DNA from: Nitrososphaerota archaeon
GTDB lineage: Archaea; Thermoproteota; Nitrososphaeria; Nitrososphaerales; UBA183
Assembly (NCBI GenBank): GCA_029785235.1
Contig: JAFMAA010000002.1
Location: 247,712-311,711 of the forward strand
Reading direction: 5' to 3'
Length of the DNA: 64,000 nucleotides
In this document: positions 1 through 64,000 of the stretch, one piece after another
Numbering within the stretch: the stretch's first letter is position 1
How the letters are laid out: every line of letters begins with the position of its first letter
The notes under the pieces: model-generated
Databases searched by the model: none
Told to the model about the DNA's origin: nothing
What the model saw: the letters and a program-made list of their open reading frames with translations, nothing else
Position numbers and translations under genes: made by a program

Positions 1-259
1 GGTCTCTATGGGGCTAATACCGCTTGAGAGTGTGATGCCCGGTCTGCCGTCGGTCTCCTGCAGAGTCTCTGGACATGCACAGTCAATTCGGCACGCCCGG
101 TGTTTAGGCTGGGTGTGCCAGTCGTCAGATTGACGCAAGTGTCAATATTCCCAGAAATCGACGTCATCATCGAACCGCCCAAACGGGTCATTTTAGCCTC
201 AGATTAGCTGGCGCAGGCAGAAATGGGCTTCGCCATGCTTGCTGCAGCTTAACGCTTAT
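1..259. other. Left edge, no confident gene
   Basis: No gene is supported here. A 61-codon minus-strand frame spans most of it, but it has no recognisable domain and no TATA box at the right distance from its start. The stretch may be the edge of a gene cut by the window. Confidence 0.4.
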
Positions 260-382
260 TCACGGGATGGTGCCGAACAGTTTGAAGCGCAGCCACTGGA
301 GAAATGAAACAGGCCGACGAACCATGTGTGACTCGGGGGGATTGACCCTGATCAGGCAGCGCTTGAAGTCTTCAAACGACAT
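260..382 (-). CDS. Small hypothetical protein, 40 aa
   Basis: A short frame beginning MSFEDFKRCLIRVNPPES and ending in a basic, aromatic C-terminus. A TATA-like CTTTTAG lies about 60 bases upstream, further than usual for this genome. A second short frame overlaps the same promoter in another phase, so the call is weak. No family is recognised. It is listed because the surrounding 500 bases hold nothing better. Confidence 0.25.
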   Translation of the reverse strand: MSFEDFKRCLIRVNPPESHMVRRPVSFLQWLRFKLFGTIP

Positions 383-588
383 CTGAGGTATGGACCCTTC
401 GCAGTCTTCGCTCGGCACACCACATACGTGCGCACCACTCTAAAAGGGCCTAACAGGCAGCAGACAGGAGCAGGAAACAACCCCTCTACGTTCTCGGCCG
501 AGTACGCGGGGCTTTAGGGACTAGAAGTGCCCGGTCTCCACAGCGCCCCATGAGACGCTAAAGCTCCCTGCAGTGCCTCGCCACCAGG

Positions 589-687
589 TCAGGGGTAGCA
601 TTGCGTGCAGTCGCGGCAATTATTGCATTCGCCGTTGCAGCAAGTGCACATCAGGGACGTCTTGCCGAGGTCCTCTCCGTAATCCAT
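589..687 (-). CDS. Cysteine-rich 32-residue peptide
   Basis: The peptide has seven cysteines between residues 14 and 30, spaced C-x-C-C-x3-C-x2-C-x2-C-x2-C, after an acidic N-terminus MDYGEDLGKTS. Such spacing suggests a metal-binding (zinc or Fe-S) mini-protein. The promoter is good: TTATAA lies about 22 bases upstream of the ATG, right for a leaderless transcript. It stands alone on the minus strand, upstream of tRNA-Ala on the other strand. Function is unknown. Confidence 0.5.
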   Translation of the reverse strand: MDYGEDLGKTSLMCTCCNGECNNCRDCTQCYP

Positions 688-856
688 GAACTCTAAGAGC
701 AGTGATTGTTATAACGCGACCGCGCCACTGGCAAAAGTGAGGGCAAACCCCGAGCACCGGCCGTCGTGCCGGCGGGGCCATGGGCGTTGGCCCAGTTCTC
801 ATCTGGATTGCTCGCAGCATCGGAAGCCCTCGGTAGAGACCAGTCTGTATGAACAT

Positions 857-930
857 GGGCCTGTAGCTCAGTTGGTAGAGCACCTGTCTGGCAGGCAGGG
901 GGTCACGGGTTCGAGCCCCGCCAGTGTCCA
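857..930 (+). tRNA. tRNA-Ala(GGC)
   Basis: The cloverleaf has anticodon GGC in loop CTGGCAG, a canonical D-loop with G18-G19 and T-loop TTCGAGC. A CCA is encoded at 931-933. The 3' acceptor strand CAGTGTCC is one base longer than the 5' strand GGGCCTG, so T925 bulges; with that bulge the alanine identity pair G3:U70 is kept. The outer T-stem pair looks like A-C. All three alanine tRNAs in the window share the bulge. Confidence 0.85.
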
Positions 931-1138
931 CCATAGTCAGTACGATAGGTCCTCCCAGCCTCGCCGCAATTCGAAAACCGACCTAGAGTGGCCCTAACCG
1001 TCTGGGGGTTGCCCCTTCGCCGGGGCGGAGTCCGATCCTCCGGGACCATGCTCACACGTCAGTTAGAGGCGAAAGCGGGCGCTGGAAGGCAAGCTTCTGG
1101 GTAGTGGAACATGGAGGAGCGCCGCAAATCATGCTTGT

Positions 1139-1251
1139 GGGGCTGTAGCACAGCCTGGCTCAATGCCCCGGCCTTGGAAGAACTCTTCCGCCGAACGGAT
1201 GGCAGAGCCCGAGACCGCCGGTGATCGGGAGTTCGAATCTCCCCAGCCCCA
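1139..1251 (+). tRNA. tRNA-Pro(TGG) with intron
   Basis: Acceptor GGGGCTG/CAGCCCC is perfect. The anticodon stem CCGGC/GCCGG is interrupted after position 37 by an intron of about 37 bases (roughly 1179-1215), the usual archaeal site. The loop before it reads CTTGGA, giving anticodon TGG. T-loop TTCGAAT and D-loop G18-G19 are canonical. CCA is not fully encoded. The splice sites were judged by eye. Confidence 0.85.
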
Positions 1252-1465
1252 TTATTCTCATCATAGGTCAAGCGCCTGTGGCAATTAGCACACAGTATTT
1301 CGCATTTCGCAAGCTCTTCCAATATTCGCTCTTTTGAATACCCAGCATTGGAGACCATAACGCTGATCTCCCATCAATATTGCTAACCCGACCATATAAC
1401 GACGGTTCAGTATGCATTGGCTGCTCGTCGGATCAATTCCGGCTTATCCCACCATCAATCTACAT

Positions 1466-1537
1466 GGGCCTCGAGTGTGGAAGTCGCACGCGACGCTTGC
1501 AACGTCGTAGGCCGGGGGCAGTACCCGGGAGTGTCCA
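1466..1537 (+). tRNA. tRNA-Ala(TGC), unusual T-loop
   Basis: Anticodon TGC lies in loop CTTGCAA on stem CGACG/CGTCG. CCA is encoded at 1538-1540, which fixes the 3' end. The T-stem CCGGG/CCCGG is perfect, but the T-loop (1517-1523) is GGCAGTA: G54, G55, G58 instead of T54, T55, A58. The D-loop GGAAGTC carries A18-G19. The 3' acceptor strand GAGTGTCC has one bulged T (1532) against GGGCCTC. Confidence 0.85.
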
Positions 1538-1591
1538 CCATGGGAATGATCTGAGCCGTTCGCTTAAATGGAGCCTCTGACGTTGCTTGTG

Positions 1592-2233
1592 TTGAAAGAG
1601 GTAATCAAGGTAAGGCTGGCAACATACGGCGACGCGGCCAAGTTCCTTGAGCTGGAAGCCAGGTGCTTCGAGATGACGCCGAACATGGAGACAACCTACT
1701 TCTGGACGCCGATCGTAGAGAACCTCTGGGCTTACAAGGCCATGGTCGGAGATCGGATAGTGGGAGGCATAATAGCCATGCCCACCCGCGACGGCGAGTG
1801 GTATATCGACTCGCTTTTCGTTGATCCCGAATACCAGAAACAGGGCGTAGCCTCCCTCCTGATGAACCGAGTATTGGCGGTAGCGGGCAACCACACGGTA
1901 GTACTCGACGTCAAGACCGATCGGTCGTTCTTGCTTGACTTCTATGCCAGGTTCGGGTTCGTCGTGAGCGCTAGGATGCCCAACTACTACAACGACGGTT
2001 CAGACAGGCTCTTGCTGGTGAAGGAAGGACGCGAAACGTCAACGGCGAAGCTCGCAGAGAGGCCGCAGGGTTGGTATTACGCTCAGTTCCTCGTCACGAT
2101 GCCCAGAGACCTCTACACCAGGCTCGTTGCGGAAGCCTTGGCCCGCGGAGCCAGCGTGAACCAGGTCATCGAAGACGGATTACGGGGCCTGTTCTCAGAC
2201 GGGGCCGCGCCACAAGGAGAGGGCACCGATTGA
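1592..2233 (+). CDS. GNAT family N-acetyltransferase
   Basis: A GCN5-type acetyltransferase that would transfer acetyl from acetyl-CoA to an unknown amine. The core is visible: a beta strand with IDSLFVDPEYQKQGVASLLM (the acetyl-CoA loop Q-x-x-G-V-A) followed by the segment with DFYARFGF. About 45 residues beyond the domain resemble a short helical DNA- or protein-binding tail (LARGASVNQVIEDGL). The ATG at 1568 overlaps the TATA box CTTAAAT (1563-1569), so the TTG at 1592, 25 bases downstream, is preferred as a leaderless start. Its stop overlaps the next gene's TTG. Confidence 0.85.
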   Translation: MKEVIKVRLATYGDAAKFLELEARCFEMTPNMETTYFWTPIVENLWAYKAMVGDRIVGGIIAMPTRDGEWYIDSLFVDPEYQKQGVASLLMNRVLAVAGNHTVVLDVKTDRSFLLDFYARFGFVVSARMPNYYNDGSDRLLLVKEGRETSTAKLAERPQGWYYAQFLVTMPRDLYTRLVAEALARGASVNQVIEDGLRGLFSDGAAPQGEGTD

Positions 2234-2679
2234 AGAGGCTCTATGTAGCGAGTGCATGCGGTTTCTCTGAGGCAGGGCGGGTCTTCCTGAGAGAGTTCTA
2301 CCAGCGCCTCAGGGACGCCGGGTTCGAGGTGGAGGACCCCTGGGACGGGATAATGGGTCTGAAGCAGGAAGAGGTCCTGAAGGGGGTCGAGAAGGCCGAC
2401 CACGACGCGGCCATGAAGATAGGCGCTGAGAACAGGAACAAGATGGATGCGAGCGACGTCATGATAGCCATCCTGGACGGGACGGACATTGACAGCGGGA
2501 CCGCCTCCGAGGTGGGGTACTTCTTTGCCAAGGGGAAGAGGGTGATCGGGTACAGAGGGGACTTCCGGGCGGCTGGGGACAGCGGAGGGGTAGTCAACCT
2601 CCAGGTCCAGTGGTTCATAGAGAGCTCGGGAGGCAAGATCTACAGGACCCTGGGCGACGTCATCGACGCCCTAAGGTAA
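2230..2679 (+). CDS. Nucleoside 2-deoxyribosyltransferase
   Basis: This enzyme swaps the base on a deoxynucleoside, or hydrolyses deoxynucleoside monophosphates, in salvage. Family marks are the N-terminal strand KRLYVASACGFSEAGR and the nucleotide-binding stretch SDVMIAILDG followed by DSGTASEVGYFFAKGK, whose Glu is the family nucleophile. Length (149 aa) is normal. The TTG start overlaps the preceding TGA stop (TTGA), so the gene is translationally coupled to the acetyltransferase. Two deoxynucleoside kinases lie about 31 kb away in the window. Confidence 0.85.
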   Translation: MKRLYVASACGFSEAGRVFLREFYQRLRDAGFEVEDPWDGIMGLKQEEVLKGVEKADHDAAMKIGAENRNKMDASDVMIAILDGTDIDSGTASEVGYFFAKGKRVIGYRGDFRAAGDSGGVVNLQVQWFIESSGGKIYRTLGDVIDALR

Positions 2680-2697
2680 CTCGGCCCAAGACTAACC

Positions 2698-2771
2698 GGG
2701 CCCGTAGTGTAGCCCAGTAACACACCAGGTCCGCAACCTGGAGTCGCGGGAGCAAAGCCCGCCGGTGTCCA
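2698..2771 (+). tRNA. tRNA-Ala(CGC), unusual T-loop
   Basis: Anticodon CGC in loop TCCGCAA on stem CCAGG/CCTGG. The T-stem GCGGG/CCCGC is intact but the T-loop (2751-2757) is AGCAAAG: A54, G55, A58. The D-loop AGCCCAGTA has A18-G19. The 3' acceptor strand CGGTGTCC bulges one T (2766) against GGGCCCG, as in the other two alanine tRNAs. CCA is not encoded. Confidence 0.85.
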
Positions 2772-2918
2772 CTCCTTTTAGCGAGCTCAGTAGAGGTGTG
2801 GTGTCAGCTGCACCTGCTCGGGGCGGTGCACCGCGTGCGCGTGTACCGGTCCCGCAATATTTCTACACAGCCCATGAACGCCTTTGGCAAGGCACCTGCC
2901 TGCACTTCCGGGCCCACG

Positions 2919-2957
2919 TTGACAGGTCAAACCGAACGCTTTAAGTTGACAGGTCAA
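2919..2957. promoter_or_regulatory. Twin operators flanking the RHH gene promoter
   Basis: Two perfect 12-base palindromes TTGACAGGTCAA (2919-2930 and 2946-2957), centres 27 bases apart, flank the TATA box CTTTAAG (2939-2945). The second overlaps the transcription start region. This is the arrangement expected for repression of the downstream ribbon-helix-helix gene by its own product. Binding itself is inferred. Confidence 0.75.
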
Positions 2958-2963
2958 GCTAGG

Positions 2964-3575
2964 ATGCCGATGCCGGAGAAGGGGTGGACCAATGTGGTCG
3001 TAAGGGTTCAGCTCAAGACGGTTCTCAAGGCAAAGGCAGAAGAAGAAGGATGTTCCATCGGCGAGCTCATTGAAATGGGGCTGGCCGCCATCGAGGTACA
3101 AAGAGAGGCCGACAAGGCACAAGGGAGATCTGGCACGGAACAGCAGCCTCCCGAGCCAGTTTCTGATCACAAGGAAAGAGAAAGACCTGCGCCACCCGTC
3201 CCACGCCAGGTTGCACCCAAGCCAAGGCCCCAACGGCAGACGGGTACGTTCGTGTCCGCGCCTAGGCTGCCACCGGAACGAGCGCCGGCCCCGAAGACTG
3301 AGCCCCCTCCCCCTACAGAGCCTCAACAGCCAGCTACGTTGACACGTCAACCGGAGCCGCAGCCAGAGCCGCTGACACGTCAAGCGCCTGAACGCCCGCC
3401 GGAACGGTCTCTGGCAGAAATGGAACGAGAGATCGACATAAAGACCGGGTCGGGCAACCAAGCCTCCCTTCCAGAGATGGAGAGACAGATCATGGCAGAT
3501 CCCAACACTCCTGAGGATGTCAAGCGCGCCCTGCTGCGGCAACTGTACAAGAGCCGCGGCATCACCTTCCACTAG
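2964..3575 (+). CDS. Ribbon-helix-helix DNA-binding protein with proline-rich tail
   Basis: Residues 8-45 (WTNVVVRVQLKTVLKAKAEE followed by GCSIGELIEMGL) form a ribbon-helix-helix DNA-binding domain. The middle is a long Pro/Arg/Glu-rich linker and the C-terminal 45 residues form two acidic/basic helices with a repeated (S/P)(L/E)xEMER motif. ATG 2964 is chosen because it follows the TATA box and operators. The coding sequence itself contains two more copies of the palindrome, each encoding LTRQ. Autoregulator, plasmid-partition adaptor or nucleoid protein are all possible. Confidence 0.75.
   Translation: MPMPEKGWTNVVVRVQLKTVLKAKAEEEGCSIGELIEMGLAAIEVQREADKAQGRSGTEQQPPEPVSDHKERERPAPPVPRQVAPKPRPQRQTGTFVSAPRLPPERAPAPKTEPPPPTEPQQPATLTRQPEPQPEPLTRQAPERPPERSLAEMEREIDIKTGSGNQASLPEMERQIMADPNTPEDVKRALLRQLYKSRGITFH
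3339..3382. promoter_or_regulatory. Two operator palindromes inside the RHH coding region
   Basis: TTGACACGTCAA (3339-3350) and TGACACGTCA (3373-3382) lie in the same reading frame, centres 33 bases (three helical turns) apart, and both encode LTRQ in the disordered linker. They match the promoter operators except for the two central bases. Confidence 0.6.
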
Positions 3576-3940
3576 ATATTCATGGTCTCCTGGCCAACAA
3601 TCAAGGACTCCTCACAATCCTATTGATTTCGCAACAATATTGCATAACTACTGTTCCCACAACGTAATACAAAATTGTATACTAGGGCATGCTGCGCGCT
3701 TAGTACCTATGTAGTAGGCTTCAATTGATGCCAGTATCATAGGTTTTGCACCAGGGACGCGCCCCGGTTAGGCACAAACACACACCGTTCACCTAGTCCC
3801 CCGGCTTCTCCCGAGCCCAGGAGGTCTGCCTGAGCAGGCCAGGGCGAGGTCGTGCCCATCTTTCTCTGCTTTCTCTGCTGCTACTGATTTTGTAGGTCCG
3901 GAAGTGCCACTTTTCTTGCAAAGCCCCAGATCCGGCAAGC
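3576..3940. other. Non-coding, AT-richer gap
   Basis: Between the RHH gene and the operator cluster I see no reading frame with a promoter, no tRNA and no clear hairpin. The first half is clearly AT-richer than its neighbours. It could be part of a partition or replication control region, given the operators on both sides. Confidence 0.4.
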
Positions 3941-3995
3941 TGACCGGTCAGGCTGACATGTCAGGCGGTTTAGACCTGTCAACGGTGACATGTCA
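3941..3995. promoter_or_regulatory. Cluster of four TGACNNGTCA sites
   Basis: Within 55 bases lie TGACCGGTCA (3941-3950), TGACATGTCA (3954-3963), the one-mismatch AGACCTGTCA (3972-3981) and TGACATGTCA (3986-3995). Centres are about 13, 18 and 14 bases apart. Dense iterons of an RHH-protein site are typical of plasmid centromeres or multi-site operators. No TATA box lies between them, so a centromere-like role is as likely as repression. Confidence 0.65.
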
Positions 3996-4047
3996 ACAGG
4001 AGCCTGACGGTTGAGACAGGAGGGTGCTACGCATTTTGTGGTATCTT

Positions 4048-4194
4048 ATGCCACCCGGAGCGTTCGAGTCTATGCGCAGGCTGTCCGAATTCGGGACCCA
4101 ACACACCATCTCCGGTCTCATAGGTAGAGCCTGCAAATCTCGCGGCGTTGACTGCTCTGGAATAACAGGAATCACTCTCTATAATCTCGAGTGA
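4048..4194 (+). CDS. Small hypothetical protein, 48 aa
   Basis: A short frame starting MPPGAFESMRRLSEFG and containing the turn-rich segment ISGLIGRACKSRGVDCSG. It begins about 50 bases after the four-site operator cluster, with a weak CATTTTG box about 20 bases upstream of the ATG. No family is recognised. If real it may be controlled by the RHH protein. Confidence 0.35.
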   Translation: MPPGAFESMRRLSEFGTQHTISGLIGRACKSRGVDCSGITGITLYNLE

Positions 4195-4199
4195 GTTGG

Positions 4200-4446
4200 G
4201 TTATTGCTGTGAGCGCGAGGAATCGCCAAGGTAGGGCAGGACAGGAGCCTCAACAGCTCTCAGCTCGGTGGTGAGTCCCACCGCCAAGCCGTGCCCGAAC
4301 TCAAGCCCGCGGAGACCGCGCCTGCACCCTCTGAGACACGCAAGTCTAGGAGGGCGAGCCAGGCCCATGAAGCAGGAACTACACGCGGCAGGAGCCATGC
4401 CGCCCAGCGAAGCCCGCCGCTGGAAGCCAACGACTTCAGTCGTGGG
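4200..4446 (+). mobile_element. IS605/TnpB right-end remnant with reRNA-like 3' region
   Basis: The stretch resembles the tail of a tnpB gene and the guide-RNA scaffold that overlaps it: CCCATGAAGCAGGAACT followed by GAAGCCAACGACTTCAGTCG and the terminal hairpin ACGACTTCAGTCGT, then GGAGGATGTCAC, the form commonly seen at right ends of archaeal IS605/IS1341 elements. The reading frame reads KPTTSVVGGCH here but is broken by a stop near 4230, and no tnpB body remains. A tnpB start fragment lies at about 8.3 kb on the other strand. Confidence 0.65.
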
Positions 4447-4458
4447 AGGATGTCACGT

Positions 4459-4812
4459 TCAGGAGCGTGAGACCGTCCGTCTCGAGATCCGCACCAGGCC
4501 TATCCAACCCGCTATGTAGGAGAGGCACAGGCCACCTACTGCGATTACCATCGCCCACTGAAAGCTGACGATGCTCATGACCCACCAGGTGTAGCCGAGA
4601 GTAGCACCCATGAACACAAGCATCAGCAGTGTGGCCCGCACGAGGTACCGTTCAGACGGCTTTCTTCCAGCCGTCAGGCGCTTCCAGAGCACCGATAGCG
4701 TTTGGCTTACCGGCGGCCTGGTCCATGGCTTCGTCTCGACAATGCCACAACTGACGACCACAGCGCTGAAGCCGTTGAGCTCGACAATCTGGTCGTGTTC
4801 TCCGTCTGCCAT
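4459..4812 (-). CDS. Two-helix membrane protein
   Basis: 117 residues with two hydrophobic segments, around residues 62-80 (LLMLVFMGATLGYTWWVMSI) and 85-105, a short loop between them and a basic C-terminus. The N-terminal 60 residues are soluble. It is last in a leftward four-gene cluster and its start overlaps the preceding stop by one base. No family is recognised. Confidence 0.6.
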   Translation of the reverse strand: MADGEHDQIVELNGFSAVVVSCGIVETKPWTRPPVSQTLSVLWKRLTAGRKPSERYLVRATLLMLVFMGATLGYTWWVMSIVSFQWAMVIAVGGLCLSYIAGWIGLVRISRRTVSRS

Positions 4813-5054
4813 TAGGCGCCATCCTGCTCAATATTGGTATGTGGGCCGGACGCAAGCGCCGCTTCCGCTCGGTCGCTGTCCTCATACTCCTGGATCTGGG
4901 ACTCGAGCTCGGCTATCTGGTTCTTCACAGCCGACAGTTCCGACTTTTCCATCTCCGTCAGCCCTGACAGTCTCCCTTCGTACCCCGCCTCTGCGCGAAG
5001 GAAGTACCCGAGCCAACGCTTGGTCAGATCCAGCTGGATATCGTTATCGATCAT
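4812..5054 (-). CDS. Small coiled-coil protein
   Basis: 80 residues starting MIDNDIQLDLTKRWLGYFLR, followed by a charged helix ending KNQIAELESQIQEYEDSDR, a likely coiled coil, and a short acidic tail. Its ATG overlaps the stop of the upstream gene (ATGA), so it is translated as part of the same mRNA. Function is unknown. Confidence 0.65.
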   Translation of the reverse strand: MIDNDIQLDLTKRWLGYFLRAEAGYEGRLSGLTEMEKSELSAVKNQIAELESQIQEYEDSDRAEAALASGPHTNIEQDGA

Positions 5055-5242
5055 TGGGCTTCGACTCCCGGTGCCGGGCCGGTATCCCGAGTCCCACCGG
5101 CAATCAGACCTACTACACCAAAGATGACTGCGCCAGCGACCATGCCGTAAAGCCCGGCGAATACTCCCACCCCCGCTCCACCACACATCCCGAACGTTCC
5201 GAGCCTGATAGCGTCGTAACCTAACCGCCAACTCCACTTCAC
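5051..5242 (-). CDS. Glycine-rich membrane protein
   Basis: 63 residues dominated by one or two Gly/Ala/Val-rich hydrophobic stretches (GMCGGAGVGVFAGLYGMVAG, then AVIFGVVGLIAGG), resembling small pore-forming or glycine-zipper membrane proteins. The GTG start overlaps the upstream TGA (GTGA). It lies between a soluble small protein and a coiled-coil protein in one operon. A holin-like or toxin role is possible but not supported by homology I can see. Confidence 0.55.
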   Translation of the reverse strand: MKWSWRLGYDAIRLGTFGMCGGAGVGVFAGLYGMVAGAVIFGVVGLIAGGTRDTGPAPGVEAQ

Positions 5243-5445
5243 GTCATGACCCCCCTCCCTTGCAACTCTGATATGGCGACAGCAGACAGGGGACCGGCAT
5301 CCGCCTTTGCCGACGCCACAAGAGAGCCCCAAACACGGGGCCTGAACGCCTGAAGGTACAGCTCATACCATGAGATTGGGGCCCACCGAGGGTAACGCAT
5401 TGGCAATATCGTCCTTTGCTTGCCAGTCAGATGACCTCTAGACAC
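5239..5445 (-). CDS. Small hypothetical protein, first gene of cluster
   Basis: 68 residues from the GTG at 5445, 25 bases downstream of a CGTTAAATG TATA box, which sets it as the leaderless first gene. It contains the aromatic stretch YPRWAPISWYELYLQAF and an Ala-rich tail. No domain is recognised. The three genes that follow overlap one another by 1-4 bases. Confidence 0.5.
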   Translation of the reverse strand: MSRGHLTGKQRTILPMRYPRWAPISWYELYLQAFRPRVWGSLVASAKADAGPLSAVAISELQGRGVMT

Positions 5446-5477
5446 ACTTACTGGAATCAACCTATCATTTAACGTTC

Positions 5478-5519
5478 AGTGCCGCGGTGTTCCAATTGGA
5501 CTAGGAATTCGACGGCGCT
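5478..5519 (+). ncRNA. Truncated tRNA-like element
   Basis: A 7-bp closing stem AGTGCCG/CGGCGCT (5478-5484 with 5513-5519) encloses a single D-arm-like hairpin, TTCC and GGAA around a loop AATTGGACTA that contains GG. The anticodon and T arms are absent. A TTTAAC box lies just upstream. It may be a deletion-derived tRNA pseudogene or one half of a split tRNA. Confidence 0.35.
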
Positions 5520-5530
5520 CTTATAATCAT

Positions 5531-5603
5531 GGGGCTCGATTTCGAGTAGCAGAATCCCAGCCTGTTAAGCTGGAGGGTAGAGGTGCAAGTCCTCTGAGCT
5601 CCG
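5531..5603 (+). tRNA. tRNA-Asn(GTT), unusual T-loop
   Basis: Anticodon GTT in loop CTGTTAA on stem CCAGC/GCTGG. Acceptor GGGGCTC/GAGCTCC has one G:U. G73 and CCA are encoded (5604-5606). The T-loop (5584-5590) is TGCAAGT, with G55, and the D-loop carries AG rather than GG. The 54:58 pair is the normal T:A. Confidence 0.9.
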
Positions 5604-5696
5604 CCATCTTATTAACAAAAACAGACTGAATTCAAAAATGACCTGTTGTTATTTCCGTTATGTTTGTTATTTTCAACGATGGTATTATTCGACCAT

Positions 5697-5769
5697 AGGG
5701 GCGTGGAGCAGTGGACAACCTCGCCGGGCTTTGACCCCGGAGACGCCCGTTCGAATCGGGCCGTCCCTA
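5697..5769 (+). tRNA. tRNA-Gln(TTG)
   Basis: Acceptor AGGGGCG/CGTCCCT, anticodon TTG in loop CTTTGAC on stem CCGGG/CCCGG, canonical T-loop TTCGAAT and D-loop with GG. A73 and CCA are encoded (5770-5772). A1-T72 is shared with the second glutamine tRNA at 12.4 kb. Confidence 0.9.
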
Positions 5770-5812
5770 CCATCAAACTTTGCCTGCTGGGTTGTGACAG
5801 CATCTAAATCTT

Positions 5813-5883
5813 GGACGTATAGTCTAACAGTAGAACGCCGGTCTTACAAGCCGGAGACCCTGGGGCAGCACCAGGTACGTCTA
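5813..5883 (+). tRNA. tRNA-Val(TAC), unusual T-loop
   Basis: Anticodon TAC in loop CTTACAA on stem CCGGT/GCCGG. T-stem CCTGG/CCAGG is perfect, T-loop (5864-5870) is GGCAGCA (G54, G55, G58). The D-loop AACAGTA has A18-G19. The D-stem has one mismatch. CCA is not encoded. Confidence 0.85.
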
Positions 5884-5913
5884 CTTACTCTTTCCCGACA
5901 GCAGGCACTTATG

Positions 5914-6393
5914 TTAGGTCCTCAAATATCTTGCAATGAGCCCTCTCCTCTCGATGGTCTCCATTGCAGACCGTACTTTCTCTGCAGCTGCAATATGGGC
6001 GTTCATCCCCATATTGAGGGTGTTCGGTATTTCTGGTTGTGCTAACCCTGCAAACTTACCAAGCATCACAACCCTATCACTCGCTTCTGGAAATCTCTTC
6101 TTCATTTCGTCGAGCAGGACGGAATCAAACACAAAGATAATAGCTGACCCGTCTACCATGTCTTTGGTAACGGTTTTGCATTGATTGTCCTCTATGTGGA
6201 TCCCAGTTGCGTGCAGCCATGGTAAGAGTGGTTTGGTGTCATGGAGAATTGATAGAACGTCTTTTACAGTCTTCCCCATCCACCTGTCTGAGAGTCCAGC
6301 CGAGGCTGATTCCTTATTCTTGAACAACTTGTTGAAATAATACTCGGCTAGCTGGCTGCGCCAGACGTTGCCATTGCAGACAAAGAGTATCAT
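5914..6393 (-). CDS. Low-molecular-weight protein tyrosine phosphatase family
   Basis: The N-terminal loop FVCNGNVWRSQ is the C-x5-R-S phosphate-binding signature of LMW phosphatases and arsenate reductases. The usual C-terminal Asp-Pro general-acid motif is not obvious (QPEIPN lies there), so catalysis could be altered. Length is about 159 aa, normal. A TATA box CGTTTTAAG lies 25 bases before ATG 6393; two earlier ATGs are too close to it. The gene is richer in A and T than the core of the window, suggesting transfer. Confidence 0.75.
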   Translation of the reverse strand: MILFVCNGNVWRSQLAEYYFNKLFKNKESASAGLSDRWMGKTVKDVLSILHDTKPLLPWLHATGIHIEDNQCKTVTKDMVDGSAIIFVFDSVLLDEMKKRFPEASDRVVMLGKFAGLAQPEIPNTLNMGMNAHIAAAEKVRSAMETIERRGLIARYLRT

Positions 6394-6552
6394 ATATTTC
6401 ATGCTTGCCATCACTTAAAACGTAAGCTATGGCAAACATCACACTAACGCGGGAAGAGTCGATGGGGGATTACGGGTAGCTAAGAGAGTACTTGTTCAAC
6501 TCTGGGATCCAACCAAGTCTTCTCATTAAATTGACAATAGAACGACTAACAT

Positions 6553-7230
6553 GTGAAATGCCGAAAATGTGGCGTAGAACTCGTTGAGAATATCAATTGG
6601 GCTCCGTCCGAGACCAAGCGCCATCAACGCATTTGCAGATTGTGTCAAGCAGCTCAATGTACTGCTTGGCGAAGGAAACATGGAGCACGTCCTCGAAGGA
6701 AGACTGGTGATAACAAGTACGGGATACCATCAACTCTACCAGATGGAAGACACAATCCCGCATACATGACAGCACAGCGAAGAGCCCGCGGAATTGGCCC
6801 ACGAATTTCGGGAGTCTCGAAGTGGAGGGTTCCGCATCGGCTCCCTGACGGTACGGTTAATCCAGAGTATGACCGTGTCAGAAGGAAATCGCCAGAATAT
6901 CGAAAAATGGAGCGAGTAAGAAGAAAGCGCCCAGAGTACAGACAACTCAACACAATAATCCATAACAGGAGAAGACGCGGTCTTAGCGCCGACCTGGTGT
7001 TGGGTAAGATTAGACGTGGACGAGCGGGTCATCACATTACAAAATCAGTTGTCGTGTACATACCACAGAGTCTTCATAGAAGTGTTTCTCATTGTGTATT
7101 TGATGGAAAAGGAATGAGCAAAATAAATAGAAAGGTTATTCGATATTACGAACGACTCGGTAAAATAGAGATAGTCAACCAGATAAAGAAAGAACTCCAT
7201 CTACTCCCCGACGAGATAGCGAGCTACTGA
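6553..7230 (+). CDS. Zinc-finger protein with HNH-like C-terminal domain
   Basis: Residues 3-31 hold two CxxC pairs (C3, C6, C28, C31), a zinc ribbon. The middle is Arg/Lys/Tyr-rich with repeated PDG-x-NPxY and RRKxPEYR units. The C-terminal part, HHITKSVVVYIPQSLHRSVS then GKGMSKINR, resembles a His-rich module seen in small archaeal and phage HNH-type nucleases. This suggests a DNA endonuclease, possibly a homing enzyme. It is A+T rich, unlike most of the window, and sits directly before the RNase P RNA. Confidence 0.5.
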   Translation: MKCRKCGVELVENINWAPSETKRHQRICRLCQAAQCTAWRRKHGARPRRKTGDNKYGIPSTLPDGRHNPAYMTAQRRARGIGPRISGVSKWRVPHRLPDGTVNPEYDRVRRKSPEYRKMERVRRKRPEYRQLNTIIHNRRRRGLSADLVLGKIRRGRAGHHITKSVVVYIPQSLHRSVSHCVFDGKGMSKINRKVIRYYERLGKIEIVNQIKKELHLLPDEIASY

Positions 7231-7231
7231 C

Positions 7232-7485
7232 GGTGCCTTCTAGGCGCTGAGGAAGCTCAAAAATCCACACGGGCTGCCCAGCAGCAAGAGCTGCACGTCG
7301 TAAGACGTGGCAATGCAACAGAGACGGTCGGCTACCCTTTGTAGCCGGGTGAAACGGGTAACCCTTGGGCGGATCAAGGCGAAATACGACCAGTGACGAG
7401 CCTGTCTGAGACCGAGGTATGCCGCGCAAGCCGAATTTCGCCTACAAACAGAACCTGGGCTACGGCTATCCCACCACCTTCATAC
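7232..7485 (+). ncRNA. rnpB: RNase P RNA
   Basis: Several universally conserved RNase P segments occur in the right order: a GAGGAAGCTC-like CR-I near 7249, GGGTGAAACGGGTAACCC near 7345, then CGGATCAAGGCGAAATA (CR-II/III region) near 7370, and ACAGAACCTGGGCTAC (CR-V) near 7448. GGTG at the 5' end can pair with CACC at the 3' end. The RNA would be the catalytic subunit that trims tRNA 5' leaders. The CR-I match is imperfect and the boundaries are approximate. It sits among tRNA genes. Confidence 0.75.
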
Positions 7486-7488
7486 GAC

Positions 7489-7558
7489 TGTCCTGGTCCC
7501 AACATGCAGCATGGCATGCCGATGACCTCTCAGAAGAGGTAGGATGAGAACCAGGACA
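7489..7558 (+). ncRNA. Three-way-junction stem-loop element
   Basis: A perfect 9-bp closing stem TGTCCTGGT/ACCAGGACA (7489-7497 with 7550-7558) encloses two perfect 5-bp hairpins, CATGC/GCATG and ACCTC/GAGGT, each with a 6-base loop. It resembles a tRNA without a T-arm, or a small guide RNA, and is followed by ATTTTC. It lies between the RNase P RNA and tRNA-Tyr. The class is not recognised. Confidence 0.45.
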
Positions 7559-7593
7559 TTTTCTAACAACAAAGTTAACACACATTGAACAAT

Positions 7594-7665
7594 CCAGACG
7601 TGGTGTAGTAGTTAGCATACTCGTCCGTAAAACGAGTGGCGCCGGGGCGGATCCGGCCGTCTGGA
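7594..7665 (+). tRNA. tRNA-Tyr(GTA), unusual T-loop
   Basis: Acceptor CCAGACG/CGTCTGG with the archaeal tyrosine C1-G72 pair, A73 and encoded CCA (7666-7668). Anticodon GTA in loop CCGTAAA. T-stem GCCGG/CCGGC is perfect; T-loop (7646-7652) is GGCGGAT (G54, G55, G58). The D-loop reads AGTAGTTAGC where most tRNAs have AGTGGTTAGC. Confidence 0.9.
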
Positions 7666-7702
7666 CCATGATTACTTGCCACTGTCTCAAAACAGCCGTC
7701 AT

Positions 7703-7776
7703 GCGCCCGTAGTTCAGCCAAGTAGAACAGGGGCCCTTTAAGCCTCAAGTCGTGGGAGCAAAGCCCACCGGGCGCG
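7703..7776 (+). tRNA. tRNA-Lys(TTT), unusual T-loop
   Basis: Acceptor GCGCCCG/CGGGCGC, anticodon TTT in loop CCTTTAA, G73 and encoded CCA (7777-7779). T-stem GTGGG/CCCAC; T-loop (7757-7763) is AGCAAAG (A54, G55, A58). The D-loop AGCCAAGTA has A18-G19. The T-arm core GGGAGCAAAGCCC is the same as in tRNA-Ala(CGC). Confidence 0.9.
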
Positions 7777-7785
7777 CCAATTAAT

Positions 7786-7868
7786 CCCATGTATGTGGGA
7801 TGGTCCCATGGTTGTGGGATCTCGAGGATACCCCGGGGTCTGGGTTAGAATCCCAGTAGGAGCGCCAT
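7786..7868 (+). pseudogene. tRNA-like remnant
   Basis: The 3' end looks like a tRNA: T-stem CTGGG/CCCAG with loop TTAGAAT, then TAGGAGC, G and CCA. A D-arm-like hairpin TCCCATGGTTGTGGGA is present and partly duplicated upstream as TCCCATGTATGTGGGA. No matching 5' acceptor strand is found, so this is probably a decayed or rearranged tRNA; a spaced 5' half cannot be excluded. Confidence 0.35.
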
Positions 7869-7902
7869 TATGGTTTAACAACAGCTTTGTTGTCAATCCA
7901 GC

Positions 7903-8370
7903 CTATTTCTTCCTTCCTGCGGCGTACAGGAGCGCACTCCTGGCCGTCTCGAGGAGCTGCTTGTTCGGGTAGTCTCCGCTTACCTTGTCGAACCACCAGA
8001 GCCCCTCCTCCGTCAGCTTGTCTGCCAACGCCTGGGCGTGTGAGATCGCCCCGGTCGCCACGAAGAGGTCCTTGACGTACAGCACGTCTTTCTCGGTCTT
8101 CTCTGGCTTCGCGTATATCGCCTTCAGCTTCTCCAGCTCGTCCCGCTTGGCGTTCTGGACGGCGTAGTACAGTATGGCGGTCTTCGTGCCCTCGCGGATG
8201 TCGGTGTACGGCTCCTTGCCGAGCTGCTCTCTGGTCGCGGTGCAGTCTAGTATGTCGTCCTTGATCTGGAAGGCCTTCCCTATGGGCGCGCCGTAGGTCT
8301 CTATCATACTGAGCATGCGATCCTCCTGCTCCCCCGTCGGGTAGAGCCGAAACCTGAAGACGCGCCTCAT
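7903..8370 (-). pseudogene. C-terminal half of a polyprenyl diphosphate synthase fused to a TnpB start
   Basis: From about residue 26 the protein matches the C-terminal half of geranylgeranyl-type synthases: GKAFQIKDDILD is the second aspartate-rich motif, followed by TDIREGTKTAILYY. The first DDxxD motif and the N-terminal half are missing. Residues 1-25, MRRVFRFRLYPTGEQEDRML, instead match the start of IS605 TnpB (FRLYPTxEQE). A TATA box CTTTATAG is 21 bases upstream of the ATG. The chimera is intact for 155 codons, so it may be expressed, but it cannot make prenyl chains alone. Confidence 0.75.
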
Positions 8371-8445
8371 GCAGTCCAGGTGCTGCAGAACTATAAAGCA
8401 CATTCTCGCTTTCATCCCAGGGCTGAAGCGCCTGGGACTTCCCGC
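8371..8445 (-). mobile_element. IS605-type left-end remnant
   Basis: Upstream of the TnpB-derived start codon lies a perfect hairpin, 7-bp stem TCCCAGG/CCTGGGA (8415-8421 with 8431-8437) with a 9-base loop, then the TATA box at 8391-8398. Subterminal hairpins just before tnpB are typical of IS200/IS605 left ends. The element was apparently deleted from inside tnpB into the prenyl synthase gene. Confidence 0.45.
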
Positions 8446-8507
8446 TCGCGGGTGTTAACGTCGGGGAACGGAGACGCCCGCACCGGCGCATTGGACCGTT
8501 CGCTCAT

Positions 8508-8579
8508 GTTGCTGTAGTCCATGCAGTAGGACCCCCACCTGGGACGTGGAAGAACGGCGTGCAAGTCGTCGCAGCAACA
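8508..8579 (+). tRNA. tRNA-Pro(GGG), unusual T-loop
   Basis: Acceptor GTTGCTG/CAGCAAC, D-stem GTCC/GGAC with loop ATGCAGTA (A18-G19), anticodon GGG in loop CTGGGAC. T-stem CGGCG/CGTCG holds T-loop TGCAAGT (8560-8566) with G55 and a normal T54:A58. CCA is not encoded. The outer anticodon-stem pair looks weak. Confidence 0.8.
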
Positions 8580-8678
8580 TTCATTGTGATGCGAGGCGCA
8601 GGAGGGGATGGCGACCCTCTACAAAAGCTGGGGCAAACCTTCGAGCCAATCGAAGTTCCACGCGCAACCCAGGCTTGG

Positions 8679-8765
8679 GGGGACGTGACACAATTGGATT
8701 CAGCCAACCGGTCTCCAATGACGGGAGAAAACCGAGTTGTGAGCGTTCGAATCGCTCCGTTCCCA
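8679..8765 (+). tRNA. tRNA-Trp(CCA) with short intron
   Basis: Acceptor GGGGACG/CGTTCCC, A73 and encoded CCA (8766-8768). The anticodon loop begins CTCCAA, giving CCA, and is followed by an intron of roughly 10-12 bases whose GGGAGA can pair with TCTCC in the loop. T-loop TTCGAAT and D-loop GG are canonical. The outer anticodon-stem pair is C-A; intron borders are approximate. Confidence 0.8.
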
Positions 8766-8769
8766 CCAC

Positions 8770-8913
8770 TTACACCAAGCCGACGACATTATTGATGACG
8801 TACCTGTAGCAGTCGCCGCAGAGGGCTTCATGATTGGGCCAGGCAGAGCGCGGGAGCCCGTACACGTTCCACTTCTTGGCCTTCCTGCGGCAGCCTGTGA
8901 TCTTGCAGTTCAT
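8770..8913 (-). CDS. Small zinc-binding protein, 47 aa
   Basis: Four cysteines at residues 3, 8, 32 and 35 (C-x4-C and C-x2-C) flank a basic, aromatic middle (RRKAKKWNVYGLPRSAWP), the pattern of a small zinc finger. A TATATG box lies about 20 bases upstream of the ATG. It is one of more than a dozen mini zinc proteins in the window. The partner is unknown. Confidence 0.6.
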   Translation of the reverse strand: MNCKITGCRRKAKKWNVYGLPRSAWPNHEALCGDCYRYVINNVVGLV

Positions 8914-8959
8914 GGTTTCACTCCATATAGAAGACCGACGTCCCTTGGGAACGCCGGCA

Positions 8960-9095
8960 GGTATAGAGCGGGAGCGCTGTCCCCCCTGCTAGGGAAGTCC
9001 GAACTTCGGGCCGGTTCCAGTTGGCAGGAAGTGCCTAGAGGTCCTGGCAGGACCCGCATCAGGCCTGTCAGCCACTCCCGAGTATCGATGGTGCG
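8960..9095. other. Possible structured RNA region
   Basis: The segment between the zinc protein and the Nudix gene has self-complementary blocks: CGGGAG near 8969 with CTCCCG near 9073, the hairpin GAAGTCCGAACTTC, and GTCCTGGCAGGAC. No frame with a promoter is seen. Direction is uncertain because TATA-like boxes face it from both sides. No RNA family is recognised. Confidence 0.25.
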
Positions 9096-9113
9096 GTTCA
9101 ATAAAAGCAGCCG

Positions 9114-9542
9114 TCATGACTTGAGTCGCAGGTAGTCTGCCAACATCTCAGAGTGGTCGAACGCCAGATTCATATTGGCCGCTGTGTCCAGGGGCACCCA
9201 CTCGGCCACGGCTGCGTCGTCGCCCCCTTTCGCTTCCTGGGGCCCCGAGAAGGCCATCTCGAACAGGGTGGAGGTGTAGTTTCCTCTTGGATCCCTTCCA
9301 GGCTTGGAGTAGACCCCGACGGAGCGGACCACGCTCGCGTCGATCCCGCTCTCTTCCTTCACCTCCCTCACGATCGCGTCCTCGGGCGTCTCTCCGGCGT
9401 CGACGTGGCCGCCTATGAGAGCGTACATGCCCTGGAACGGAGGGTACTTCCTCCGGATCAATAGTATCGACCTCGTCTTCTCGTCATAGACGATGGCGTC
9501 GACGACGGCGATCAGCTTCCCATGAGCGTCGGGCGCACACAT
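9114..9542 (-). CDS. Nudix hydrolase
   Basis: Nudix box GGHVDAGETPEDAIVREVKE then ESG is complete (G-x5-E-x7-R-E-x-x-E-E), so it should cleave a nucleoside diphosphate-X compound using Mg2+. The R-K-Y-P-P-F loop before the box and the C-terminal WVPLDTAANMN segment are usual for ADP-ribose or NADH-type members. An ATG at 9575 precedes the TATA box GTTAAAT; the ATG at 9542 (MCAPDAHGK), about 28 bases after it, is the likely leaderless start. It is one of four Nudix genes here. Confidence 0.8.
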   Translation of the reverse strand: MCAPDAHGKLIAVVDAIVYDEKTRSILLIRRKYPPFQGMYALIGGHVDAGETPEDAIVREVKEESGIDASVVRSVGVYSKPGRDPRGNYTSTLFEMAFSGPQEAKGGDDAAVAEWVPLDTAANMNLAFDHSEMLADYLRLKS

Positions 9543-9589
9543 CTCGTCTGTAAGCACCACGTCGTTATTTAACATCAGACCATGCTCGT

Positions 9590-9663
9590 GGCCTCACAGG
9601 GGGAAGAGACGACCTACCGGGTTGTGGCCCCGGAACTAGCCGGTGCGAGTCCGGCGTGAGGCC
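9590..9663 (+). tRNA. tRNA-His(GTG), unusual T-loop
   Basis: Acceptor GCCTCAC/GTGAGGC with C73 and an encoded G at position -1 (9590), the histidine identity pair. Anticodon GTG in loop TTGTGGC on CCGGG/CCCGG. T-stem GCCGG/CCGGC, T-loop (9644-9650) TGCGAGT with G55 and T54:A58. The D-loop has AG and no GG. Confidence 0.85.
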
Positions 9664-9688
9664 CCTTATGCATGCGTCTGCGGCCGTT

Positions 9689-10102
9689 TTAGCTGATCAT
9701 GGGCTCGACTTCCGAGCGAGGAGGGGCCCATTTGGTACAGGCCGGCTCCAGTAGGGGCGTTAGGATTCCTGCGTGAGTTCCTCTCGCTCTCTTCTGTCTG
9801 ACGAGCGAAAGCTCGGCCTGTAACGAATCGAACACCAGTTCCTGCTTCAGTCCCTTCTTCAATACATCGACGTTATTGATCCAGACTCCTGGAGACGATC
9901 TATCTATCTCGAGGTATGGTGTGTCGCGTACAAAAGTAGGAGGGTAAATCCTCACATTGCGGTTGCCGAACGACCGGAGCACATATCCCTCAGGCGGCTG
10001 CCTGACGCCGAACTTGGCCAACGCCTTCGCAAGGCGGGCGGCGAGCTCGTCCTTCTGTTGGTCGGACCAGTCGGCCGTCTCTGACCAGCCGTGGAACGAC
10101 AT
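9689..10102 (-). CDS. Hypothetical protein, 137 aa
   Basis: Starts MSFHGWSETADWSDQQKDEL; the first 40 residues look helical and the middle (RSFGNRNVRIYPPTFVRD) like beta strands. ATG 10102 lies about 20 bases after the TATA box TTTAAA (near 10121). The C-terminus is Pro/Glu-rich. No domain is recognised. It lies between tRNA-His and tRNA-Thr on the opposite strand. Confidence 0.55.
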   Translation of the reverse strand: MSFHGWSETADWSDQQKDELAARLAKALAKFGVRQPPEGYVLRSFGNRNVRIYPPTFVRDTPYLEIDRSSPGVWINNVDVLKKGLKQELVFDSLQAELSLVRQKRARGTHAGILTPLLEPACTKWAPPRSEVEPMIS

Positions 10103-10140
10103 CGTCTGGGGGGCATCATTTAAACGAGATTTAGGCTTGT

Positions 10141-10233
10141 GCCGACAGAGCGCGAGTGGCAGAGCACCATCCTTGTACGGCCATTTTGGCTCAAGAGAGA
10201 TGGGAGGTGTGGGTTCGAGCCCCATTGTCGGCT
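10141..10233 (+). tRNA. tRNA-Thr(TGT) with intron
   Basis: Acceptor GCCGACA/TGTCGGC, T73 and encoded CCA. The anticodon loop CTTGTA is followed by an intron of about 20 bases (10178-10197) after position 37. Anticodon stem CCATC/GATGG. T-loop TTCGAGC and D-loop GG are canonical. Confidence 0.88.
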
Positions 10234-10318
10234 CCATGTTCTACAGTATCAAATAGTCTTTAGCACAATCAGGGGTGATTGGCGGCGCCGCTTCTGACAC
10301 ATTTTGCCCAGAACGTAG

Positions 10319-10636
10319 AAGAAGATAACCAGTGATAAGAAACATGAGGTAAGAGAAGAGTTCGAATCGTACATCGAGATGATGGTGGAAAAGGGAGAAC
10401 TCAGGCGCGAAGCCGGAATCATCATGCGTAACGCGATCAAAGGTGCAAACCTCATTGCCAGAGACATTGCAATACCGATCCAACAGGTGCGCAGCGTCAA
10501 GAACACAGATACTGTTCAGCAGGCCCTCCAGGTGATGGGTGAGTCAAGTCACCAGAGATTACCTGTCTTCGACAACACGACTAATGAGGTGATCGGGGCA
10601 GTCTCTTTCAAAACGCTTACCGAAAGCGTCTGTTAA
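10319..10636 (+). pseudogene. CBS-domain fragment of a CorC/CNNM-type protein
   Basis: The frame runs from an in-frame stop at 10316 through a segment like the region before the CBS pair in CorC/CNNM ion transporters (VEKGELRREAGIIMRNAIKG) into a partial CBS repeat: QRLPVFDNTTNEVIGAVSFK. The membrane domain, second CBS repeat and a plausible start are missing. It looks like a degraded piece of a chromosomal gene stranded behind tRNA-Thr. An internal ATG at 10379 could still allow an 85-residue product. Confidence 0.55.
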
Positions 10637-10659
10637 AACCATCTTAGATTTAGTTTCAT

Positions 10660-11238
10660 ATGAAATCCGCTGAGGAAAGAACCATTGTAGTCTTTGGCGA
10701 TAGCATCGTAATGGGCGCGTGGGATTCTTCAGGAGGATGGGTATCCCGCCTCTGGGCGCTCCTCAACAACACAGTAGTGTACAACCTGGGGGTCGACGGT
10801 GACACAACTTCTCAACTGGTGACTAGAATGGACGGTGAATTGAGAGTTAGGGCGAGCGACAAGGTCACCATTGTTTTCGCAATAGGCATCAACGACGCGA
10901 GCCGTGTAGATGATGTGTGTAAGGTTACACAAGAACATTTTCTGAAAAACTTCGACAAACTGGTTCAGCATTGTGCGCCCTACGCTGACCACCTGGTCAT
11001 TGTTGGTCTCACAAGAGTGGACCAAAGCAAGACGGTTCCAGTAGATTGGGATCCAACTCTTATGTTCAAGAATACCGACATCGAACAGTACGATATACTC
11101 CTCAGAGAAGTGTCAAAACGACATGGCGCAGCCTATGTACCAATCGGTGAGATACCACTCTCATCCGATGGGGTGCACCCTAACTCTGAGGGGCATGCAT
11201 TAATTGCATCTAAGATAGTTACCGCGTTGCAAGACTGA
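10660..11238 (+). CDS. SGNH/GDSL hydrolase
   Basis: Carries all blocks of the SGNH esterase fold: FGDSIVMGAW (catalytic Ser), G in NLGVDGDTT, GIND (Asn) and DGVHPNSEGH (Asp and His). At 192 residues without a signal peptide it should act in the cytoplasm on an ester or acyl/acetyl group. The TATA box GTTAAAACC is 25 bases before the ATG. Like the neighbouring racemase it is A+T richer than the core genes, suggesting separate origin. Confidence 0.85.
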   Translation: MKSAEERTIVVFGDSIVMGAWDSSGGWVSRLWALLNNTVVYNLGVDGDTTSQLVTRMDGELRVRASDKVTIVFAIGINDASRVDDVCKVTQEHFLKNFDKLVQHCAPYADHLVIVGLTRVDQSKTVPVDWDPTLMFKNTDIEQYDILLREVSKRHGAAYVPIGEIPLSSDGVHPNSEGHALIASKIVTALQD

Positions 11239-11281
11239 GAATAGTATCAAAACGAACACATGATACATCGATTTGACTATT

Positions 11282-11354
11282 GCCGCCGACCCGAATTGGT
11301 TTAGGAACTCGCTTCGTAAGTGAGGTTATGGGCGTTAGACGCGTCTCGCCGGCT
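11282..11354 (+). tRNA. tRNA-Thr(CGT)
   Basis: Anticodon CGT in loop TTCGTAA on stem CTCGC/GTGAG. Acceptor GCCGCCG/CGCCGGC has one C-C mismatch; T73 matches the other threonine tRNA. The T-loop TTAGACG keeps T54, T55 and A58 but has A at 56. The D-loop has GG. CCA is not encoded. Confidence 0.7.
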
Positions 11355-11436
11355 TTTTCTGAAGTCACCAAAGTATCCAAACCATGCACAATGCGCTAGC
11401 GATCAGCTAGCAAGTGCTAGGATACGCGAAAATGGC

Positions 11437-12087
11437 TTATACAACATCGGTTGAATAGGCCAAGTCGATGGCCCGTCTCGCAAGCACTTCAAGCGCGTCA
11501 AACACCTTGACTCCGATATCTTGTTGCCTGAGTACGACGGAAAGTTCTGTACATCCGAGTACCACACCATCCACTTTCATTCGTTCGATTATGTCGAGTA
11601 AGACCTGCTTATCACTAGAAGAGTTGTTCCCACCCATGACGTGGAGTATGACTTTGGAGACACTCGATTGTTCATAACCAGTTGGTACCTTGAGCTTGTT
11701 CAGAAGGTAGACCTTGTCGTCACATGTAGTCTTTGAAGCAAGCAACCCCACACTCTCAAGGCATGACCTCTTGACCAGGTCAGTAGTTTCTTCAACCATG
11801 CTAAGTATGGGGACTGTAGAAATGCTTCGAAGCTTTGCTAGCAGGGTATGAATGGTGTTGCACGGAATCACGATGAAGTCAACCTCCGAAGCCCCTAGCA
11901 TAGCGACACCTGAAGCCAGTTCTTCATATACCAAGTCACTGTCGACAATCCCGGTTTCGTCTGTACCATGCAGTGAAAGAGAGTGGATGACGATTGGAGG
12001 GTAGTCAGAGTCTTGAACTGCCCCATATCTCACTTGGGAGTAAGCGATGAGTCTAGCATAGAACTCTAAAGTGGCAACTGGCCCCAT
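11437..12087 (-). CDS. Aspartate/glutamate racemase family protein
   Basis: The two catalytic cysteines are in place: IVIPCNTIH and VLGCTELS, defining the cofactor-free Asp/Glu racemase family, which interconverts L and D amino acids. The family normally starts TKTIGVLGGMGPxAT. Here those first residues (NTKTIGVLGG) are encoded upstream of the only in-frame ATG, without any ATG, GTG or TTG. The start may have been lost by mutation or be non-standard. The gene is A+T rich like its neighbour. Confidence 0.75.
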   Translation of the reverse strand: MGPVATLEFYARLIAYSQVRYGAVQDSDYPPIVIHSLSLHGTDETGIVDSDLVYEELASGVAMLGASEVDFIVIPCNTIHTLLAKLRSISTVPILSMVEETTDLVKRSCLESVGLLASKTTCDDKVYLLNKLKVPTGYEQSSVSKVILHVMGGNNSSSDKQVLLDIIERMKVDGVVLGCTELSVVLRQQDIGVKVFDALEVLARRAIDLAYSTDVV

Positions 12088-12208
12088 GCCGCCTAGAACA
12101 CCGATTGTTTTCGTATTAACTAACTGACGACCATGTAAAAAGCAAAGTCTTCAGAAGAGTATCTACAAGCAGCCAACTACTTCCAGCTGTCAGCTGGCGT
12201 CTGGTGAG

Positions 12209-12282
12209 TCCGTGGGTCGTCTAACTAGATAGGATACCCGCCTGTGAAGCGGGAGATCTGGGGGCAGATCCCAGCCGCGGAA
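12209..12282 (+). tRNA. tRNA with GTG anticodon, non-histidine body
   Basis: Acceptor TCCGTGG/CCGCGGA, A73 and encoded CCA (12283-12285). Anticodon loop CTGTGAA on CCCGC/GCGGG reads GTG. It lacks the G-1:C73 pair of tRNA-His, and the body (D-arm GTCTAACTAGATAGGAT) looks more like Asp/Glu-type tRNAs. T-loop (12263-12269) is GGCAGAT (G54, G55, G58) and the D-loop has AG. Confidence 0.75.
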
Positions 12283-12307
12283 CCAAGACGAGTATTATGG
12301 CGTGACG

Positions 12308-12330
12308 TTGACGGGTCAACTGACAGGTCT
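12308..12330. promoter_or_regulatory. Tandem TGACNNGTCA operator
   Basis: TTGACGGGTCAA (12308-12319) is followed one base later by the one-mismatch copy TGACAGGTCT (12321-12330) and by TGACCGG. It lies between two tRNA genes, 86 bases before tRNA-Gln. It matches the operators around the RHH gene at 2.96 kb. Confidence 0.55.
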
Positions 12331-12415
12331 GTGACCGGAAAGCTGGATAGTATCACACCAGGCACTATACAGTCAAAATACAGATTCTGTACATCCGATA
12401 TACAGCTCCAGTAGT

Positions 12416-12488
12416 AGTCTCATCGTTCAGCGGTCAAGGATACCTCTCTCTGAAAGAGGAGACGGTCGTTCGAATCGGCCTGGGACTG
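12416..12488 (+). tRNA. tRNA-Gln(CTG)
   Basis: Acceptor AGTCTCA/TGGGACT, G73 and encoded CCA (12489-12491), anticodon CTG in loop CTCTGAA on CCTCT/AGAGG, T-loop TTCGAAT, D-loop with GG. All canonical. Confidence 0.9.
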
Positions 12489-12491
12489 CCA

Positions 12492-12716
12492 TTATGGAAG
12501 TCATTAACCAAATTCTCTGCAAGTAGAGCCCCCAGATTGATAATCAACTCAACCACTGGTTGCGTGCTGAACCGTATGAAACGCGATGCGTACTTCTCGT
12601 CCTGCATCAGAATCGAGGGGATAATAGAACCGTAAACCATTGGTATGGCATCCAATACGTAGAGAGATAACAGAATCTTTCAACTGGGCAAACTGCAGCA
12701 ATGCAACGCCACCAGA
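12492..12716 (-). pseudogene. Decayed coding remnant
   Basis: On the minus strand a stretch reading MVYGSIIPSILMQDEKYASR then FIRFSTQPVVELIINL looks like real protein, and an upstream piece in another frame (GGVALLQFAQLKDSVISL) looks like its continuation. The frame runs on into the tRNA-Gln gene without a proper stop. A frameshifted, truncated gene is the best reading; the family is not recognised. Confidence 0.35.
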
Positions 12717-12747
12717 CCTTATAATGCAGGACGAGGTTTGCTGATGT

Positions 12748-13188
12748 TTGCCTTCACAACAAAAGGGTCGCCCCAGTTCGACCGTGGGAGCATTGATAGT
12801 CCATGATAACAAGGTCCTGCTGGTGCGGTCCCCGAAGTGGAGAGGATATTGGACGACATCAGGCGGTCATGTGGAGTACGGAGAAAGCCTGAAAGCGGCA
12901 CTAAAGCGAGAGATGAAAGAAGAACTCGGCCTGGAAGTCGATATCGTAAGGCCGCTGGTGGTTCAGGAAGCGATCAACAGCCCGCTGTTCTGGAAGAAGG
13001 GGCACTTCATAATGGTAGACTTCCTCTGCGAAGTAAAGAGCGATGACGTCAAGATCGATGGAAGGGAAATCACGTCCTACAAGTGGGTAGACCCAAGAGA
13101 AGCTCTCAAAATGAGAGTAGAACCATACATGAGACGCCTGATTGTCGCCTACCTTGAGAAGGAAACAAGATTCCACCTCATATCGTGA
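12748..13188 (+). CDS. Nudix hydrolase
   Basis: Complete Nudix box SGGHVEYGESLKAALKREMK then EELG at about residues 37-60. The TTG start at 12748 lies 25 bases after TATA box CTTATAATG, so it is taken as leaderless. The protein is 146 aa, a single domain. It lies next to NAD kinase and NAMPT, so NAD(H) or ADP-ribose turnover is a possible role. Confidence 0.8.
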   Translation: MPSQQKGRPSSTVGALIVHDNKVLLVRSPKWRGYWTTSGGHVEYGESLKAALKREMKEELGLEVDIVRPLVVQEAINSPLFWKKGHFIMVDFLCEVKSDDVKIDGREITSYKWVDPREALKMRVEPYMRRLIVAYLEKETRFHLIS

Positions 13189-13274
13189 CTGCTGTCGAAG
13201 CATAGGCACATGCCTCGCTAACAGAGAAACAGGGCGTTGCCCGTCTGTTAATAACCAATCGGGGCTTCAGCAGC

Positions 13275-14069
13275 ATGACGCTCAATGTCAAGGTCACCGT
13301 CGACAAGCATTATCCAAAAGTATCCCATGAAGAAGTAGAGCGAATCGTACTTCGGGCTGGGTGCAGAATCAACGGCATCAATCCTGATATCGTAGTCGTA
13401 GTCGGCGGGGACGGTCTCTTCGGCAAAGTGGGCCGGTACGAGGACACCCCATTGCTCTTCGTCGGAACGAGGTCTGACAAGGCGAACGGCACCATGGCCG
13501 TGATGTCAGAAATCTTGTATGACGAGCTTGAGGAGGCGCTCAAGCGCATAGCCATGGGCCAATATTGGGTCGTCGAGAAGCCCAGGCTGGCTGTCTGGGT
13601 GGACGAGCGTTTTGTGGGGACCGTGTTCACTGACGTGTACCTGCAGCGCGGGGCCGAGCCGACCTCGCTGAGGTACACCGTGCGCACCTCGGAGGCCGGG
13701 GCGCCCATCGTGGAGCACGCCATCGGCGACGGCGTCGTCGTGACCACACGCGCCGGGGCCTCAGGCTACTACTCCTATCTCGACAAGATCGGAGCCGGCA
13801 ACCTGTTCGAGCCAGGGAGGGCCGCGCTCGTCAGCAACGACGAGATCGGCATATGTCACATCGTGCCTACCGCGCTCACGAGAGAAGGGTCGGAGAGGAG
13901 GGAGCTGAGGTTCTCAGTGGGCATCGAAAGCGAGGTCGAGCTGTCCCTCGACAGGGAGGCGAGCGCGTTCCTCTACGGGCTGGACTCCCCGGTCGCTGTC
14001 CACGTCGGGACCAGCGTGAAGATCTTCAAGAGCAAGAGCGTCACAAGGCTTGTCAAACGAGGCCGCTGA
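13275..14069 (+). CDS. NAD kinase-like protein
   Basis: The diacylglycerol/NAD kinase fold is marked by VVVVGGDGLFGK (GGDG, ATP-binding), by GASGYYSYLDKIGAG and by HIVPTALT, which match the NAD kinase core that converts NAD to NADP. The protein is 264 residues, normal for archaeal members. ATG 13275 lies 25 bases after TATA GTTAATAAC. With NAMPT nearby, the element could both rebuild NAD and phosphorylate it. Confidence 0.8.
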   Translation: MTLNVKVTVDKHYPKVSHEEVERIVLRAGCRINGINPDIVVVVGGDGLFGKVGRYEDTPLLFVGTRSDKANGTMAVMSEILYDELEEALKRIAMGQYWVVEKPRLAVWVDERFVGTVFTDVYLQRGAEPTSLRYTVRTSEAGAPIVEHAIGDGVVVTTRAGASGYYSYLDKIGAGNLFEPGRAALVSNDEIGICHIVPTALTREGSERRELRFSVGIESEVELSLDREASAFLYGLDSPVAVHVGTSVKIFKSKSVTRLVKRGR

Positions 14070-14074
14070 GGCGT

Positions 14075-14611
14075 CTATTCCAGATACGCATATTCCTCGT
14101 TGATGGGAAAGCGCAGTGTGCTCCTCCCGCACGCCTTGCATGTAAGGACGAGGACTGTGGGAGCGTCAGCATCAGGAGGGAGCTGGTGAGGGAGCTTGAT
14201 TGGCTGGGTGGTCGACAGCTTCCTGTAGTCCCTGAGGGCGACGTGAAAATCGCTTCCTTTGCATCCGAAGCATGTCATATCGAGCTTCTTCTCGGGTCCC
14301 TCTCCCGTCGGCCCCTGGGAGCCACTGGTTCCTGTAGGCGATGGCGCGTTGAGCTGCATGGAGGGGCTTCTCTCAGCAGCCCAGATGATGCCCGCCAACA
14401 CCTTCTTCGTGTCATCTTTGTCCAGGTTGAGGGCTATCGTCGTGGTGGCCTCCTTCAGGACCCCTTTGACGCGGAGTGTCGCCCTGATCACGACCTCTGC
14501 TTCGTTTGTCTCGGCGAGCTCGTTCCCAGTGACGGAGATCGACCCGACCTTGTAGTACCGGCCCCCTCTGATGGGCTTCTTTCCATAGACGTAGGCCGCG
14601 CTGTCTGCCAA
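14075..14611 (-). CDS. Zinc-ribbon protein downstream of NAMPT
   Basis: 178 residues: an N-terminal half that looks like a beta-rich fold (EAEVVIRATLRVKGVLKEAT), a Gly/Ser/Pro linker, and a C-terminal zinc ribbon with TCFGCKG and TCKACGR. TTG 14611 follows the NAMPT stop by one base, so the two are co-transcribed and probably coupled. No family is recognised; a role linked to NAD salvage is only suggested by position. Confidence 0.6.
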   Translation of the reverse strand: MADSAAYVYGKKPIRGGRYYKVGSISVTGNELAETNEAEVVIRATLRVKGVLKEATTTIALNLDKDDTKKVLAGIIWAAERSPSMQLNAPSPTGTSGSQGPTGEGPEKKLDMTCFGCKGSDFHVALRDYRKLSTTQPIKLPHQLPPDADAPTVLVLTCKACGRSTLRFPINEEYAYLE

Positions 14612-14612
14612 C

Positions 14613-16094
14613 CTATGCTGCCTCCGGTATCACGACATGGCCTGGTGCAGTCGCTGGCCGCCACTGCTGGACGTCGCTGAGACCGTACTTCTCCCTGATC
14701 CGCCTGACTTCGAGGAGAACCCCCTCTGAGAGCTTGACGCTCAGCTGCCTTGGCATCTGCCGGTGGGCGATGGCGTAGATATCGTCCCAGCTCTGGCGTG
14801 CCGAGACCTCGTCCTCCCCGTCGAAGCTCCAGACGGTCTTGAAGAGGCTGTTCTCGAGCCTCGGGGAGGCCGTCCCTTCGCTGCCCATGGGGCGCAGCTC
14901 GACATAGACGTCACCATTCTCATCACGGAGGAGGTCCACGATGCCCGGGATCGACTGCTTGATGTCAGAGGCCGCGAACTTCATCCTGTTGGCTCCGTTG
15001 GAGTATGCCGTCTTCATCGACCACCCGAGGTAGTCCCTATCGACGTCCTTGTAGAACCCGGAGCCGACCCCGTAGAATACGAAGCCGAGGGGTATCTTCG
15101 CGTTGTGGAGGACAGCGTCATACTCGCGGGCCTTGCGGAAGCTCATGCCCTCCCCTATTATCACTGACAGATTGTCGAGGCCGTTTTTCACCTTCTGTTC
15201 CCAGATGGCCTGCGCCTGCCCTATGACGTCGCCGCTGTCTGGCCTGAATACCACAAAGACTCCCTTCGACTTCGCGAAGTTGGCCACATCGACGAGGTAC
15301 TCCCAGATGAACCGCCAGGGGTCGTAGGTGTCTATCACGACGGCGACTATGCTCTGGCCATGCTTCCGTGCGTTCGCGATCCCCCACTTGTAGGCGTCGA
15401 GCTCCTGGTCGAACTGCTGGATCACCTTGTGGGCCTCCGCGGCTATGCTCCCGACCTGGGCGTGCGGGGTCCAGGACGCGGAGGCGAAGTCGTCGGTCCC
15501 TTGAAGGAAGAGATTCCATGCGGTCCCGCCCCAGTAGGCAGCCTCCATGGTTGGGTACCCTCTGAATCCGAACGAGTGGAACCTGTTGAGCGGAAGCCTG
15601 CTCTTCTCGGCGTTGTCGCCTTCCAGATAGCGCGCCATCCACATGGCCCTGGTTGCGCAGCCTGACGGGAAGAACGGCTTCAGCAGCACGACCTCATGCC
15701 AGGTCACGAGCTCGCCGAACCCCTTTACTGTGTTCCTGACCTGTGCAAACGGGGTGCCCGCAGGCACATACGTGCCGTCGGGGACCGCTTCGATCGCCAC
15801 CGGGGGCTTTCCGCCGAAGTCCTTCACCACAGACATCCAGAGGTCGGTCGGGAATTCCTGTTCAGAGTGCATCCTCCTCGTGAGCCTCTCGGCCTCGTCG
15901 ACCATCTCCCTTGTGACCTTCATCCTCGAGTACCAGTCGTTGACCTGCTCGTTGAAGCCGTAGAGGAGCATGGCCCTGTTGCGGTTGTAGATGTGGCTGG
16001 CTTCCCAGTCTGTGTTCCGCTTCAGGTATGTGTGGCTGAGATTGTAATAGTCAGTCCAGAGAACCGGGTTCCGAATTATCTCTAGATAATCCAT
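14613..16094 (-). CDS. nadV: Nicotinamide phosphoribosyltransferase (NAMPT)
   Basis: Converts nicotinamide and PRPP to nicotinamide mononucleotide, the salvage route to NAD. Family motifs are FHSFGFRGYPTMEAAYWGGT, VVIDTYDPWRF, VFRPDSGDVIG, IGEGMSFRKA and GFVFYGVGSGFYKD. At 493 residues the enzyme is full length. NAMPT is uncommon in archaea but frequent in large phages, which use it to restore NAD in the host; the adjacent NAD kinase and Nudix genes fit that reading. ATG 16094 follows a CTTTTATTG box by about 33 bases. Confidence 0.9.
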   Translation of the reverse strand: MDYLEIIRNPVLWTDYYNLSHTYLKRNTDWEASHIYNRNRAMLLYGFNEQVNDWYSRMKVTREMVDEAERLTRRMHSEQEFPTDLWMSVVKDFGGKPPVAIEAVPDGTYVPAGTPFAQVRNTVKGFGELVTWHEVVLLKPFFPSGCATRAMWMARYLEGDNAEKSRLPLNRFHSFGFRGYPTMEAAYWGGTAWNLFLQGTDDFASASWTPHAQVGSIAAEAHKVIQQFDQELDAYKWGIANARKHGQSIVAVVIDTYDPWRFIWEYLVDVANFAKSKGVFVVFRPDSGDVIGQAQAIWEQKVKNGLDNLSVIIGEGMSFRKAREYDAVLHNAKIPLGFVFYGVGSGFYKDVDRDYLGWSMKTAYSNGANRMKFAASDIKQSIPGIVDLLRDENGDVYVELRPMGSEGTASPRLENSLFKTVWSFDGEDEVSARQSWDDIYAIAHRQMPRQLSVKLSEGVLLEVRRIREKYGLSDVQQWRPATAPGHVVIPEAA

Positions 16095-16224
16095 CTGCTA
16101 TCTGTCAGTTCTCTCTAGCTGACAATAAAAGGAGCCAGCGACATCGCCAGGGAAAGTACGACCTTGGACCGCAACATACCGAGAAGGCGCCGTCATTATT
16201 AACGCGTCACGAGAGTGGTGGCCC

Positions 16225-16533
16225 TTATTCCCTGTCTTTCCTGCTTGTGAACGGGTTTATCTCCACGTACGACGCTGCGACCATGTCATCAGATACTCCT
16301 GCTAACAAGTCCCTGGGCCGCTTCTTCCAGACGGTAGCACCTTGCCTCCTGACCTCGACTATGCGGTGCATGGGGATCTCCACAGCTTCGCCATCGGCAT
16401 CGACAGCGTTGATGAACGAATTGAGCGTCACCTCAGGGTAGTCCTTACCGTCCCTGTACACCACCGTGTACAGGTCAGGGTTGTCGGAGTACCTGGCCCG
16501 GCTGATCACTTCTTCGAGTTCTCCTTTCAACAT
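16225..16533 (-). CDS. DUF504 (MJ1316-type) protein
   Basis: The C-terminal half contains IPMHRIVEVRRQGATVWKKR, the hallmark of the DUF504/MJ1316 RNA-binding domain found in archaea and fused to some tRNA- or RNA-end-processing enzymes. At 102 residues it is a stand-alone domain with a short tail. ATG 16533 follows a CTTAAAT box by about 38 bases, so the mRNA may carry a short leader. Confidence 0.65.
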   Translation of the reverse strand: MLKGELEEVISRARYSDNPDLYTVVYRDGKDYPEVTLNSFINAVDADGEAVEIPMHRIVEVRRQGATVWKKRPRDLLAGVSDDMVAASYVEINPFTSRKDRE

Positions 16534-16618
16534 GTTTCACCAACATTTCAAGTGGATCAACAATTTAAGGCCCTTGCCGACCCGGCCCAGGTTTTAACGT
16601 AGACCCGACTTTGTATCC

Positions 16619-16996
16619 ATGGGCAGGTCACAGGTCCCGCTATGCAACTACCTCCAAGACGACGATATGATAGAGTATCTGAGGTTCAAGGACTACGCTC
16701 AAGCCATAGAATACGTGGACTTGATCAAGGGTGTGCTTACAAGAGCCAACGACGCGGTGAAGATAAAATGGCGAGGCGGAAAGGAGACGGGGTTGTCAGA
16801 AGCGGTGTTTCCATGGATCGAGTGGCACTTCGGCCCCATAGCATCGTTCAGGTACATCGTGAAAATACTAATAGACAGGCGCGCCGTGGACGAGGCGACG
16901 GTGGCTTGGCTCATCACCAGGCTGAAGGCGGTGGCCCCGGCTATCTACAGGACGGTATCTGACGCTGACCTGACCAACATGATAGACAATTTTTGA
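16619..16996 (+). CDS. Hypothetical protein, 125 aa
   Basis: A soluble, mainly helical protein with an aromatic N-terminus (LQDDDMIEYLRFKDYAQAIE) and a Leu/Ala-rich C-terminal half. The TATA box GGTTTTAACG is 25 bases upstream of ATG 16619. No family is recognised. Confidence 0.6.
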   Translation: MGRSQVPLCNYLQDDDMIEYLRFKDYAQAIEYVDLIKGVLTRANDAVKIKWRGGKETGLSEAVFPWIEWHFGPIASFRYIVKILIDRRAVDEATVAWLITRLKAVAPAIYRTVSDADLTNMIDNF

Positions 16997-17002
16997 GGCT
17001 GT

Positions 17003-17230
17003 CTAGGCCCCTGGTGCTCCCATCAGCGTTAGCGTTGACTTCACTCCCGGGATCATCCTGATGTCACGAACAAGCTCAGACACAGATTCCTTTTTCTCTG
17101 TCTCGACGCTAATTATGAGGTCGAATAGCCCTTCGGTGGCATAGATTGTGCAACCTTTGACGTCGCCCAGGGTCTTTCTAACCTGCTTGACAGCTTCGGA
17201 CTCGGCGATGACCAAAACGAATGCCTTCAA
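17003..17230 (-). CDS. Stand-alone Lrp/AsnC ligand-binding (RAM) domain
   Basis: 75 residues with the alternating beta-alpha pattern of the Lrp/AsnC effector domain: FVLVIAESEAVKQVRKTL, then YATEGLFDLIISVET and IRMIPGVKSTLTL. The usual N-terminal winged helix is absent. Such single-domain proteins can modulate full-length Lrp regulators by mixed oligomers. The TTG start at 17230 is 25 bases after CTTTTAT. Confidence 0.75.
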   Translation of the reverse strand: MKAFVLVIAESEAVKQVRKTLGDVKGCTIYATEGLFDLIISVETEKKESVSELVRDIRMIPGVKSTLTLMGAPGA

Positions 17231-17285
17231 TACTAATGCATGCCCTAATATGATAAAAGCACCGTTGAAAGTCGACAGCAGATGC

Positions 17286-18404
17286 CTAGGTCGCTGTGGC
17301 GACGGCCGACGCTATGGCGCCGTCACCGGCCACGAGGACACTGTATTGCTGTCCTGAAGCGAACCCGCTTGGCAATGATGCCGCTGCGCTGCACTGGTCG
17401 CCGTGGCAGGTGGGCGAGATGTAAGAGAGCTGGCCGCTGTACATGAAAGTGATTGACGAGTTGGCTGCGAGCGCATAGAACGACCTGACCGTCGAGTTGG
17501 AGTCAGAGCCTTCCCTGTCTGATGACGTCGAAGCGTGGGCGACCGGGACGATGGTGCCGTTGGAGAGGAAGGTGAACGCCGCCTGAAGCGGAGGATGGTC
17601 GGAGCGGGACCCGTTGGCCAGGGGGCCCACGAGCAGTGTCTGGAGGACAACCGTAGACTGGCCCCTGTTCGTGACGGTCACAGAGATGGAACTATTGGAA
17701 AGCACCACGGACGTTATGTAGATGCTGTTGTTGGGGCCGTGGTCGCCATGGTTGTCGCTGTTGAGCCAGGCCATGCTGCTGGTCGGGATCTCGTGGCCTT
17801 GGTGCGCATCGTCGGCGTTGAACTGCCCCTTGGGGAAGGCGAATACATGAACCGCCGGCGAGATTATGAATTCTGGGAGTGACTTGCTCCCTATGTTTGC
17901 AATGTTGGTCGTGAGGTCGAGCAGGACCCCAGAAGGTGCTGATGTACCGTTGATCACCAGGCCGCCGCCTATGGCCACGACGAACTCACCGGAAGGGACG
18001 AATGCGGTGTAGTTCTGGCCGTCGTATGTGACGGTGGCGGCAGTGACATTGAACTTCACAAGGTTGTAGGATCCCGAAGGGACGTTTGCCGTGCCGATGG
18101 TCTGGCTGACGTTGACTATGCTGAACAGCTGGAGGGTGCCTGACGCAGCGACCGTGTACCACCCGGAGCTGTTGCCGGCTCTGGTCATGTGGACTTGGAC
18201 GCCACCGTATGACACGTAGGCCGCCGTGACGCCGGCAGGCGCAGTGGGCGGGTCTGTCACAGCGACAGACAGAGTCCCTGCCCCCAGAGACTGCGCTTGA
18301 GGGCTGGAGCTCCGTTGCATCTGCAAAGTCAGGCCGCCGATAATGGCACCTGCCAGGAACAGGGCGGCCACCACGGCTACCACCGATTGGCGTCTTACGC
18401 TCAT
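17286..18404 (-). CDS. Secreted DUF4382-type protein
   Basis: An N-terminal signal or anchor (SVVAVVAALFLAGAIIGGLT) leads into a long Ser/Thr/Asn-rich beta protein. The segment GTLSVAVTDPPTAPAGVTAA and later SGSYNLVKFNVTAATVTYDG match the start and core of DUF4382, an extracytoplasmic domain common in archaea and bacteria. Many N-x-S/T sites suggest glycosylation. ATG 18404 is 25 bases after a GTTAAAT box; an upstream in-frame ATG precedes that box and is rejected. Confidence 0.75.
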   Translation of the reverse strand: MSVRRQSVVAVVAALFLAGAIIGGLTLQMQRSSSPQAQSLGAGTLSVAVTDPPTAPAGVTAAYVSYGGVQVHMTRAGNSSGWYTVAASGTLQLFSIVNVSQTIGTANVPSGSYNLVKFNVTAATVTYDGQNYTAFVPSGEFVVAIGGGLVINGTSAPSGVLLDLTTNIANIGSKSLPEFIISPAVHVFAFPKGQFNADDAHQGHEIPTSSMAWLNSDNHGDHGPNNSIYITSVVLSNSSISVTVTNRGQSTVVLQTLLVGPLANGSRSDHPPLQAAFTFLSNGTIVPVAHASTSSDREGSDSNSTVRSFYALAANSSITFMYSGQLSYISPTCHGDQCSAAASLPSGFASGQQYSVLVAGDGAIASAVATAT

Positions 18405-18562
18405 GGTATATGGGAAAGCGGCAGAATTTAACACATTTGGCGTTGAATTCGTGAACGGGGTTTCAAACTGTTTGAACAACCATGCAACGGCTTAGAACGA
18501 GCCACGAATGGCTAATGGAGGTGATTTTGCGGCGCTTTTTAGAATCGCCGAAGTCATAGCGC

Positions 18563-19180
18563 GTGATCACCGTCCGCCTGGCAAAAACAGAAGCCGAGGC
18601 AGAAGCTCTAGCCCCCATGGTGCGCGACGCGTTCAAGGACGAGGACCTCGGCATCGACGCCTACAAGAGGTGGTATTTGAGGAACGGCAAGTGCCTGATA
18701 GTGGCCTATGACGACCGCAAAGCCCCTCTGGGGTACATCGACTACTTCCCGCTCACAGGGACGGGGGACGCCCGGCTGGTGACTGGAGGCTCAGAAGGGG
18801 ACATCGTGCCAGAAACAGACTTCACCACCCCAGGATCTATGAAGACTGCCAATGTAGCCTATCTGGCAGGCATAGTCGTGGCCTCCCATGGGTCAGAAGC
18901 GGGGAAGGACGTCACGGCGGCCCTGATGGCAGGCATGGCGGCCCACCTGAAGAAATACTACGGGGACCGGCGTGTCACACTTCTCGGGATAGCGTACAGC
19001 GCCGAAGGAGGGCGCATCATGAGAAGGATGGACGGGAACGTCATGGTTCCTGGGAGCCAGCGGAAGGACGGTCACGACCTCTACCGGGTCGACCTGGTGC
19101 CGGAGCTGCGGCAGTATGTCTTTGAGACCGCTGTAAGACGGCTGGCCAGGGACAGGGTCGACGTCTGGATGGAGATCTAG
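18563..19180 (+). CDS. GNAT-like acetyltransferase
   Basis: 205 residues with an N-terminal ITVRLAKTEAEAEALAPMVR typical of GNAT domains, a central strand VAYLAGIVVASHGSEAGKDV resembling the acetyl-CoA-binding V/I-x-x-x-x-Q/R-G-x-G/A loop but with changed glycines, and helix GRIMRRMDG. It is a divergent member. The GTG start lies 25-30 bases after CTTTTTAG. Its end overlaps the convergent TFS gene by 4 bases. Confidence 0.55.
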   Translation: MITVRLAKTEAEAEALAPMVRDAFKDEDLGIDAYKRWYLRNGKCLIVAYDDRKAPLGYIDYFPLTGTGDARLVTGGSEGDIVPETDFTTPGSMKTANVAYLAGIVVASHGSEAGKDVTAALMAGMAAHLKKYYGDRRVTLLGIAYSAEGGRIMRRMDGNVMVPGSQRKDGHDLYRVDLVPELRQYVFETAVRRLARDRVDVWMEI

Positions 19181-19488
19181 GCGTACTCGCGCCAGGTGTG
19201 GTTGCACTTCACGCACCTGTAGAACCTCGTGGTCGGCTCGTCGCCTCCCCTAGTCTGCTGCATGAACCAAGTAGCCTTTCCGTGGCCGCACTTCGGGCAC
19301 TCTTCGTCGACGGTTGAGACTCCATCGGTGGCGGCGCCGTCGATGGTCTTCATGGCTTCCGGGTCGGCGCCTTCAGAGCGTTCGACGACCTTGACACTCG
19401 CCTGCTCGCTATATCCGCACTTGGAGCAGACGTAACCATCGGCCTGCCGCCTCATGTATGAGCTGCACTTTGGGCAGAACTTCAACAT
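19177..19488 (-). CDS. tfs: Transcription factor S (RNA polymerase cleavage factor)
   Basis: Two zinc ribbons: KFCPKCSSYM...CSKCGYS and ECPKCGHGKATWFMQQTRGG followed by DEPTTRFYRCVKCNHTW. The DE pair in the second ribbon inserts into the RNA polymerase secondary channel and triggers transcript cleavage in backtracked complexes. The protein is 103 residues, typical. The TATA box GTTATTAAC is 25 bases upstream. A TFS-like gene on a mobile element could alter host transcription, as known for some archaeal viruses. Confidence 0.9.
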   Translation of the reverse strand: MLKFCPKCSSYMRRQADGYVCSKCGYSEQASVKVVERSEGADPEAMKTIDGAATDGVSTVDEECPKCGHGKATWFMQQTRGGDEPTTRFYRCVKCNHTWREYA

Positions 19489-19534
19489 GGTGATAGCCGC
19501 GCTGAGTTAATAACGACAGTGGACGCGCCGGCTG

Positions 19535-19927
19535 TCAGTACTTCCCTGCCTTGATGTCTTCCAGGATCTTCTCGGCCGCAGCCAACTCTTCCGGTGTCGC
19601 CTTCCCCTCCGCAGCGCGGAGTATGACGAGGAGGATGTCTGCTTGCATGCGCATGTGCTCGAACGCCGAGTCCAGGTCGGTACCCAGCTGGTACCGCCTG
19701 TGCATGTAGCCTACAGTGGTAGCAGCGGCGGTAATCACTCCCCCGAGAACCAGGGCCAGCATAACGATGTTGTACTCGGGGAACTTCACGCTCACTATGA
19801 CGACAAAGCCTGAGAAACTGACGAGCAAGGACAGGTAGGACGAGTACCCGTTCCTGGTGTCGAACCATCTTCTCTTGGCCCACTCCTTCTTGACCCAACA
19901 CCACCAACCGCCCTTCGGGTTGTTCAC
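19535..19927 (-). CDS. Two-helix membrane protein
   Basis: 130 residues: a Trp- and Lys-rich N-terminus, two membrane segments (about residues 31-48, SLLVSFSGFVVIVS, and 55-75, VMLALVLGGVITAAATTVGY) and a cytoplasmic helical tail. Its start overlaps the stop of the upstream membrane gene by 4 bases. No family is recognised. Confidence 0.65.
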   Translation of the reverse strand: MNNPKGGWWCWVKKEWAKRRWFDTRNGYSSYLSLLVSFSGFVVIVSVKFPEYNIVMLALVLGGVITAAATTVGYMHRRYQLGTDLDSAFEHMRMQADILLVILRAAEGKATPEELAAAEKILEDIKAGKY

Positions 19928-20154
19928 TCTACAAACACCTTCCCCAGCCTGCGCACGCCTGCGAGCAGCGTGGCGTCAAACAGCGCCACGAGCGACATGG
20001 CTAGCCCCGAGGCGCCCATCACCGCCCTGACTTCGAGGGTGGACACCGGCACGGTCCAGCCCGGGGTGACCGCCAGCAGCACAAGTGGGATCCCCACGAA
20101 CACCAACAGGAAGAGGAACCCTAGCGGGAGATGCTCTCTTTCCACTCCATCCAC
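19924..20154 (-). CDS. Small membrane protein
   Basis: About 76 residues with two hydrophobic helices (PLGFLFLLVFVGIPLVLLAV and VMGASGLAMSLVALFDATLL). GTG 20154 or 20145 are both possible; either lies inside the end of the upstream gene, so the start depends on coupling. It forms a three-gene leftward operon with its neighbours. Confidence 0.55.
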   Translation of the reverse strand: MDGVEREHLPLGFLFLLVFVGIPLVLLAVTPGWTVPVSTLEVRAVMGASGLAMSLVALFDATLLAGVRRLGKVFVE

Positions 20155-20501
20155 ACTCCTTCTATCTTCCTGAGTATCACGCTCTTCTCCACAGCGAACA
20201 GGGCGTTCCTGCGAGAGTAGCCGTTGGTAATGACCACCCGCCTGTCGCCGTTCTGGGTGGCGTACACCTCTATGTTGCCTCCCCACCGGCCCAGCCGCTG
20301 CTCGTCAGAGCGCTTGCCCGGGTTCGGCTCCCTATCGAGGAGCTCTGCGAGTATCGAGCCGCCGAAGAAGGCACCGATCTTGGCCCTGGACTCGACCACC
20401 GACTTTGGCGATGCCTTGTCAAGCACGAGTGACATGGTGACTATCTCAGTGAGAGCGGGATTGTTGTTGTTGGGGTCTACGAGCCTGGCGGCGATATCCA
20501 T
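20121..20501 (-). CDS. Hypothetical protein, 126 aa
   Basis: A soluble alpha/beta protein with LTEIVTMSLVLDKASPKSVV and a C-terminal strand-rich part (GNIEVYATQNGDRRVVITN). The TATA box GCTTAAAT is about 25 bases before ATG 20501, making it first gene of an operon with the two membrane proteins that follow. No family is recognised. Confidence 0.6.
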   Translation of the reverse strand: MDIAARLVDPNNNNPALTEIVTMSLVLDKASPKSVVESRAKIGAFFGGSILAELLDREPNPGKRSDEQRLGRWGGNIEVYATQNGDRRVVITNGYSRRNALFAVEKSVILRKIEGVWMEWKESISR

Positions 20502-20577
20502 GCCAACATTAGACAGCGGGTAATTTAAGCAGATGAGGGCCTAATAGACAGACGATCGCTTATTGCATTGACCGACA

Positions 20578-20805
20578 CTAGGACGTCTGGAACCCGCCAC
20601 GGCCCAGCCGCCCGGCATTCACGGATCCCAGCTCGTAGGTGCACCCGCACGTGATCTGCTCCTGGTCGAGCGGGTGGGTCAGCGGGGTCACGTAGTATTT
20701 CGCCGGGGTCGCCACATAGCACATCCTGCCGGTATGGCGAGGGTGGCGGCACGACGGGCAAAAAACGCCTGCCTTTACAGCTGCGGCCTCGGCCTCTGTT
20801 AGCAT
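20578..20805 (-). CDS. Small zinc-binding protein
   Basis: 75 residues with FCPSCRHPRHTGRMC and later CGC, giving several Cys/His for a zinc site, and a short helix at the N-terminus. ATG 20805 is about 25 bases after GTTTTAAG; an earlier in-frame ATG falls too near the box. Function is unknown. Confidence 0.5.
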   Translation of the reverse strand: MLTEAEAAAVKAGVFCPSCRHPRHTGRMCYVATPAKYYVTPLTHPLDQEQITCGCTYELGSVNAGRLGRGGFQTS

Positions 20806-20848
20806 GGCAACAGAGCGGCCAGGCACTTAAAACGTGCTGGACCGGACG

Positions 20849-21373
20849 TCAGGGATACGAGAACAGCCCCGACTCGGAAGCGAGGTAACAGCGCACATCC
20901 TTCCCTTCCAGCGCAGTGGCCATGAGGTCGAGATTCTCTTTCTTGTCTTCTAGCAGTATCACGGTAGAATACCCAACGGTCAGCTCTCCCAGCTTCTCCT
21001 TCTTCCAGTCCTCGTCTCTGCCGCTCATGTCCTCTCTCATGACCAGCTTGTCGTAGGGCACATTGTACTTCTTGAGGAGCGCGCTCACCTCCCCTACCTG
21101 AGCTGACGACCCGGCGCTGAGGATCACCACCGGCATCCCCCTCTTCTCGCACGCCTGGACGTACTCTATGGCCTTCATGTTAGGGACGAAGAGGTGGTTG
21201 TAGCGGCGCTTCGCAGCTTCGTAGATGGCTTCCTTGAGGCCGTGGCCGAGAGAACGCACCTGGGCCCTGGACAGCGGCTTGCCCATTATGTCTTCCGAAG
21301 CGGCAGCAACCGCGGCTCCGCTCATGAAGAGGGTGTCGTCGAAGTCAGAGACAACTATGGAGTCGTTGCTCAT
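20849..21373 (-). CDS. HAD-superfamily hydrolase
   Basis: Motif I is VVSDFDDTLFMSG (nucleophile DxDxT), motif II the Ser/Thr region VVILSAGSSAQ, and the acidic motif IV is VILLEDKKENLD. The cap is short and helical. It is probably a small phosphatase. ATG 21373 sits 25 bases after the TATA box GTTTTATG, whereas the ATG at 21385 is only 13 bases away, so the shorter form is chosen. Confidence 0.75.
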   Translation of the reverse strand: MSNDSIVVSDFDDTLFMSGAAVAAASEDIMGKPLSRAQVRSLGHGLKEAIYEAAKRRYNHLFVPNMKAIEYVQACEKRGMPVVILSAGSSAQVGEVSALLKKYNVPYDKLVMREDMSGRDEDWKKEKLGELTVGYSTVILLEDKKENLDLMATALEGKDVRCYLASESGLFSYP

Positions 21374-21378
21374 GGCCT

Positions 21379-21810
21379 TTAACATCCTTGGAACATAAAA
21401 CCGCCAGCAGCATTGACGGCCCTATGCGGCTTCTTGAGACCCGGGGCAGCCCGGCTGGATATGTACGCGGATATCTCTTCCGTCGTCACGAGGGAGTCGA
21501 TGGCCCTCTTTGAAACGGACACGATCCTGGCTATGTCGCCGATCTTGGCCCAGGTGCCGTCTGGAACTGTGTACACGCCGTGCCTTCGCATCTGCCAGCC
21601 CAGAGAGATAGGGGCCAGGGCCTCGTAGCTGTTTCCGGGCGCGTCAAGTAGTCTTAGAGCCAGGTTGCGCTTGTTGCTGAACTTGAACCCTATGAGCGGC
21701 GCCTGTTCGCGGGACCCTTGTGTCGGTCTCCCGAAAGAGAACGTCGTATGGCACCAGTGCTGGCCTTCGGAGAACTTCCCGATCCACACCGAGACCGTTA
21801 TCTCTTCCAC
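21379..21810 (-). CDS. Hypothetical protein, 143 aa
   Basis: The N-terminal half looks like beta strands (EEITVSVWIGKFSEGQHW), the C-terminal half like helices with a possible helix-turn-helix (AKIGDIARIVSVSKRAIDSL). It ends just upstream of the HAD gene promoter. No family is recognised. Confidence 0.55.
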   Translation of the reverse strand: MEEITVSVWIGKFSEGQHWCHTTFSFGRPTQGSREQAPLIGFKFSNKRNLALRLLDAPGNSYEALAPISLGWQMRRHGVYTVPDGTWAKIGDIARIVSVSKRAIDSLVTTEEISAYISSRAAPGLKKPHRAVNAAGGFMFQGC

Positions 21811-21816
21811 ATAACG

Positions 21817-22194
21817 TCACCAATCGTAGAGCCAGCTTCTCAGGTTGGCCGAGTTGTACAGCGTGTCGCCGCACCTAGGGCAGGGGGCGTGGAATGCACA
21901 TTCGACCACGGAGTAATCGTGGTCGCACCGATGACCATGGAGCCTGTCATGGTTGATGCAGTAGAACGGATGCCCTTTGGGGTCGCCCGAGCAGTACAAG
22001 TTGGAGTCGAGGATGCCCTCGATGGCTGTGATTCCTGTGTCGTGGCGGCGCTCATGTATCCCTGCCCACGTCAGCATTTCCATGCCGCATTTCTGGCACT
22101 TCATCGGGAAGCAGGTCGTGCAGAAGTACGTGTTGCCGCCGCGCAGCGCCATGGTCGCCAGGGGATGTATCTGGCAATACAGCACGTAGACCAT
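21817..22194 (-). CDS. Cysteine/histidine-rich zinc protein
   Basis: 125 residues with four or five potential zinc knuckles: CTTCFPMKCQKCGMEML, then HERRHDTG, CINHDRLHGHRCDHD and CPRCGDTL. Several treble-clef or ring-like folds are possible. The TATA box GCTTTTAG lies 25 bases before ATG 22194. Function is unknown. Confidence 0.6.
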   Translation of the reverse strand: MVYVLYCQIHPLATMALRGGNTYFCTTCFPMKCQKCGMEMLTWAGIHERRHDTGITAIEGILDSNLYCSGDPKGHPFYCINHDRLHGHRCDHDYSVVECAFHAPCPRCGDTLYNSANLRSWLYDW

Positions 22195-22261
22195 GACAAT
22201 ATCACGCGAGCGGGGCTAAAAGCACCGGCGCCCGTTTAATACGCAGGCGTCCATTCATAGC

Positions 22262-22500
22262 ACTCGAGCGGGCATCCCGAAGGCGCCAATCCCGGCTTCA
22301 TTAAGCCGGTGCCCAGGTCTCTTCCATCGGCCTGGAGTGCGCCAGGGAGTCCTCGATGGAAAAGGCGGGGCCGGAAACGGCACGGGCGGCTGATGCCCTG
22401 GTCGCGAAAGCGACTCTGGAAAAGCCGCCCTGGGATCCAAGAGCCGCACGACCGCGTTCCTCGACCGCCATCGGGGCGAAAAGGCTCCGTCTCGAGTACA
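22262..22500 (+). ncRNA. Highly structured RNA of unknown class
   Basis: A GTTTAATA box (22234-22241) predicts a transcript starting near 22262. The ends pair (ACTCGAG 22262-22268 with CTCGAGT 22491-22497). Inside are perfect hairpins: CCGGCTT/AAGCCGG; TTCCATCG/CGATGGAA enclosing CCTGG/CCAGG; GCCG-GAAA-CGGC; and GGGCGGCT/AGCCGCCC enclosing GTCGC-GAAA-GCGAC. Two loops are GAAA tetraloops. No convincing frame runs through it. It does not show the conserved blocks of RNase P, SRP or rRNA. Confidence 0.65.
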
Positions 22501-22552
22501 TTAGCCCAGCGCTGCCGGCGACCCTTAAATTCTCAAGGCTACACGAGATGGC

Positions 22553-23113
22553 ATGAAGCCCGCTGTCTGTTTCGCTACGTCCAACGACGGCAAGTTCAAT
22601 GAAGCTGTAGACATACTCAAACCCTACGGCATCGTCGTGAAGCGACTGCCTGCGAAGGGCACGGAGATCCAGTCGGAGAGGGTCACAGACATAGCGGTGC
22701 GAGCAGCTGCTGAAACATACTCACTGGAGAAGAAGCCTATCATCGCAGAGGACACGGGCCTGTACGTCCACAAGCTCGATGGGTTCCCGGGGCCATACGC
22801 CGCCTACGCCCTGAAGACCATAGGCCCCGACGGGTTGCTCAGGCTCTTGAAGGGGAAGAAGAGAGGCGCGCACTTCGAGACGTCGTTGGCGTACGTCGAC
22901 GGCAGCTCCATAATCGAGTTCACAGGTACGCTCGAAGGGACCATATCGTCGAAACAGAGGGGGTCGAACGGCTTCGGGTACGACCCTATCTTCGTCCCGT
23001 CAGGCTACAGGATGACGCTCGCCGAGATGACCCGCGAGGAGAAGAACAAGGTCTCCCACCGGTCACAGGCGTTCACAGCGTTCGGAAGATGGTACGCGAA
23101 AAGGATTCCATAG
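22553..23113 (+). CDS. rdgB: XTP/dITP pyrophosphatase (RdgB/HAM1 family)
   Basis: Hydrolyses deaminated purine triphosphates (ITP, dITP, XTP) to keep them out of nucleic acids. Motifs: FATSNDGKFNEA, the substrate stretch AEDTGLYVHKLDGFPGPYAA, GFGYDPIFVP and HRSQAF near the end. The protein is 186 residues, full length. ATG 22553 is 25 bases after TATA CTTAAATTC. It joins four Nudix genes as a nucleotide-sanitising set. Confidence 0.9.
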   Translation: MKPAVCFATSNDGKFNEAVDILKPYGIVVKRLPAKGTEIQSERVTDIAVRAAAETYSLEKKPIIAEDTGLYVHKLDGFPGPYAAYALKTIGPDGLLRLLKGKKRGAHFETSLAYVDGSSIIEFTGTLEGTISSKQRGSNGFGYDPIFVPSGYRMTLAEMTREEKNKVSHRSQAFTAFGRWYAKRIP

Positions 23114-23122
23114 AACAGTGAG

Positions 23123-23206
23123 TGGAGACGGCGGGATTCGAACCCGCGTAGCCCCTCCGGGCGCGGCTTCTAAGGCCGCTGGCGTTGGCCGCTTGCCTAC
23201 GTCTCC
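23123..23206 (-). tRNA. tRNA-Leu(TAG)
   Basis: Acceptor GGAGACG/CGTCTCC, anticodon TAG in loop CTTAGAA on GCGGC/GCCGC, a long variable arm (GCCCGGAGGGGC), T-loop TTCGAAT and D-loop with GG. A73 as expected for leucine. CCA is not encoded. It is the last of seven co-oriented type II tRNA genes. Confidence 0.9.
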
Positions 23207-23209
23207 AGA

Positions 23210-23295
23210 TGGTCGAGGCAGGCTCTGCCCCTGCGTAGTCCCTTCGGACAGCCGGGTTTAGGCCGGCCGCGTTTGACTGGCTCCGCCACTCGACC
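23210..23295 (-). tRNA. tRNA-Leu(TAA), unusual T-loop
   Basis: Acceptor GGTCGAG/CTCGACC, anticodon TAA in loop CCTAAAC on GCCGG/CCGGC, long variable arm with TCCCTTCGGACA-type stem. T-stem GCAGG/CCTGC holds T-loop GGCAGAG (complement of 23223-23229): G54, G55, G58. The D-loop GAGCCAGTCAAA has AG where Leu(CAA) has GG. Confidence 0.88.
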
Positions 23296-23306
23296 ACGAG
23301 AATGAG

Positions 23307-23392
23307 TGATGTGGGCCGGCTTTGCTCCGGCGCAGGCCCTTCGGCCCCAGGTTCTCAGCCTGGCGGGTTTGACTGGACTTCCCTACCACATC
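23307..23392 (-). tRNA. tRNA-Leu(GAG), unusual T-loop
   Basis: Acceptor GATGTGG/CCACATC, anticodon GAG in loop CTGAGAA on CCAGG/CCTGG, long variable arm. T-stem GCCGG/CCGGC, T-loop AGCAAAG (complement of 23320-23326): A54, G55, A58. The D-loop AAGTCCAGTCAAA has A18-G19. A73. Confidence 0.88.
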
Positions 23393-23397
23393 AAAAG

Positions 23398-23484
23398 TCG
23401 GCGCGGCAGGATTTGGACCTGCGAAGCGGCTTCCCGCACGGGGGCTTGAACCCCGCCCGTTTGACCTGGCTCCGGCACGCGCCG
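23398..23484 (-). tRNA. tRNA-Leu(CAA)
   Basis: Acceptor CGGCGCG/CGCGCCG, anticodon CAA in loop TTCAAGC on CGGGG/CCCCG, long variable arm, T-loop TCCAAAT (C55) with D-loop GAGCCAGGTCAAA (G18-G19). C55 with G18 still allows a pair. A73. Confidence 0.85.
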
Positions 23485-23489
23485 ATTGG

Positions 23490-23573
23490 TGATGACGCCA
23501 GGATTCGAACCTGGGTAGGGCCTTCGCCCGGAGGGTCTGAACCTCCTGCCGTTGTCCACTTGGCTACGTCACC
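23490..23573 (-). tRNA. tRNA-Leu(CAG)
   Basis: Acceptor GGTGACG/CGTCATC with one G:U, anticodon CAG in loop TTCAGAC on GGAGG/CCTCC, long variable arm, canonical T-loop TTCGAAT and D-loop GG. A73. Confidence 0.88.
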
Positions 23574-23584
23574 ACGATCATAAG

Positions 23585-23701
23585 CGCCGGGTGGAGGACT
23601 TGAACCTCCATGCCCCGAAGGGCGGCGGTTTTCCAGGACTCTTTCGAGACTCAGCCCCGATCGTTCAGGACCGCTGCGATACCAATTCCGCTCAACCCGG
23701 C
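23585..23701 (-). tRNA. tRNA-Ser with intron, anticodon GGA or TGA
   Basis: Acceptor GCCGGGT/ACCCGGC with G73, long variable arm, T-loop TTCAAGT, D-loop with GG. The anticodon stem GCGGT/ACCGC encloses about 40 bases, so an intron of roughly 33 bases is present. If the intron lies after position 37 the anticodon is TGA (with C at 33); if it precedes the anticodon, the 3' part CTGGAAA gives GGA. Sequence alone does not decide. Confidence 0.75.
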
Positions 23702-23707
23702 ATCTGG

Positions 23708-23791
23708 CGCCGCAGGTAGGATTCGGACCTACGCGACCGTGAGGTCAACGAGCTAGCAACTCGTCCCAATAGGCCACTCTGGCACTGCGGC
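23708..23791 (-). tRNA. tRNA-Ser(GCT)
   Basis: Acceptor GCCGCAG/CTGCGGC, G73 and encoded CCA, anticodon GCT in loop TTGCTAG on ACGAG/CTCGT, long variable arm, T-loop TCCGAAT (C55) and D-loop with GG. First gene of the type II tRNA cluster. Confidence 0.9.
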
Positions 23792-23907
23792 AAATTCGGA
23801 TTCGGTCTCTAGAAATACTATGGCAACAGACCGAGAGCCTATCGAAGGGATAGACTCAGAGCCTGCGCTGACAAGGAGAACGAAACGGGCCGCGAAGCGT
23901 ACGCAGG

Positions 23908-23935
23908 CTTCATTGCACATATACAATGTGCGCGA
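23908..23935. promoter_or_regulatory. Inverted repeat GCACAT-ATGTGC
   Basis: CATTGCACATATACAATGTGC contains GCACAT and ATGTGC as an inverted repeat around ATACA, between the tRNA cluster and the rightward membrane gene. A related TTGCACATATGCAA lies at the start of the RHH gene at 42.16 kb. It may be an operator. Confidence 0.35.
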
Positions 23936-24006
23936 GTATTAAAGCATGCAGCCGGCGACTCCTGGCAGCCAAACGCGTGTTTTAAGCCTGCGGCGACAAA
24001 TGGCAT

Positions 24007-24699
24007 GTGAGCCCTTATGCGCGGCGCCTGACCTCGGCATGCGCTCCCGCCTTCGCATTCATCGCAGCGTTCCTGGCGGTCAACGTCGACATCGACTATG
24101 TCATGCAAAGGGTCGTGCCCAGCTGCATGGAAGGAGGCCGGCTGGCCTGCGCCTTCGTCTTCGCGTCCTCGCCGTTCTCTGCCATCGAGGACTACAGCGG
24201 CGCAGCATCGGCCATCAACACCGACCTGATCTACAACTTCGGCGCCGTCGCGGTGCTCGTCTTCGTGGCCGGGCTGGTATCGTACAACAGCCAGGCGAGG
24301 GGCATCACAGCCGGTAGGGCGTTCGCCGCGATGGTGGCGGGCACCTACGTCGTGTCAGCGATGGTATGGCTTCACCATGGGACCCCGGCGACGGGGACGT
24401 CGGTGATAGGGTTCTCCGAGTGCCTGTACATCGCAGGCGTCGCCGCCTACGGCGCGTACGCGTCTGTCAGGCGCGGAGGGCTCGGGATGAACGTGCTCAC
24501 CGCGGTCACGGAGCTGGCTGCCCTGGGGCTGATATCATGGTATGGGACGAGGATGTATGTGATAGGCAACCAGTCTGTGGCCTACCACATGGTCGGTGCT
24601 GCCGTGTTCCTTTGGGTGGCGCTGGTGCCGGCCCTGTACGGCATGATGCGCACCAGGGAGAAGCCTACGGCTGCGCTTCAGCCAGGCTGCTTCGTGTGA
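24007..24699 (+). CDS. Rhomboid-like six-helix membrane protein
   Basis: 230 residues with about six hydrophobic helices. The segment HHGTPATGTSVIGFSECLYI resembles the G-x-S catalytic Ser region of rhomboid intramembrane proteases and a His follows in the last helix (QSVAYHMVGAAVF), in the H-x-x-G setting seen in rhomboids. The match is loose, so an inactive or unrelated membrane protein remains possible. GTG 24007 lies about 24 bases after GTTTTAAG. The 3' end overlaps the convergent gene by 22 bases. Confidence 0.5.
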   Translation: MSPYARRLTSACAPAFAFIAAFLAVNVDIDYVMQRVVPSCMEGGRLACAFVFASSPFSAIEDYSGAASAINTDLIYNFGAVAVLVFVAGLVSYNSQARGITAGRAFAAMVAGTYVVSAMVWLHHGTPATGTSVIGFSECLYIAGVAAYGAYASVRRGGLGMNVLTAVTELAALGLISWYGTRMYVIGNQSVAYHMVGAAVFLWVALVPALYGMMRTREKPTAALQPGCFV

Positions 24700-25607
24700 G
24701 CGTCGGCCTCGGAGGTGCCTGTGATCTCCCTGTATCCCAGGTAGATGTTGCCGAACCCCAGGACCCCGAGGGTCGAGAGGACCAGCACGGTGGATACGCC
24801 TATCACGCTGATGTTGGGTATGGCGCTCCCGGTGCTCAACCCGGCGCTGGCAAGCCAGGGGAGCGCGACGACGGCTGCGCCGACAGAGGCGAACACGAGC
24901 CCTCCGAGGTAGAGGGTCCGCGCAGCAGCAGAGCGGCCGACGTACTTCATCTGGTCGATGGTCAGCTTCTTCAGGCGCATTATGTTGGCGAATATGACCC
25001 CGAGGATGACCTGCATGGCCATGGTCCCCAGCCCGAACGCCGCCCCGACGAGCGCGGCATAGGCTGCGTTCGGCATCTGCGGCGCCAGGACGAACATTAT
25101 GATGCTGGCGTAGGCCCCTATCCCCCACCCGGCGATGAAGCCATGCCCCGCGGCCAGCTTCATGGACACCGGCCTCACGTCCTCGACCTCGCGCATAGGA
25201 GTGCGCTCGGCCCTGGGGTCGTGGTGCGACTTGCCGCCCAGGAGCCTGTCTATGGGTATGTGCATGTCCCTGCCCTTCAACATGTAGCGCCCTGCCAGGA
25301 ACATGCCGGCCCCTACGATGGCGTACACATATCCCTCGAGATGGTACGACTCGTATATCGCGGCCAGCCCTTCGAAGCCGAGAAAGGCTAGTATGGCCCT
25401 CTGTATCGTGAACCCTCCTGAGAACACGAACCCCGACTTCATGCCGCCTCGTGTGCTGTAGCTCCCGATGGCATAGCTGAAGGTGATTGGCCAGGTGTGC
25501 TCGTCAGGGGTGATCCCGTGCAGCACGCCGAGAAGCACGGCCACACCGAGGACGACGGGGACAGTGAGCCCGGGTGGCGGATTGAGAAGGAACCCGAGGT
25601 CTAGCAC
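24678..25607 (-). CDS. NicO-like nickel/cobalt transporter family protein
   Basis: 309 residues with about seven membrane helices. The first helix carries LGVLHGITPDEHTWPITFSY, the H-x4-D-x-H signature of NicO/UreH-type Ni/Co exporters or uptake proteins, and a second His/Ala-rich helix pair LAAGHGFIAGWGIGAYAS has the matching H-x-x-x-x-G-x-G motif. A His/Asp loop (KSHHDPRAE) lies between the halves. The GTG start is 25 bases after GTTTTATTG. Substrate is inferred. Confidence 0.7.
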   Translation of the reverse strand: MLDLGFLLNPPPGLTVPVVLGVAVLLGVLHGITPDEHTWPITFSYAIGSYSTRGGMKSGFVFSGGFTIQRAILAFLGFEGLAAIYESYHLEGYVYAIVGAGMFLAGRYMLKGRDMHIPIDRLLGGKSHHDPRAERTPMREVEDVRPVSMKLAAGHGFIAGWGIGAYASIIMFVLAPQMPNAAYAALVGAAFGLGTMAMQVILGVIFANIMRLKKLTIDQMKYVGRSAAARTLYLGGLVFASVGAAVVALPWLASAGLSTGSAIPNISVIGVSTVLVLSTLGVLGFGNIYLGYREITGTSEADAHTKQPG

Positions 25608-25645
25608 ACGATGCGAGCGCCCTCAGCAATAAAACGGTACAGGCG

Positions 25646-25888
25646 TCAGCGGGATATGCCGAGCTGCCGCGCCTTGAGCCTGAACAGCGTCATTATGCTT
25701 CCCAGCTCCAACGACTCTTCGAACATACACACGATGGTCGGAGTCCCTCCCACGACGGCGTCTATCTGGCATACCTTGCCGCCCGGCTCCTTGACCGTCA
25801 CGTCGTAGTAGAGGTGGAGCCTGCCTGCTATCTTGTTGGCCAGCTTCGCTGGGGCCCTCACTATCACAGGCTGACGGCTGAGACTCAT
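25646..25888 (-). CDS. Hypothetical protein, 80 aa
   Basis: A small beta-rich protein, SRQPVIVRAPAKLANKIAGR followed by LHLYYDVTVKEPGGK. ATG 25888 is 25 bases after GTTTTAT. No family is recognised. Confidence 0.55.
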   Translation of the reverse strand: MSLSRQPVIVRAPAKLANKIAGRLHLYYDVTVKEPGGKVCQIDAVVGGTPTIVCMFEESLELGSIMTLFRLKARQLGISR

Positions 25889-26050
25889 GTCTGCTGGAAG
25901 ACACGCCTGCAGGATAAAACGGGTTGGCAAAGAGACGACGGGCGAGGGCGTTATATCAGTCTGGGACCTATCATTGTTTAGGCCAGCCCGATGCGGTCCT
26001 GGCGGCACCGGCAAACCTCCGCTTTAATATCATGGCGCATATCTTACTCG

Positions 26051-26752
26051 ATGAAGACACTGGTAGTCTCCGACGTACACTGGAAGTTCGGCAGCCATAA
26101 CGGCGTCTACGAAGGTAACGCCTACGATTGGCTGTTGAACACAGTGAACAGCGTGAAGCCGACCGCGATCCTGGGCCTGGGGGACTACGGCCACGCCTGG
26201 GCGACGCAGGGGTGGAACACCCTGTCTGCGCTCGCGCCCGCGAGCCTGGCGTACGGCAACCACGACAACATGGAGGCGCTGAAGGGAGCCAGGAACCCCG
26301 ACGGGACGCGCTGCCTCGTCAACGACGGGGAGATCAGGGTGGTCGACGGGCTGGCGACAGGGTTCATCAACGGAATCCTCTCGTCCAAGTCGAAGATGAA
26401 GGACGGGACGCCGCGGAAGACGGCGGAAGAGTACCTGTCTTACGCCCCCAGGATCTCCAGAGTCGACGTCCTGGCGACCCACATGGCGCCCAGGGAGATG
26501 GGGTCGACCCCCCTCCACGAGAGCGACGACCTCCGGGTAATGGAGAGCGTGCTGAAGACGGTGAAGCCGAGGCTATTCCTCTGCGGGCACCTTGCGGGCC
26601 CGTACAAGATCGCCACGATCGGAAGCACGGTGGGTGTGCGCGTCGACTCCAGCCCCGCCGAGCAGCACTACGCCGTCATAACGGGCAAGGGGACAGTGGT
26701 CAAGGTGTACCACAACAACGAGCTCGTGGACTCCGTCGACGTGCCCCTCTAG
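26051..26752 (+). CDS. Calcineurin-like metallophosphoesterase
   Basis: The metal-binding motifs are in order: LVVSDVHWKFG (DxH), LGLGDYGHAW (GDxxx), YGNHDNMEAL (GNHD), VLATHMAPREMG (H) and CGHLAGPYK (GHxxxP). It should hydrolyse phosphomonoesters, phosphodiesters or nucleic acids with two metals. The protein is 233 residues. ATG 26051 lies about 25 bases after CTTTAATATC. Three small unknown genes follow on the same strand. Confidence 0.85.
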   Translation: MKTLVVSDVHWKFGSHNGVYEGNAYDWLLNTVNSVKPTAILGLGDYGHAWATQGWNTLSALAPASLAYGNHDNMEALKGARNPDGTRCLVNDGEIRVVDGLATGFINGILSSKSKMKDGTPRKTAEEYLSYAPRISRVDVLATHMAPREMGSTPLHESDDLRVMESVLKTVKPRLFLCGHLAGPYKIATIGSTVGVRVDSSPAEQHYAVITGKGTVVKVYHNNELVDSVDVPL

Positions 26753-26767
26753 GATGTACAGGGTGAT

Positions 26768-27058
26768 GTGGCTGTGCCATCCGGCGAGCAGGTTAAGAAT
26801 CCAGGCGCATATGTCCCGATGAGCAGAGTGACAGCGAGGACCAGGAACACGGAGCGCGGCCGTCTCATGGAGAAGATCCGAGGCATAAGCTATGGAAAAT
26901 GCCGCCTGTCAGACCTGACCGCAGGGATGGACGACAAGCAGCGCGCCCACGTCGTCGCGCTCCTGAATTCTGCCGCCAGGCGCGACGAGGTGGTCATCAA
27001 CGACTCCTCAGACGGGGACCCGTTGATCCTCTCGACAGGAGGGGCCCAGAGTGAGTGA
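26768..27058 (+). CDS. Hypothetical protein, 96 aa
   Basis: Basic N-terminal half (SRVTARTRNTERGRLMEKIR) and a helix near the C-terminus (MDDKQRAHVVALLNSAARRD). The GTG start comes 15 bases after the phosphoesterase stop, so it is probably in the same operon. No family is recognised. Confidence 0.5.
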   Translation: MAVPSGEQVKNPGAYVPMSRVTARTRNTERGRLMEKIRGISYGKCRLSDLTAGMDDKQRAHVVALLNSAARRDEVVINDSSDGDPLILSTGGAQSE

Positions 27059-27245
27059 TGAGATGGCGGAAAGAAGCGTCGTGGGCGACAGGATCCTGGG
27101 CGGCTCCTCAGCCGCATGGCTCGCAGGCGCCATCGCCGGATCTTCCGTCCTCAGGCTCGCCATGTTCCCTGTCTTCGTGGAGGCAGGCTTGTCGGTAAGG
27201 GCAGCCCTCATTCTGCGGTACGATAGGAAGGAGGGCTCAGCGTAA
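27051..27245 (+). CDS. Small single-helix membrane protein
   Basis: 64 residues with an Ala/Gly-rich hydrophobic stretch (SSAAWLAGAIAGSSVLRLAM). GTG 27051 lies within the end of the upstream gene and the stop overlaps the next ATG (TAATG), showing tight coupling. No family is recognised. Confidence 0.5.
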   Translation: MSDEMAERSVVGDRILGGSSAAWLAGAIAGSSVLRLAMFPVFVEAGLSVRAALILRYDRKEGSA

Positions 27246-27538
27246 TGCTCGGGTTCAGGCGGCGGTGGCGAGAGCCGGCCGCCAAGGAGTTCTATGACAG
27301 GTTCATGGAAGCGGGGCAGCAGACCGTGCCTGCCGGCCATGGAGCGCTGATCATCCACGCAGACGGGACCGGGAACTCTCCGAGATGCGGGCTCCGACTA
27401 GCTTACCTCTGCGATGACTGGGGGTTCAACTTCGCCGTCGGCAGGGACGGGGAGATCGACACCTACGGTCTGAAGACGAACCTGAACATACCGGAACTCC
27501 TCGTCGCGGTTCTGAATAGCGTAAGAGAGGTCAATTAA
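27245..27538 (+). CDS. Hypothetical protein, 97 aa
   Basis: A soluble alpha/beta protein: GHGALIIHADGTGNSPRCGL, then DDWGFNFAVGRDGEIDTYGL. The beta-rich pattern might be a small ligand-binding domain. Coupled to the upstream gene by the overlap TAATG. No family is recognised. Confidence 0.5.
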   Translation: MLGFRRRWREPAAKEFYDRFMEAGQQTVPAGHGALIIHADGTGNSPRCGLRLAYLCDDWGFNFAVGRDGEIDTYGLKTNLNIPELLVAVLNSVREVN

Positions 27539-27574
27539 GACCTATTTAGGGCCAATCGCCTGCTTCCTGGGCGA

Positions 27575-28381
27575 ATGTATCAAACGAAGAAGAAACACGC
27601 GTTGCCTTCCTCGATAAGCTCCTGTCTGATATGTCCTCAGCTCAGGGAGTGCATACGATGCTCCGCCATCTCGAGGGTGGACTCCGGGCACCCGGAGAAG
27701 CTGCGCGAACTCGTAAGGAGCATGATCTACCGCACCCCGCCCACCCTGGAAGCACAGGCCGCCATGGACGCGGGGACGGAAGCGCACAGGAGGCTGGAGC
27801 AGGCGAGAGGGGTCGACACCGACCCTGCCAGCGTGACGGCGAAGATCAGGGACGGCCAGCGTTTCTACTGGAGCCTGTCCATCTGCAGCGTGAGGTACGG
27901 CCTGAGGGGGACCGTGGACGCCGTGCTCTGCGATCCCCAGGGCAGGACCCTGAGACTGACCGTGCTGGACGACAAGCCGCACTTCTCTACCCCATACATG
28001 CGCCAGATCTTCGCCTACGCCATGATACTCACCGACCCCAACATGCTGTACACCAACCCGTCCTTCTCGGAGAAGGACAGCGTGGAGAGGAAGCGGTTCT
28101 ACGACGACATAGGGTTCGGCGACACGTACGACACCGTGGAGGTCTGGACCACGCTCAACCCCTACAGGGAAGGGCCTGACCCTGATGGCGTCAACGACAA
28201 CCCGCTGGCGCCCAGGCTCTTCTCAAAAGGGAACGCGTTCGTCAACAAGCACCAGGTGTTCGCCGTGCTGAAGGCCAAGAAGAGGATCCTGGAGACGTAC
28301 TACAATCCGGGCGTCATGGAGGCGGTGCAGCAGACGCGGTTCTCAGCCAGGGATGCCGAGCTGCTGCAGCCCCGGCTATGA
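27575..28381 (+). CDS. PD-(D/E)XK nuclease-like protein (RecB/Cas4 type)
   Basis: 268 residues with the order expected of RecB-family nucleases: an N-terminal Cys cluster (SSCLICPQLRECIRC), a His helix (DAGTEAHRRLEQAR), then GTVDAVLCD, TVLDDKPH (D-x-K) and QIFAYAMILT. Cas4 and related nucleases bind an Fe-S cluster through such cysteines and trim DNA ends. No CRISPR array or cas gene is nearby, so a replication or repair role beside Orc1/Cdc6 is more likely. The TATA box is at about 27545. Confidence 0.6.
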   Translation: MYQTKKKHALPSSISSCLICPQLRECIRCSAISRVDSGHPEKLRELVRSMIYRTPPTLEAQAAMDAGTEAHRRLEQARGVDTDPASVTAKIRDGQRFYWSLSICSVRYGLRGTVDAVLCDPQGRTLRLTVLDDKPHFSTPYMRQIFAYAMILTDPNMLYTNPSFSEKDSVERKRFYDDIGFGDTYDTVEVWTTLNPYREGPDPDGVNDNPLAPRLFSKGNAFVNKHQVFAVLKAKKRILETYYNPGVMEAVQQTRFSARDAELLQPRL

Positions 28382-29452
28382 CCCGTCGTCGTCCCGGCGC
28401 ACAGCTTCGCTCTTCATCACTATGCTGATGCCGAACCTGTCGTGCAGCCACTTCAGGAAGCCGTCGTACACAGACCTGTAGCTCGCCGCACAGCCGAGCA
28501 GCGCCGGCCTCCCCTGCTTGTGCTTCTCGTCGATGCTGTTCAGGTACCCGCCGTCCAGGAGCTGGTCTATGATGCGGCCGAACGTCGTGGTAGAGGGGCT
28601 GGCCCCTCCTATCTTGTCGAATATCCGGTTCGCGCCGTTTATGACGGCGCCCCTGGTCGCCGGTTTGCCGCCCATCGCTGCCTGTGCGAACGAGACCGCG
28701 CCCAGGACAACCGCGTTCCTCACGGGCATGACGAGGAAGTCTTCCGTGAAGTCGAGCACGAGCTTGTTCGCTATGGCCTTTTCGACCGTGCGCATGTTGA
28801 TCGTGGTCCCGTTCTTGTACATCGAGTCGAGGATGCGGAATATGTCCCTGAGGGCGAAGTCGCCGCCGGCGTACTTCTCCGCAAGCAGCTTCGTCACGCC
28901 CCGCTCCACCTTCATCCCCGCTATCTCGAACCTCTGGCGGATTATAGCCTCGGCCTGCGGCAGGTCGTAGTCCGTGAGCACCACGCGCTCGCACGCCCTG
29001 TACCTGGTCTGAGTGTCATCCATCAGATGGCTGATCAGCTCTCTCGGCGAGAGGTTCGTCATAACAACGACGCGCTTGTCCCCGTGCCTGTCACTGATGT
29101 AGTGCAGGGCCTTGTCCAGCTCGTCCGCCCTGTTGGCCATAAGCTTCTGCACGTCATCGAGTATGAGCATCATGTTGCCGTTCAGGCTGAAGAACTCGTC
29201 GATCGCCTGCTCGTTGGTCTGCTTCAGCGCGCCCAGCGCGTCCCTCAGGGAGAACCGCAGGGAGCCCTGGCACTGGACGTAGACGACGTCGCCGGGATTC
29301 TGGGCAGCCAACCACTTCGCCGTGATCGTCTTGCCAGTATCCCTCATTCCCGCGACGATCTTTGGGTAGGCCCCCTTCATGAGCGCAGCCGCCACCTCCG
29401 TGCGGACCAGGAGCTTGTCGGGGACGAAGTCCAGGGTGAATACCGAGTCCAA
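28376..29452 (-). CDS. Orc1/Cdc6-type replication initiator ATPase
   Basis: AAA+ ATPase with Walker A GMRDTGKTITA, Walker B LMLILDDVQK-type ILDDVQ, sensor 1 VVMTNLS, a sensor 2 region and a C-terminal winged-helix part (residues about 255-350). This fits archaeal Orc1/Cdc6, which binds origin repeats and loads MCM. The TTG at 29452 lies 22 bases after GTTTTAAG and is taken as the leaderless start; the ATG closer to the box is in another frame. It reads away from the origin repeats at 29.52-29.79 kb. Confidence 0.8.
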   Translation of the reverse strand: MDSVFTLDFVPDKLLVRTEVAAALMKGAYPKIVAGMRDTGKTITAKWLAAQNPGDVVYVQCQGSLRFSLRDALGALKQTNEQAIDEFFSLNGNMMLILDDVQKLMANRADELDKALHYISDRHGDKRVVVMTNLSPRELISHLMDDTQTRYRACERVVLTDYDLPQAEAIIRQRFEIAGMKVERGVTKLLAEKYAGGDFALRDIFRILDSMYKNGTTINMRTVEKAIANKLVLDFTEDFLVMPVRNAVVLGAVSFAQAAMGGKPATRGAVINGANRIFDKIGGASPSTTTFGRIIDQLLDGGYLNSIDEKHKQGRPALLGCAASYRSVYDGFLKWLHDRFGISIVMKSEAVRRDDDGS

Positions 29453-29523
29453 CGTCTCCAGACGGCGCCATGCCTTAAAACGGTGGTCGTGTTAAAGCCG
29501 ACAACGGGTTATCGCCGACATGA

Positions 29524-29791
29524 GTGTGTGTTGTTGGTTGAAACATTGGGCGGCCGGCCAGGGTCCAGGGGCCCGCCTCTGGCCCTGCCCCGGATTCCCA
29601 GCTCTTGGTGGTCCCCCGGCCTCGGCGTCTCCTGTCCTGTCGTCTCCTATAGCGTCGTATGTCCTTTAATAGTGTCGTGAAGTCTATCGTCAGACGCGTC
29701 CTTCCTAGTGTATACTGTAAATAATAACTGACTGTAACTAACAACCGACCAGGGCCCCGCCCCTGGAAATGTTTCCTCCAACAACACACAC
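29524..29791. other. Replication origin with inverted ORB-like repeats
   Basis: A 24-base element at 29524-29547 (starting GTGTGTGTTGTTGG, ending GAAACATT) recurs inverted at 29768-29791 with 22 of 24 bases identical. Each is followed on its own strand by a G-rich stretch, as in archaeal ORB sites recognised by Orc1/Cdc6. Between them is an A+T-rich segment (29640-29750, with TTTAATAG and TGTAAATAATAAC) suited to unwinding. The Orc1/Cdc6 gene flanks one side and parB the other. Confidence 0.8.
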
Positions 29792-29817
29792 AGCCTGGCC
29801 CCCCGAGAGCCACTCCG

Positions 29818-29827
29818 ACCTTAATAT
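29818..29827 (+). promoter_or_regulatory. Promoter of the parB operon
   Basis: CTTAATATAC fits an archaeal TATA box; transcription would begin near 29848, leaving a leader of about 45 bases with a GGAGAGGAG ribosome site before ATG 29892. This differs from the leaderless genes around it. Confidence 0.5.
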
Positions 29828-29891
29828 ACTGAAAACCGCGGTTTGTTGCCATACCTTGGCTACCCGGACAGTCCAGCAGGGAGAGGAGCTC

Positions 29892-30821
29892 ATGGAAGTC
29901 GACCGGATCAGCAGCGATGAGACGCTTCTCCGCCCTGTTGACGCCAACAGGGTAGAAGAGCTCGCCGCATCCATGGCGTCCAAGGGGCAGCAGCAGGCGA
30001 TCAAGGTGCGACCGAAGAGCGGGTATAGGTATACATTCGTTGTCGTCTTCGGGGAACACCGGCTTGCTGCAGCCAAGAAGCTTGCTGAAGCTGGCAGGTC
30101 GATAAAGGGTCTTCCTGTCGGCAAGGTCAGAGCAATCGTCGCCGACATCGACGAATATGAGGCACTCGAACTGAAGGTTACGGAGAACGCCCAGAGGAAC
30201 CACTATGTCGATCCCTGGGAAGAAGGAAAGGTGTTCGTGGAGCTCCTCTCGAAGAAGTACTCCAACAACATCAACGCCTTGGCGGAGTCTCTAGGCAAGT
30301 CGACTGCGTACATCAGGGACCGGGTCCAGGTCTACTACTTCTTGCACCCATCGCTCAGGAAGTACCTAGGCAACGGGCTGACCGTCAGCAACGCCATATC
30401 TCTTACCAAGACCCCCAACCCCGAGCCGCAGATCACGCTTGCAAACTCGATACTCAGGACTCGGATAAAGGGGATAGGTACCTTCGGCGGAGGAGGGTTG
30501 ATCGGGAGGCGGTCCGTGAAACTGACATGTCAGTGTCCTACCTGCGGGTACTCACACACCCCCCGCAAGCGCACTGACAGCCTTTCCGCTGAAGTCGACG
30601 AAGCCGGAGGTGTTCCTGGTATCGATGTTGTAATGGGATCCAACAGGCATAATGACGAGATACACGTTCACAACCCAGGGAAGGTCGGGTTCAGCCTCTG
30701 TGGAACGGGGTTGAAGGAGACCTGGACCGTGAAAGTCCCCCAGGACGCAGAGCCCAGGGAGCTAGGGGAGAGGATGTGCATGCCGTGCTTCAACTCTTGG
30801 AGGAGGAATCTGAGACCATGA
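29892..30821 (+). CDS. ParB-like protein with C-terminal zinc region
   Basis: The ParB/Spo0J N-terminal domain is seen in VVVFGEHRLAAAKKLAEAGR (box I, GEHR-x-x-A) and KVTENAQRNHYVDPWEEG (box II, EN-x-Q-R), followed by a helix-turn-helix (NALAESLGKSTAYIRDRVQV). ParB proteins bind centromere sites and use CTP. The C-terminal 130 residues hold CQCPTCGYS and CMPCF, a probable zinc module. ATG 29892 has a Shine-Dalgarno site; an in-frame TTG at 29856 is an alternative. No ParA is visible. The gene contains one TGACATGTCA operator (30523-30532). Confidence 0.75.
   Translation: MEVDRISSDETLLRPVDANRVEELAASMASKGQQQAIKVRPKSGYRYTFVVVFGEHRLAAAKKLAEAGRSIKGLPVGKVRAIVADIDEYEALELKVTENAQRNHYVDPWEEGKVFVELLSKKYSNNINALAESLGKSTAYIRDRVQVYYFLHPSLRKYLGNGLTVSNAISLTKTPNPEPQITLANSILRTRIKGIGTFGGGGLIGRRSVKLTCQCPTCGYSHTPRKRTDSLSAEVDEAGGVPGIDVVMGSNRHNDEIHVHNPGKVGFSLCGTGLKETWTVKVPQDAEPRELGERMCMPCFNSWRRNLRP
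30523..30532. promoter_or_regulatory. TGACATGTCA site inside parB
   Basis: CTGACATGTCAG is a perfect 12-base palindrome of the TGACNNGTCA family, located at the junction between the DNA-binding half and the zinc region of parB. It encodes LTCQ. Confidence 0.45.
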
Positions 30822-32620
30822 GATACTCGACGATTCCCCTGGCAGTGGTCGAGGAAGCGCGCCCGCGGTGCAACGTGTGCGGGTCCGACGACGTAGGCCG
30901 GGCCGGGATGACTTTCAGGGCCACCAGGCAGGACTTCGTCCGGGCCTACAAGTGCCGAAAGTGCGGGTCCAGCTGGCGCGCCATGACGTTCAGGGGGTGC
31001 TGGCTCCCCTACGATGTCGTGAAGCCGGCGCTCGACATGGCAAGGCTGGGATTCAGCCACAGGATGATAGCGATGGCGGTGGCCGAGTGGTCGGGGAGGA
31101 CGTCGGTGTCGGGGACCACCATAGACAACTGGGTGAAGCGCTTCGGGGTGGAGGAGCCCGTTCCCAGGGCTGCCAGGCCTGACGAGAGGGTGCTGGCGGC
31201 CATGAAAGAGGCCCCCAGAGGCCCGTTGGTCCATGTTTGGGACCTCGGACCCATGAGACGGGTGAAGTTTGGCCGCGGGATAGGAGTGAAAACGAAGGGA
31301 CTGCTGTCTGAAAACGGCCTTTACACGGTAAGATATTGCGTCAGAGTAGCCAAGACGGCGGGTATCCCGCTGGAGGCTCTCGAGAAGCACGTCGTATCGG
31401 TGTCAGCAGGGGTATCAGGGAGGTCCAGGCCATTGGCCGCCAGGTTCCCCCTCAGAGCATCAGGGGGCCACGCGTTCCTCCTCGGTCTGTTCTACGCCAG
31501 CGGGGGGATCGGTGGGGGCACGCTGCACTTTGCCGTGGACAGGGAGGTCGGAGAGCACCTGCGCTCTGCAGAGTTCGCGGGTCAGATAGGCGATGCGCCC
31601 CTGGCAGTCTCTCAGGGGAAAAAGCCCCATGGCACGAGGTCGTACACCTACGGTATCGTGATGCTGGACGTCCTGAAAGCCCTTGGGCTGCGGACCGCCA
31701 AGCCGGTCAGGCTCGGTAACGGGAAGTATGTCCCGTCCAGGCATCTCACGATGGCGGTCCCCGCCTGGGTGCGCCGCGGGCCGGCTTCCCTGCATGCATT
31801 CGTGGAGGGGTATGCCAACGGCATCAAGCTCACGGCCGGACTCGCGGGGAGGGAGGAACGCCCGCGCCCCGGCTTCAAGGTCGCCCACCTTGTGACGTAC
31901 GCCAACCTGAAATTATCGTTCTGCAACTACAACAAGCGGGAGCTGGACAGGTTCGTCAGGATCGTCGTCAGCCACTTCAAGGACTTGGGTGTAACCGGGT
32001 GGCTGACCACCGCGAGGGCCGACGGGAGGAAGATGCACCACCTCAGCTACGGGTTCCACACGCTGTCGCAACTCTCGGCGTTCAGCGACAGGTTCGCAAT
32101 CTACAGGCCCATGGTGAGGGTCAAGCTCTCGCTCAGACTGTCAAAGGACCCCATAGTCAGTCACGTCCTGCAGAGGATCAGAGACACCGACGCGTTCGTC
32201 CTCGGCAAGGTGATGGAGGGCCCGAAGACCATCGCGGAGCTGGCCGCGGCCAGCCCCAGGCGGCCATACAACATGACAACCGAGCAGTTCCTCAAGCCCT
32301 CTGTCAACCGGTTGGTGAGGATGGGCGTGTTGAAGGCCGCCGGAGACCTCCTGAAATACGACCCAGCGGTGTTCGCCACAGAGCTGGCGAGAGAGTACTC
32401 GTCGCGGGTGCGGAGGAAGGACGAGGCCAGGCTGGCGCTGGAAGGGAAGCCGTTGTACTATTGTCCGCCGTGCAAGGCCGTGGGCAGCACCCCCAGGTGC
32501 GAGTCGTGCAAGTCCCTGCGGCCGAGATGCACGAAGGCCGCGCTCAGGAGGCTGTGGGACCCGCAGGCGAGGTCGATGACCAGGGACTTGCTGGCCGCGA
32601 TCCCGGAGGCCAAGAATTGA
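30818..32620 (+). CDS. Zinc-ribbon, HTH and LAGLIDADG-like protein, 600 aa
   Basis: N-terminal zinc ribbon (C18, C21, C46, C49), then a transposase-like helix-turn-helix (SGTTIDNWVKRFGVEEPV). Two segments about 110 residues apart resemble LAGLIDADG motifs: HAFLLGLFYASGGIGGG and LHAFVEGYANGIKLTAG. A winged-helix-like part and a C-terminal zinc knuckle (CPPCKAVGSTPRCESC) follow. It may be a homing-endonuclease-derived DNA-binding or replication protein; acidic catalytic residues in the motifs are not clear. Its ATG overlaps the parB stop (ATGA). Confidence 0.55.
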   Translation: MRYSTIPLAVVEEARPRCNVCGSDDVGRAGMTFRATRQDFVRAYKCRKCGSSWRAMTFRGCWLPYDVVKPALDMARLGFSHRMIAMAVAEWSGRTSVSGTTIDNWVKRFGVEEPVPRAARPDERVLAAMKEAPRGPLVHVWDLGPMRRVKFGRGIGVKTKGLLSENGLYTVRYCVRVAKTAGIPLEALEKHVVSVSAGVSGRSRPLAARFPLRASGGHAFLLGLFYASGGIGGGTLHFAVDREVGEHLRSAEFAGQIGDAPLAVSQGKKPHGTRSYTYGIVMLDVLKALGLRTAKPVRLGNGKYVPSRHLTMAVPAWVRRGPASLHAFVEGYANGIKLTAGLAGREERPRPGFKVAHLVTYANLKLSFCNYNKRELDRFVRIVVSHFKDLGVTGWLTTARADGRKMHHLSYGFHTLSQLSAFSDRFAIYRPMVRVKLSLRLSKDPIVSHVLQRIRDTDAFVLGKVMEGPKTIAELAAASPRRPYNMTTEQFLKPSVNRLVRMGVLKAAGDLLKYDPAVFATELAREYSSRVRRKDEARLALEGKPLYYCPPCKAVGSTPRCESCKSLRPRCTKAALRRLWDPQARSMTRDLLAAIPEAKN

Positions 32621-33270
32621 GCTATCGTATCGGGAGCGTCATGGGGAACACAGCCAGGATGTCTGATGACTGGAAGCGGCTCGCGAAGCTCGACAAGCAG
32701 ATGGGCCCGCCTGCTTCACCACTCCGTAACTGGCTGAAGAAGCTGTCCGCCGACGTCAACGCGCCCCCGGTCGCCATCGACGAGGCCGTGACGTACTTCC
32801 TGAAAGGGCTCCGCTCCGGCATCGTCCGCAACAGCAAGAAGTGGGTGGCGTGCGCCCTGGCCCTCGCCTGCCGGAACCACGGGGCCGACAGGGTTAAAGA
32901 GATCTCCGACGCTGTCAGAGTCAAGCCGATGGACCTCGTCAACGGCGTTCACAGCCTGGCAGACGGCCTCGGCCTGACCGTGAAGGAGACCAACATATCC
33001 CGGGAGCTGATGAACGACCTCCAAGCCCTCGGGCTGACGCAGGAAGACTACGTCGAGATCTCTACGCACGTGGCTGCAGTAGCCAAGAGGTACCCGTCGT
33101 CAGCCAGGATAAGGACGCTCTTCGCCGCGGTGACCTACGGGCTTCATTCGACGACGCTGACACAACGACAGGCAGCGGATGCCTTCGGGGTGGACGAGTA
33201 CACCCTGAGGTCCCAGTGGATAGCCAAGGTGAAGCCGTACATGGACTCTCTCAGAGCCAAGACAGTGTAG
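32617..33270 (+). CDS. TFB-like cyclin-fold protein without zinc ribbon
   Basis: Two repeats look like the cyclin folds of transcription factor B: KKWVACALALACRNHGADRV ending SLADGLGL, and ISTHVAAVAKRYPSSARIRT ending VDEYTLRSQWIAKVK with a helix-turn-helix look. The usual N-terminal zinc ribbon and B-finger are missing. TTG 32617 overlaps the upstream stop and has GGAGG seven bases before it; ATG 32641 is the alternative. Third gene of the parB operon, so it may serve replication or operon control rather than general transcription. Confidence 0.5.
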   Translation: MSYRIGSVMGNTARMSDDWKRLAKLDKQMGPPASPLRNWLKKLSADVNAPPVAIDEAVTYFLKGLRSGIVRNSKKWVACALALACRNHGADRVKEISDAVRVKPMDLVNGVHSLADGLGLTVKETNISRELMNDLQALGLTQEDYVEISTHVAAVAKRYPSSARIRTLFAAVTYGLHSTTLTQRQAADAFGVDEYTLRSQWIAKVKPYMDSLRAKTV

Positions 33271-33279
33271 CCGGCCGCG

Positions 33280-33651
33280 CTATGGGGCAGAGATCACTGG
33301 CGCTACCAGCAGCTTGTCCGAGACTTTGAGCCCCTTGGCCGCGTGGTCCCCGCACACCGTGACCGCCGGCAGGTCAGAGGCCCCCATCATGGACCGCAGG
33401 GCGATCCTCGACAGGAAGTTGCGTGTGGAGACGTCGACAACCTCGATGTCGCACCCGATCTCGCCGGCCAGGCGTCTGGCCTCGAGGACCGCAGCCTTGC
33501 TCTTCGCATCCAGCACCCGCTCCTGCCTGAAGTGGACCTTCTTCTCGTAGATCGGCATCTGCAGCATGTGCCCTACCGGGACGGCTATGCCGACCTCGTA
33601 CCTGTCGACGGGCACCTGCTCGCTTCTAACAAAAACCCTGACCTTTGTCAT
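33280..33651 (-). CDS. Hypothetical protein, possible thioredoxin-like fold
   Basis: 123 residues. The second half has a beta-alpha-beta pattern with CDIEVVDVSTRNFLSRIALR and SDLPAVTVCGDHAAKGLKV, in which the buried strand ending in a cis-Pro-like LPAVTVCG recalls thioredoxin folds, but no CxxC is present. The TATA box CTTAAAACG is 25 bases before ATG 33651. Function is unknown. Confidence 0.5.
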   Translation of the reverse strand: MTKVRVFVRSEQVPVDRYEVGIAVPVGHMLQMPIYEKKVHFRQERVLDAKSKAAVLEARRLAGEIGCDIEVVDVSTRNFLSRIALRSMMGASDLPAVTVCGDHAAKGLKVSDKLLVAPVISAP

Positions 33652-33685
33652 GTGTTCTCCACCAGGCGCCGTCGTTTTAAGCGCC

Positions 33686-34303
33686 TCACACGTTCCCTGG
33701 CCGGCTCATCTTCCGCACAACTGACTCCAGCTTCTTGGCAGCACCGTCGGCTCCCATGTCATAGAGCCCCTTCGCGTCCATGACGACGACAGGCGCCCGC
33801 CTGTACTTCTCCATGAAGGCCTTGAACGCCCTGTTGACCCCGTCGAGGTACTCGAACGTCACTGACTTCTCGTACTCCCTCCCCCTGCTCTTCAGGCGCT
33901 CCATGAGGAACTCAGTGCTGGCGTCCAGGGCGACCACGAGGCTCGGGACCGGCACCTTCTCCTGGAGAGACCTGAACATCCTGATGAACGGCTTCCGGTC
34001 CTCAGGCTCCAGTGTGTATCCTGTGTATGCCTCCACGCCGTCGAAGAAGAGGTCGCTGACGACGGCCCCCGCGAACGCGCCATCCCTGGCCGCCTTCGCG
34101 ATGTCGTGGTAGTGCATGATGGTGAAGACCATCTCAGTCTGAAGGGCATACCTCTTCGGGTCCTTGTAGAAGTCATCGATCAGAGGGTGGTTCGCAAACT
34201 GCTCAAACAGGAGCCGGGCCCCGGTCAGCTCCGCCAGATGCCTTGCCAGGGTCGTCTTCCCCGAGGCCAGGGGGCCTCCTATGACCACATAGCTCGGTTC
34301 CAT
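33686..34303 (-). CDS. Deoxynucleoside kinase family protein
   Basis: Walker A GGPLASGKTTLA, the substrate-site glutamate region FEQFANHPLIDDFYKDPKRY, a helix with QTEMVFTIMHYHD, the D-x-F-F-D segment VVSDLFFDGVEAY and the LID arginine loop RLKSRGREYEKSV match deoxyadenosine/deoxyguanosine-type kinases. It would phosphorylate deoxynucleosides in salvage. 205 residues, full length. A near-identical arrangement is repeated at 34801-35418. TATA CTTAAG is 25 bases before the ATG. Confidence 0.85.
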   Translation of the reverse strand: MEPSYVVIGGPLASGKTTLARHLAELTGARLLFEQFANHPLIDDFYKDPKRYALQTEMVFTIMHYHDIAKAARDGAFAGAVVSDLFFDGVEAYTGYTLEPEDRKPFIRMFRSLQEKVPVPSLVVALDASTEFLMERLKSRGREYEKSVTFEYLDGVNRAFKAFMEKYRRAPVVVMDAKGLYDMGADGAAKKLESVVRKMSRPGNV

Positions 34304-34371
34304 ATAGTGCTAGCTGCGCCGTCAACTTAAGGCCCCAGCCTGATCCGGTTGAACAGGCGCAGCCGCTCAGA

Positions 34372-34776
34372 TCACTTCTGGAGGGCGATGTTGAGCACCC
34401 CGGTGTCTATGAGAGTGGCGAGGGTGTTTGCCGGCATGTGCGTCCTGCAGACATTCTCGGCGACCTTGAGGGTCATGCTGCTGGGACGGATCTTTGCAAA
34501 CAGGTTCATATGCTTCATCGTCAACTTCATCCCCGTTCTCTTCTCCATGTCGAATATCTCGTCGAGCATGCCCGGAGTGAACGCCCTGAACAGGGCGTCT
34601 CCGGCCTTCACCTTCTTGGGGTTCCTCTTGGTCGCCGCCATCATCTCATCGAAGTCAGGGCCGCTGTACTTGTTGTAGACATGGTGCATGAGATACAGCT
34701 CCCCGACGACGTCTATTCTCACGGCCCACCGCCCGTTCTTGATGAGATCGGCCGCATAATCAGCCGCGCTGCCCAT
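34372..34776 (-). CDS. Hypothetical protein between two kinases
   Basis: 134 residues, soluble and helical, with YAADLIKNGRWAVRIDVVGE and TGMKLTMKHMNLFAKIRP. ATG 34776 follows a CTTAAAT box by about 29 bases; a GTG four codons earlier is too near the box. No family is recognised. Its placement between two deoxynucleoside kinase genes with separate promoters suggests no coupling. Confidence 0.55.
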   Translation of the reverse strand: MGSAADYAADLIKNGRWAVRIDVVGELYLMHHVYNKYSGPDFDEMMAATKRNPKKVKAGDALFRAFTPGMLDEIFDMEKRTGMKLTMKHMNLFAKIRPSSMTLKVAENVCRTHMPANTLATLIDTGVLNIALQK

Positions 34777-34800
34777 GTTAGCCAGCACACCCTGTGCCGG

Positions 34801-35418
34801 TTACGATTTAAGCTGGCTCAGCGCCCCTTTCACGAGCTTCGCGAGCTCCTCGGTGGCTCTCTCATGCCCCAGCTCATACATCCGCTCAGCGTCGACGACG
34901 ACCTTGGGAGCCGCATCATAGGGCTCCATGAACGCGTCGAACGCGGAATTCATCTTCTCCAGGTGCTCCAAGGTCATCGCCTTCTCATAGTCCCGCCCGC
35001 GCAGGCGCGACGTACGCATCAGGAACCTGGTCGGCGCCTGCAGGAACACCACCAAATCGGGCCTCGGAAGCCTCTCCCTGAGGTCGGCTGTCAACCCCTT
35101 CAACGCCTTCAAGTCCTCACCCTGGAGCGCGGCGCCGGCATACGCGTCATCACCATCGAAGAACAGGTCGCTGACCACCGCCCCCTCGAACTTCCCGGCG
35201 CTCACACCGAGCCGGATCTGGTGATAATGCATCACGACGAAGATCATCTCTGTCTGCAACGAGTACGCCGCAGGGTCCTTGTAGAAGTCGCCTATCAGGG
35301 GATGGCCGTCCACCTCCTCCATCACTGTCTCCGCCCCCAGCCTCTTCGCGAGGAGCCGCGCCAGAGTCGTCTTCCCAGAGCCCAGGCACCCGCCAAAGAC
35401 GACATACCTCCCCGACAT
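34801..35418 (-). CDS. Deoxynucleoside kinase family protein, second copy
   Basis: Paralogue of the kinase at 33.7-34.3 kb: Walker A GGCLGSGKTTLA, VDGHPLIGDFYKDPAAYSLQ, VVSDLFFDGDDAY and LID RGRDYEKAMTLEHL. Clear sequence differences between the two suggest different base preference. ATG 35418 sits about 22-25 bases after GTTTTATGG; the upstream GTG is too close. With the 2-deoxyribosyltransferase it forms a deoxynucleoside salvage set. Confidence 0.85.
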   Translation of the reverse strand: MSGRYVVFGGCLGSGKTTLARLLAKRLGAETVMEEVDGHPLIGDFYKDPAAYSLQTEMIFVVMHYHQIRLGVSAGKFEGAVVSDLFFDGDDAYAGAALQGEDLKALKGLTADLRERLPRPDLVVFLQAPTRFLMRTSRLRGRDYEKAMTLEHLEKMNSAFDAFMEPYDAAPKVVVDAERMYELGHERATEELAKLVKGALSQLKS

Positions 35419-35479
35419 GACAGTAGAATGGCGCACACCATAAAACGGGATACACCAGAAAGATGCGCAGAAAGCGTCC

Positions 35480-35617
35480 TTACCAGACTTTCAGAGTCTT
35501 TGGGCCCTTCTTGGCATAGCCGTGCAGTTCATGCCGCATCAAATCGAACTCTGGTAAGTGGTCCTTCGGCAATTCGCCCGCCTGTAGTATTGCCTTTCGA
35601 AGACCTATAGCCCGCAA
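35480..35617 (-). CDS. Small hypothetical protein, 45 aa
   Basis: A frame reading RAIGLRKAILQAGELPKDHL and ending KKGPKTLKVW looks protein-like and is closed by a stop at 35480. The only start is a TTG and no TATA box sits at the usual distance. It may be the remnant of a longer gene, since a stop lies just upstream in frame. Confidence 0.35.
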   Translation of the reverse strand: MRAIGLRKAILQAGELPKDHLPEFDLMRHELHGYAKKGPKTLKVW

Positions 35618-35619
35618 CA

Positions 35620-35936
35620 GAATTTCAACCTGAGATCAGAATCCACCGTGCGTAGGTACAGACCGTATAGAGGATGGGTGTCTAACCTAAACTACAAATT
35701 TTAATCTTACTCTAAACCAATTTGAGTAAATGCCGCTTGCCTCCGCCCCTATGCACTCAACAGACCTCGAAACAGTCTTTGTTCGAGGAAGGACACCAGA
35801 AAAAGCCTTCTACTAAACATTGAAATTTAAACCCTCTCGAAAACGAATCCAAATCGTTCAAAACAAACGTCTTTCACTGAATGAAGCCCATAGTGAGTCG
35901 ATAGAGACCAATCAGAACATCAAGATGGACAGCCAT
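35620..35936. other. A+T-rich gap
   Basis: This gap between the kinase cluster and the leftward mega-operon is much richer in A+T than its flanks (for example TACAAATTTTAATC near 35690 and GAAATTTAAACC near 35825). It contains no supported frame, tRNA or clear repeat. It may include a terminator for the leftward operon, but no strong hairpin was found. Confidence 0.4.
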
Positions 35937-36611
35937 CTAAGCATCGGAGTATCTTGGCATCTGTATGTCTGTAATACGCTGCGGATAGGATAGAGTAGTA
36001 GTAGTTGTAGTTGTTTCATAGTTCTCATTATCGGTGTAGGGGTACTCCTCTCCTATTGGTGGAGTACTCCTGTAGTTGTTGTGGGTGGTGGTGGGGTGTG
36101 GAAGGGGTCTTCGTGGAGGGGTGGTGGGGGTGTGTTGGGGTTTTGTGGTGGGGTTTTGGTTTTGGGCTTTGAAGGTGGACCATCTGCCGTCCCTGGTCTC
36201 CTGGTATTTCATGGTTCTGAGGATGTGTTTCAGCTGTTGGGAGCCTACGGAGTGTATGATCAGGGTGGAGGCTTCTGCCTGGGCTTTCTGTTGGAGGTGG
36301 GTGATTGTCTTGTGTGCGATCCCTTGGTTTTGCCAGGCTTTGTCTACGCCTATGGCCCAGAGGTTGAGGGTGTCTTCCTGGGCGGTGGTGGTGCCTTTGG
36401 TGGTGTGGAGGGGGGTCCCTTTCCTGGTGGTGTAGGTTATGGTGGCTGCCACTGGGGTGTGGGAGAGCTCCCAGATGGTGCCTTTGGTGGGTTGTGTGCC
36501 GTCGTCTTCGAGGGTCTGGCCTGGGTCCAGGGACCTGGCGGTGATGAACGAGGCGGCGGTCGAGGCTGGGACTGAGACTGGGACCAGGTCGGGCCGCGGC
36601 GTCGTGGTCAC
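35937..36611 (-). CDS. GNAT-like protein with Thr-rich tail
   Basis: The middle part LNLWAIGVDKAWQNQGIAHK followed by TITHLQQKAQAEASTLIIHS is a GNAT acetyl-CoA-binding loop (V-x-x-x-x-Q-x-x-G-I-A) and helix. The last 80 residues are low-complexity, Thr/Pro/Asn-rich, encoded by GTAGTTGTAGTT-like repeats on the plus strand. Last gene of the leftward operon; its start overlaps the upstream stop (ATGA). Substrate unknown. Confidence 0.6.
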   Translation of the reverse strand: MTTTPRPDLVPVSVPASTAASFITARSLDPGQTLEDDGTQPTKGTIWELSHTPVAATITYTTRKGTPLHTTKGTTTAQEDTLNLWAIGVDKAWQNQGIAHKTITHLQQKAQAEASTLIIHSVGSQQLKHILRTMKYQETRDGRWSTFKAQNQNPTTKPQHTPTTPPRRPLPHPTTTHNNYRSTPPIGEEYPYTDNENYETTTTTTTLSYPQRITDIQMPRYSDA

Positions 36612-37174
36612 GTGTGTGCTGTCTCCTGGGCGTCTGGGCGGTCGTAGAGCTGGAGCAGGATGGAGGGGTCGGAGACGGTCGATGGCGGTTCTTGGGGGTT
36701 GTTTCTCCTGGTCTCGTCGACCAGCTCTTGGGCGGTGAGGAGCAGTGTCTTCATCGCGTCGGCTATGGCTACTCGCTCTTGCTTGCCCCTGGCGAGCGCG
36801 GCCATGAGGGAGCCGGGCTCCACTCCAGACAGGCCGAAGCGCATCGTCGTGGTCATGGGGGTAGGGGGGATGTCTGGGCGGGGGTCGTCCGTTGTGAATT
36901 GCAGTACCAGTCTGACTGTATCTGCTATGGGGACCTCAAGGGCGGGCGCCCCGTCGGGGGTCGTGGTGGCGGTCTGTCCTGTGCCGGCGCCTGCCTGTAT
37001 TTCTGAGGCGACCAGGGCCTTCTCGTGGGGGTCCAGGTCGAAGTACTTCCTGTCGAGGGCGTCGGTTATGTCGCGTAGGCGCGGGTCGATGAGGTCCATG
37101 TACGAGGTCGCCCCGCAGCCGGAGCACTTGAAGGCGAGCCATCGGAAGCCGCCCACGCTTCCGTGGAGGGACAC
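36608..37174 (-). CDS. Zinc-finger protein with TVSD tail module
   Basis: N-terminal FKCSGCG gives half a zinc site. The C-terminal 80 residues (AIADAMKTLLLTAQELVDET, then TVSDPSILLQLYD) are clearly homologous to the end of the protein at 37988-38599 (DAMSKILKEAQTMVDAA, then TVSDSSTLLQLID). The shared tail is probably a small helical interaction domain. Function is unknown. Confidence 0.55.
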   Translation of the reverse strand: MSLHGSVGGFRWLAFKCSGCGATSYMDLIDPRLRDITDALDRKYFDLDPHEKALVASEIQAGAGTGQTATTTPDGAPALEVPIADTVRLVLQFTTDDPRPDIPPTPMTTTMRFGLSGVEPGSLMAALARGKQERVAIADAMKTLLLTAQELVDETRRNNPQEPPSTVSDPSILLQLYDRPDAQETAHT

Positions 37175-37276
37175 CCTGGATGCCGCCCCGTTATTGCTGC
37201 AGCACGCGGTCGTGCTTGTGTTTGCGGGCGTCTGCAGGCCTGCGCTCCACGAGCTCGGCCTCCGTCTGGACGCCGT

Positions 37277-37702
37277 CTAGGGTCTCCTCGCGTCTGGGCG
37301 TGCGGGTGTCGCTCCCTTCACAGGCATGGTCGGGGGTTTCCAGAAGAGGCCTTTGAGGCCCCCTATGGTACAGAGGAGCCCTCCGACGAAGAGCCCGTAG
37401 AGGGAGAAGGGCGCTGCCACTGCGGTGAACGCCAGGACCAGCAACGATCCCTTTCTCACTCTGGACCGGTCGGAAGAGTTCATCATCACCGCTCCATAGA
37501 ATATGACCAGGCTGCTCGCAAGGCCTATGATGAATAACACAACTATCACCTCCCTGGCGAGGGGGATCAGGCCGCCGAACCCTAGGAAGCCCAGGGCTAC
37601 GCTCGTCACCCCTATGGACTCGACTGTCAGTGTGATGGTGCCGCCGACGAGCGAGAGCAGGACGGCCGACGTCGGCTTGGGCGAAAGGGCGGCCTGGGTC
37701 AC
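37277..37702 (-). CDS. Four-helix membrane protein
   Basis: 141 residues with about four hydrophobic segments (SAVLLSLVGGTITLTVESIG; FLGFGGLIPLAREVIVVLFI; SLVIFYGAVMM; LVLAFTAVAAPFSLYGLFVG). The arrangement recalls small DUF4064-type proteins. GTG 37702 is used. It is the only integral membrane protein in the leftward operon, so the operon product may work at the membrane. Confidence 0.6.
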   Translation of the reverse strand: MTQAALSPKPTSAVLLSLVGGTITLTVESIGVTSVALGFLGFGGLIPLAREVIVVLFIIGLASSLVIFYGAVMMNSSDRSRVRKGSLLVLAFTAVAAPFSLYGLFVGGLLCTIGGLKGLFWKPPTMPVKGATPARPDARRP

Positions 37703-37802
37703 GCCGTGTTCCGCCTCCCTTGCGGCGTGCTCTGAGAAATACAGGCAGGAGCCTCGCCAGGGAAGGAGCTCGCCGGGGCGGCTTCGGGCAGTGCACAGGC
37801 CA

Positions 37803-37982
37803 TCATGAGCGTGCTGTCGCCTCCATCACCGTCTTCTCTGGCTTCTTGTGAGCCGTGCACGGCACGACCCTGCCGTCCTTGATGGCCACGCACCCGCATG
37901 CTGCCACCACGGAACCGTCCTCGAGGGCCTTAGCCTCCCTCTTCCTTCTCTCCCGTTCGAGGCTCGCCATGGACCAGATCAT
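37803..37982 (-). CDS. Small hypothetical protein, 59 aa
   Basis: A basic helix (ASLERERRKREAKALEDGSV) followed by a CGC...C pattern (AACGCVAIKDGRVVPCTAHK), perhaps a small zinc site. It starts 5 bases after the upstream stop. No family is recognised. Confidence 0.5.
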   Translation of the reverse strand: MIWSMASLERERRKREAKALEDGSVVAACGCVAIKDGRVVPCTAHKKPEKTVMEATARS

Positions 37983-37987
37983 TGTGC

Positions 37988-38599
37988 TCAACTGCTCGCC
38001 ACCGCCCCTGACGGCCGGCACCTGTCTGTGTCGATCAGCTGGAGAAGGGTAGATGAGTCGCTGACCGTCTGCCTTAGGCCCTGCGACGGTACGCCCTGGA
38101 CCGCGGCGTCGACCATGGTCTGGGCCTCCTTGAGGATCTTGGACATGGCGTCGAATGCCGAGACCCCGTTAAGGTCTGTCCACGCCAGCGACACGCGATT
38201 CTCATTCAAGTCCGACAGGTCGAACTCCATCGTCCTGGGGACGGCTGCGTCAGCAAGGCTCGGATGCTTCTCCTTGGAGAAGTGGAACGAGACCCTTGCG
38301 CCTGCGACCATGATGGTCATGTATTGGTCGTCGGGGACGTTGAGGAAGGTGATGCCTCCTGGGCGGTCGGCGAGGTGGTTGGCGTTGCGCATCATCAGGG
38401 CTACCGCGTCCTTTAGGCCAGGGCTGAGCACGAAGTACCTCAGCTTCGCGAGCCTCTTGAGGCCGGACCTGAGCGGGGTGCTCGGGGTGACGGTGAACTG
38501 GGCCTTGCCGCAGTGGGGGCATTGGGGCACGATGGCCAAGCGGTTTACCACGACCCTGGGTACGAAGGACGCGCTTGCGTGGCACTGGTCGCACTTCAT
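37988..38599 (-). CDS. Zinc-ribbon protein with TVSD tail module
   Basis: N-terminal zinc ribbon MKCDQCHAS and CPHCGKAQ (residues 1-42), a central alpha/beta part, and the C-terminal helical module shared with the protein at 36608-37174 ending TVSDSSTLLQLID. The ATG overlaps the upstream stop (ATGA). The pair may form mixed complexes through the common tail. Function is unknown. Confidence 0.55.
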   Translation of the reverse strand: MKCDQCHASASFVPRVVVNRLAIVPQCPHCGKAQFTVTPSTPLRSGLKRLAKLRYFVLSPGLKDAVALMMRNANHLADRPGGITFLNVPDDQYMTIMVAGARVSFHFSKEKHPSLADAAVPRTMEFDLSDLNENRVSLAWTDLNGVSAFDAMSKILKEAQTMVDAAVQGVPSQGLRQTVSDSSTLLQLIDTDRCRPSGAVASS

Positions 38600-39036
38600 G
38601 GCGCTCCCCCCGTTGGAGCCCCCATTAGCTCCAGGAGCATCCTCGGATCGTGCATATGGGGCCCGGGGATGTACTCTGGTGCCCCATGTGCGATGACGGT
38701 GAAGTCGATCGGGGCGCGTACGGTGCGCTCGAGGTACATGCCCCCTATGCAGACAGTGTACGTCCTGCAGGTTTCTACTGATTCGACAAGCTGTATGTTG
38801 GGGTTGAACCGGCTCCTCCACCGGCCGTCGTTGGAGAGGTAGAACGGGCTGAAGAGGCCTTCGTTCATGCTGTTGCTATCCCAGACGAAGATCTCGTTCT
38901 CCTTGTCGTAGGAGCCTTTGTCAAACCTGCCGCCCGTGGCTGCGCAGAGCAGGTGGTAATGAGGGTCGGTGGTGCAGCCCCGGAGGGCGAGTTTTGAGCG
39001 TGTTTTAGAAGAATTCGAGGCATGTGCCTGATTCAT
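38596..39036 (-). CDS. Hypothetical protein, 146 aa
   Basis: A beta-rich soluble protein with several aromatic strands (ENEIFVWDSNSMNEGLFSPF, VCIGGMYLERTVRAPIDFTV). Overlaps both neighbours by 4 bases (ATGA at each side). No family is recognised. Confidence 0.55.
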   Translation of the reverse strand: MNQAHASNSSKTRSKLALRGCTTDPHYHLLCAATGGRFDKGSYDKENEIFVWDSNSMNEGLFSPFYLSNDGRWRSRFNPNIQLVESVETCRTYTVCIGGMYLERTVRAPIDFTVIAHGAPEYIPGPHMHDPRMLLELMGAPTGGAP

Positions 39037-39545
39037 TTCTTGTCATCCTCCGAAAGCCACCACAGCTTCCGTTCTCTTTCCTGTTCAGAGAACTGGCGAA
39101 GTAGCTGCAGTTTTATCGCTATTCTAGGCATGAACTCGTGCCCTCGAGTGGAGTTCACTACTGATGCCCTGAGTTGTCTCATGTATCTGATCTCGGCTTC
39201 CTTGACTCCTGACGCGTGCGCTGATCCAAGGAATGATCTGAACACTGTTTGCGTGAGTCCGCCGGCGTTGGTAGCCCCGCCCCTCAGGGCGGTCCAGTCC
39301 TTGTCATTGAGGTCGGCGAGCGCCCAAGCACCGTATGGGAACTCCCTGATATCACCGATGGCCCACCCAATCCTGTAGTCGCGGAGCAGCTTTCCGATAG
39401 CGTTTCCGAGAGCGACAGGGTCGGGATGGTCGAGCGCCCTGACTATGTCGATGATCGCAGTCCAGCTCACACCGGGCCTTAACGCAGCCAAGACTCTGTC
39501 GGTAAGAGGGCGATCAATACTTGGCGCTGCAACCATCATTCCCAA
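39033..39545 (-). CDS. Hypothetical protein, possible winged helix
   Basis: 170 residues. The N-terminal part RVLAALRPGVSWTAIIDIVR followed by LGNAIGKLLRDYRIGWAIGD looks like a winged helix-turn-helix, and the C-terminal part is helical and charged. It starts 63 bases after the previous stop, the only sizeable gap in this part of the operon. No family is recognised. Confidence 0.5.
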   Translation of the reverse strand: MGMMVAAPSIDRPLTDRVLAALRPGVSWTAIIDIVRALDHPDPVALGNAIGKLLRDYRIGWAIGDIREFPYGAWALADLNDKDWTALRGGATNAGGLTQTVFRSFLGSAHASGVKEAEIRYMRQLRASVVNSTRGHEFMPRIAIKLQLLRQFSEQERERKLWWLSEDDKK

Positions 39546-39608
39546 CTCCTTGTATTCACATCCATACTGTAGACTCCGCTAACTGTTGCCAGGCGTGCGC
39601 GGCCCATG

Positions 39609-40139
39609 TCACTGGAGGGCCTCCCCATGGGTTGCGAGGACACGCGTAGGGTGCACATTGACGCGCCGTCCAGGGAACATCAGAGGCCTCGTGAGGTCAT
39701 CGTCCTTCGTGGAGTTGAGAGGTGTCCCACAGTAGGGGCAATATCCTGCCACTACCGGGAGCTCGCGCTTGCACGCGGGGCACTTTGGAACTTCGTTCAT
39801 CGGAGTGCACTTGCAGAGCCCGAATGACCACCCGCATCCAGCGCAGACCCTGGCGTTGATCTTGCTCCCCAGGTCCCCTCGGCCGCACTTGCTGCATATC
39901 CCGGGGGCCCCGAATGATGGAACTCCGTACGGGAGTATACCGTACCTGACCCATCCTGACCTCCATAGAGCAGCCTCGTCTCGGTCCTTGGTAGATTTCG
40001 AGCCGGTCACCTTTCCGCCCAGCTTGAACACAACATTGAAGGAGGAGGCTCCTGCCTTCACTTCCGCTTCTCGGAGCGTTGACCGGTCAATGATAGTACG
40101 CCGATTCGGGCCTTGGTCTGTATTCCTTTGGGTACTCAC
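39609..40139 (-). CDS. Double zinc-ribbon protein
   Basis: The second half carries several CxxC pairs: CSKCGRGD, CAGCGWSFGLCKC, CPACKREL and CPYCGTPL, i.e. two zinc ribbons like those of nucleic-acid-binding or membrane-associated zinc-ribbon proteins. The N-terminal 60 residues include a strand-rich segment. The coding start contains an operator TTGACCGGTCAA (40079-40090). The ATG overlaps the upstream stop. Confidence 0.6.
   Translation of the reverse strand: MSTQRNTDQGPNRRTIIDRSTLREAEVKAGASSFNVVFKLGGKVTGSKSTKDRDEAALWRSGWVRYGILPYGVPSFGAPGICSKCGRGDLGSKINARVCAGCGWSFGLCKCTPMNEVPKCPACKRELPVVAGYCPYCGTPLNSTKDDDLTRPLMFPGRRVNVHPTRVLATHGEALQ
40079..40090. promoter_or_regulatory. TTGACCGGTCAA operator inside the leftward operon
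   Basis: A perfect 12-base palindrome of the TTGACNNGTCAA family, about 50 bases into the double zinc-ribbon gene. It could allow the RHH protein to control the operon internally; no promoter is obvious beside it. Confidence 0.45.
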
Positions 40140-40693
40140 TTCGAGCCCCTCCTCTCTTCTATTGGCTTCGCGTAGATGAAACCTGAGATATAGCCGATGG
40201 CGAACTTTACGAGTTCTGTCTGTATGGCTCTTTCATCCCCGTTGGGCGTTCCAAACCTTTTCCCCTCGGCTAGATAGAAGTCCTCCAGCATCTTCTCTTC
40301 GTCAATCGCTTCGATCTTTTTGCGGAGTCCTTCGAGAGCAGAGAATCTATCAAGACAGGTACCGCAAATGGGGAGCACGTCTAATGAACCGAGAATATTG
40401 AAATGCCCCTCGAAGGTCTCGCCTTCATTCCACCCATGACATACCGCGCATTTTCCATCTTGCTTCCATTCCCGTCTAAAGGCAACAGCACCGATTATGC
40501 GCCAAGGGAATTTGGTTTCTCCTTCAAGATCAAAATCCTTTAGACTGGCTGAGGCGGCGACGAGGGCGAGGACTGACGAAAGGGCATCGTTCCAACCCGC
40601 GTCATAAGAAGCGGCTATGCTGTTATCTCTTACAATTCGCCATTTAGCTTCAATCTCCTTCAGAAGCCTGCTCGTCCCTGTGGCTGGCATCAT
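40136..40693 (-). CDS. Hypothetical protein with central zinc motif
   Basis: 185 residues. A helical N-terminus, CAVCHGW at about residue 92 and CGTCLDRF later form a likely zinc site like an HNH or treble-clef core, though no HNH triad is evident. The C-terminus is helical. ATG overlaps the upstream stop (40690-40693). No family is recognised. Confidence 0.5.
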   Translation of the reverse strand: MMPATGTSRLLKEIEAKWRIVRDNSIAASYDAGWNDALSSVLALVAASASLKDFDLEGETKFPWRIIGAVAFRREWKQDGKCAVCHGWNEGETFEGHFNILGSLDVLPICGTCLDRFSALEGLRKKIEAIDEEKMLEDFYLAEGKRFGTPNGDERAIQTELVKFAIGYISGFIYAKPIEERRGSK

Positions 40694-41016
40694 GTTTCAT
40701 CCTCTACCAGACTTGGCGCAGTGAACCCCCAGCTCCAATTTATCACCCACTTCGCGAGCCCCATGAGATTAGTAGTGTCGAACGTGTACGTCTGGGCGCC
40801 CTTTGTGGTCTTGTTTTTTCGCATCAGCCGGAGCCTTACGAGCTCCCCGACGGCACGCTTGACCGACTTGTAGTCTAGCTCCGTCGACTCCGCTAACATC
40901 GGGATTGTCTGCTCCATGTTACCTACGATGAATCCCTGGTCTAGGACTCTCGCTTCCGAATTGTGGAATATTGACTCCAACGGGCCGGGGTTAGCTCTGT
41001 ATTTCAACGCCAACAA
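40690..41016 (-). CDS. Winged-helix regulator, head of leftward operon
   Basis: The core RVLDQGFIVGNMEQTIPMLA then ELDYKSVKRAVGELVRLRLM is a winged helix-turn-helix. It is clearly paralogous to the protein at 45789-46097 (RVLDQVFISGNAEQTVSLLV). First gene of a long leftward operon. Its promoter TCGTTAAATATC is shared with that paralogue, suggesting cross- or autoregulation. DNA binding is inferred. Confidence 0.7.
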   Translation of the reverse strand: MLALKYRANPGPLESIFHNSEARVLDQGFIVGNMEQTIPMLAESTELDYKSVKRAVGELVRLRLMRKNKTTKGAQTYTFDTTNLMGLAKWVINWSWGFTAPSLVEDET

Positions 41017-41059
41017 CAGTGAATTGGATATTTAACGAGCTTGGAGTAAACTCCAATGC

Positions 41060-41230
41060 TTAGCCGCACGCATGGGACTGCAAGCGTATCTCAACCGGCC
41101 TTCTTCCTACTCTGGAGAAGGTACCCCAGGCCGCCAGAATGGCGCCTAGTACTGCGAGCAGTATGAGCGCTCCTATCGGGTCGGTGAGTCTGCCCAGGAT
41201 CTGTTCGTGGATAATACCTTCAGGGTTTCG
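41060..41230 (-). other. Possible single-helix membrane peptide without a start
   Basis: A frame closed by TAA at 41060 reads DPIGALILLAVLGAILAAWG flanked by IIHEQILGRLT and a basic tail, a convincing transmembrane peptide. No ATG, GTG or TTG is seen in frame near its beginning, and it follows the 41245 gene in a different frame. It might be reached by frameshifting from that gene or be a decayed gene. Confidence 0.35.
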
Positions 41231-41244
41231 GCGTGCCGTTCGTG

Positions 41245-41547
41245 TCAGTCGGTCATGGAGTGCTTGAGGATCTCGGCATCCCTAGTGAATCGTGACTTCT
41301 CTGCTGCAGCTCCTGGTGTGGTGTTCTGTATCTCACCCATCACCCGTTCGCCAAGCTCTGCTGTCTCGAGAGCGACGTACACAACCCTGTTTCTCTTGGC
41401 TTCGGGCATCGCGTCCCACTGAGCTGCGAGAGCAGCGTCAAACTCGGCCGTGGATGCGTCGGCGTTCAGACCTAGGAGCGCTTTCAGCTCAATGCCTAGT
41501 CCCTGTAGTGCCCGGTCTTCGAAGTCGAGTCTCTTGCTCTGCTGCAT
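41245..41547 (-). CDS. Hypothetical protein, 100 aa
   Basis: A helical protein (LGIELKALLGLNADASTAEF, then ALAAQWDAMPEAKRNRVVYV). ATG 41547 is 25 bases after GTTTTAACG, in a box GATGGTTCGTTAAA that recurs before the winged-helix gene at 45.79 kb. No family is recognised. Confidence 0.55.
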   Translation of the reverse strand: MQQSKRLDFEDRALQGLGIELKALLGLNADASTAEFDAALAAQWDAMPEAKRNRVVYVALETAELGERVMGEIQNTTPGAAAEKSRFTRDAEILKHSMTD

Positions 41548-41635
41548 GCATGCAGAGCTGATGGTTCGTTAAAACGCCTCAGTTACCGTGAAGCGAGCCG
41601 CCCGCATCTTTTATCGTTGAAGGTACGATGATTGT

Positions 41636-42067
41636 ATGGCAAATACAGTTCCAAAGATTTACGTCGACCAATTTATCGAGCAGGCTAACAAGAGCGGGAT
41701 CAACGTATTCCGCGGGTCACCCCCACACGGACTACCGTCGGCGTTCTGGAACACGTCTCATGGCACATACAAAGAGTTCGTCGCTGCGGCAAAGGCTGAT
41801 AACGCGAAAATACTGTACGTCGACTACGGGGTCGTAACAAATAAGATCATAGACGCTCTCAAGAATATGAATGGTACCGAGAAGCTCGTCGCAGAGTTGA
41901 AGGGCACTGTCGGTGATTGCACAAGCTTCCTTTCAGCCTGGACCAATGAGCAGGGAATCGCGTTCATTTACGTCGTAGAGACAGAGCTCTGGGACAAGGT
42001 AAACGCAGCCGTGGAAGCATCTGGTCAATCCCCGCAGATACCAACACCATCTGCAGCGTACAGCTGA
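41636..42067 (+). CDS. Hypothetical protein, 143 aa
   Basis: A soluble alpha/beta protein with VPKIYVDQFIEQANKSGINV and KILYVDYGVVTNKIIDALKN, and an Ala/Pro-rich end. The TATA box CTTTTATCG is 25 bases before ATG 41636, so it is a single leaderless gene. No family is recognised. Confidence 0.6.
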   Translation: MANTVPKIYVDQFIEQANKSGINVFRGSPPHGLPSAFWNTSHGTYKEFVAAAKADNAKILYVDYGVVTNKIIDALKNMNGTEKLVAELKGTVGDCTSFLSAWTNEQGIAFIYVVETELWDKVNAAVEASGQSPQIPTPSAAYS

Positions 42068-42152
42068 GCGGCGCCAGGTCCGTGATATTGAGGCACCTGC
42101 CTAGTCAAATTTATGTCAAAATGCCGGTATGCTTTTATATCCAAAACACTAA

Positions 42153-42166
42153 TTGCACATATGCAA
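42153..42166. promoter_or_regulatory. Palindrome at the start of the RHH gene
   Basis: TTGCACATATGCAA is an inverted repeat (TTGCA/TGCAA) that covers the start codon of the leaderless RHH gene, a likely autoregulatory operator. A similar sequence lies near 23915. Confidence 0.4.
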
Positions 42167-42379
42167 CGACAAGTTGCAGAGAAGGGAGAAATGCGAATGG
42201 CCGGCAAAGAAGAGACGAAGAAGGACGGGGAAGAAGAGCTGACGCGGACGTCGCTGCGGATCCCGACGGCGCTCTTCAAGAAGGTAGGGCACTACGCACT
42301 GGACCACGACATGGACAACCAGGACGTGTACGTGAAGGCGCTGGAACAGTATCTGGCAAGGGAGGAGAAGAAGCAATGA
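42161..42379 (+). CDS. Ribbon-helix-helix protein, head of rightward operon
   Basis: Residues about 28-70 (TRTSLRIPTALFKKVGHYAL, then DNQDVYVKALEQYLAREE) form a ribbon-helix-helix DNA-binding domain after a charged N-terminal tail. ATG 42161 lies 26 bases after TATA box TTTTATAT. It heads an operon of nine overlapping genes and likely represses it through the palindrome at its start. Confidence 0.7.
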   Translation: MQRQVAEKGEMRMAGKEETKKDGEEELTRTSLRIPTALFKKVGHYALDHDMDNQDVYVKALEQYLAREEKKQ

Positions 42380-42642
42380 TGAGGAGACTAACAAAGACGA
42401 AGCAGGAGACCGTACAGGAAGTCACCGTACAGAACGTGAAGCAGGAGATCTGCATGAGCCCGTACCACAGGCACAACAGCCTGAACAGGGGCGGGGACTA
42501 TGACGAGTGCACCAAAGGCGGAGAGCACCTCTTCCGCGGAGCCCCCCACAGGCTGATCGGGCAGAGGATGCCATACTACGACTGCGTGAAGTGTATGAAG
42601 GCGGCCGTGGTCCTGTACAAGTGCTCCGGGAGGAGCCAGTGA
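42376..42642 (+). CDS. Hypothetical zinc-binding protein, 88 aa
   Basis: A helical N-terminus then scattered Cys/His (CMSPYHRHNS, ECTKGGEHLFRG, YYDCVKCMKA), suggestive of one zinc site. ATG overlaps the RHH gene stop (ATGA). No family is recognised. Confidence 0.5.
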   Translation: MMRRLTKTKQETVQEVTVQNVKQEICMSPYHRHNSLNRGGDYDECTKGGEHLFRGAPHRLIGQRMPYYDCVKCMKAAVVLYKCSGRSQ

Positions 42643-42773
42643 TGGCTCCCCTCGAGGGCGCCAAGAAGAATCAGACACTCACCGTAGGCATACGGGACTG
42701 CGTCAAGAGCGACGTCGCCGGAGCCGCTTACATACCAAGAGCAACCCCATTGCACAGGAGAGAAGGACGTTGA
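42642..42773 (+). CDS. Small hypothetical protein, 43 aa
   Basis: MAPLEGAKKNQTLTVGIRDC followed by a basic tail. Its ATG overlaps the upstream TGA by one base and its own TGA overlaps the next TTG, so it sits tightly between coupled genes, which supports translation despite the short length. Confidence 0.5.
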   Translation: MAPLEGAKKNQTLTVGIRDCVKSDVAGAAYIPRATPLHRREGR

Positions 42774-43303
42774 GCGCACAAGGCAAGATCCGAACGGAAA
42801 AGGCCGAGGCCACCGTCGACGGCGTGAAGTTCACAGGGGAGGTCAACTACGGGATGTATGTGAAAGGGTCGTTCTACCCCGCCGCCGTGTGGATATCAAT
42901 GGGGCCGGTGGTAGACCAGGGCTTGAAGGACAAGATCCTCGCAGCGCTCAAGGACGGAGCCGGGCATGGATACAGCATGCCCCCGGACGCATACATCAAG
43001 GAGTTCGTCGAAGACATGCAGGCAGAGAACGGGAGAAAGTTAACGCGGTTCCACGGAGGGTGCGAAAAGTGCGCCGTCGACTATGAGCCCAGCCCCGCGC
43101 TGGTCGAGAAGTTCAAGCAGGCCCTGGGGGTCAAGGCCGACGTCTTCAAGGCCATAGTCTCCACGGCCGTGTTCCTGGGGATGAAGTGGACCGGCGACTG
43201 GCGCGCCATGGGGCCCGAGGAAGCAGAGCGGGAATACGAGGGAGAGCTGTACTGCGTATTCCACGGCGTGTCGAAGTTCAAGGACGCGGAGGTAATGGAC
43301 TAG
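42770..43303 (+). CDS. Hypothetical protein, 177 aa
   Basis: N-terminal half beta-rich (AEATVDGVKFTGEVNYGMYV), middle with C-x2-C (HGGCEKCAVDY) and a helical second half. TTG 42770 overlaps the preceding stop (TTGA). No family is recognised; it is the largest soluble gene before the coiled-coil pair. Confidence 0.55.
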   Translation: MSAQGKIRTEKAEATVDGVKFTGEVNYGMYVKGSFYPAAVWISMGPVVDQGLKDKILAALKDGAGHGYSMPPDAYIKEFVEDMQAENGRKLTRFHGGCEKCAVDYEPSPALVEKFKQALGVKADVFKAIVSTAVFLGMKWTGDWRAMGPEEAEREYEGELYCVFHGVSKFKDAEVMD

Positions 43304-43606
43304 ATGGAAGCGGCGCAGTCGGAAGCCGTCGCTAGGCAGCACGACCTCAGGACAGAGGACGGTGAATTCATGCTGACGATAGCAAGCGAAAACTGGGAAG
43401 CGGAAGAAGTGAAGGAGGTCCTCTCTGACGTCAGAGGCGGAGACCCGGAGCAGATCTTCCACGATATGAAGGAGCAGGAGCACGGCTCCCTATTCGAGAC
43501 ACTGATGTACGGCGGCTACGTCACGCGAAGCGAGCCCCACAGGCTGAAGCCGGCCGGGAAAGCCCTGCTGGAGTGCCTGGAGAAGCATGTCGAGGAGGGG
43601 AGCTAG
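43304..43606 (+). CDS. Hypothetical protein, 100 aa
   Basis: An acidic helical protein (SENWEAEEVKEVLSDVRGGD, then FETLMYGGYVTRSEPHRLKP). The C-terminal LKPAGKALLECLEKH resembles the wing and last helix of a winged-helix domain. The ATG abuts the upstream stop. No family is recognised. Confidence 0.55.
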   Translation: MEAAQSEAVARQHDLRTEDGEFMLTIASENWEAEEVKEVLSDVRGGDPEQIFHDMKEQEHGSLFETLMYGGYVTRSEPHRLKPAGKALLECLEKHVEEGS

Positions 43607-43873
43607 GTGAGGAAGGCAGAGGTGGTCAGGCTCCTGGCAGGCGCCATAGACGCCGCCGAGAGGGGGAACCCATACAGCACGACGGGGTTCGAATATGACT
43701 TCCTGACGGAGGAGGAGAGGACGAAGGTGGAGGCGCTGCAGAAGGCCAGCTTCGACCTGTGGGCGAAGAGCTGGGTGACGCCTCAGCTGAAGAGGGCGAA
43801 GAGCCTCGTGGACGGGACCATATCCTATCCAAGGCGCTTAAACGCCCAGAAAGAGAAAGAGAGTGAGCAATGA
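43607..43873 (+). CDS. Hypothetical protein, 88 aa
   Basis: Helical and charged (RKAEVVRLLAGAIDAAERGN, then FLTEEERTKVEALQKASFDL). GTG 43607 abuts the upstream stop. No family is recognised. Confidence 0.5.
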   Translation: MRKAEVVRLLAGAIDAAERGNPYSTTGFEYDFLTEEERTKVEALQKASFDLWAKSWVTPQLKRAKSLVDGTISYPRRLNAQKEKESEQ

Positions 43874-44133
43874 TGCAGGCAGAAGCCAACGCAGAGGCAG
43901 GAACGTACGAACGGTGCGCCATATCGACGTGCAAGAACGACGGGGTAAAGGACGTCCTGGTCCCCATGGTCATAGACAAGCAGGTCGCGACCGTGGAACA
44001 GACGTTCGAAGGGAGGGTCTGGAAGGTGCTGACAGTGGTCAGGAGCGCAAGCGGGCCGATGAAAGTCAAGAAAGTGCTCGCGTCGATGTGCCCCAGGCAC
44101 GCGCCTGACTGGGAACCGGCACCCGAGGTGTAA
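43870..44133 (+). CDS. Hypothetical zinc-binding protein, 87 aa
   Basis: Contains YERCAISTCKNDG and MCPRHAPDW, so Cys/His residues that could bind one zinc, around a beta-rich middle (VLVPMVIDKQVATVEQTFEG). ATG overlaps the upstream stop (ATGA). No family is recognised. Confidence 0.5.
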   Translation: MMQAEANAEAGTYERCAISTCKNDGVKDVLVPMVIDKQVATVEQTFEGRVWKVLTVVRSASGPMKVKKVLASMCPRHAPDWEPAPEV

Positions 44134-44137
44134 TAGC

Positions 44138-44833
44138 GTGAGAAACGGAAACACAATAGGCGAGTTAGAGACGGGACAAGAAGAGCCAGAGCTGACCGAA
44201 CTGAAGCAGAGACTCGAGTCCGCCCGAGCCAGACTCGCTTCAGTGGACGAGACCAACGCCAGACTCGTTGCCGCGCTCAACGGAGACAAGGTTATGGACG
44301 GCCTTGCAGAGAAGAGAAGGAACGCCGAAGCCGCGCTGAAAGCCGCGGAAAAAGCAGCCGCGGACGTATGGGCGAAGGCCAGGTCCAACATAATTGATGG
44401 CAGTTCCAACACAGCGTGCTTCGCACGGGCTGGCGTGCCTGGAAGCGAAGATATCACAAACATCAGAGACAACGTGCTCGCAGCCATCAAGAGCAACACG
44501 GACTTCGACGTAATGACAGACGGCGACATCGAGCTGATTGCGTCAAGCCTGATCCAACGTTTCGCATATGCCAACCCCGATTACAGGAAGAATGCCGAGG
44601 CCTATGCCGCAGCATCCGAGGCCAATTCTAGGGCAGCTGTTGCCTACCTCACGCGCTTCGCGCAGTACAATCCCGTGTCGATCGGCGACCTGAAAGTCGA
44701 GGTCGACCGCCTCGAGAAGCTCCTGGCAGACCCGAAGAGGGCCGTGGCGGTCGAGCGAAGGCGCAAGGAGATGGAGCGCATGCCGAAGACGGTCAGCACG
44801 ATCTTCGAGAGCCTGAGCGGAGGGCGGTCATGA
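44138..44833 (+). CDS. Coiled-coil protein, first of tandem pair
   Basis: 231 residues: an N-terminal coiled coil (ELTELKQRLESARARLASVD), a central helical region with SDTDFDVMTDGDIELIASSL-like sequence, and a C-terminal coiled coil (KVEVDRLEKLLADPKRAVAV) ending KTVSTIFESL. Clearly paralogous to the next gene in order and in the final motif. A structural or scaffold role is possible. Confidence 0.6.
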   Translation: MRNGNTIGELETGQEEPELTELKQRLESARARLASVDETNARLVAALNGDKVMDGLAEKRRNAEAALKAAEKAAADVWAKARSNIIDGSSNTACFARAGVPGSEDITNIRDNVLAAIKSNTDFDVMTDGDIELIASSLIQRFAYANPDYRKNAEAYAAASEANSRAAVAYLTRFAQYNPVSIGDLKVEVDRLEKLLADPKRAVAVERRRKEMERMPKTVSTIFESLSGGRS

Positions 44834-45522
44834 TGGAACAAGCCATCGATGATGGAAGCGAAAGCACCCTGAAGCAGCGCGAGAAGGCCCTGACGGAAGA
44901 GCTGGCCAGGCTCCAGCAGGAGAACAAGAATCTGGAAGAGCAGGCCGCCGCAGACCCCGAATATCGGCGGCTAGGCGAGGCGTTCGAGTCTGCGCAGAAG
45001 GCGTTCGAGGCCGTAAACCACACGCTCCGGGAGATGAGGAAGGCCGCCGCAAACATGGTGTTGAACCGGGAAAGGTATGGAGGGCAAAACCCCCGATACG
45101 ACAACCCAACGAGCACGAACATCAGACCTGAGGTCATCGCGGCCATGAAGAAGCACATCCCCCTCAGCGCCCTGACAAGCAACCAGGTGGAGGGGATAGC
45201 CAACGACCTGATCACGCGCTTCATGGAAGCGGACCCGGCCTACGCGGCTGCCAAAGCGGAGTTCGTCAAAGCGAGCGCCCAGAAGCGGGTCACCGGATCC
45301 GACTACTTCGACTACGTTGCGAGGTACGCCGGAAAGCCTACACACGACATCGAGAAAGAGCTCAACAGGGTGAAGGCGCTCCTTGCCAACCCGGCGTCTG
45401 CCAGGGCGGCAGAGAGGAGGATGCGCATAAAGGAGTCGATCCCGGAGAAGACAGCCACGATATTCGAAGAGCTCAGAGCCGCGGCGAGGGGTGCAAACCC
45501 CCCGCCCCAGGCGCCTGCCTAG
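44830..45522 (+). CDS. Coiled-coil protein, second of tandem pair
   Basis: 230 residues with the same layout as the gene before it: coiled coil (KALTEELARLQQENKNLEEQ), central region with LTSNQVEGIANDLITRFMEA, and final KTATIFEELRA. ATG overlaps the upstream stop (ATGA). Last gene of the rightward operon; it ends QAPA within the repeat CAGGCGCCTGCCTAG. Confidence 0.6.
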   Translation: MMEQAIDDGSESTLKQREKALTEELARLQQENKNLEEQAAADPEYRRLGEAFESAQKAFEAVNHTLREMRKAAANMVLNRERYGGQNPRYDNPTSTNIRPEVIAAMKKHIPLSALTSNQVEGIANDLITRFMEADPAYAAAKAEFVKASAQKRVTGSDYFDYVARYAGKPTHDIEKELNRVKALLANPASARAAERRMRIKESIPEKTATIFEELRAAARGANPPPQAPA

Positions 45523-45544
45523 CAGGCAGTGGGCGGGCGCGGTT

Positions 45545-45588
45545 GCTTTTGATGTAACAAATTCACACGTTGTGACTTACATCAAAGC
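45545..45588. repeat. Large inverted repeat after the rightward operon
   Basis: GCTTTTGATGTAA (45545-45557) and TTACATCAAAGC (45577-45588) are inverted copies with one extra T, around an inner CACACGTTGTG inverted repeat. It lies 23 bases after the coiled-coil pair. It could be a terminator, an operator or a recombination site. The rest of 45523-45788 shows no gene. Confidence 0.55.
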
Positions 45589-45788
45589 GAGTAATTCGTT
45601 CGCGCCGCTCTTATTCTTAGAATGGGTACGATAGGTATGCCAGACTCAAGTGTTGTTACGTAAGCCGGAGACCTGCTGAAGTTGGCCAAAGGGCGCGGGG
45701 TTGCTGCGCCGTCATTAACGCTCTTCAGGCTTCGGAATTTATTCCCAACTCGATGGTTCGTTAAATATCAGAACAGTCCTCATCTGAC

Positions 45789-46097
45789 ATGAGCAGCGGA
45801 GCCCGCCGGCACGTTCCGAGGCAGGAGCCTGGTGCAATGGAGAGTCTCTTCGGCGGTTCGAAGGCCAGGGTCCTTGACCAGGTCTTCATATCGGGGAACG
45901 CGGAGCAGACGGTTTCTCTGCTTGTCGAAGCGACGGGCCTTGACTACAAGTCGGTCAAGGCTGCCGTCGAGAAGTTCGTCGCCGTGGGCCTGATGAAGAA
46001 GACGAGGAAGTATAGTAACACCCAGGTGTATGCGTTTGACCTGAAGAAGCTGAGGCTGCTGTGCGCGTGGGCCTCCGGGGAGAAGTGGTGGTTGTAG
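45789..46097 (+). CDS. Winged-helix regulator, paralogue of the 41.0 kb gene
   Basis: The core RVLDQVFISGNAEQTVSLLV and GLDYKSVKAAVEKFVAVGLM is the same winged helix as at 40690-41016. The promoter CGTTAAATATC and preceding GATGGTTCG are also shared. It is directly followed by the 804-residue gene (no gap), so it probably controls that operon. Confidence 0.7.
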   Translation: MSSGARRHVPRQEPGAMESLFGGSKARVLDQVFISGNAEQTVSLLVEATGLDYKSVKAAVEKFVAVGLMKKTRKYSNTQVYAFDLKKLRLLCAWASGEKWWL

Positions 46098-48512
46098 ATG
46101 GGAGGCAAGGTCGTCGATCTGAAGGGGTATGTTCTCGCTCCGCCGGAGATAGTGAAGGCTGTGGAAGACTTGTTCGGCCTGTTCCAGCTGCAGAACCAGT
46201 ATCATATGGAGGCGTACGACAAGTGGAAGGGGAAGAACTGGTTCAAGGGGAGTTTCGCGGAGTACTTCGCGAAGGAGGAGATGGAGGAGGTCATCACGCT
46301 CAGCGAGCACAAGCCGTGGCAGACCCTGGTCAGGGCGATTTACCTTACCGAGAACGTAAAGGGGGAGCTGAGCCGGGGGAGACTCTCCGGCCGGTCGATC
46401 TACGTCCCGGTCGCGAACGTAGGGAGTATGACGAAGGAGGAGCGCGCCGAGATGTTCGAGATGGTGGCGGCCGGCATAGACGGGTACAACCGTGTCTCGG
46501 AGTGGCTGGCTCCCATCAACAAGGAGAACATCCTGGAGGCCGTATATGACGCGGTGAAGGTGAGGGTCGGGGTCGAAGGTTACGTCCAGTTTCATGTGAT
46601 GAAGATGGGGGCTGTGACGACGGCCCCTGGCACGGACCTCCAGGTCTTCGACCAGATCCTCGAGATCGACAACCCCGAAGCCCTGGTGGAGTATCTGAAG
46701 TCTCTGAAGGACCCTCCGCCTCAGTCTATCATACTTACGTTCGTCAGGAACGCGAAGAGGGGGTGGAAGCCGAACATCTTCCTGTTCTTCCTGTGGAGGG
46801 GGACGGTGTACATCCTCGACGCGGGGGACAGGAGGCTGAACCTCGACAACACGGCGGGGGACAGGAACCCTGACAGGTACATCGAGAGGAAGTTCGAGCA
46901 CGTCTGGCTCCCCTTCGACGTCCTGCTTGGGAAGAGCCGCCCCTCGAAGGTGGCGTCCATGGTGCTGCGGGATCAGAAGGTCTTCATGCGGGGCTCGCTG
47001 TCCAAGATATTCGAGAAGCACCCGGAGATAGGCGCGTGGATGCAGCTGTTCATGTACAACGTGGCCGACTATATCCAGGAGGCCGAGAAGAAGAAGGCGA
47101 TACCCGAAGGCGTGTCGACGGCGACCGTGCTGAAGGCGCTTGAGGACAAGTCCGCCCCTGTCGTGGTGCACGAGAGGGTGAAGACGGGCAAGTACTCCAG
47201 CAGCTTCGAGAGCAGCGGAGACGCGAGCTCGTACCTGGTGAGGAAGTACGGCGAGCAGGTCAAGGCCATCGTCCCGGCGGGCGTCCACCTCCCCACCGTC
47301 CTGGGTGACCGCAAGTACGTGGAGAACGTCGTTGCGTTCAAGCAGCGCGAGAACATCGCGGCTGCCATCGAGAAGCTCGTCTGGGCCGATTGGAGCGCCA
47401 ATCACGAGCGCGTCTACAAGTGGTGGGCCGAGTTCGTGAAGTCGAAGGACGTCAGAGGGCTGGTGGCGAAGTCCATCGAGAACAGGAAGACGGAGTACCC
47501 GGTACGGGTACACCCCGACTTCGGCGGCATCTGGGTCGGAGGGAAGTCCTTCGAAAGCATGGAGCCGGCGACCACGAAGGCTGAGCTCAAGAAGAAGCAT
47601 GCGATAGTAGAGCCCACGGTTGTGAAGACCCCGGTGGTCACCATCGCGCATGGCAGCGCAGCCGACGAAGAAGACCCGCTGACGGTCACCGTTACCAAGA
47701 CCGGCAGGCTGTTTGAGCATGTTCCTCATCACGCCTTCTGCAATCACGGGTGGACCGACACGGACGGCAAGGAGCTCTTCTGCACGAGAGAGAAGGGGCA
47801 CAGAGGCTGGTCGCACTGGTACAGGAGGTATGACCTTAGCCGCACCACGAGCGTCCGAGTCAAGTGTGCGCTGTGCGGCAAGGACCCGTGGAACAGCGTT
47901 GTCGACCTCTACTTCAACGACTGGCTGCAGCTATCGGCCTTCTTCGGTGTGGGCGAGAGCGAGCTTCCGAAGGAGATGGTCGAGCACTTCCACCAGCAGA
48001 ACGAGACATACGTCGGGAATTCGATTCTTGAGGACACTGACCCGGCCGACCTGATTCGCGACCCCTGGTTCAGAAAGACCAGCGAGACGACCAGGCGCGA
48101 CGAACTCACCATGGTGGACGAAAAGGTAGGGCTCGAAGTTAGCAGCGGTGCCAAGCCCCATCTGGTCATACGCATCCCCCTGTGCACCGGGTGCTTCAAG
48201 GATAACGTGCCGGTCTCGTACTTCATGGCTGAGAACGTGATGAGCTATCACCAGCGACCCAGGTCAGAGTACGGCAAGTCGCACGACTACTACGGGCACT
48301 ATACGTCGTTCAACAAGTTCGCCAACGACGTGGCCGTCGCTGCGAAGAAGCTGGCCGGCTGGAACTCTATGAAGGTCTCGCGCCCCGACGTACTCTACGG
48401 GGTCGCGATGGCGGACAAAAAGGCGTGGCTGAAGGCGGCCGCCGGGTCGAAGGACAAGCTGTTCGTCGAGAGCGAGGGGAAGATGGTCGTCGTTCCGGAG
48501 GGGGAGAGTTGA
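46098..48512 (+). CDS. Large hypothetical protein, 804 aa
   Basis: The longest gene here. Residues 1-450 are mainly helical with aromatic patches (KWKGKNWFKGSFAEYFAKEE) and a central alpha/beta part (FLFFLWRGTVYILDAGDRRL). Residues about 540-720 contain several Cys/His: HHAFCNHGW, CTREKGHRGWSHW, KCALCGKDP and CTGCF, suggesting zinc sites. No Walker, nuclease or structural family is recognised. It starts one base after the winged-helix gene's stop and is coupled downstream by TTGA. Confidence 0.7.
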   Translation: MGGKVVDLKGYVLAPPEIVKAVEDLFGLFQLQNQYHMEAYDKWKGKNWFKGSFAEYFAKEEMEEVITLSEHKPWQTLVRAIYLTENVKGELSRGRLSGRSIYVPVANVGSMTKEERAEMFEMVAAGIDGYNRVSEWLAPINKENILEAVYDAVKVRVGVEGYVQFHVMKMGAVTTAPGTDLQVFDQILEIDNPEALVEYLKSLKDPPPQSIILTFVRNAKRGWKPNIFLFFLWRGTVYILDAGDRRLNLDNTAGDRNPDRYIERKFEHVWLPFDVLLGKSRPSKVASMVLRDQKVFMRGSLSKIFEKHPEIGAWMQLFMYNVADYIQEAEKKKAIPEGVSTATVLKALEDKSAPVVVHERVKTGKYSSSFESSGDASSYLVRKYGEQVKAIVPAGVHLPTVLGDRKYVENVVAFKQRENIAAAIEKLVWADWSANHERVYKWWAEFVKSKDVRGLVAKSIENRKTEYPVRVHPDFGGIWVGGKSFESMEPATTKAELKKKHAIVEPTVVKTPVVTIAHGSAADEEDPLTVTVTKTGRLFEHVPHHAFCNHGWTDTDGKELFCTREKGHRGWSHWYRRYDLSRTTSVRVKCALCGKDPWNSVVDLYFNDWLQLSAFFGVGESELPKEMVEHFHQQNETYVGNSILEDTDPADLIRDPWFRKTSETTRRDELTMVDEKVGLEVSSGAKPHLVIRIPLCTGCFKDNVPVSYFMAENVMSYHQRPRSEYGKSHDYYGHYTSFNKFANDVAVAAKKLAGWNSMKVSRPDVLYGVAMADKKAWLKAAAGSKDKLFVESEGKMVVVPEGES

Positions 48513-48647
48513 GGCCGGAGCTCCCCGAGTTCTGGGGCGGGGTCCCCATGACCGACGGCGACGTCAGGAGGCTGGAGCTCTGGATGGAGAGGGAGGGGTG
48601 GACCAGGGAAGTCCCTGAACCACGAGTTCTTCCACGGCAACGACAGC
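48509..48647 (+). pseudogene. Frame-shifted 5' part of the following gene (probable)
   Basis: From the TTG overlapping the 804-residue gene's stop (TTGA) the frame reads RPELPEFWGGVPMTDGDVRR then LELWMEREGW, which looks like genuine protein. Beyond about 48605 the protein-like signal moves to another frame (GKSLNHEFFHGNDSMPGN). A single frameshift would join the two into one protein of about 165 residues; otherwise this is a separate small gene whose long 3' extension is spurious. Confidence 0.45.
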
Positions 48648-49007
48648 ATGCCGGGCAATGTGATAGCGCCGGAGGTCCCCCAGGAGGCGGGCTCCCATGG
48701 GATGTCGAAGTATGTCTGTGTCATGTGCGGCTACGTCACCACGGTCACAAACGTGTGCCGCCAGTGCAGGGAGATGCCGCTCACCGAGGAGTTGACGCGG
48801 CCTGTATTCTGCTACAAGCATATGAAGGACGACGGCGACGATCCCATGCTCCACTTCAAGGAGGAGAACGGGGCGAAAGTCTTCCTCACCCACACCAGCA
48901 TCGTCATGGTGTGCGTCGCGTCGGTCGACCAGCGGCTCGCCGAAGAGACGGGCAGGTCCCTCGCCGACCTGAAACTGACGCCTAATAGGTCACCGGGTAG
49001 GAAATAG
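48648..49007 (+). CDS. Zinc-ribbon protein
   Basis: 119 residues from ATG 48648; KYVCVMCGYVTTVTNVCRQC gives two CxxC pairs for a zinc ribbon, followed by RPVFCYKHMKDDGDD with further Cys/His. A C-terminal alpha/beta part follows. The reading frame is open and protein-like upstream of the ATG, see the preceding entry. No family is recognised. Confidence 0.55.
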   Translation: MPGNVIAPEVPQEAGSHGMSKYVCVMCGYVTTVTNVCRQCREMPLTEELTRPVFCYKHMKDDGDDPMLHFKEENGAKVFLTHTSIVMVCVASVDQRLAEETGRSLADLKLTPNRSPGRK

Positions 49008-49249
49008 CGGTGTTCACCATGGACCAGCCTCTGCCAGCCGATCGGGGTGTAAAGCAGGACGATTGCAGTGACAATTCGAGGCAGGCGCCTGCAAATCGCT
49101 TCATGACACCTCCTGCGGCAGCGCGCTGCACAGGCTGAAGATCACCGTGCCCATCGTGGTCGCCGTTGCCGTGCTCGGGGCCCTCGTCTTTCTCAGCACT
49201 CGGGCGCTTTTATCTCCAGTTCCTGTACTACAGGAGGTATAGTTTGGCC
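49008..49249. other. Non-coding gap with palindromic repeat
   Basis: No complete gene. A hydrophobic-looking stretch (IVVAVAVLGALVFLSTRALL-like) can be read on the plus strand without a start, perhaps a remnant. It holds one copy of CAGGCGCCTG (49082-49091) and, at 49209, the CTTTTATC box for the next gene. Confidence 0.35.
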
Positions 49250-49762
49250 ATGGCTCACGTCCACCCCGCATACTTCGGCAGCGAGTACGACTGCAGGCGC
49301 TGCAACCCGGTGTGCGGCGGGGGGAAGCACCAATGGCCCCTAGACATGGGGACCAGGACGGCGGACGGCAGGGTGGTCCTTACGATGTCCATCGTCCCCT
49401 GCGGAGCTCCCGGCTGCCCTGTCATGGGGTATGGGAAGCATCCGTTCCGCGTGAGGGTGCTGAGGGTCAAGGGGTTCAGGCTCCCGCCGAACACAAAGCG
49501 CGTCGACAGGGCGTCGGGGGCGGGCAACCCGTACAGGCTGGAAGGGTGCAACTGCAGGCTGGCCAAGGGCGAGCACAGCCACTCGAGGGCCGATAGCGTG
49601 AAGCTGTTCAGGGGCTACGCGAACAAGAGGCTGCTTAGCGAGCCTGACTGGCTGGAGCCTTGGAGGGGGCTCAACGTGGCGTGCTTCTGCCCGGTATCCG
49701 AGGAGTGCCACGGCGACGTGGTGCTGGAGCTTGCGAACAGGGAGAGGAGCGGGCTGGCATGA
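49250..49762 (+). CDS. DUF4326-domain protein
   Basis: The second half matches DUF4326: GNPYRLEGCNCRLAKGEHSH then LFRGYANKRLLSE and LNVACFCPVSEECHGDVVLE, where the Cys/His set of the CxCP-x-x-x-CH-x-D motif is typical and found in many phage and plasmid proteins. The first half has its own CRRCNPVCGGGKH. ATG 49250 has GGAGGT 11 bases upstream and a TATA box at 49209. Function of the family is unknown. Confidence 0.75.
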   Translation: MAHVHPAYFGSEYDCRRCNPVCGGGKHQWPLDMGTRTADGRVVLTMSIVPCGAPGCPVMGYGKHPFRVRVLRVKGFRLPPNTKRVDRASGAGNPYRLEGCNCRLAKGEHSHSRADSVKLFRGYANKRLLSEPDWLEPWRGLNVACFCPVSEECHGDVVLELANRERSGLA

Positions 49763-49923
49763 TCATGGAGAAGGAGGAGTTCGACGTGGTGAAGGCGGCG
49801 CATGCGCGCCACATCGTCCATCTCGCGGACGGGGTGCAGTTCGACGGCGACTGCCAGGTCTGCGCTCAGTTGGGCCCAGAGAACAGGGGAGGGAGAACAG
49901 GTGGAGCCAGCCGACAAGCCTGA
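49759..49923 (+). CDS. Small protein, 54 aa, with CxxC
   Basis: MIMEKEEFDVVKAAHARHIV followed by GDCQVCAQLG. The ATG overlaps the DUF4326 stop (ATGA) and its end overlaps the S2P start, so it belongs to a tightly coupled trio. No family is recognised. Confidence 0.5.
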   Translation: MIMEKEEFDVVKAAHARHIVHLADGVQFDGDCQVCAQLGPENRGGRTGGASRQA

Positions 49924-50896
49924 TGCACCGCCGTTCAAGGCCGTGGAGTTCCAGTACGGACTGGTCCTCCTGCGGACGAAGAAGTTCCTGGCAACCATGG
50001 ACAGGCTTGGTAAGACCAGGATAGCTGGCAGGCTTGGCTGGGTCATGCTCTACCTCATGCCTCTGGCCGCGGCGGCCGGCGTGCTGCTGCTCTCTTCTGA
50101 GCTCGGCATCCTGCTGTTTACGTCGAGGGGAGTGGAGGCGGCCACGTCGGTCAGGGCGGCCGGGCCGTTGGCCAACCTCGCGATCCCGGGGGTCAACCCG
50201 TACCTGCCCATCGTCTACGGCTGGCTGGCGCTCGTCGTCGGGCTCGTGACGCACGAGGCGGCCCACGGCGTGGTGGCCAGGAGCCTCGGCGTGCCTGTGA
50301 AGTCGGCCGGGCTGATCATGTTCCTGTTCATACCCATAGGCGCGTTCGTGGAGGTCGACGAGAAGGCCTTGAAGGCCGCGAAGCCGGCACACTCTCTGCG
50401 CATACTGGCTGCGGGCGTCGGCGACAACCTCGTCGTAGGGGCTGTGAGCCTCCTGGCCCTGGTCGGCATCGTGTCCACCATGGTCCCGGCGGTCGGGGGC
50501 GCGGGCTACGCTCCGCTGTCGGCCATCGTGTCGAGGTATTCGTCGGCGCTTTGGCACAACCCCCTCCTTTACCTCTGCATCCCCACCCTCCCGGCCTGCC
50601 AGGCGGTCGCGCCGTACTCGGGGGCCCTCGTGGCGTCCTACACGTCCCCGCTGGGCGGGCTGCTGGTCCCCCTGGCCAACCTGTTCTACTGGATGTTCTT
50701 CCTCAACTTCAGCCTGGCGATCTTCAACGCCCTCCCGATACCGATATTCGACGGAGGCCAGGCGTTCAAGATATGGCTCAGGACAGTCGTCGGCTCCAGG
50801 CTGAGCGAGAGGCGCCTCAGCATTGCCACGCGGATCGTCTACGTGGCCGTCGTAGCGCTCATACTCTCCGTCGTGGCCGTGCCGTATCTGATGTGA
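49901..50896 (+). CDS. Site-2 protease family (M50) membrane protein
   Basis: 331 residues with at least six membrane helices. The zinc site is VTHEAAHGVVARSLG (H-E-x-x-H) in one helix and NALPIPIFDGGQAF (the N-P-x-P-x-F/L-D-G motif) near the end. It would cleave membrane-spanning substrates to release regulators. GTG 49901 has GGGAGG upstream and overlaps the preceding gene. An intramembrane protease on such an element may target host signalling. Confidence 0.85.
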   Translation: MEPADKPDAPPFKAVEFQYGLVLLRTKKFLATMDRLGKTRIAGRLGWVMLYLMPLAAAAGVLLLSSELGILLFTSRGVEAATSVRAAGPLANLAIPGVNPYLPIVYGWLALVVGLVTHEAAHGVVARSLGVPVKSAGLIMFLFIPIGAFVEVDEKALKAAKPAHSLRILAAGVGDNLVVGAVSLLALVGIVSTMVPAVGGAGYAPLSAIVSRYSSALWHNPLLYLCIPTLPACQAVAPYSGALVASYTSPLGGLLVPLANLFYWMFFLNFSLAIFNALPIPIFDGGQAFKIWLRTVVGSRLSERRLSIATRIVYVAVVALILSVVAVPYLM

Positions 50897-50937
50897 CCTG
50901 CGGGCCGGCCTTAAATTGAGCAGGCAGCTCACATGGC

Positions 50938-51192
50938 GTGCTCCTGATAACAGGCCTGGGGCTCGTGGCCGCCGCGCTGACGACCTACTCTTCGGTCCCG
51001 CAGATCCGGAAGATGTGGGTCACGAAGAAGACGGGCGACGTGTCCCTCCAGATGTACGTCATCCTTGCGGCGGGCTTCACTATGTGGCTGGCCTACGGGG
51101 TCGCGATCTCCTCGGTCCCCATAGTCGTGGCCAATTGCTTCAACGTCGTGCTGGCGTCGATGATAGTGGCGCTCAAAGTCAGATACGGGTGA
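50938..51192 (+). CDS. SemiSWEET-type sugar transporter
   Basis: 84 residues, three membrane helices with the PQ motif SSVPQIRKMWVTKKTGDVSL at the end of helix 1 and an Asn in helix 3 (VVANCFNVVLASM), as in SemiSWEET proteins that dimerise to move sugars. GTG 50938 is 25 bases after CTTAAATTG. Confidence 0.8.
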   Translation: MLLITGLGLVAAALTTYSSVPQIRKMWVTKKTGDVSLQMYVILAAGFTMWLAYGVAISSVPIVVANCFNVVLASMIVALKVRYG

Positions 51193-51207
51193 AGGCCCTG
51201 CAGTGGC

Positions 51208-51651
51208 CTAGGCAGGCGCCTGCGCGTCTTCGAAGTGGTCTATCACGGGCCCTGATATCTTGTCGAGCGCGAGCGCGCTGAGCCCTGTGAGCATCGGCTT
51301 CCCGGCTTCTCCCACCGGCACCCACATGAAGGAGCTGGCCTCCTCGTTGACTCGTATCTGGCCGTAGGACGCTGGGCGGCACCTGAACAGGAGGACCACG
51401 AAGTGCCTGTCCGGGTCGCTGTACTCGGAGGGAGATATGAACTCGCCGATCGACACCAGGTCGGCGGCCACGATGTCCATGCCGGTCTCTTCCATCATCT
51501 CCCTCTTCAGAGCCTGGTAGAACGTCTCCCCCTTCTCCAGGTGGCCCCCCGGGAGCGAGTACTTGCCGCCCCACTTGTCACTCTTGGTCACAAGTATCTG
51601 GCCGCGCAGGACCACCACCCCCACCACCACGACTTCCGGCTTCTCGCTCAC
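51208..51651 (-). CDS. Nudix hydrolase
   Basis: Complete Nudix box LPGGHLEKGETFYQALKREM then MEETG. The pattern VVLRGQILVTKSDKWGGKYS before it is like MutT/NadM-type members found near NAD genes. 147 residues; GTG 51651 follows a CTTTTGTAG box. It ends QAPA through the repeat CAGGCGCCTGCCTAG, exactly as the coiled-coil gene at 45.5 kb does. Confidence 0.85.
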   Translation of the reverse strand: MSEKPEVVVVGVVVLRGQILVTKSDKWGGKYSLPGGHLEKGETFYQALKREMMEETGMDIVAADLVSIGEFISPSEYSDPDRHFVVLLFRCRPASYGQIRVNEEASSFMWVPVGEAGKPMLTGLSALALDKISGPVIDHFEDAQAPA

Positions 51652-51670
51652 ACAGCGCTAGTGCTTGCGA

Positions 51671-51895
51671 CTACAAAAGAGACCCAGACGATACCAGCCT
51701 GTCGTTGGCGCCGCTCTGCACCTTGTTGTACGCGTCGATGTCGTCGATCCTCTGCGCCAGCCACCTGGTCTTGCAGTTCGTGCAGTAGAGGTCTGTGCTC
51801 ACTTCCAGCGGTTTGCCATCTACCCATGCCTCCACGAACCTGCGCTCTACAAGAATCCCATCGCATGTGATGCATCCATGACTATGGTCAGCCAT
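51671..51895 (-). CDS. Small zinc-ribbon protein
   Basis: 74 residues with HGCITCDGILVERRF and LYCTNCKTRWLAQRI, two CxxC pairs about 25 residues apart: a zinc ribbon. A CATTAAG box lies upstream of ATG 51895. Partner unknown. Confidence 0.6.
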   Translation of the reverse strand: MADHSHGCITCDGILVERRFVEAWVDGKPLEVSTDLYCTNCKTRWLAQRIDDIDAYNKVQSGANDRLVSSGSLL

Positions 51896-51979
51896 CGCAC
51901 CGGATGAACCGAGAAAACCTGTAATGTCCCTTAATGGAAGGGCGCCCGCCTGTTAAATCGATAACCGTACCCACACTGT

Positions 51980-52318
51980 ATGCCAGATATAGTCACCATC
52001 ACGTTCAGGCCGAAGACAGACGAGGCGAAGCTGCTGCTGGAGCCCATGACGATGGCGATGAAGCGCATGTTGGAACAGTATGCCGCCAACCAGGGGAAGC
52101 CGGCGCAGGTCGATTGTGTTGCCAAGGACGGCGCGTGCACGCTCAACATGGAGCTGGACCAGATGTCGACAGTGTTCGGACTGGGCGACGGCCCTGCATC
52201 CCAGGAAGACCTGGCGAAGGCCATGGCGGTGATGCAGAACCACATAGCCGCCCTCGAAGACACGTTCATAGTCGACTATGGCGTCAAGAGCATAGACGGT
52301 TCGAAGCTTCAGGCCTGA
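51980..52318 (+). CDS. Hypothetical protein, 112 aa
   Basis: An alpha/beta protein: VTITFRPKTDEAKLLLEPMT, then a helix pair ending LAKAMAVMQNHIAALEDTFI. TATA GTTAAATCG lies 25 bases before ATG 51980. Its end overlaps the convergent cupin gene by 10 bases. No family is recognised. Confidence 0.55.
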   Translation: MPDIVTITFRPKTDEAKLLLEPMTMAMKRMLEQYAANQGKPAQVDCVAKDGACTLNMELDQMSTVFGLGDGPASQEDLAKAMAVMQNHIAALEDTFIVDYGVKSIDGSKLQA

Positions 52319-52707
52319 CCAGGGCCGGCATCGGGCTGGCTGCCCTGCCTCCCCATCAGGTCTTCTACGAGCTTCCGCCACGGCGGGTATGGCTCCGCGT
52401 CGTACGCCCCGGCAGGCGTTATCTCGAGGAGAACGCTGTCCGTCTCGGCGATGAACATGTGCGGCACCCCGGTGTCTGTCTCGACGGAATCTCCGGGCGT
52501 CACGTCCCTCTCTGTGTGCGACATCTCGGAGCCGTTGAAGTACTTGAGCGTGCCCGACACGACGAAGAAGGACTCCGGGTAGGAGTGCATGTGGCCTCCC
52601 CTGGCATAGCCGGCCTTGATGGTGACGACCTTGACCTCTCTCCTCCGGTCCTTGGCGATCACAAGTATCACGCCGCGCACGTCGTCGCTCACCTTGCGGT
52701 ACGCCAT
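52309..52707 (-). CDS. Cupin-fold protein
   Basis: The beta-barrel motifs are visible: GGHMHSYPESFFVVSGTLKY (H-x-H-x3-E and following) and TPGDSVETDTGVPHMFIAE (P-G-D and second His), so a metal-binding cupin of 132 residues. It may be a sugar isomerase, dioxygenase or sensor. ATG 52707. Confidence 0.75.
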   Translation of the reverse strand: MAYRKVSDDVRGVILVIAKDRRREVKVVTIKAGYARGGHMHSYPESFFVVSGTLKYFNGSEMSHTERDVTPGDSVETDTGVPHMFIAETDSVLLEITPAGAYDAEPYPPWRKLVEDLMGRQGSQPDAGPGQA

Positions 52708-52775
52708 ACGCTGTGACCTACGGCCTGAATAAAACGAGGGGCCGGCCCTTTTATGGAACTGCGACCACGGCAGGC

Positions 52776-53270
52776 ATGGGTTTCGGCCCGGAGCCGGTGC
52801 TTATGGTCGGCGTCATAGTCGTCAGGGACGATGGGAGAGTGCTGGTCCACAGGTCCGACAACTGGGGCGGCAGATACACGTTCCCAGGAAGCCGGGTGCT
52901 GTACGGGGAGGCTGTCGAAGACGCCGTGATAAGGACGGCCCAGGAGGAGACAGGGGTCGGTGTCGTCGACCCTGAGCTCATACTGGTGATGGAGATGCTC
53001 AACGACCCTGAAAACACGGCCAAGGGGAGCCATCTGCTCGGGTTAGGGTATGTCTCAGCTGCTACGACTCCGGCCCCGACGAAGTCCGCCGGCACGGTCC
53101 CGTTCGAGTGGGTCACTCCCGAGGAAGCGGAGAAGCTCGACCTGGCTACCTGGGCGAGGAAGGCGCTCGAGAAGTATGTGAGCGGCAACACCAGGCTTCA
53201 GTTCGGAAGCAGGGTCGTACACGACCAGAAGGACGCCATCGACAAGTCTCCGGACTCAGATTCCAGCTAA
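52776..53270 (+). CDS. Nudix hydrolase with altered box
   Basis: The Nudix box reads GSRVLYGEAVEDAVIRTAQE then ETGV: the usual R-E is R-T, while the E-E metal ligands remain. The start of the domain, VIVVRDDGRVLVHRSDNWGG, is normal. ATG 52776 is 25 bases after CTTTTATGG, which excludes upstream starts. 164 residues. Activity may be changed. Confidence 0.75.
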   Translation: MGFGPEPVLMVGVIVVRDDGRVLVHRSDNWGGRYTFPGSRVLYGEAVEDAVIRTAQEETGVGVVDPELILVMEMLNDPENTAKGSHLLGLGYVSAATTPAPTKSAGTVPFEWVTPEEAEKLDLATWARKALEKYVSGNTRLQFGSRVVHDQKDAIDKSPDSDSS

Positions 53271-53359
53271 GGGCCAGAGGCGGGGTTGCCGCCCGCTCAA
53301 CTTGGCTACGTTCTCCCTAACATGACCGCGTACACGAGGGCGATAATGCTCGTCTATGT

Positions 53360-54127
53360 CTAGCACTCGACGAGCAGGGGGAGGTGGTCCGAGGCCTCGT
53401 CGGGGAGCACGCGGAACTTCTTCACGGCGAGCTCCGGGGACGCGAACGCGTAGTCGGTTATGATGCCGCGTGTCTCCTTGGCAGTCAGGGACGACCTCGT
53501 CGTCGTGGCGCCGCTGCCGTTGACCAGGTTCCGCATCTCCGACTCCAGTATCCTGATCCCTTCCATCCCGGGCCGGAGGTTGAGGTCACCGAGGAGCAGC
53601 TTCCTCCCAGGTATCATTCCAAGAAGCGACAGGATCCTTCGCGACTGGACGGCCCGCTCGAGGCAGTCGCCGTAGACGCCCCATATGGATGCCCCGTGCG
53701 TGTTGGCCACGACGATACCGCCGGGGAACCTCATGCACTGCAGCCTGACGCTCTGGGACTGCGACATCCCGGTGCCAAGTACGTCGTGGCTGGCCAGAGC
53801 GTCCAGGACCTGTGCCTCGCTGTATGCAGGGGCGCCCTGCGCCTCCCTGAAGAACATGGCGAGGCGGGTGCCGGCGTCGCTGTACGGCTCTGACGGGACG
53901 CCGGTAAAGCCTGGCAGTGCCTTCTGCAGCCGCTGATAGAGGTCGTAGACTGGCTCGGCGCCTCCATGCTTCTCCATGATCTTCACCGAGGCCGGTGAAG
54001 CCGTCCGCGGCTCCATGAGGACCTCCTGGAAGCAGAACACGTCGGTCGTTGCTTTCTGGTCTTTCAGGAACCTCTCGAGCTTGTCGTAGGCGAAGCCCAG
54101 CCAGACGTTTAGAGATATTACCCGCAC
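53360..54127 (-). CDS. Endonuclease/exonuclease/phosphatase (EEP) family
   Basis: Marks of the EEP fold (DNase I/exonuclease III/sphingomyelinase): N-terminal VISLNVW, FCFQEVLMEPR (Glu), LLLGDLNLRPGMEG (D-x-N) and the final SDHLPLLVEC. A Mg2+-dependent phosphodiesterase, either on DNA/RNA or on lipids. 255 residues, no signal peptide. GTG 54127. Confidence 0.8.
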   Translation of the reverse strand: MRVISLNVWLGFAYDKLERFLKDQKATTDVFCFQEVLMEPRTASPASVKIMEKHGGAEPVYDLYQRLQKALPGFTGVPSEPYSDAGTRLAMFFREAQGAPAYSEAQVLDALASHDVLGTGMSQSQSVRLQCMRFPGGIVVANTHGASIWGVYGDCLERAVQSRRILSLLGMIPGRKLLLGDLNLRPGMEGIRILESEMRNLVNGSGATTTRSSLTAKETRGIITDYAFASPELAVKKFRVLPDEASDHLPLLVEC

Positions 54128-54260
54128 ATGTGTCTAGGCGATGATTGCTAAAAAGCTGTCCGCCCGTTGCGGCAGACGTCGGGCCTTTGTCTGCAATCCC
54201 CGCATATTATAAGGCGGACGCCTGGGCCGCCCAGGCAACCTGCGATGTGCTATCACTGCT

Positions 54261-54362
54261 ATGGCGCCAATAAGTGCCGCCTGCAAACACTGCGAAACAT
54301 ACCTGTACGGTCGTTGCCCGCGCTGCGGCCACGACCACTTCAGCGGCGGGCCTGGGCCATAA
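54261..54362 (+). CDS. Minimal zinc-ribbon protein, 33 aa
   Basis: MAPISAACKHCETYLYGRCP then RCGHDH gives CKHC and CPRC pairs only 7 residues apart, a compact zinc ribbon. A strong box ATATTATAAG lies about 50 bases upstream, so a short leader is implied. The end overlaps the convergent gene by 23 bases. Confidence 0.5.
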   Translation: MAPISAACKHCETYLYGRCPRCGHDHFSGGPGP

Positions 54363-54792
54363 CTCCCAGCTCGGGCGGTCCGGAGCGAGGCTGCTCTATC
54401 AGCGCCAGGAGAGCCTTCGGGTCGTTTATGCGGCGCTTCATGCGCGTCGAGCGCTTCGGCCTAACAGGAGCCCCGGGGAACGAGAACGTTGCTACGTTCG
54501 TCTCTTCTGTGTACCCCCCGTCGGGGCAGTCGTCGAAGCTCCCGATCATGTATCTGATGCCGACGGGGCTGTCGACGCTCACCCAGTACACACGCGACCC
54601 TGAGAGGCCCGGTGCCTCTTCGTCCCATATGATGTGCACGTTCCAGTTGTCGTGCTTCTCGACCGCTCTCGCAGCATCGACTATCTGGTCGGCGCGCTCA
54701 GCTATCATCTTCTTCAGGAACGCGACGATGGCTGGAGTCAGCCGCTCCCTGTAATCCTCCAACGGCGTTACCGTCACGCTGCCGGGGTCCAT
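54340..54792 (-). CDS. Hypothetical protein, 150 aa
   Basis: Helical N-terminal half (VAFLKKMIAERADQIVDAAR) and a beta-rich second half (NVHIIWDEEAPGLSGSRVYW). A basic loop near the C-terminus (KRSTRMKRRINDPKAL) may contact nucleic acid. ATG 54792. No family is recognised. Confidence 0.6.
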   Translation of the reverse strand: MDPGSVTVTPLEDYRERLTPAIVAFLKKMIAERADQIVDAARAVEKHDNWNVHIIWDEEAPGLSGSRVYWVSVDSPVGIRYMIGSFDDCPDGGYTEETNVATFSFPGAPVRPKRSTRMKRRINDPKALLALIEQPRSGPPELGVMAQARR

Positions 54793-54882
54793 GCATCTGA
54801 TGGCCGGCCAGTGATTTAACGGCAGCCGCCCGCCGCGCCGGCATGCCAGCCCGCGTTTTATTCTCGGGGAGCGCCTGCTTGA

Positions 54883-55425
54883 GTGAACAAGCAGGAGCTG
54901 GCGCCGCAGTGGTTTGGAGCGCTTATGAAGACATGGGACCGGTTGGAGCCGACACTCGAGGGAAGGCGGGAGTTCGGCGCCTGCCTTGCGAGGCTGGGGT
55001 TCAGCCGGGCGGAGTCCGGCTGCTTCAAAGACGCCTACACGAGCTCAGACGGCCTGCTGGTCATGAAGTGGGACATGTGCCCGGACCCCGACAAGACGGA
55101 GGAGCATGCCTGGACGGAATTCGTGACCTGGAGGAACTCGGCGCCGCGGAAGCGAGCGCACCTGGCCCCGGTGATCAGGTACCACAACGGCCTGATACTC
55201 CAGAAGAGGGTGAAGGCATGCAACGACAGGTGCGGGAAGAAGCTGGAAGCGATGTCGCTGGCGTCCAAGTTGAAGATATCGCACTGGTACCACCACGGCC
55301 ACCTTGGCAGCGGTATCATGTTCTTTGACTACGACGACATCGGCCTGATCGCTGATGACGTGACAGAGCTGTCGGCCCTCGTTGCCGCTACGCGCCCGCA
55401 GGGGAATAACGGCCTAACCTGTTAG
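54883..55425 (+). CDS. Kinase-like (phage-type) protein
   Basis: The N-lobe pattern GCFKDAYTSSDGLLVMKWDM, with a Lys at the expected place, an acidic helix (TEEHAWTEFVTWRNSAPRKR) and HLAPVIRYHNGLILQKRVK are like small viral and phage protein-kinase-fold proteins. HHGHLGSGIMFFDYDDIGLI near the end resembles their catalytic/metal loop (H-x-G-N-x-G ... D-Y-D). GTG 54883 is 25 bases after GTTTTATTC. Substrate unknown; activity uncertain. Confidence 0.5.
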   Translation: MNKQELAPQWFGALMKTWDRLEPTLEGRREFGACLARLGFSRAESGCFKDAYTSSDGLLVMKWDMCPDPDKTEEHAWTEFVTWRNSAPRKRAHLAPVIRYHNGLILQKRVKACNDRCGKKLEAMSLASKLKISHWYHHGHLGSGIMFFDYDDIGLIADDVTELSALVAATRPQGNNGLTC

Positions 55426-55637
55426 GGACAAATCCCCTGGATTGGGCTCCGATTATGATTTAGAACCCAAATCTCGTTTGGATTCGCATGAAAAGCACAA
55501 TCAGCGGCCCGGCTTGTGCTTTGTCCGACTCGCCAGCGGGTATCTCTCGCGGCGCCTGGGACAACCCGGCCTGCGGCTCCTCATATTCTAACTTCCAAGA
55601 GGCGGCGCGCCTCTGCTGCAACGCCAGGCATGCGCCT
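55426..55637. other. Intergenic gap
   Basis: A TATA-like GATTTAG near 55458 precedes an ATG at 55488 whose frame runs into the antisense of the next gene; its sequence is low in protein-like character. Otherwise nothing is seen. Confidence 0.3.
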
Positions 55638-56393
55638 TCAGCCTGTTGTCCCCCTCCCGGAGTCCAGGAGGAACACGCACTTGTCGTCCCCCTTCGCCCG
55701 GCACTCGACCTCTTTCATGTGGAACTGCCTCCTGGTCGTAGGCTCCATGAACCCCGTCAGCATCCCTCTCATGAAGCTGCAGATCCCCTTGGACGCCTTC
55801 CGCTCCCCGCACTCGAAGCAGTCAGCCACGGTTATGCTGGCGCGGTCGGGCGCGAGCTCCGTGACCCCCCAGCCCGCCGCCGAAAACAGCTCCAGCGCGT
55901 ACCCCAGGGTGCTGACGAGCTTCTCGGCGCCGACGACGTCGGTGAGGAACCTGATGAAGTCGCTGCCATAGGCGTACCCGCTGTTGTAGAGCAGCGTGTC
56001 GCCCTCCCTCCCGAGCATGGACCTGATCCCCGAGAAGACGCCCATGATCGCCTTTTGCCGCATCAACACCACCCTCTCGCCGCCCCAGACCACCGGGAAC
56101 GTCAGCGTGTCGACAAGCACGCTGTCCTTCCCCGCTGCCACCCTGACGTCCGTCACCCCCTTTATCCCTCTCAGTGCGCCTTCGAGGCGCTCTGGCGTGG
56201 CTCCGGCCCCGTCGACCACCGCGAACGCGTTGAAAACCACAGTGTTGCGCTTTACGCGATACATGTTGGCCTGCTCGATGCTGACGCCCGTCTTGAGGAC
56301 GGCTGCATGGATGTCGGCTGCAGATACTATGCGGTCGTCTATCACGACGAGAACCTGCACGTGTTTGGTGTTGCGCTGGTAGCGTCCCAGCAT
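55638..56393 (-). CDS. V4R-domain protein
   Basis: The last 150 residues match the V4R (4-vinyl reductase) domain: YGSDFIRFLTDVVGAEKLVS, CFECGERKASKGICSFMRGM and FHMKEVECRAKGDDKCVFLL, with the conserved cysteines that bind small hydrophobic ligands or metals. The N-terminal 90 residues form a ferredoxin-like or ACT-type alpha/beta part. ATG 56393 is preceded at 3 bases by GGAGGT; the start with a leader of 60 bases or more is unusual here. Confidence 0.75.
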   Translation of the reverse strand: MLGRYQRNTKHVQVLVVIDDRIVSAADIHAAVLKTGVSIEQANMYRVKRNTVVFNAFAVVDGAGATPERLEGALRGIKGVTDVRVAAGKDSVLVDTLTFPVVWGGERVVLMRQKAIMGVFSGIRSMLGREGDTLLYNSGYAYGSDFIRFLTDVVGAEKLVSTLGYALELFSAAGWGVTELAPDRASITVADCFECGERKASKGICSFMRGMLTGFMEPTTRRQFHMKEVECRAKGDDKCVFLLDSGRGTTG

Positions 56394-56548
56394 TACCTCC
56401 TTTGGCAGTTTGTCCAGTGGCTTCTCACATGGCCGGAAGCCGGAAGTTCCTCTTAAAGAATTTCGGTAATATTTAACCCTCATGAGACGTGCACAAGATG
56501 CCATGAGACGGTCGGGTCTGCTTATATTATCGGACGCCCCCGTAGTGC

Positions 56549-56905
56549 ATGTGCTGGCGTAACACTCTCGGCATGCGCATCATGCACGCCACACGACGAC
56601 TCGACAGGCGGAACAGGATGTGGAAGGCGTCGGTGGCATATTTCGCCTGTGGCGTTATGTCCGTGGCAGTGCCAGGGGCTACCGCGGTAGTCCTCGCCTG
56701 CTTCGGGGCCGGGGCGCTCTTCTATTACATGGGCCGTCCCCGCAGCAAGAGACCAGGCGGTCCGTCCCTCAGCGTCCCCTTCGCCAGGTTCATGCAGACG
56801 GTGGAGGAGGGCCCAGAGCCTGTCGGCACCTGGGTCGCGCCTGACCCCTACCACCGATACGTCCACAAGGTCGAGTACGTCGGCCTGATCGACAGCCAGT
56901 GGTGA
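56549..56905 (+). CDS. Small membrane protein, 118 aa
   Basis: A basic N-terminus, two adjacent hydrophobic segments (ASVAYFACGVMSVAVPGATA and VVLACFGAGALFYYMG) and a soluble C-terminal half with PYHRYVHKVEYVGLID. The TATA box CTTATATTATC is 25 bases before ATG 56549. No family is recognised. Confidence 0.55.
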   Translation: MCWRNTLGMRIMHATRRLDRRNRMWKASVAYFACGVMSVAVPGATAVVLACFGAGALFYYMGRPRSKRPGGPSLSVPFARFMQTVEEGPEPVGTWVAPDPYHRYVHKVEYVGLIDSQW

Positions 56906-56958
56906 AGCCCCTGGGTTCTGCCCAAGGCGCTTAAATCGTCAATGATGAGTATGATGTA

Positions 56959-57051
56959 ATGGCGCGGCAAAGAGGGGCCTACTGTTTTTCGCACGTTGAC
57001 GACATCGACGGCATCTGCCCCGCGGCTTTAATATTCGGCGGGGGATGGTAG
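56959..57051 (+). pseudogene. Truncated DHH-family phosphoesterase fragment
   Basis: 30 codons from ATG 56959, 25 bases after CTTAAATCG, read GAYCFSHVDDIDGICPAALI, the N-terminal metal-binding motif of archaeal DHH phosphoesterases (SH-x-D-x-DG). A stop follows immediately. The gene is broken and its 3' part contains the TATA box of the next gene. Confidence 0.6.
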
Positions 57052-57054
57052 CCG

Positions 57055-57534
57055 ATGGCCACGAGTCAGGAGAACAGGAGCATCGGCACCGTGGCTGATG
57101 TTGCCATGAGGCCTGTACCTGCCACGGTCTACCAGATCGTGATAAGCGACAGCGTCATGGACTCGCTGCACGGCATCAACAGGGACATCGCCGAGCTCTA
57201 CATCCCCGCCTACAAGGTTGCCTTCAACATCGCCGCCGGGGGCCGCCTGACGGTCATCAGGGACGTGGACCCGGCCAGGTACCGCCGGGCGATGGTGTTG
57301 AAGAGGCTGAAGGCATACCCGGGCTTGGTCAATCTTCTCATGGCGTACCTTGATGCCGAGGACAAGATAGTAAAGAACTACGGCACAGCTCTCAAGGTGA
57401 GGCTGGCCCGCAGATGCCAACGCACGGTCATGTCTCCTAGGACGAAGATCGCTTTGGAAGACGCAAAGGCGCTAGAGAGGTTAATGACGGCCTCTCGAAA
57501 GCGAAGGCCCCGGAGCATACAAGCGAGTTTGTGA
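57055..57534 (+). CDS. Hypothetical protein, 159 aa
   Basis: Alpha/beta protein (VYQIVISDSVMDSLHGINRD, then NIAAGGRLTVIRDVDPARYR) with a basic C-terminal helix (KALERLMTASRKRRPRS). TATA CTTTAATATTC is 25 bases before ATG 57055 and lies within the broken DHH fragment. No family is recognised. Confidence 0.6.
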   Translation: MATSQENRSIGTVADVAMRPVPATVYQIVISDSVMDSLHGINRDIAELYIPAYKVAFNIAAGGRLTVIRDVDPARYRRAMVLKRLKAYPGLVNLLMAYLDAEDKIVKNYGTALKVRLARRCQRTVMSPRTKIALEDAKALERLMTASRKRRPRSIQASL

Positions 57535-57538
57535 GACT

Positions 57539-58192
57539 GTGAGAAAGGCTGCCCCAGCGGCCATGGCCATCCTGCTCGCCATCTGCAGCTCCACCGCGGC
57601 CCTTCTGTTGGACAGGCGTGCACCTGGCACGTCATCACCCTGGCCGGTCGTGCAAGCACCATACTCGGGGACCAGATACAGCGTGGTCGACCTGCCGGCG
57701 AGCTATGGGGACCCGTGACAGCCTCTCAACGACCAGCAGGTGCAGCAAGCTGAGCTCAGCATGCTCAACTCTTCAGGTGCGGCCGCGATCAGGATAGACC
57801 TGGGGTATGGCCCGTGGTTCCAGGGGAACCAGACCGAGATCGGGCTGATGACGTCGTACATCCAGGGTCTGAGATCGTACAACAGGACGCTCGTGATAGC
57901 CGACGTGGCGTCGGAGACCTACAGTGGCGCCGGGAACCAGCCTAGCTGGGCTCAGTTCCAGGCGGACTGGGTGCAGCGGGTGACACGCTCGCGGCTCTGT
58001 ATCACTCGGCGTACTACAACTGGCTCGCCAACTTTCGAGCTGGGCGCAGACGGAGAGGGTCAGCTGCGTCTTCCCGTTCTACACGCAGTACTTCGCCTCT
58101 TACTCTCTTCCGACGTCCCCGTTGGCGCTCGCCCAGGCGCTCCTCAACGACAGACCCCGGTGTCCTACGAGTTCCGGAGCTTTGCGACCTAA
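57539..58192 (+). pseudogene. Secreted glycosidase-like protein, inactivated
   Basis: From GTG 57539 a signal peptide (AAPAAMAILLAICSSTAALL) leads into a secreted domain. A TGA stop at 57716-57718 interrupts an otherwise continuous frame (ASYGDP, stop, QPLNDQQVQQAELSMLN). The part IRIDLGYGPWFQGNQ to SETYSGAGNQPSWAQFQADW looks like a TIM-barrel glycosidase. Near 57985 the protein-like frame shifts (DTLAALYHSAYYNWLANF) and shifts again near 58035 (SSWAQTERVSCVFPFYTQYF). One stop and two frameshifts: a decayed gene. Confidence 0.6.
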
Positions 58193-58505
58193 TGCGTGAT
58201 TAATCGCACCTGCTTACGATTACAGGGCTGTTTCCTGCCTCCGTTGGCGTAGCAGAGCCCGAAAACACGGTCAGACACCATGAATACATATAGTACCATG
58301 TTGGGCGCCTCGAACCCCGTCCCGTGCAGAGGCGGGTGCCTGGCGGTTTGCATCGGCCCCCTGGTGCCATGCGTGGCAGCCGGGAGGTCTCCAGGGTTTT
58401 TGTTTTTTCTAATTTGCCATCCCACGCTTATATCGCATGGAGCCGCACGCGGGCTCACGTGCACGGACGACTGCCGGCATGGGCACGGCCAGGCCTCGTC
58501 GAGAG
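58193..58505. other. Intergenic region without supported gene
   Basis: Contains no tRNA or clear frame with promoter; a plus-strand frame from about 58437 is the reverse of the membrane gene and has a TATA box only 8 bases from its ATG. Confidence 0.35.
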
Positions 58506-59024
58506 TCAATAACGGGTCCTGACCGCGCCTGCGGGCGCCCATTGACGGAGCAGAAGAGGGCATGCGATGCCAGGGTTGACGCCAGATACCTGGCCTCCCT
58601 CTCCCGCCACGGCTGCCAGCGCGCCTTCAAAGCCGGCGCCAATCATGGAGGGTGGTTCCAACGACACCCAGACGCAGGGACACCCGTCACCGCCAGACGC
58701 CAGAGCCGGGCAGGCGCCTGGGTGGCGTCCCCCTGCGGTACCCGGCGGGGATGCCCCGGGAGCCTTGTGCACCCGCACGTTGAACGGGGACGTCACGAAC
58801 ACGGCGACCACCACGGCGGCCATGTACACGAACGAAATCCACACCCCGGCATAGAACACGTCGATCAACAACGACTCCTTCCCTACTACCCTCCCTGGAG
58901 GTAACATGAAGTAGATCATGCCGCCTATGCATGCCATGAGAACAGCGGCGAGTATGCTCCACATGAAGTACGCGGGGGTCCCTTTGTCCATGCCGCCGGC
59001 CCACCCACGCTGCAGTAGAAGCAC
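58506..59024 (-). CDS. Two-helix membrane protein
   Basis: 172 residues. Two hydrophobic segments (MWSILAAVLMACIGGMIYFM and AGVWISFVYMAAVVVAVFVT) are followed by a Gly/Pro/Ala-rich tail without clear structure. GTG 59024 is 22-25 bases after CTTTTAATG. The low-complexity tail may reflect a shifted frame, so its real end is uncertain. Confidence 0.45.
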   Translation of the reverse strand: MLLLQRGWAGGMDKGTPAYFMWSILAAVLMACIGGMIYFMLPPGRVVGKESLLIDVFYAGVWISFVYMAAVVVAVFVTSPFNVRVHKAPGASPPGTAGGRHPGACPALASGGDGCPCVWVSLEPPSMIGAGFEGALAAVAGEGGQVSGVNPGIACPLLLRQWAPAGAVRTRY

Positions 59025-59104
59025 CCATGAGAACAGGGGAGACCATTAAAAGCGGACCCCACAACAGCGCCCTGCCAGGCGCAGACTGGACGGCGAATGC
59101 GGCG

Positions 59105-59308
59105 CTACCGCGGCGCTTTGGCCGCGCCCCGCTGCTTCCTGCTCAGCTCTGCGATGACCGCTTGCGTGCTCTCATCCTTCTCTTCTTGCGAGAGCGCGGC
59201 CCACCCCGAACACATGTAGAGTATCACGCTCTTGTTGGCCTCTGCCAGCCGCTGCATCTCTGGGTCCATGGCGCTTTGGCTTGCGTACCGGTCGCTGCCC
59301 TCGCACAT
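59105..59308 (-). CDS. Small hypothetical protein, 67 aa
   Basis: Helical and charged (DPEMQRLAEANKSVILYMCS, then QEEKDESTQAVIAELSRKQR). ATG 59308 is 24 bases after CTTTTATTG. No family is recognised. Confidence 0.5.
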   Translation of the reverse strand: MCEGSDRYASQSAMDPEMQRLAEANKSVILYMCSGWAALSQEEKDESTQAVIAELSRKQRGAAKAPR

Positions 59309-59489
59309 GCCATTGATAAGGCCTGCCACAATAAAAGCGCGCTCCGGCCCCGTTCTCCCTGGGGTACTAGCAGACAGAATCGCACTTGTTAAGCTCGGCC
59401 GCGCTCGTAACAGTTAACGCCCGTCAACAGCTGAGGCCTCTGGGTCGCGCCGACCCCGTCTTTTATTGCTGGCCGACGTCAACACCTGC

Positions 59490-60014
59490 TTGAGCGCCGG
59501 CAAGGAGATTGAAACCAAGGTGCGCATATCCATGGTCCCGGAAGCCCTTGCGGCGGTCCCCTTCGAGGAGGCGCTCGAGACAGACGAGTACTTCTTCACC
59601 CCCGAAACCGCAGAGAAGGGCATGCTGTACCTCCGGATCAGGACCAGGGACGGAAGGAAGGAGCTAGAGCTGAAGGAGATCACGTCCATAGGCGATATCT
59701 ACAAGGCAGACGAGACCAGATACGAGCTGGGCGCCGAGTACGAGGCCCTGAAGTTCATCCTGGGACGGGTCCTCCCTGTCGACATCACCGTCAAGAAGGT
59801 GAGGAAGACGTACGTGTTCAACGACTGCAAGGTCACCGTCGACGACGTAGAAGGGATCGGCCTGTACCTCGAGGTCGAAGGCCCAGAGGCGATGATCCCG
59901 GAGACGATTGCAAAGCTCCGTGTCGACCCTGCCGACGTGGATACCGACGGCGGGTACGCCCAGATGATGCTGAAGAAGCAGGGCCTCCCTCACATACCGC
60001 CTCGGCGACGCTGA
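59490..60014 (+). CDS. CYTH-domain protein (class IV adenylate cyclase / triphosphatase type)
   Basis: The beta-tunnel signature is complete: KEIETKVRIS (E-x-E-x-K), LYLRIRTRDGRKELELKE, KKVRKTYVF and VDDVEGIGLYLEVEGPEA. CYTH enzymes act on triphosphates (thiamine triphosphate, inorganic triphosphate) or make cyclic nucleotides. 174 residues, normal. TTG 59490 is 25 bases after CTTTTATTG. Confidence 0.85.
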   Translation: MSAGKEIETKVRISMVPEALAAVPFEEALETDEYFFTPETAEKGMLYLRIRTRDGRKELELKEITSIGDIYKADETRYELGAEYEALKFILGRVLPVDITVKKVRKTYVFNDCKVTVDDVEGIGLYLEVEGPEAMIPETIAKLRVDPADVDTDGGYAQMMLKKQGLPHIPPRRR

Positions 60015-60242
60015 ACACCATACACCCAGGATCAGCCCCCGATCGCCCAAAGGAGGACGATCAGATCCTGCTGCCCGTTGTTTGTCGTGATTTGCGCCTC
60101 ATTTTAGCCCCAGAATCCCCCTACCGGGGCTATAACATGCCCTGACAGGCAGACCCAGCTCTCACATGGTCATATTCTCCCGTCAGACTGGCAAACCAGC
60201 CAGAAACATGGCCACGACCAGCATGCCGCCCCACGGAGCGCT
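60015..60242. other. Intergenic gap
   Basis: TTTTAGCCCC at 60100 and GGGGCTATAACAT at 60126 are the only promoter-like features; GGGGC and GCCCC could pair as a small hairpin. No gene is supported. Confidence 0.3.
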
Positions 60243-60377
60243 TCAGCCGATCACTATCTCTTCCCGCTGCCGTTCATACCCGCAATTTGCGCACATGCCG
60301 CCGTGCTTGTCTATGCTCTTGTGCACGAGCTCGCAGTCGTCCTCGTCTTCCTTCCGCATGCTGGCATACGCGTTCAT
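60243..60377 (-). CDS. Small zinc-binding protein, 44 aa
   Basis: MNAYASMRKEDEDDCELVHK then HGGMCANCGYERQ gives C, H and CxxC, a plausible zinc site. The GCTTTTC box lies about 30 bases upstream of ATG 60377. Function unknown. Confidence 0.4.
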   Translation of the reverse strand: MNAYASMRKEDEDDCELVHKSIDKHGGMCANCGYERQREEIVIG

Positions 60378-60450
60378 AGATGACCGCACATGTAGGCCCT
60401 GGAAGTTGAAAAGCGCCCATCCGCAGAGCTGCAAACCCACGCCCGCCCGG

Positions 60451-60579
60451 TCAGACGAGCACGGCCAGGATGATGAGCACCTCGATGTGCTGGCCTCCAA
60501 AGCCCACGACGGAGATGGCTACCTTGCTCGTAGAAACGTCGACTTTGAACGTGAACCAGCTCTTCAGCGCCTTCAGCAT
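60451..60579 (-). CDS. Small peptide with C-terminal membrane helix
   Basis: 42 residues: MLKALKSWFTFKVDVSTSKV then a hydrophobic C-terminus HIEVLIILAVLV. A CATTATGG box is about 22 bases before ATG 60579. It may be a tail-anchored peptide. Low confidence because it is short. Confidence 0.35.
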   Translation of the reverse strand: MLKALKSWFTFKVDVSTSKVAISVVGFGGQHIEVLIILAVLV

Positions 60580-60647
60580 CGAAAGGGCTCGAGTCCCATA
60601 ATGGTTCGAGCCTCTCCAGGGCCCACATGGGTGCAACAGACGCCAGA

Positions 60648-60908
60648 CTACCGTTGCGCAGGGACCCATAGGTACCTCGCCAGCGAGACAACGCTGACCA
60701 GGAGAAGGCCTACGCATGCGAGATTAAACGTCCAAATCGAATCGCCAGCGACCGCCCGGCCGCAAATCTGAGCCATTTGGAACGGTAGCGGGTAGCATGA
60801 CCACGTGGCCTTCACCACCGCCAAGTCCCAGAATACTGCCTGGGAGAGCCCGAGGGCGTAGGCGCTGACCAATGCCCCAGTGACAGACAGTAATACCCCG
60901 AGCCTCAA
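60648..60908 (-). CDS. Small membrane protein, 86 aa
   Basis: Two or three hydrophobic segments (LGVLLSVTGALVSAYALGLS and TFNLACVGLLLVSVVSLARY). The TTG start overlaps the upstream stop (TTGA), so it is expressed with the larger membrane protein before it. No family is recognised. Confidence 0.5.
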   Translation of the reverse strand: MRLGVLLSVTGALVSAYALGLSQAVFWDLAVVKATWSCYPLPFQMAQICGRAVAGDSIWTFNLACVGLLLVSVVSLARYLWVPAQR

Positions 60909-61384
60909 ATTGCTCGCCCTCCCAGACGACTGCTGACCTGGCGGCGAAGATACACCGCGACCCCCAGCAGCACGATGACCGGGGCCCAGGCGGCGTAGTA
61001 ATCGAGCGCAAACATGAATGCGAGCGCGTGGTATACAGCCGGAACCTGCACGGCAAGGTGCATGACATGAAAGAACACGTCTACTATGAACGGAAGAGCC
61101 CGGTACGCGGGATAGAGGAGCTCAGAGTTGAATAGCGCCACGAAGGGGGCCCAGAGGAGCGGAGCGGCCAGCGAGCCCACCCCGACAAGCAGGGCTGCCA
61201 GCACCAGGACCCTGCGAGCGACTTCCAGGGGCGGGGCCCTATCCGGGACCACCTCTGCCGTATGGCTCACGATCACCCTCAGGTCGGGCTCGGCCACGGA
61301 TGTCTGGGCTCCGGTGCCCTGGTCGACTACCACGGCTCCAGGAGCTTCCCCGCCCTGTCCAGGGTGAGCGACTTCACCAAGCAT
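60905..61384 (-). CDS. Membrane protein with about three helices, 159 aa
   Basis: A soluble N-terminal 50 residues (EPDLRVIVSHTAEVVPDRAP) precede about three hydrophobic segments (VLVLAALLVGVGSLAAPLLW; PFIVDVFFHVMHLAVQVPAV; WAPVIVLLGVAVYL). ATG 61384 lies 15 bases from a TTTACAG box, closer than usual; GTG 61387 is an alternative. No family is recognised. Confidence 0.55.
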   Translation of the reverse strand: MLGEVAHPGQGGEAPGAVVVDQGTGAQTSVAEPDLRVIVSHTAEVVPDRAPPLEVARRVLVLAALLVGVGSLAAPLLWAPFVALFNSELLYPAYRALPFIVDVFFHVMHLAVQVPAVYHALAFMFALDYYAAWAPVIVLLGVAVYLRRQVSSRLGGRAI

Positions 61385-61676
61385 CACCTGCCGCTGTAAA
61401 GTATGGCGGACCCGACTCCGACGTCTTCCTCTGACAAATCCTGCCCTGCTATCACAAAGACTGGGGCACGCCGCCCTTAAAACGCGGCGGGCACGCCGTC
61501 GTCCCACGGGCGAGATGCCAACGCCGGAGAGCTGCCAAGACAACACCGGACGCCGAACCCTCCAGGCCGCATAGAGGGCCGCGAAAATGACTTCTTTATG
61601 AAAACTGATTCTTTACGAAGACGCAACGAACGGCAGAATAACTCCAACCACCATCGGGCCCCCCGGGGCTACAGCT
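61385..61676. other. Intergenic gap
   Basis: No supported gene. GCCGCCCTTAAAACGCGGCG near 61490 is a near-palindrome around a TTAAAA core, and A+T-rich runs lie around 61580-61625. It may hold a terminator for the ATPase gene or a regulator site. Confidence 0.3.
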
Positions 61677-62894
61677 TCACTGGTCGTTGGTAGCCTTCAG
61701 CCACGCCATGAAGAGGTTGTCCACGAAACCGTATTCCCCCTTCCCACCGTGCCTCAATATCCCCTTTGCCACGAGCATATTGAGGGAATACCCCACTGCT
61801 TCCTTGCCGATGTACTCCTTCGCCGATATCTCGGACGGCCTGACCCCACTGGGGCCGTGCTTCGCGAGCGCCCTCAACACCTTGGTCTGAGACGGTGTGA
61901 GGTCGGACAGGAACTCCCTGAAAGACAGCTCCCCCTGGTTCTTGAGCACAGAGTCCACGACCATCTCCAGGTTCCCCTTTCCCAGCTGCTTCACGCCCTT
62001 CGACTCGAGCTCGCTCCCGAGGAGCTGCAGGTTATACGGGATCCCGCTCGAGACTGCGAGCAGATCAGACCTGAAGTCATGCACAGGATCATCGGCATGC
62101 TTGTCGAACCGGAGCCACGGGAGATACCTGGACAGGAATTCGCCATACTCTTCATCCGAGAACGGCTTCACCTCGCGCAGGAGCAGCTGCTTGTAGAACG
62201 GCGCCTTCTGGCGCGCAACCAGATTCTGCAGCGTCTGCCGGTTCGACCCAGACACAACAATCTTCGTGCGCCTGAAGTCCTCATAGAGGGTCCTGATCAG
62301 ACGTATCATGCTCTCCCCCACCTTCTGGTTCTTCGAACCATAGGAGAGGTCCACCAGCGACGGGAACTCGTCCAGCATCAGCACAGGCAGCCTGCTAGTC
62401 ATCTCCCCCATATGCTCTATCAGCGAGAAGCAGCTCGTGATGGCAGCATCAACGTCATCGCTCTCCCGCCTGACATACGAGACCGACACCTCCATGTCGG
62501 CGACCACCTTGGCCGACAGTTTCAAGCCCTGGAGAAACTTACGCAGCGCCGACTTCCCAGCATCCAGGACCTCTTCCAGCTTGAACCTGACCGGCAACAC
62601 ATCGTTGAACGCTGCGATGGCCGCCCTGTTCATCACCCTGACGAACTCATCGACAGTGCTCGGCGACACCCGCCACACCGACACATATACCGTTGGAACA
62701 TCTTTTTCATCAAGTCTCCTACTGACCTCTTTCAACACACTGGTCTTCCCAATCCTCCTGATACCCGACACAGAAAACCCTAGCTTGTTCTTGGAAGACA
62801 ACTGCTTACAGAGCTCTTCAATAAGCGCCTTCCTGCCAACGAAGTCCTTATCGACTACAGGTGTGAGTGTGAATGGCAACTGGTGTTCGCTCAA
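61677..62894 (-). CDS. Archaeal-type P-loop ATPase (STAND/AAA)
   Basis: 405 residues. Walker A GIRRIGKTSVLK, Walker B LPVLMLDEFPSLVD, a sensor region (KIVVSGSNRQTLQNLV) and a C-terminal winged helix (PSQTKVLRALAKHGPSGVRP) match the archaeal ATPase family (PF01637 type) common on archaeal plasmids and in mobile clusters. ATG 62894 reads from the bidirectional promoter at 62.9 kb. Role unknown; regulation or defence is possible. Confidence 0.8.
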   Translation of the reverse strand: MSEHQLPFTLTPVVDKDFVGRKALIEELCKQLSSKNKLGFSVSGIRRIGKTSVLKEVSRRLDEKDVPTVYVSVWRVSPSTVDEFVRVMNRAAIAAFNDVLPVRFKLEEVLDAGKSALRKFLQGLKLSAKVVADMEVSVSYVRRESDDVDAAITSCFSLIEHMGEMTSRLPVLMLDEFPSLVDLSYGSKNQKVGESMIRLIRTLYEDFRRTKIVVSGSNRQTLQNLVARQKAPFYKQLLLREVKPFSDEEYGEFLSRYLPWLRFDKHADDPVHDFRSDLLAVSSGIPYNLQLLGSELESKGVKQLGKGNLEMVVDSVLKNQGELSFREFLSDLTPSQTKVLRALAKHGPSGVRPSEISAKEYIGKEAVGYSLNMLVAKGILRHGGKGEYGFVDNLFMAWLKATNDQ

Positions 62895-62895
62895 G

Positions 62896-62931
62896 GTTAT
62901 AACATTTAAAGGTTATAAACTTTAAAAGGTC
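62896..62931. promoter_or_regulatory. Tandem-repeat promoter before the ATPase gene
   Basis: AGGTTATAACATTTAAAGG is followed by GGTTATAAACTTTAAAAGG: two near-identical 17-base units, each with TATAA and TTTAAA. The dense double TATA suggests a strong promoter or repressor sites, readable in both directions. Confidence 0.5.
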
Positions 62932-63165
62932 ATGTCCTTCGGACGTACCACGAATGGCCTCCTCTGCCCCGACCAGTTCACGGCGACGATGAGAGGACGC
63001 CGGCCGGAAGTTCTTGAGTCCTTTGCGGATGATATAGAGTCCTGGCCGGCACCCGCAGACCCAGCCATAGGCACGCGCCAAACAACAGACCCATACCCCC
63101 TCGAGCCTGCGTCCACCCATAACACAAAAGCAACCGGGTATATCCTTGGTCATAGGTATGACCAC

Positions 63166-63471
63166 TTAGAAGTACTCGTGGAGCTTGCCGGTCTTCCCGG
63201 CCTCTTCGACCATGGAGCACGTCTCGCACTTGGGGACCAGGGTGAATGGGGTGGCGTCTGCGATCTTCTTGCCGCAGTGCACGCACTTCTCTTCCAGGTG
63301 GAGCGACTGCCACTTCTTATCCTCGCGTCGCTGCGCCTCTTGTACTCCCTGGACGGCGTCTGGAGCCTCACCCCCGGCGCGGCCTATCGTGGCACGCACT
63401 GTCGCGGACGAACAGGCGGCCGCCCCCGATCCCGTGGAGAAGGACCCGGTAGCTCGCTGCCTGCTCGCCAC
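63166..63471 (-). CDS. Zinc-binding protein, 101 aa
   Basis: The second half reads CVHCGKKIADATPFTLVPKC followed by ETC, two CxxC pairs forming a zinc site, with a helix KKWQSLHLEEK before it. The Ala/Ser-rich N-terminal half may be dispensable: GTG 63471 lies very close to a GCTTTTG box, so a later start is possible. Confidence 0.5.
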   Translation of the reverse strand: MASRQRATGSFSTGSGAAACSSATVRATIGRAGGEAPDAVQGVQEAQRREDKKWQSLHLEEKCVHCGKKIADATPFTLVPKCETCSMVEEAGKTGKLHEYF

Positions 63472-63536
63472 CCATCAAAAGCGGCCGTAGCAGCCCAGGC
63501 CACGCTGCCCGCTTTTAGCGTACGGGAGGTGAAAGA

Positions 63537-63821
63537 ATGGACAGAAAAGAACTGACGGCAATGGTCAGAAACGCACAATGCGACGAATACTTCGGAGCCC
63601 TACAACGACTGGGCTGGGCACGGCCGAGGCTCTACACCATGGTAGAAGACTTCCTGAAGCGGTCGCTTCAGCGACCGGATCGTGATATCATACTCGAATA
63701 TCTGGCATGCCGGCGCTGCGGACGCCTACACCACAGCCTCGCTGACGCCCTCCTGGCAGCAGAACAGGCCACGACCATGGCCGAATGGTTCACCAACCTC
63801 AGGACCGGGAACCACCGCTAG
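63537..63821 (+). CDS. Hypothetical protein, 94 aa
   Basis: A helical protein (ELTAMVRNAQCDEYFGALQR) with CRRCGRLHH near the C-terminus, perhaps half of a zinc site. TATA CTTTTAGCG is 25 bases before ATG 63537 and GGAGGTGA lies 9 bases before it, so either leaderless or led initiation could work. No family is recognised. Confidence 0.55.
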   Translation: MDRKELTAMVRNAQCDEYFGALQRLGWARPRLYTMVEDFLKRSLQRPDRDIILEYLACRRCGRLHHSLADALLAAEQATTMAEWFTNLRTGNHR

Positions 63822-63906
63822 CAGGACCCCCACCAGCACGGCAAACTATACCAAGTTCTCGAGCCCAAGGACCCTTGCGGACACCCCCCAATTTCGCCCC
63901 CAGGAG

Positions 63907-64000
63907 AACCCCCACAAAACCCCCCCCCCCCCCACACCCCCAAAAACCCCCCCCAAACCCCCAACCCACCCCCAACCAAACCCCCCACCACCACCCCCCC
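63907..64000. repeat. A/C-only low-complexity end
   Basis: From 63907 to the last base only A and C occur, in runs of C separated by short runs of A (AACCCCC-like, CCCCCAAAAACC-like). It could be a telomere-like or replicon-end sequence, or a sequencing/assembly artefact at a contig end. The left end of the window does not show the complementary G/T pattern. Confidence 0.5.

Follow-up and report, generated by a model that had tools for sequence, protein, structure and literature searches.

Our analyses show that a set of archaeal tRNA genes has A18 and G55 in place of the usual G18 and T55, probably a re-encoded elbow. The contact of G18 with pseudouridine 55 is regarded as an almost universal lock on the shape of tRNA, and both the finders and the models of tRNA rest on it. 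In the 64,000-nt stretch of contig JAFMAA010000002.1 analyzed here (hereafter the window), the 18:55 states of the 20 tRNAs placed in standard columns were A:G in 11, G:T in seven, and G:C in two, and this covariation was real and beyond chance (permutation p = 1.5e-5), as an earlier note on this DNA had claimed. We put at roughly 60% the probability that these are element tRNAs whose elbow has been re-encoded as A18:G55, with the T-loop/D-loop lock rebuilt and the molecules likely hidden from elbow-reading enzymes. Judged from sequence, the best reading is that the A18/G55 tRNAs would be working tRNAs, their elbow locked by an intercalated A opposite G and free of pseudouridine 55.

ARAGORN reported 13 tRNAs in the window, an Rfam search gave 13 tRNA matches above the cut-off, a custom tRNA scanner found 19, and a relaxed Rfam search added one more (12210-12281). 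The 20 tRNAs aligned to standard columns are the basis of the column counts. Two others, tRNA-Trp(CCA) (8679-8768, plus strand), whose D stem is poor, and an intron-containing tRNA-Ser of the CGA type (23586-23701, minus strand), showed GG with T55 by eye, giving a total of 22 readable tRNAs. The earlier count of 23 held for these 22, while the two stretches that might have supplied the 23rd (7800-7866 and about 11290-11358) resemble tRNAs but are broken and have an A at position 56. The invariant G18 with U55 of RF00005 was replaced by A18 with G55 in 11 of the 20. Five of the 13 above-cut-off RF00005 matches were G55 genes (2698, 5532, 5813, 7594, and 7703), and the remaining G55 genes fell below that cut-off or were matched in the relaxed search only. 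Annotation tools under-score such tRNAs, ARAGORN recovering 5/11 of those in the window.

On the plus strand, the A18/G55 genes comprise tRNA-Ala(TGC) (1466-1537; A18-G19, T-loop GGCAGTA, G54:G58, G8:G14) and tRNA-Ala(CGC) (2698-2771; T-loop AGCAAAG, A54:A58), both with a bulged U in the 3' acceptor strand; tRNA-Asn(GTT) (5531-5603; TGCAAGT, G8:G14); tRNA-Val(TAC) (5813-5883; GGCAGCA, G54:G58); tRNA-Tyr(GTA) (7594-7665; GGCGGAT, G54:G58); tRNA-Lys(TTT) (7703-7776; AGCAAAG, A54:A58); tRNA-Pro(GGG) (8508-8579; TGCAAGT, U15:A48); tRNA-His(GTG) (9591-9663; TGCGAGT, A8:A14); and a second GTG tRNA (12209-12281; GGCAGAT, G54:G58) with an additional base at the junction of the acceptor and D stems. 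On the minus strand are tRNA-Leu(TAA) (23210-23295; GGCAGAG) and tRNA-Leu(GAG) (23307-23392; AGCAAAG). Their T-loops thus read UGCRA in three, AGCAA in three, and GGCRG in five. G18 with T55 was found on the plus strand in tRNA-Ala(GGC) (857-930), which has the same bulged acceptor U as the other two tRNA-Ala, tRNA-Pro(TGG) with an intron (1139-1251), tRNA-Gln(TTG) (5697-5769), tRNA-Thr(TGT) with an intron and G8:G14 (10141-10233), and tRNA-Gln(CTG) (12416-12488), and on the minus strand in tRNA-Leu(TAG) (23123-23206) and tRNA-Leu(CAG) (23490-23573). G18 with C55 was confined to tRNA-Leu(CAA) (23398-23484) and tRNA-Ser(GCT) (23708-23791), both on the minus strand. The stems had been called perfect and CCA often encoded; however, position 10:25 of Asn is T-T and position 13:22 of His is G-A, and only part of the set encodes CCA. 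AT-rich stretches 20-35 bases upstream, checked as promoter signals, were variable in both tRNA classes.

When 1711 column pairs were ranked by covariation, the top non-helical ones were 18:55, 8:14, 54:58, and 15:48, all of which are known tRNA tertiary contacts. The permutation p values were 4e-5 for 54:58 (0.0023 within the G55 class alone) and 9e-4 for 8:14. The window tRNAs resemble those with the canonical elbow (G18-pseudouridine 55, G19-C56, U54-A58, and U8-A14) in cloverleaf, loop sizes, and contact positions, and both G19:C56 and the closing pair G53:C61 were kept in 20/20. They differ, besides the 11/20 with A18:G55, in that 54:58 varies among U:A, A:A, and G:G (A:A or G:G in 8/20) and 8:14 among U:A, G:G, and A:A (G:G or A:A in 4/20); 15:48 is likewise re-encoded. 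The 18:55 change is therefore one among several tertiary swaps. Furthermore, G3:U70 in the three tRNA-Ala, C1:G72 in tRNA-Tyr, and G-1/C73 in tRNA-His, which we take to be identity elements, are retained. The loop positions had been assigned correctly, given that neighbours of equal length (Asn GAGTAGCA versus Thr GAGTGGCA) and the relative described below agree on the register. Folding z-scores of the 11 A18/G55 tRNAs ranged from -1.05 to -3.43, and for some (e.g., Pro-GGG, His, and Leu-TAA) the minimum-energy fold differed from the full cloverleaf.

The window is syntenic with a 154-kb contig (G173:C2, hereafter the relative) of a Nitrososphaerota MAG. This contig represents just two of the eleven A18/G55 tRNAs, Leu-GAG and Leu-TAA, and both homologues keep A18 and G55 while showing compensatory changes at 2:71 and 27:43 (e.g., 2:71 of Leu-GAG is A:T in the window and C:G in the relative). 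Leu-CAG has G19:C56 in the window and C19:G56 in the relative. A comparison of the manually entered tRNA parts with the DNA gave mismatches at bulges, introns, and extra bases that were already known, and otherwise a single surplus A in the relative's Leu-CAG, a copy kept out of the statistics. That the A18/G55 genes are pseudogenes or that their loops were misread is highly improbable in light of these data: some copies do carry mismatches, and two tRNA-like stretches of the window are broken, but the stems are readable by ARAGORN, Rfam, and the custom scanner, and in place of the unconstrained stem and loop change of tRNA pseudogenes we found compensatory changes in the relative and covariation at four tertiary pairs. 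The relative already contradicts such a reading, and the earlier contention that the change is not random decay was borne out. Of 36 tRNA-like loci on the chromosome of the relative's MAG, a single MAG, none had G55; a script parsed 25 of these loci, and the other 11 were read by eye. A single origin by copying one tRNA was also considered, but host and element tRNAs share little identity with the set, and what there is is scattered, a pattern that shows neither one origin nor many.

The window set had been thought to stand alone; tight A18-G55 pairing was also present in IMG/VR viral contigs, and no fewer than two records of named phages had it too. No description of A18-G55 tRNAs was found among the papers searched. 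The IMG/VR pattern scan yielded 25 A18:G55 tRNAs (21 distinct), with T-loops reading TGCGA in seven and starting with A in 18. All 25 tRNA-like matches were unambiguous, against 5/19 in a matched A18/T55 scan, where seven had GG one step earlier and seven were ambiguous. The covariation without exception reported earlier thus holds in the window but not for these five viral tRNAs with A18 and T55. After removal of 17 weakly scored and 22 pattern-selected tRNAs, 142 other scored tRNAs remained on the same contigs, comprising 46 with A18/G55 (A18 being counted as AG in the D-loop without any GG), 80 with G18 and T55 or C55, four crossed, and 12 with neither motif (Fisher's test on the 130 classed tRNAs, 3e-30). 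Viral-contig tRNAs with a base other than C at 56 had a complementary 19 in 7/8 cases. One Leu-type pattern match was discarded, as ARAGORN called no tRNA in it and the stretch was coding-like; the pattern itself had been validated on the window. The double change is common to the archaeal element and the tRNA genes of some bacterial viruses. It is not general among viruses, as eight named phages, some of them carrying large arrays, had the canonical pair in 98/98 scored tRNAs.

These data also bear on near-neutral drift, in which the elbow of element tRNAs that are partly redundant with those of the host would wander and only compensated double changes would survive. We regard this as possible but rather doubtful. 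Several tertiary pairs do vary together, mixed 18:55 states adjoin within one array, uncompensated A18/T55 intermediates exist among the viral tRNAs, and C55 and T55 interchange between the window and the relative (C55 to T55 in Leu-CAA and Ser-GCT, T55 to C55 in Leu-TAG), all as drift would have it. Yet A:G dominates at 18:55 without scatter, in the element from the archaeon as well as in viral contigs unrelated to it, three of which have A18/G55 in most of their scored tRNAs (15/15, 19/20, and 8/10), while the eight named phages kept G:T throughout in tRNAs that are likewise largely host-redundant.

Under the preferred reading of working tRNAs, A18 would insert between bases 57 and 58, opposite G55, by analogy with the UGAAA T-loops of the FMN riboswitch, which contain an intercalated A (PMC3764141). 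The U54:A58 reverse-Hoogsteen pair would be substituted by A54:A58 or G54:G58. An A54-A58 pair is known from eukaryotic initiator tRNA (PMC7912444), and no precedent for G54:G58 was found in the literature searched. G55 cannot be pseudouridylated, as had been pointed out, and the D-loop/T-loop lock is predicted to be rebuilt independently of pseudouridine 55. The A18/G55 tRNAs may then be charged and used. Alternatively, they might be charged but serve as specialised tRNAs outside normal elongation, as decoys for defence nucleases or as non-ribosomal amino-acid donors. The 18-55 pair has reportedly been linked to ribosomal translocation (by Pan et al. 2006), so altering it could lower ribosome use; the eleven isoacceptors, the 20/20 conservation of G19:C56, and the kept identity features nevertheless point to general translation, and Met-CAT genes of the A18/G55 type occur in viral contigs, which makes such specialised roles quite improbable.

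The window is likely part of a large extrachromosomal element of a Nitrososphaerota-type archaeon. On its plus strand it carries a full-length match to archaeal RNase P RNA (7211-7474, 107.5 bits), a ParB-like partition protein (29769-30821) with 90% identity to that of the relative, and an 804-aa protein (46098-48512) that serves as a marker for the element family and was the query that located the relative. The 804-aa profile matched 1/400, 1/400, and 1/389 genomes at the class, order, and phylum level, respectively, in overlapping sets and always in G173, and the family had no match in IMG/VR or in 84,980 genomes scanned. ParB and a 614-aa protein had no match in IMG/VR; the profile of the latter matched 6/400 genomes, five weakly, the best of these being a 3.8-kb contig. 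No capsid, portal, or terminase was seen among 25 of 47 families listed for 94 ORFs of the relative or among 10 window proteins. The RNase P RNA was considered as possibly adapted to the new elbow, but element and host differ by one base in a conserved AGAAA stretch, which is too little to support this. Scanning of 94 of the relative's 208 selected ORFs revealed families of RNA ligase, polynucleotide kinase, and tRNA nucleotidyltransferase, so the element has genes for RNA repair, as in anti-tRNase arrays.

What might have favored the new elbow is the most speculative part of our account. The A18/G55 tRNAs may escape putative elbow-reading enzymes, which could be tRNA-cutting defences or nucleases of the element itself. 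A second conceivable benefit is that host elbow-modifying enzymes would not be needed while many tRNAs are made quickly. About half of the window tRNAs keep the canonical 18:55 pair, a mix that escape in its simple form leaves unexplained. The same canonical half would be cut if a nuclease of the element or virus degraded host tRNAs through their canonical elbow and spared those with A18/G55. For this self-sparing, which we consider unlikely, no candidate nuclease was found; it would nonetheless fit the presence of families for repair and CCA addition in the relative and the observation that A18/G55 arrays of viral contigs can include most isoacceptors, and Yang et al. 2021 are said to have tied viral tRNA acquisition to degradation of the host translation machinery. 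More broadly, we tentatively raise the possibility that archaeal and bacterial mobile elements convergently evolved a second tRNA elbow code (18:55 as A:G, along with changes at 54:58, 8:14, 15:48, and 19:56). The resulting tRNAs would not depend on pseudouridine, and elbow-reading nucleases and modification enzymes would fail to recognise them, insulating element translation from defences aimed at canonical tRNA. The elbow may be an unexamined front between mobile elements and tRNA-cutting defences. Natural sets with a covarying replacement pair show that the 18:55 lock can be re-encoded, and they offer ready substrates for testing the roles of pseudouridine 55 and its enzymes.

Several known systems invite comparison. 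In loops L2 and L5 (UGAAA) of the FMN riboswitch, G occupies loop position 2 and another loop donates an A between positions 4 and 5 (PMC3764141). The UGCRA loops of the window match this motif in sequence (U-G-N-R-A); here, however, it would lie in a tRNA in which C56 also pairs with G19, and the AGCAA and GGCRG loops lack the U...A closing pair. Other natural tRNAs, namely tRNAPyl and those of metazoan mitochondria that have no G18-G19 or TPsiC, likewise lack G18 or pseudouridine 55 (PMC7609411), but their D/T contact is lost or rewired and their loops altered, whereas the paired substitution in the window would preserve the contact within loops of full size. Giant archaeal elements of the Borg type (PMC9605863, PMC11208441, PMC12660748) are similarly large and archaeal with host-like genes, but they belong to a different host group. 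The tRNA arrays of phages and plasmids have been proposed to counter tRNA-cutting defences (PMC10264068, PMC11555353, PMC12803027), and there too the tRNAs of mobile elements are thought to escape host tRNases, with RNA repair genes nearby; the changes reported for those arrays concern the anticodon loop, tRNA supply, or the anticodon domain, whereas here they lie in the elbow.

The tRNA-rich region of the 64-kb window spans about 0.8-24 kb. We aligned 20 window tRNAs to the standard positions, and the typed parts were compared with the DNA. Positions 18 and 55 were A:G in 11 tRNAs, G:T in 7 and G:C in 2 with no crossed combination, which bears out the claims of an earlier note that eleven tRNAs carry A18 with G55 and that the two positions covary without exception. 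The tabulation of positions 18, 19, 54, 55, 56 and 58 in the same set, which that note had proposed, showed this swap at 18:55 together with a constant G19:C56 (20/20), and G53:C61 was likewise retained in 20/20. We then ranked the 1711 column pairs in which both columns were variable by normalised mutual information. Ranks 1-15 were helix pairs, and 18:55 was the top non-helical pair (rank 16), with 8:14, 54:58 and 15:48 at ranks 20, 21 and 22; all four are contacts known from tRNA structures. Permutation p-values were 1.5e-5 for 18:55, 4e-5 for 54:58 and 9e-4 for 8:14, where the hand-set D-loop register might favour 18:55 and is mostly fixed by the loop lengths of same-size neighbours.

The other tertiary columns also varied. 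Position 54:58 was T:A in 12 tRNAs, G:G in 5 and A:A in 3, and every G:G or A:A case fell within the G55 class. At 8:14, T:A occurred 16 times, G:G 3 times and A:A once, while 15:48 was G:C (13), A:T (3), T:A, G:G, A:A or A:C (one each). Given that 54:58 and 8:14 are pairs of the same reverse-Hoogsteen type, the appearance of G:G and A:A at both suggests swaps between pairs of like geometry. A precedent for A54:A58 is the eukaryotic initiator tRNA (PMC7912444).

In the three Ala tRNAs (857-930, 1466-1537 and 2698-2771), the stems pair and G3:U70 is retained once a single U of the 3' acceptor strand is allowed to bulge; the bulge was present in the minimum-energy folds of all three. The second GTG-anticodon tRNA (12209-12281) has A73 and one additional base ahead of the D stem, on a body that we take to be similar to an Asp or Glu tRNA. 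A tRNA 3' half at 7800-7866 (T-loop TTAGAAT, acceptor strand and CCA) has no matching 5' half nearby and could be a split, permuted or decayed gene. The Thr-like tRNA at 11290-11358 is broken and shows a short D arm and an A at position 56.

For the 804-aa protein encoded at 46098-48512 we found three relatives, all with 67-68% identity, and one of them lies on a 154,010-bp Nitrososphaerota archaeon contig. A contig of equal length (C2) was the single match in a search of 400 genomes of a related archaeon's class, and its MAG, G173, holds a 1.7-Mb chromosome contig (C1) as well. C2 shows reversed synteny with window 20-60 kb. Matches listed for 94 of 208 selected C2 ORFs included RNA ligase, polynucleotide kinase, tRNA nucleotidyltransferase, topoisomerase I, Orc1/Cdc6, ParB and TnpB, and no capsid family was among the 25 most widely shared families listed per library for these ORFs. 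Contigs recorded as carrying the window Ham1 protein reach 314,598 bases. The carrier is likely an extrachromosomal element, which may be a virus or a plasmid. It encodes an archaeal RNase P RNA (7211-7474), a second, divergent copy that scores 107.5 bits; the host copy in the MAG scores 187.9. At 7903-8415 a truncated polyprenyl synthase fragment precedes an OrfB/IS605-like match, and repeated palindrome-like motifs (TTGACAGGTCA / TGACATGTCA) at 2900-4010 and about 12300 are possibly partition or regulator sites.

C2 stops short of the region matching window 1-20 kb, and the comparison of tRNAs covers the Leu/Ser cluster. Here A18 and G55 co-occur in both homologous copies, as the earlier note would expect: Leu-GAG (loop AGCGAAG) and Leu-TAA (GGCAGAG) retain both bases, while their stems have changed at 2:71 (A:T to C:G) and 27:43 (G:C to A:T), respectively. 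Relative to the window, Leu-CAG has C:G for G:C at 19:56, position 55 is T for C in Leu-CAA and Ser-GCT, and it is C for T in Leu-TAG.

As a host control we took all 36 tRNA-like matches on C1, including 10 that scored under the family cut-off. The 25 loci parsed by script all had T55 or C55 with C56, and no G55 was found in the 36 loci, the T-arms of the remaining 11 being read by eye. One host tRNA combined A54 with A58. Position 55 is usually U; because C55 occurs in several host tRNAs, including L106, L109, L120 and L121 (TCCGAAT and similar), G18:C55 is not peculiar to the element. In these four loci, C55 may be edited or genuine.

The A18/G55 pattern, validated on the window beforehand, matched 44 stretches in IMG/VR, of which 25 (21 distinct) had tRNA stems, all 25 with an unambiguous A18. 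With the matched A18/T55 pattern, 32 stretches were retrieved; 19 had stems, and an unambiguous A18 was present in only 5/19, even though T55 is much more frequent than G55. ARAGORN called 181 tRNAs on 35 of these viral contigs (L148-L182); leaving out 17 weak and 22 pattern-selected ones, 142 were counted: 46 A18/G55, 75 G18/T55, 5 G18/C55, 2 A18 with T55 or C55, 2 G18/G55 and 12 other. The 18:55 association was strong (Fisher p = 3e-30, 130 classed tRNAs, the 12 others excluded), and A18/G55 made up 15/15, 19/20 and 8/10 of the scored tRNAs on L175, L167 and L181. Position 56 was not C in 8/162 viral-contig tRNAs, and in 7 of these 8 the base at 19 was complementary to it (permutation p = 1.5e-4); therefore, 19:56 can be re-encoded too. 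Viral tRNAs on L168, L172 and L149 have C:G, U:A or A:U there instead of G:C, with loops including ATCGTTA with A54:U58. On contig L161, which has matches to tail sheath, portal and major head proteins, an A18/G55 Met-CAT tRNA sits between portal and head. Some A18/G55 Met-CAT genes of the viral contigs have an unpaired 1:72, as bacterial initiator tRNAs do.

Named phage records, a non-random sample, were chosen by similarity to the viral tRNA arrays. phiKZ, XacN1, CcrColossus, I3, IME-SM1, CP21, GodonK and Pokken had GG with T55 in 98/98 scored tRNAs (104 called). Eight further records gave 38 GG/T, 2 AG/G, 1 TG/T and 1 AG/T among 42 scored tRNAs, the A18/G55 cases being a Met-CAT of phage CBW1004C-Prop1 and the Lys tRNA of Salicola phage SCTP-2. 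The trait thus has a patchy distribution.

No account of A18/G55 tRNA sets was found in the open literature searched, a partial collection. G55 cannot be converted to pseudouridine. The swap may have been selected through evasion of elbow-reading enzymes and independence from modification, which is consistent with the mobile-element setting; the main rival is an origin by drift with compensation. In the canonical elbow, base 18 inserts between 57 and 58 and contacts 55 (PMC4810234). In the T-loops of the FMN riboswitch (UGAAA), the same gap accepts an A from another loop (PMC3764141). A18 facing G55 is probably an A insertion of this type transplanted into the tRNA elbow.
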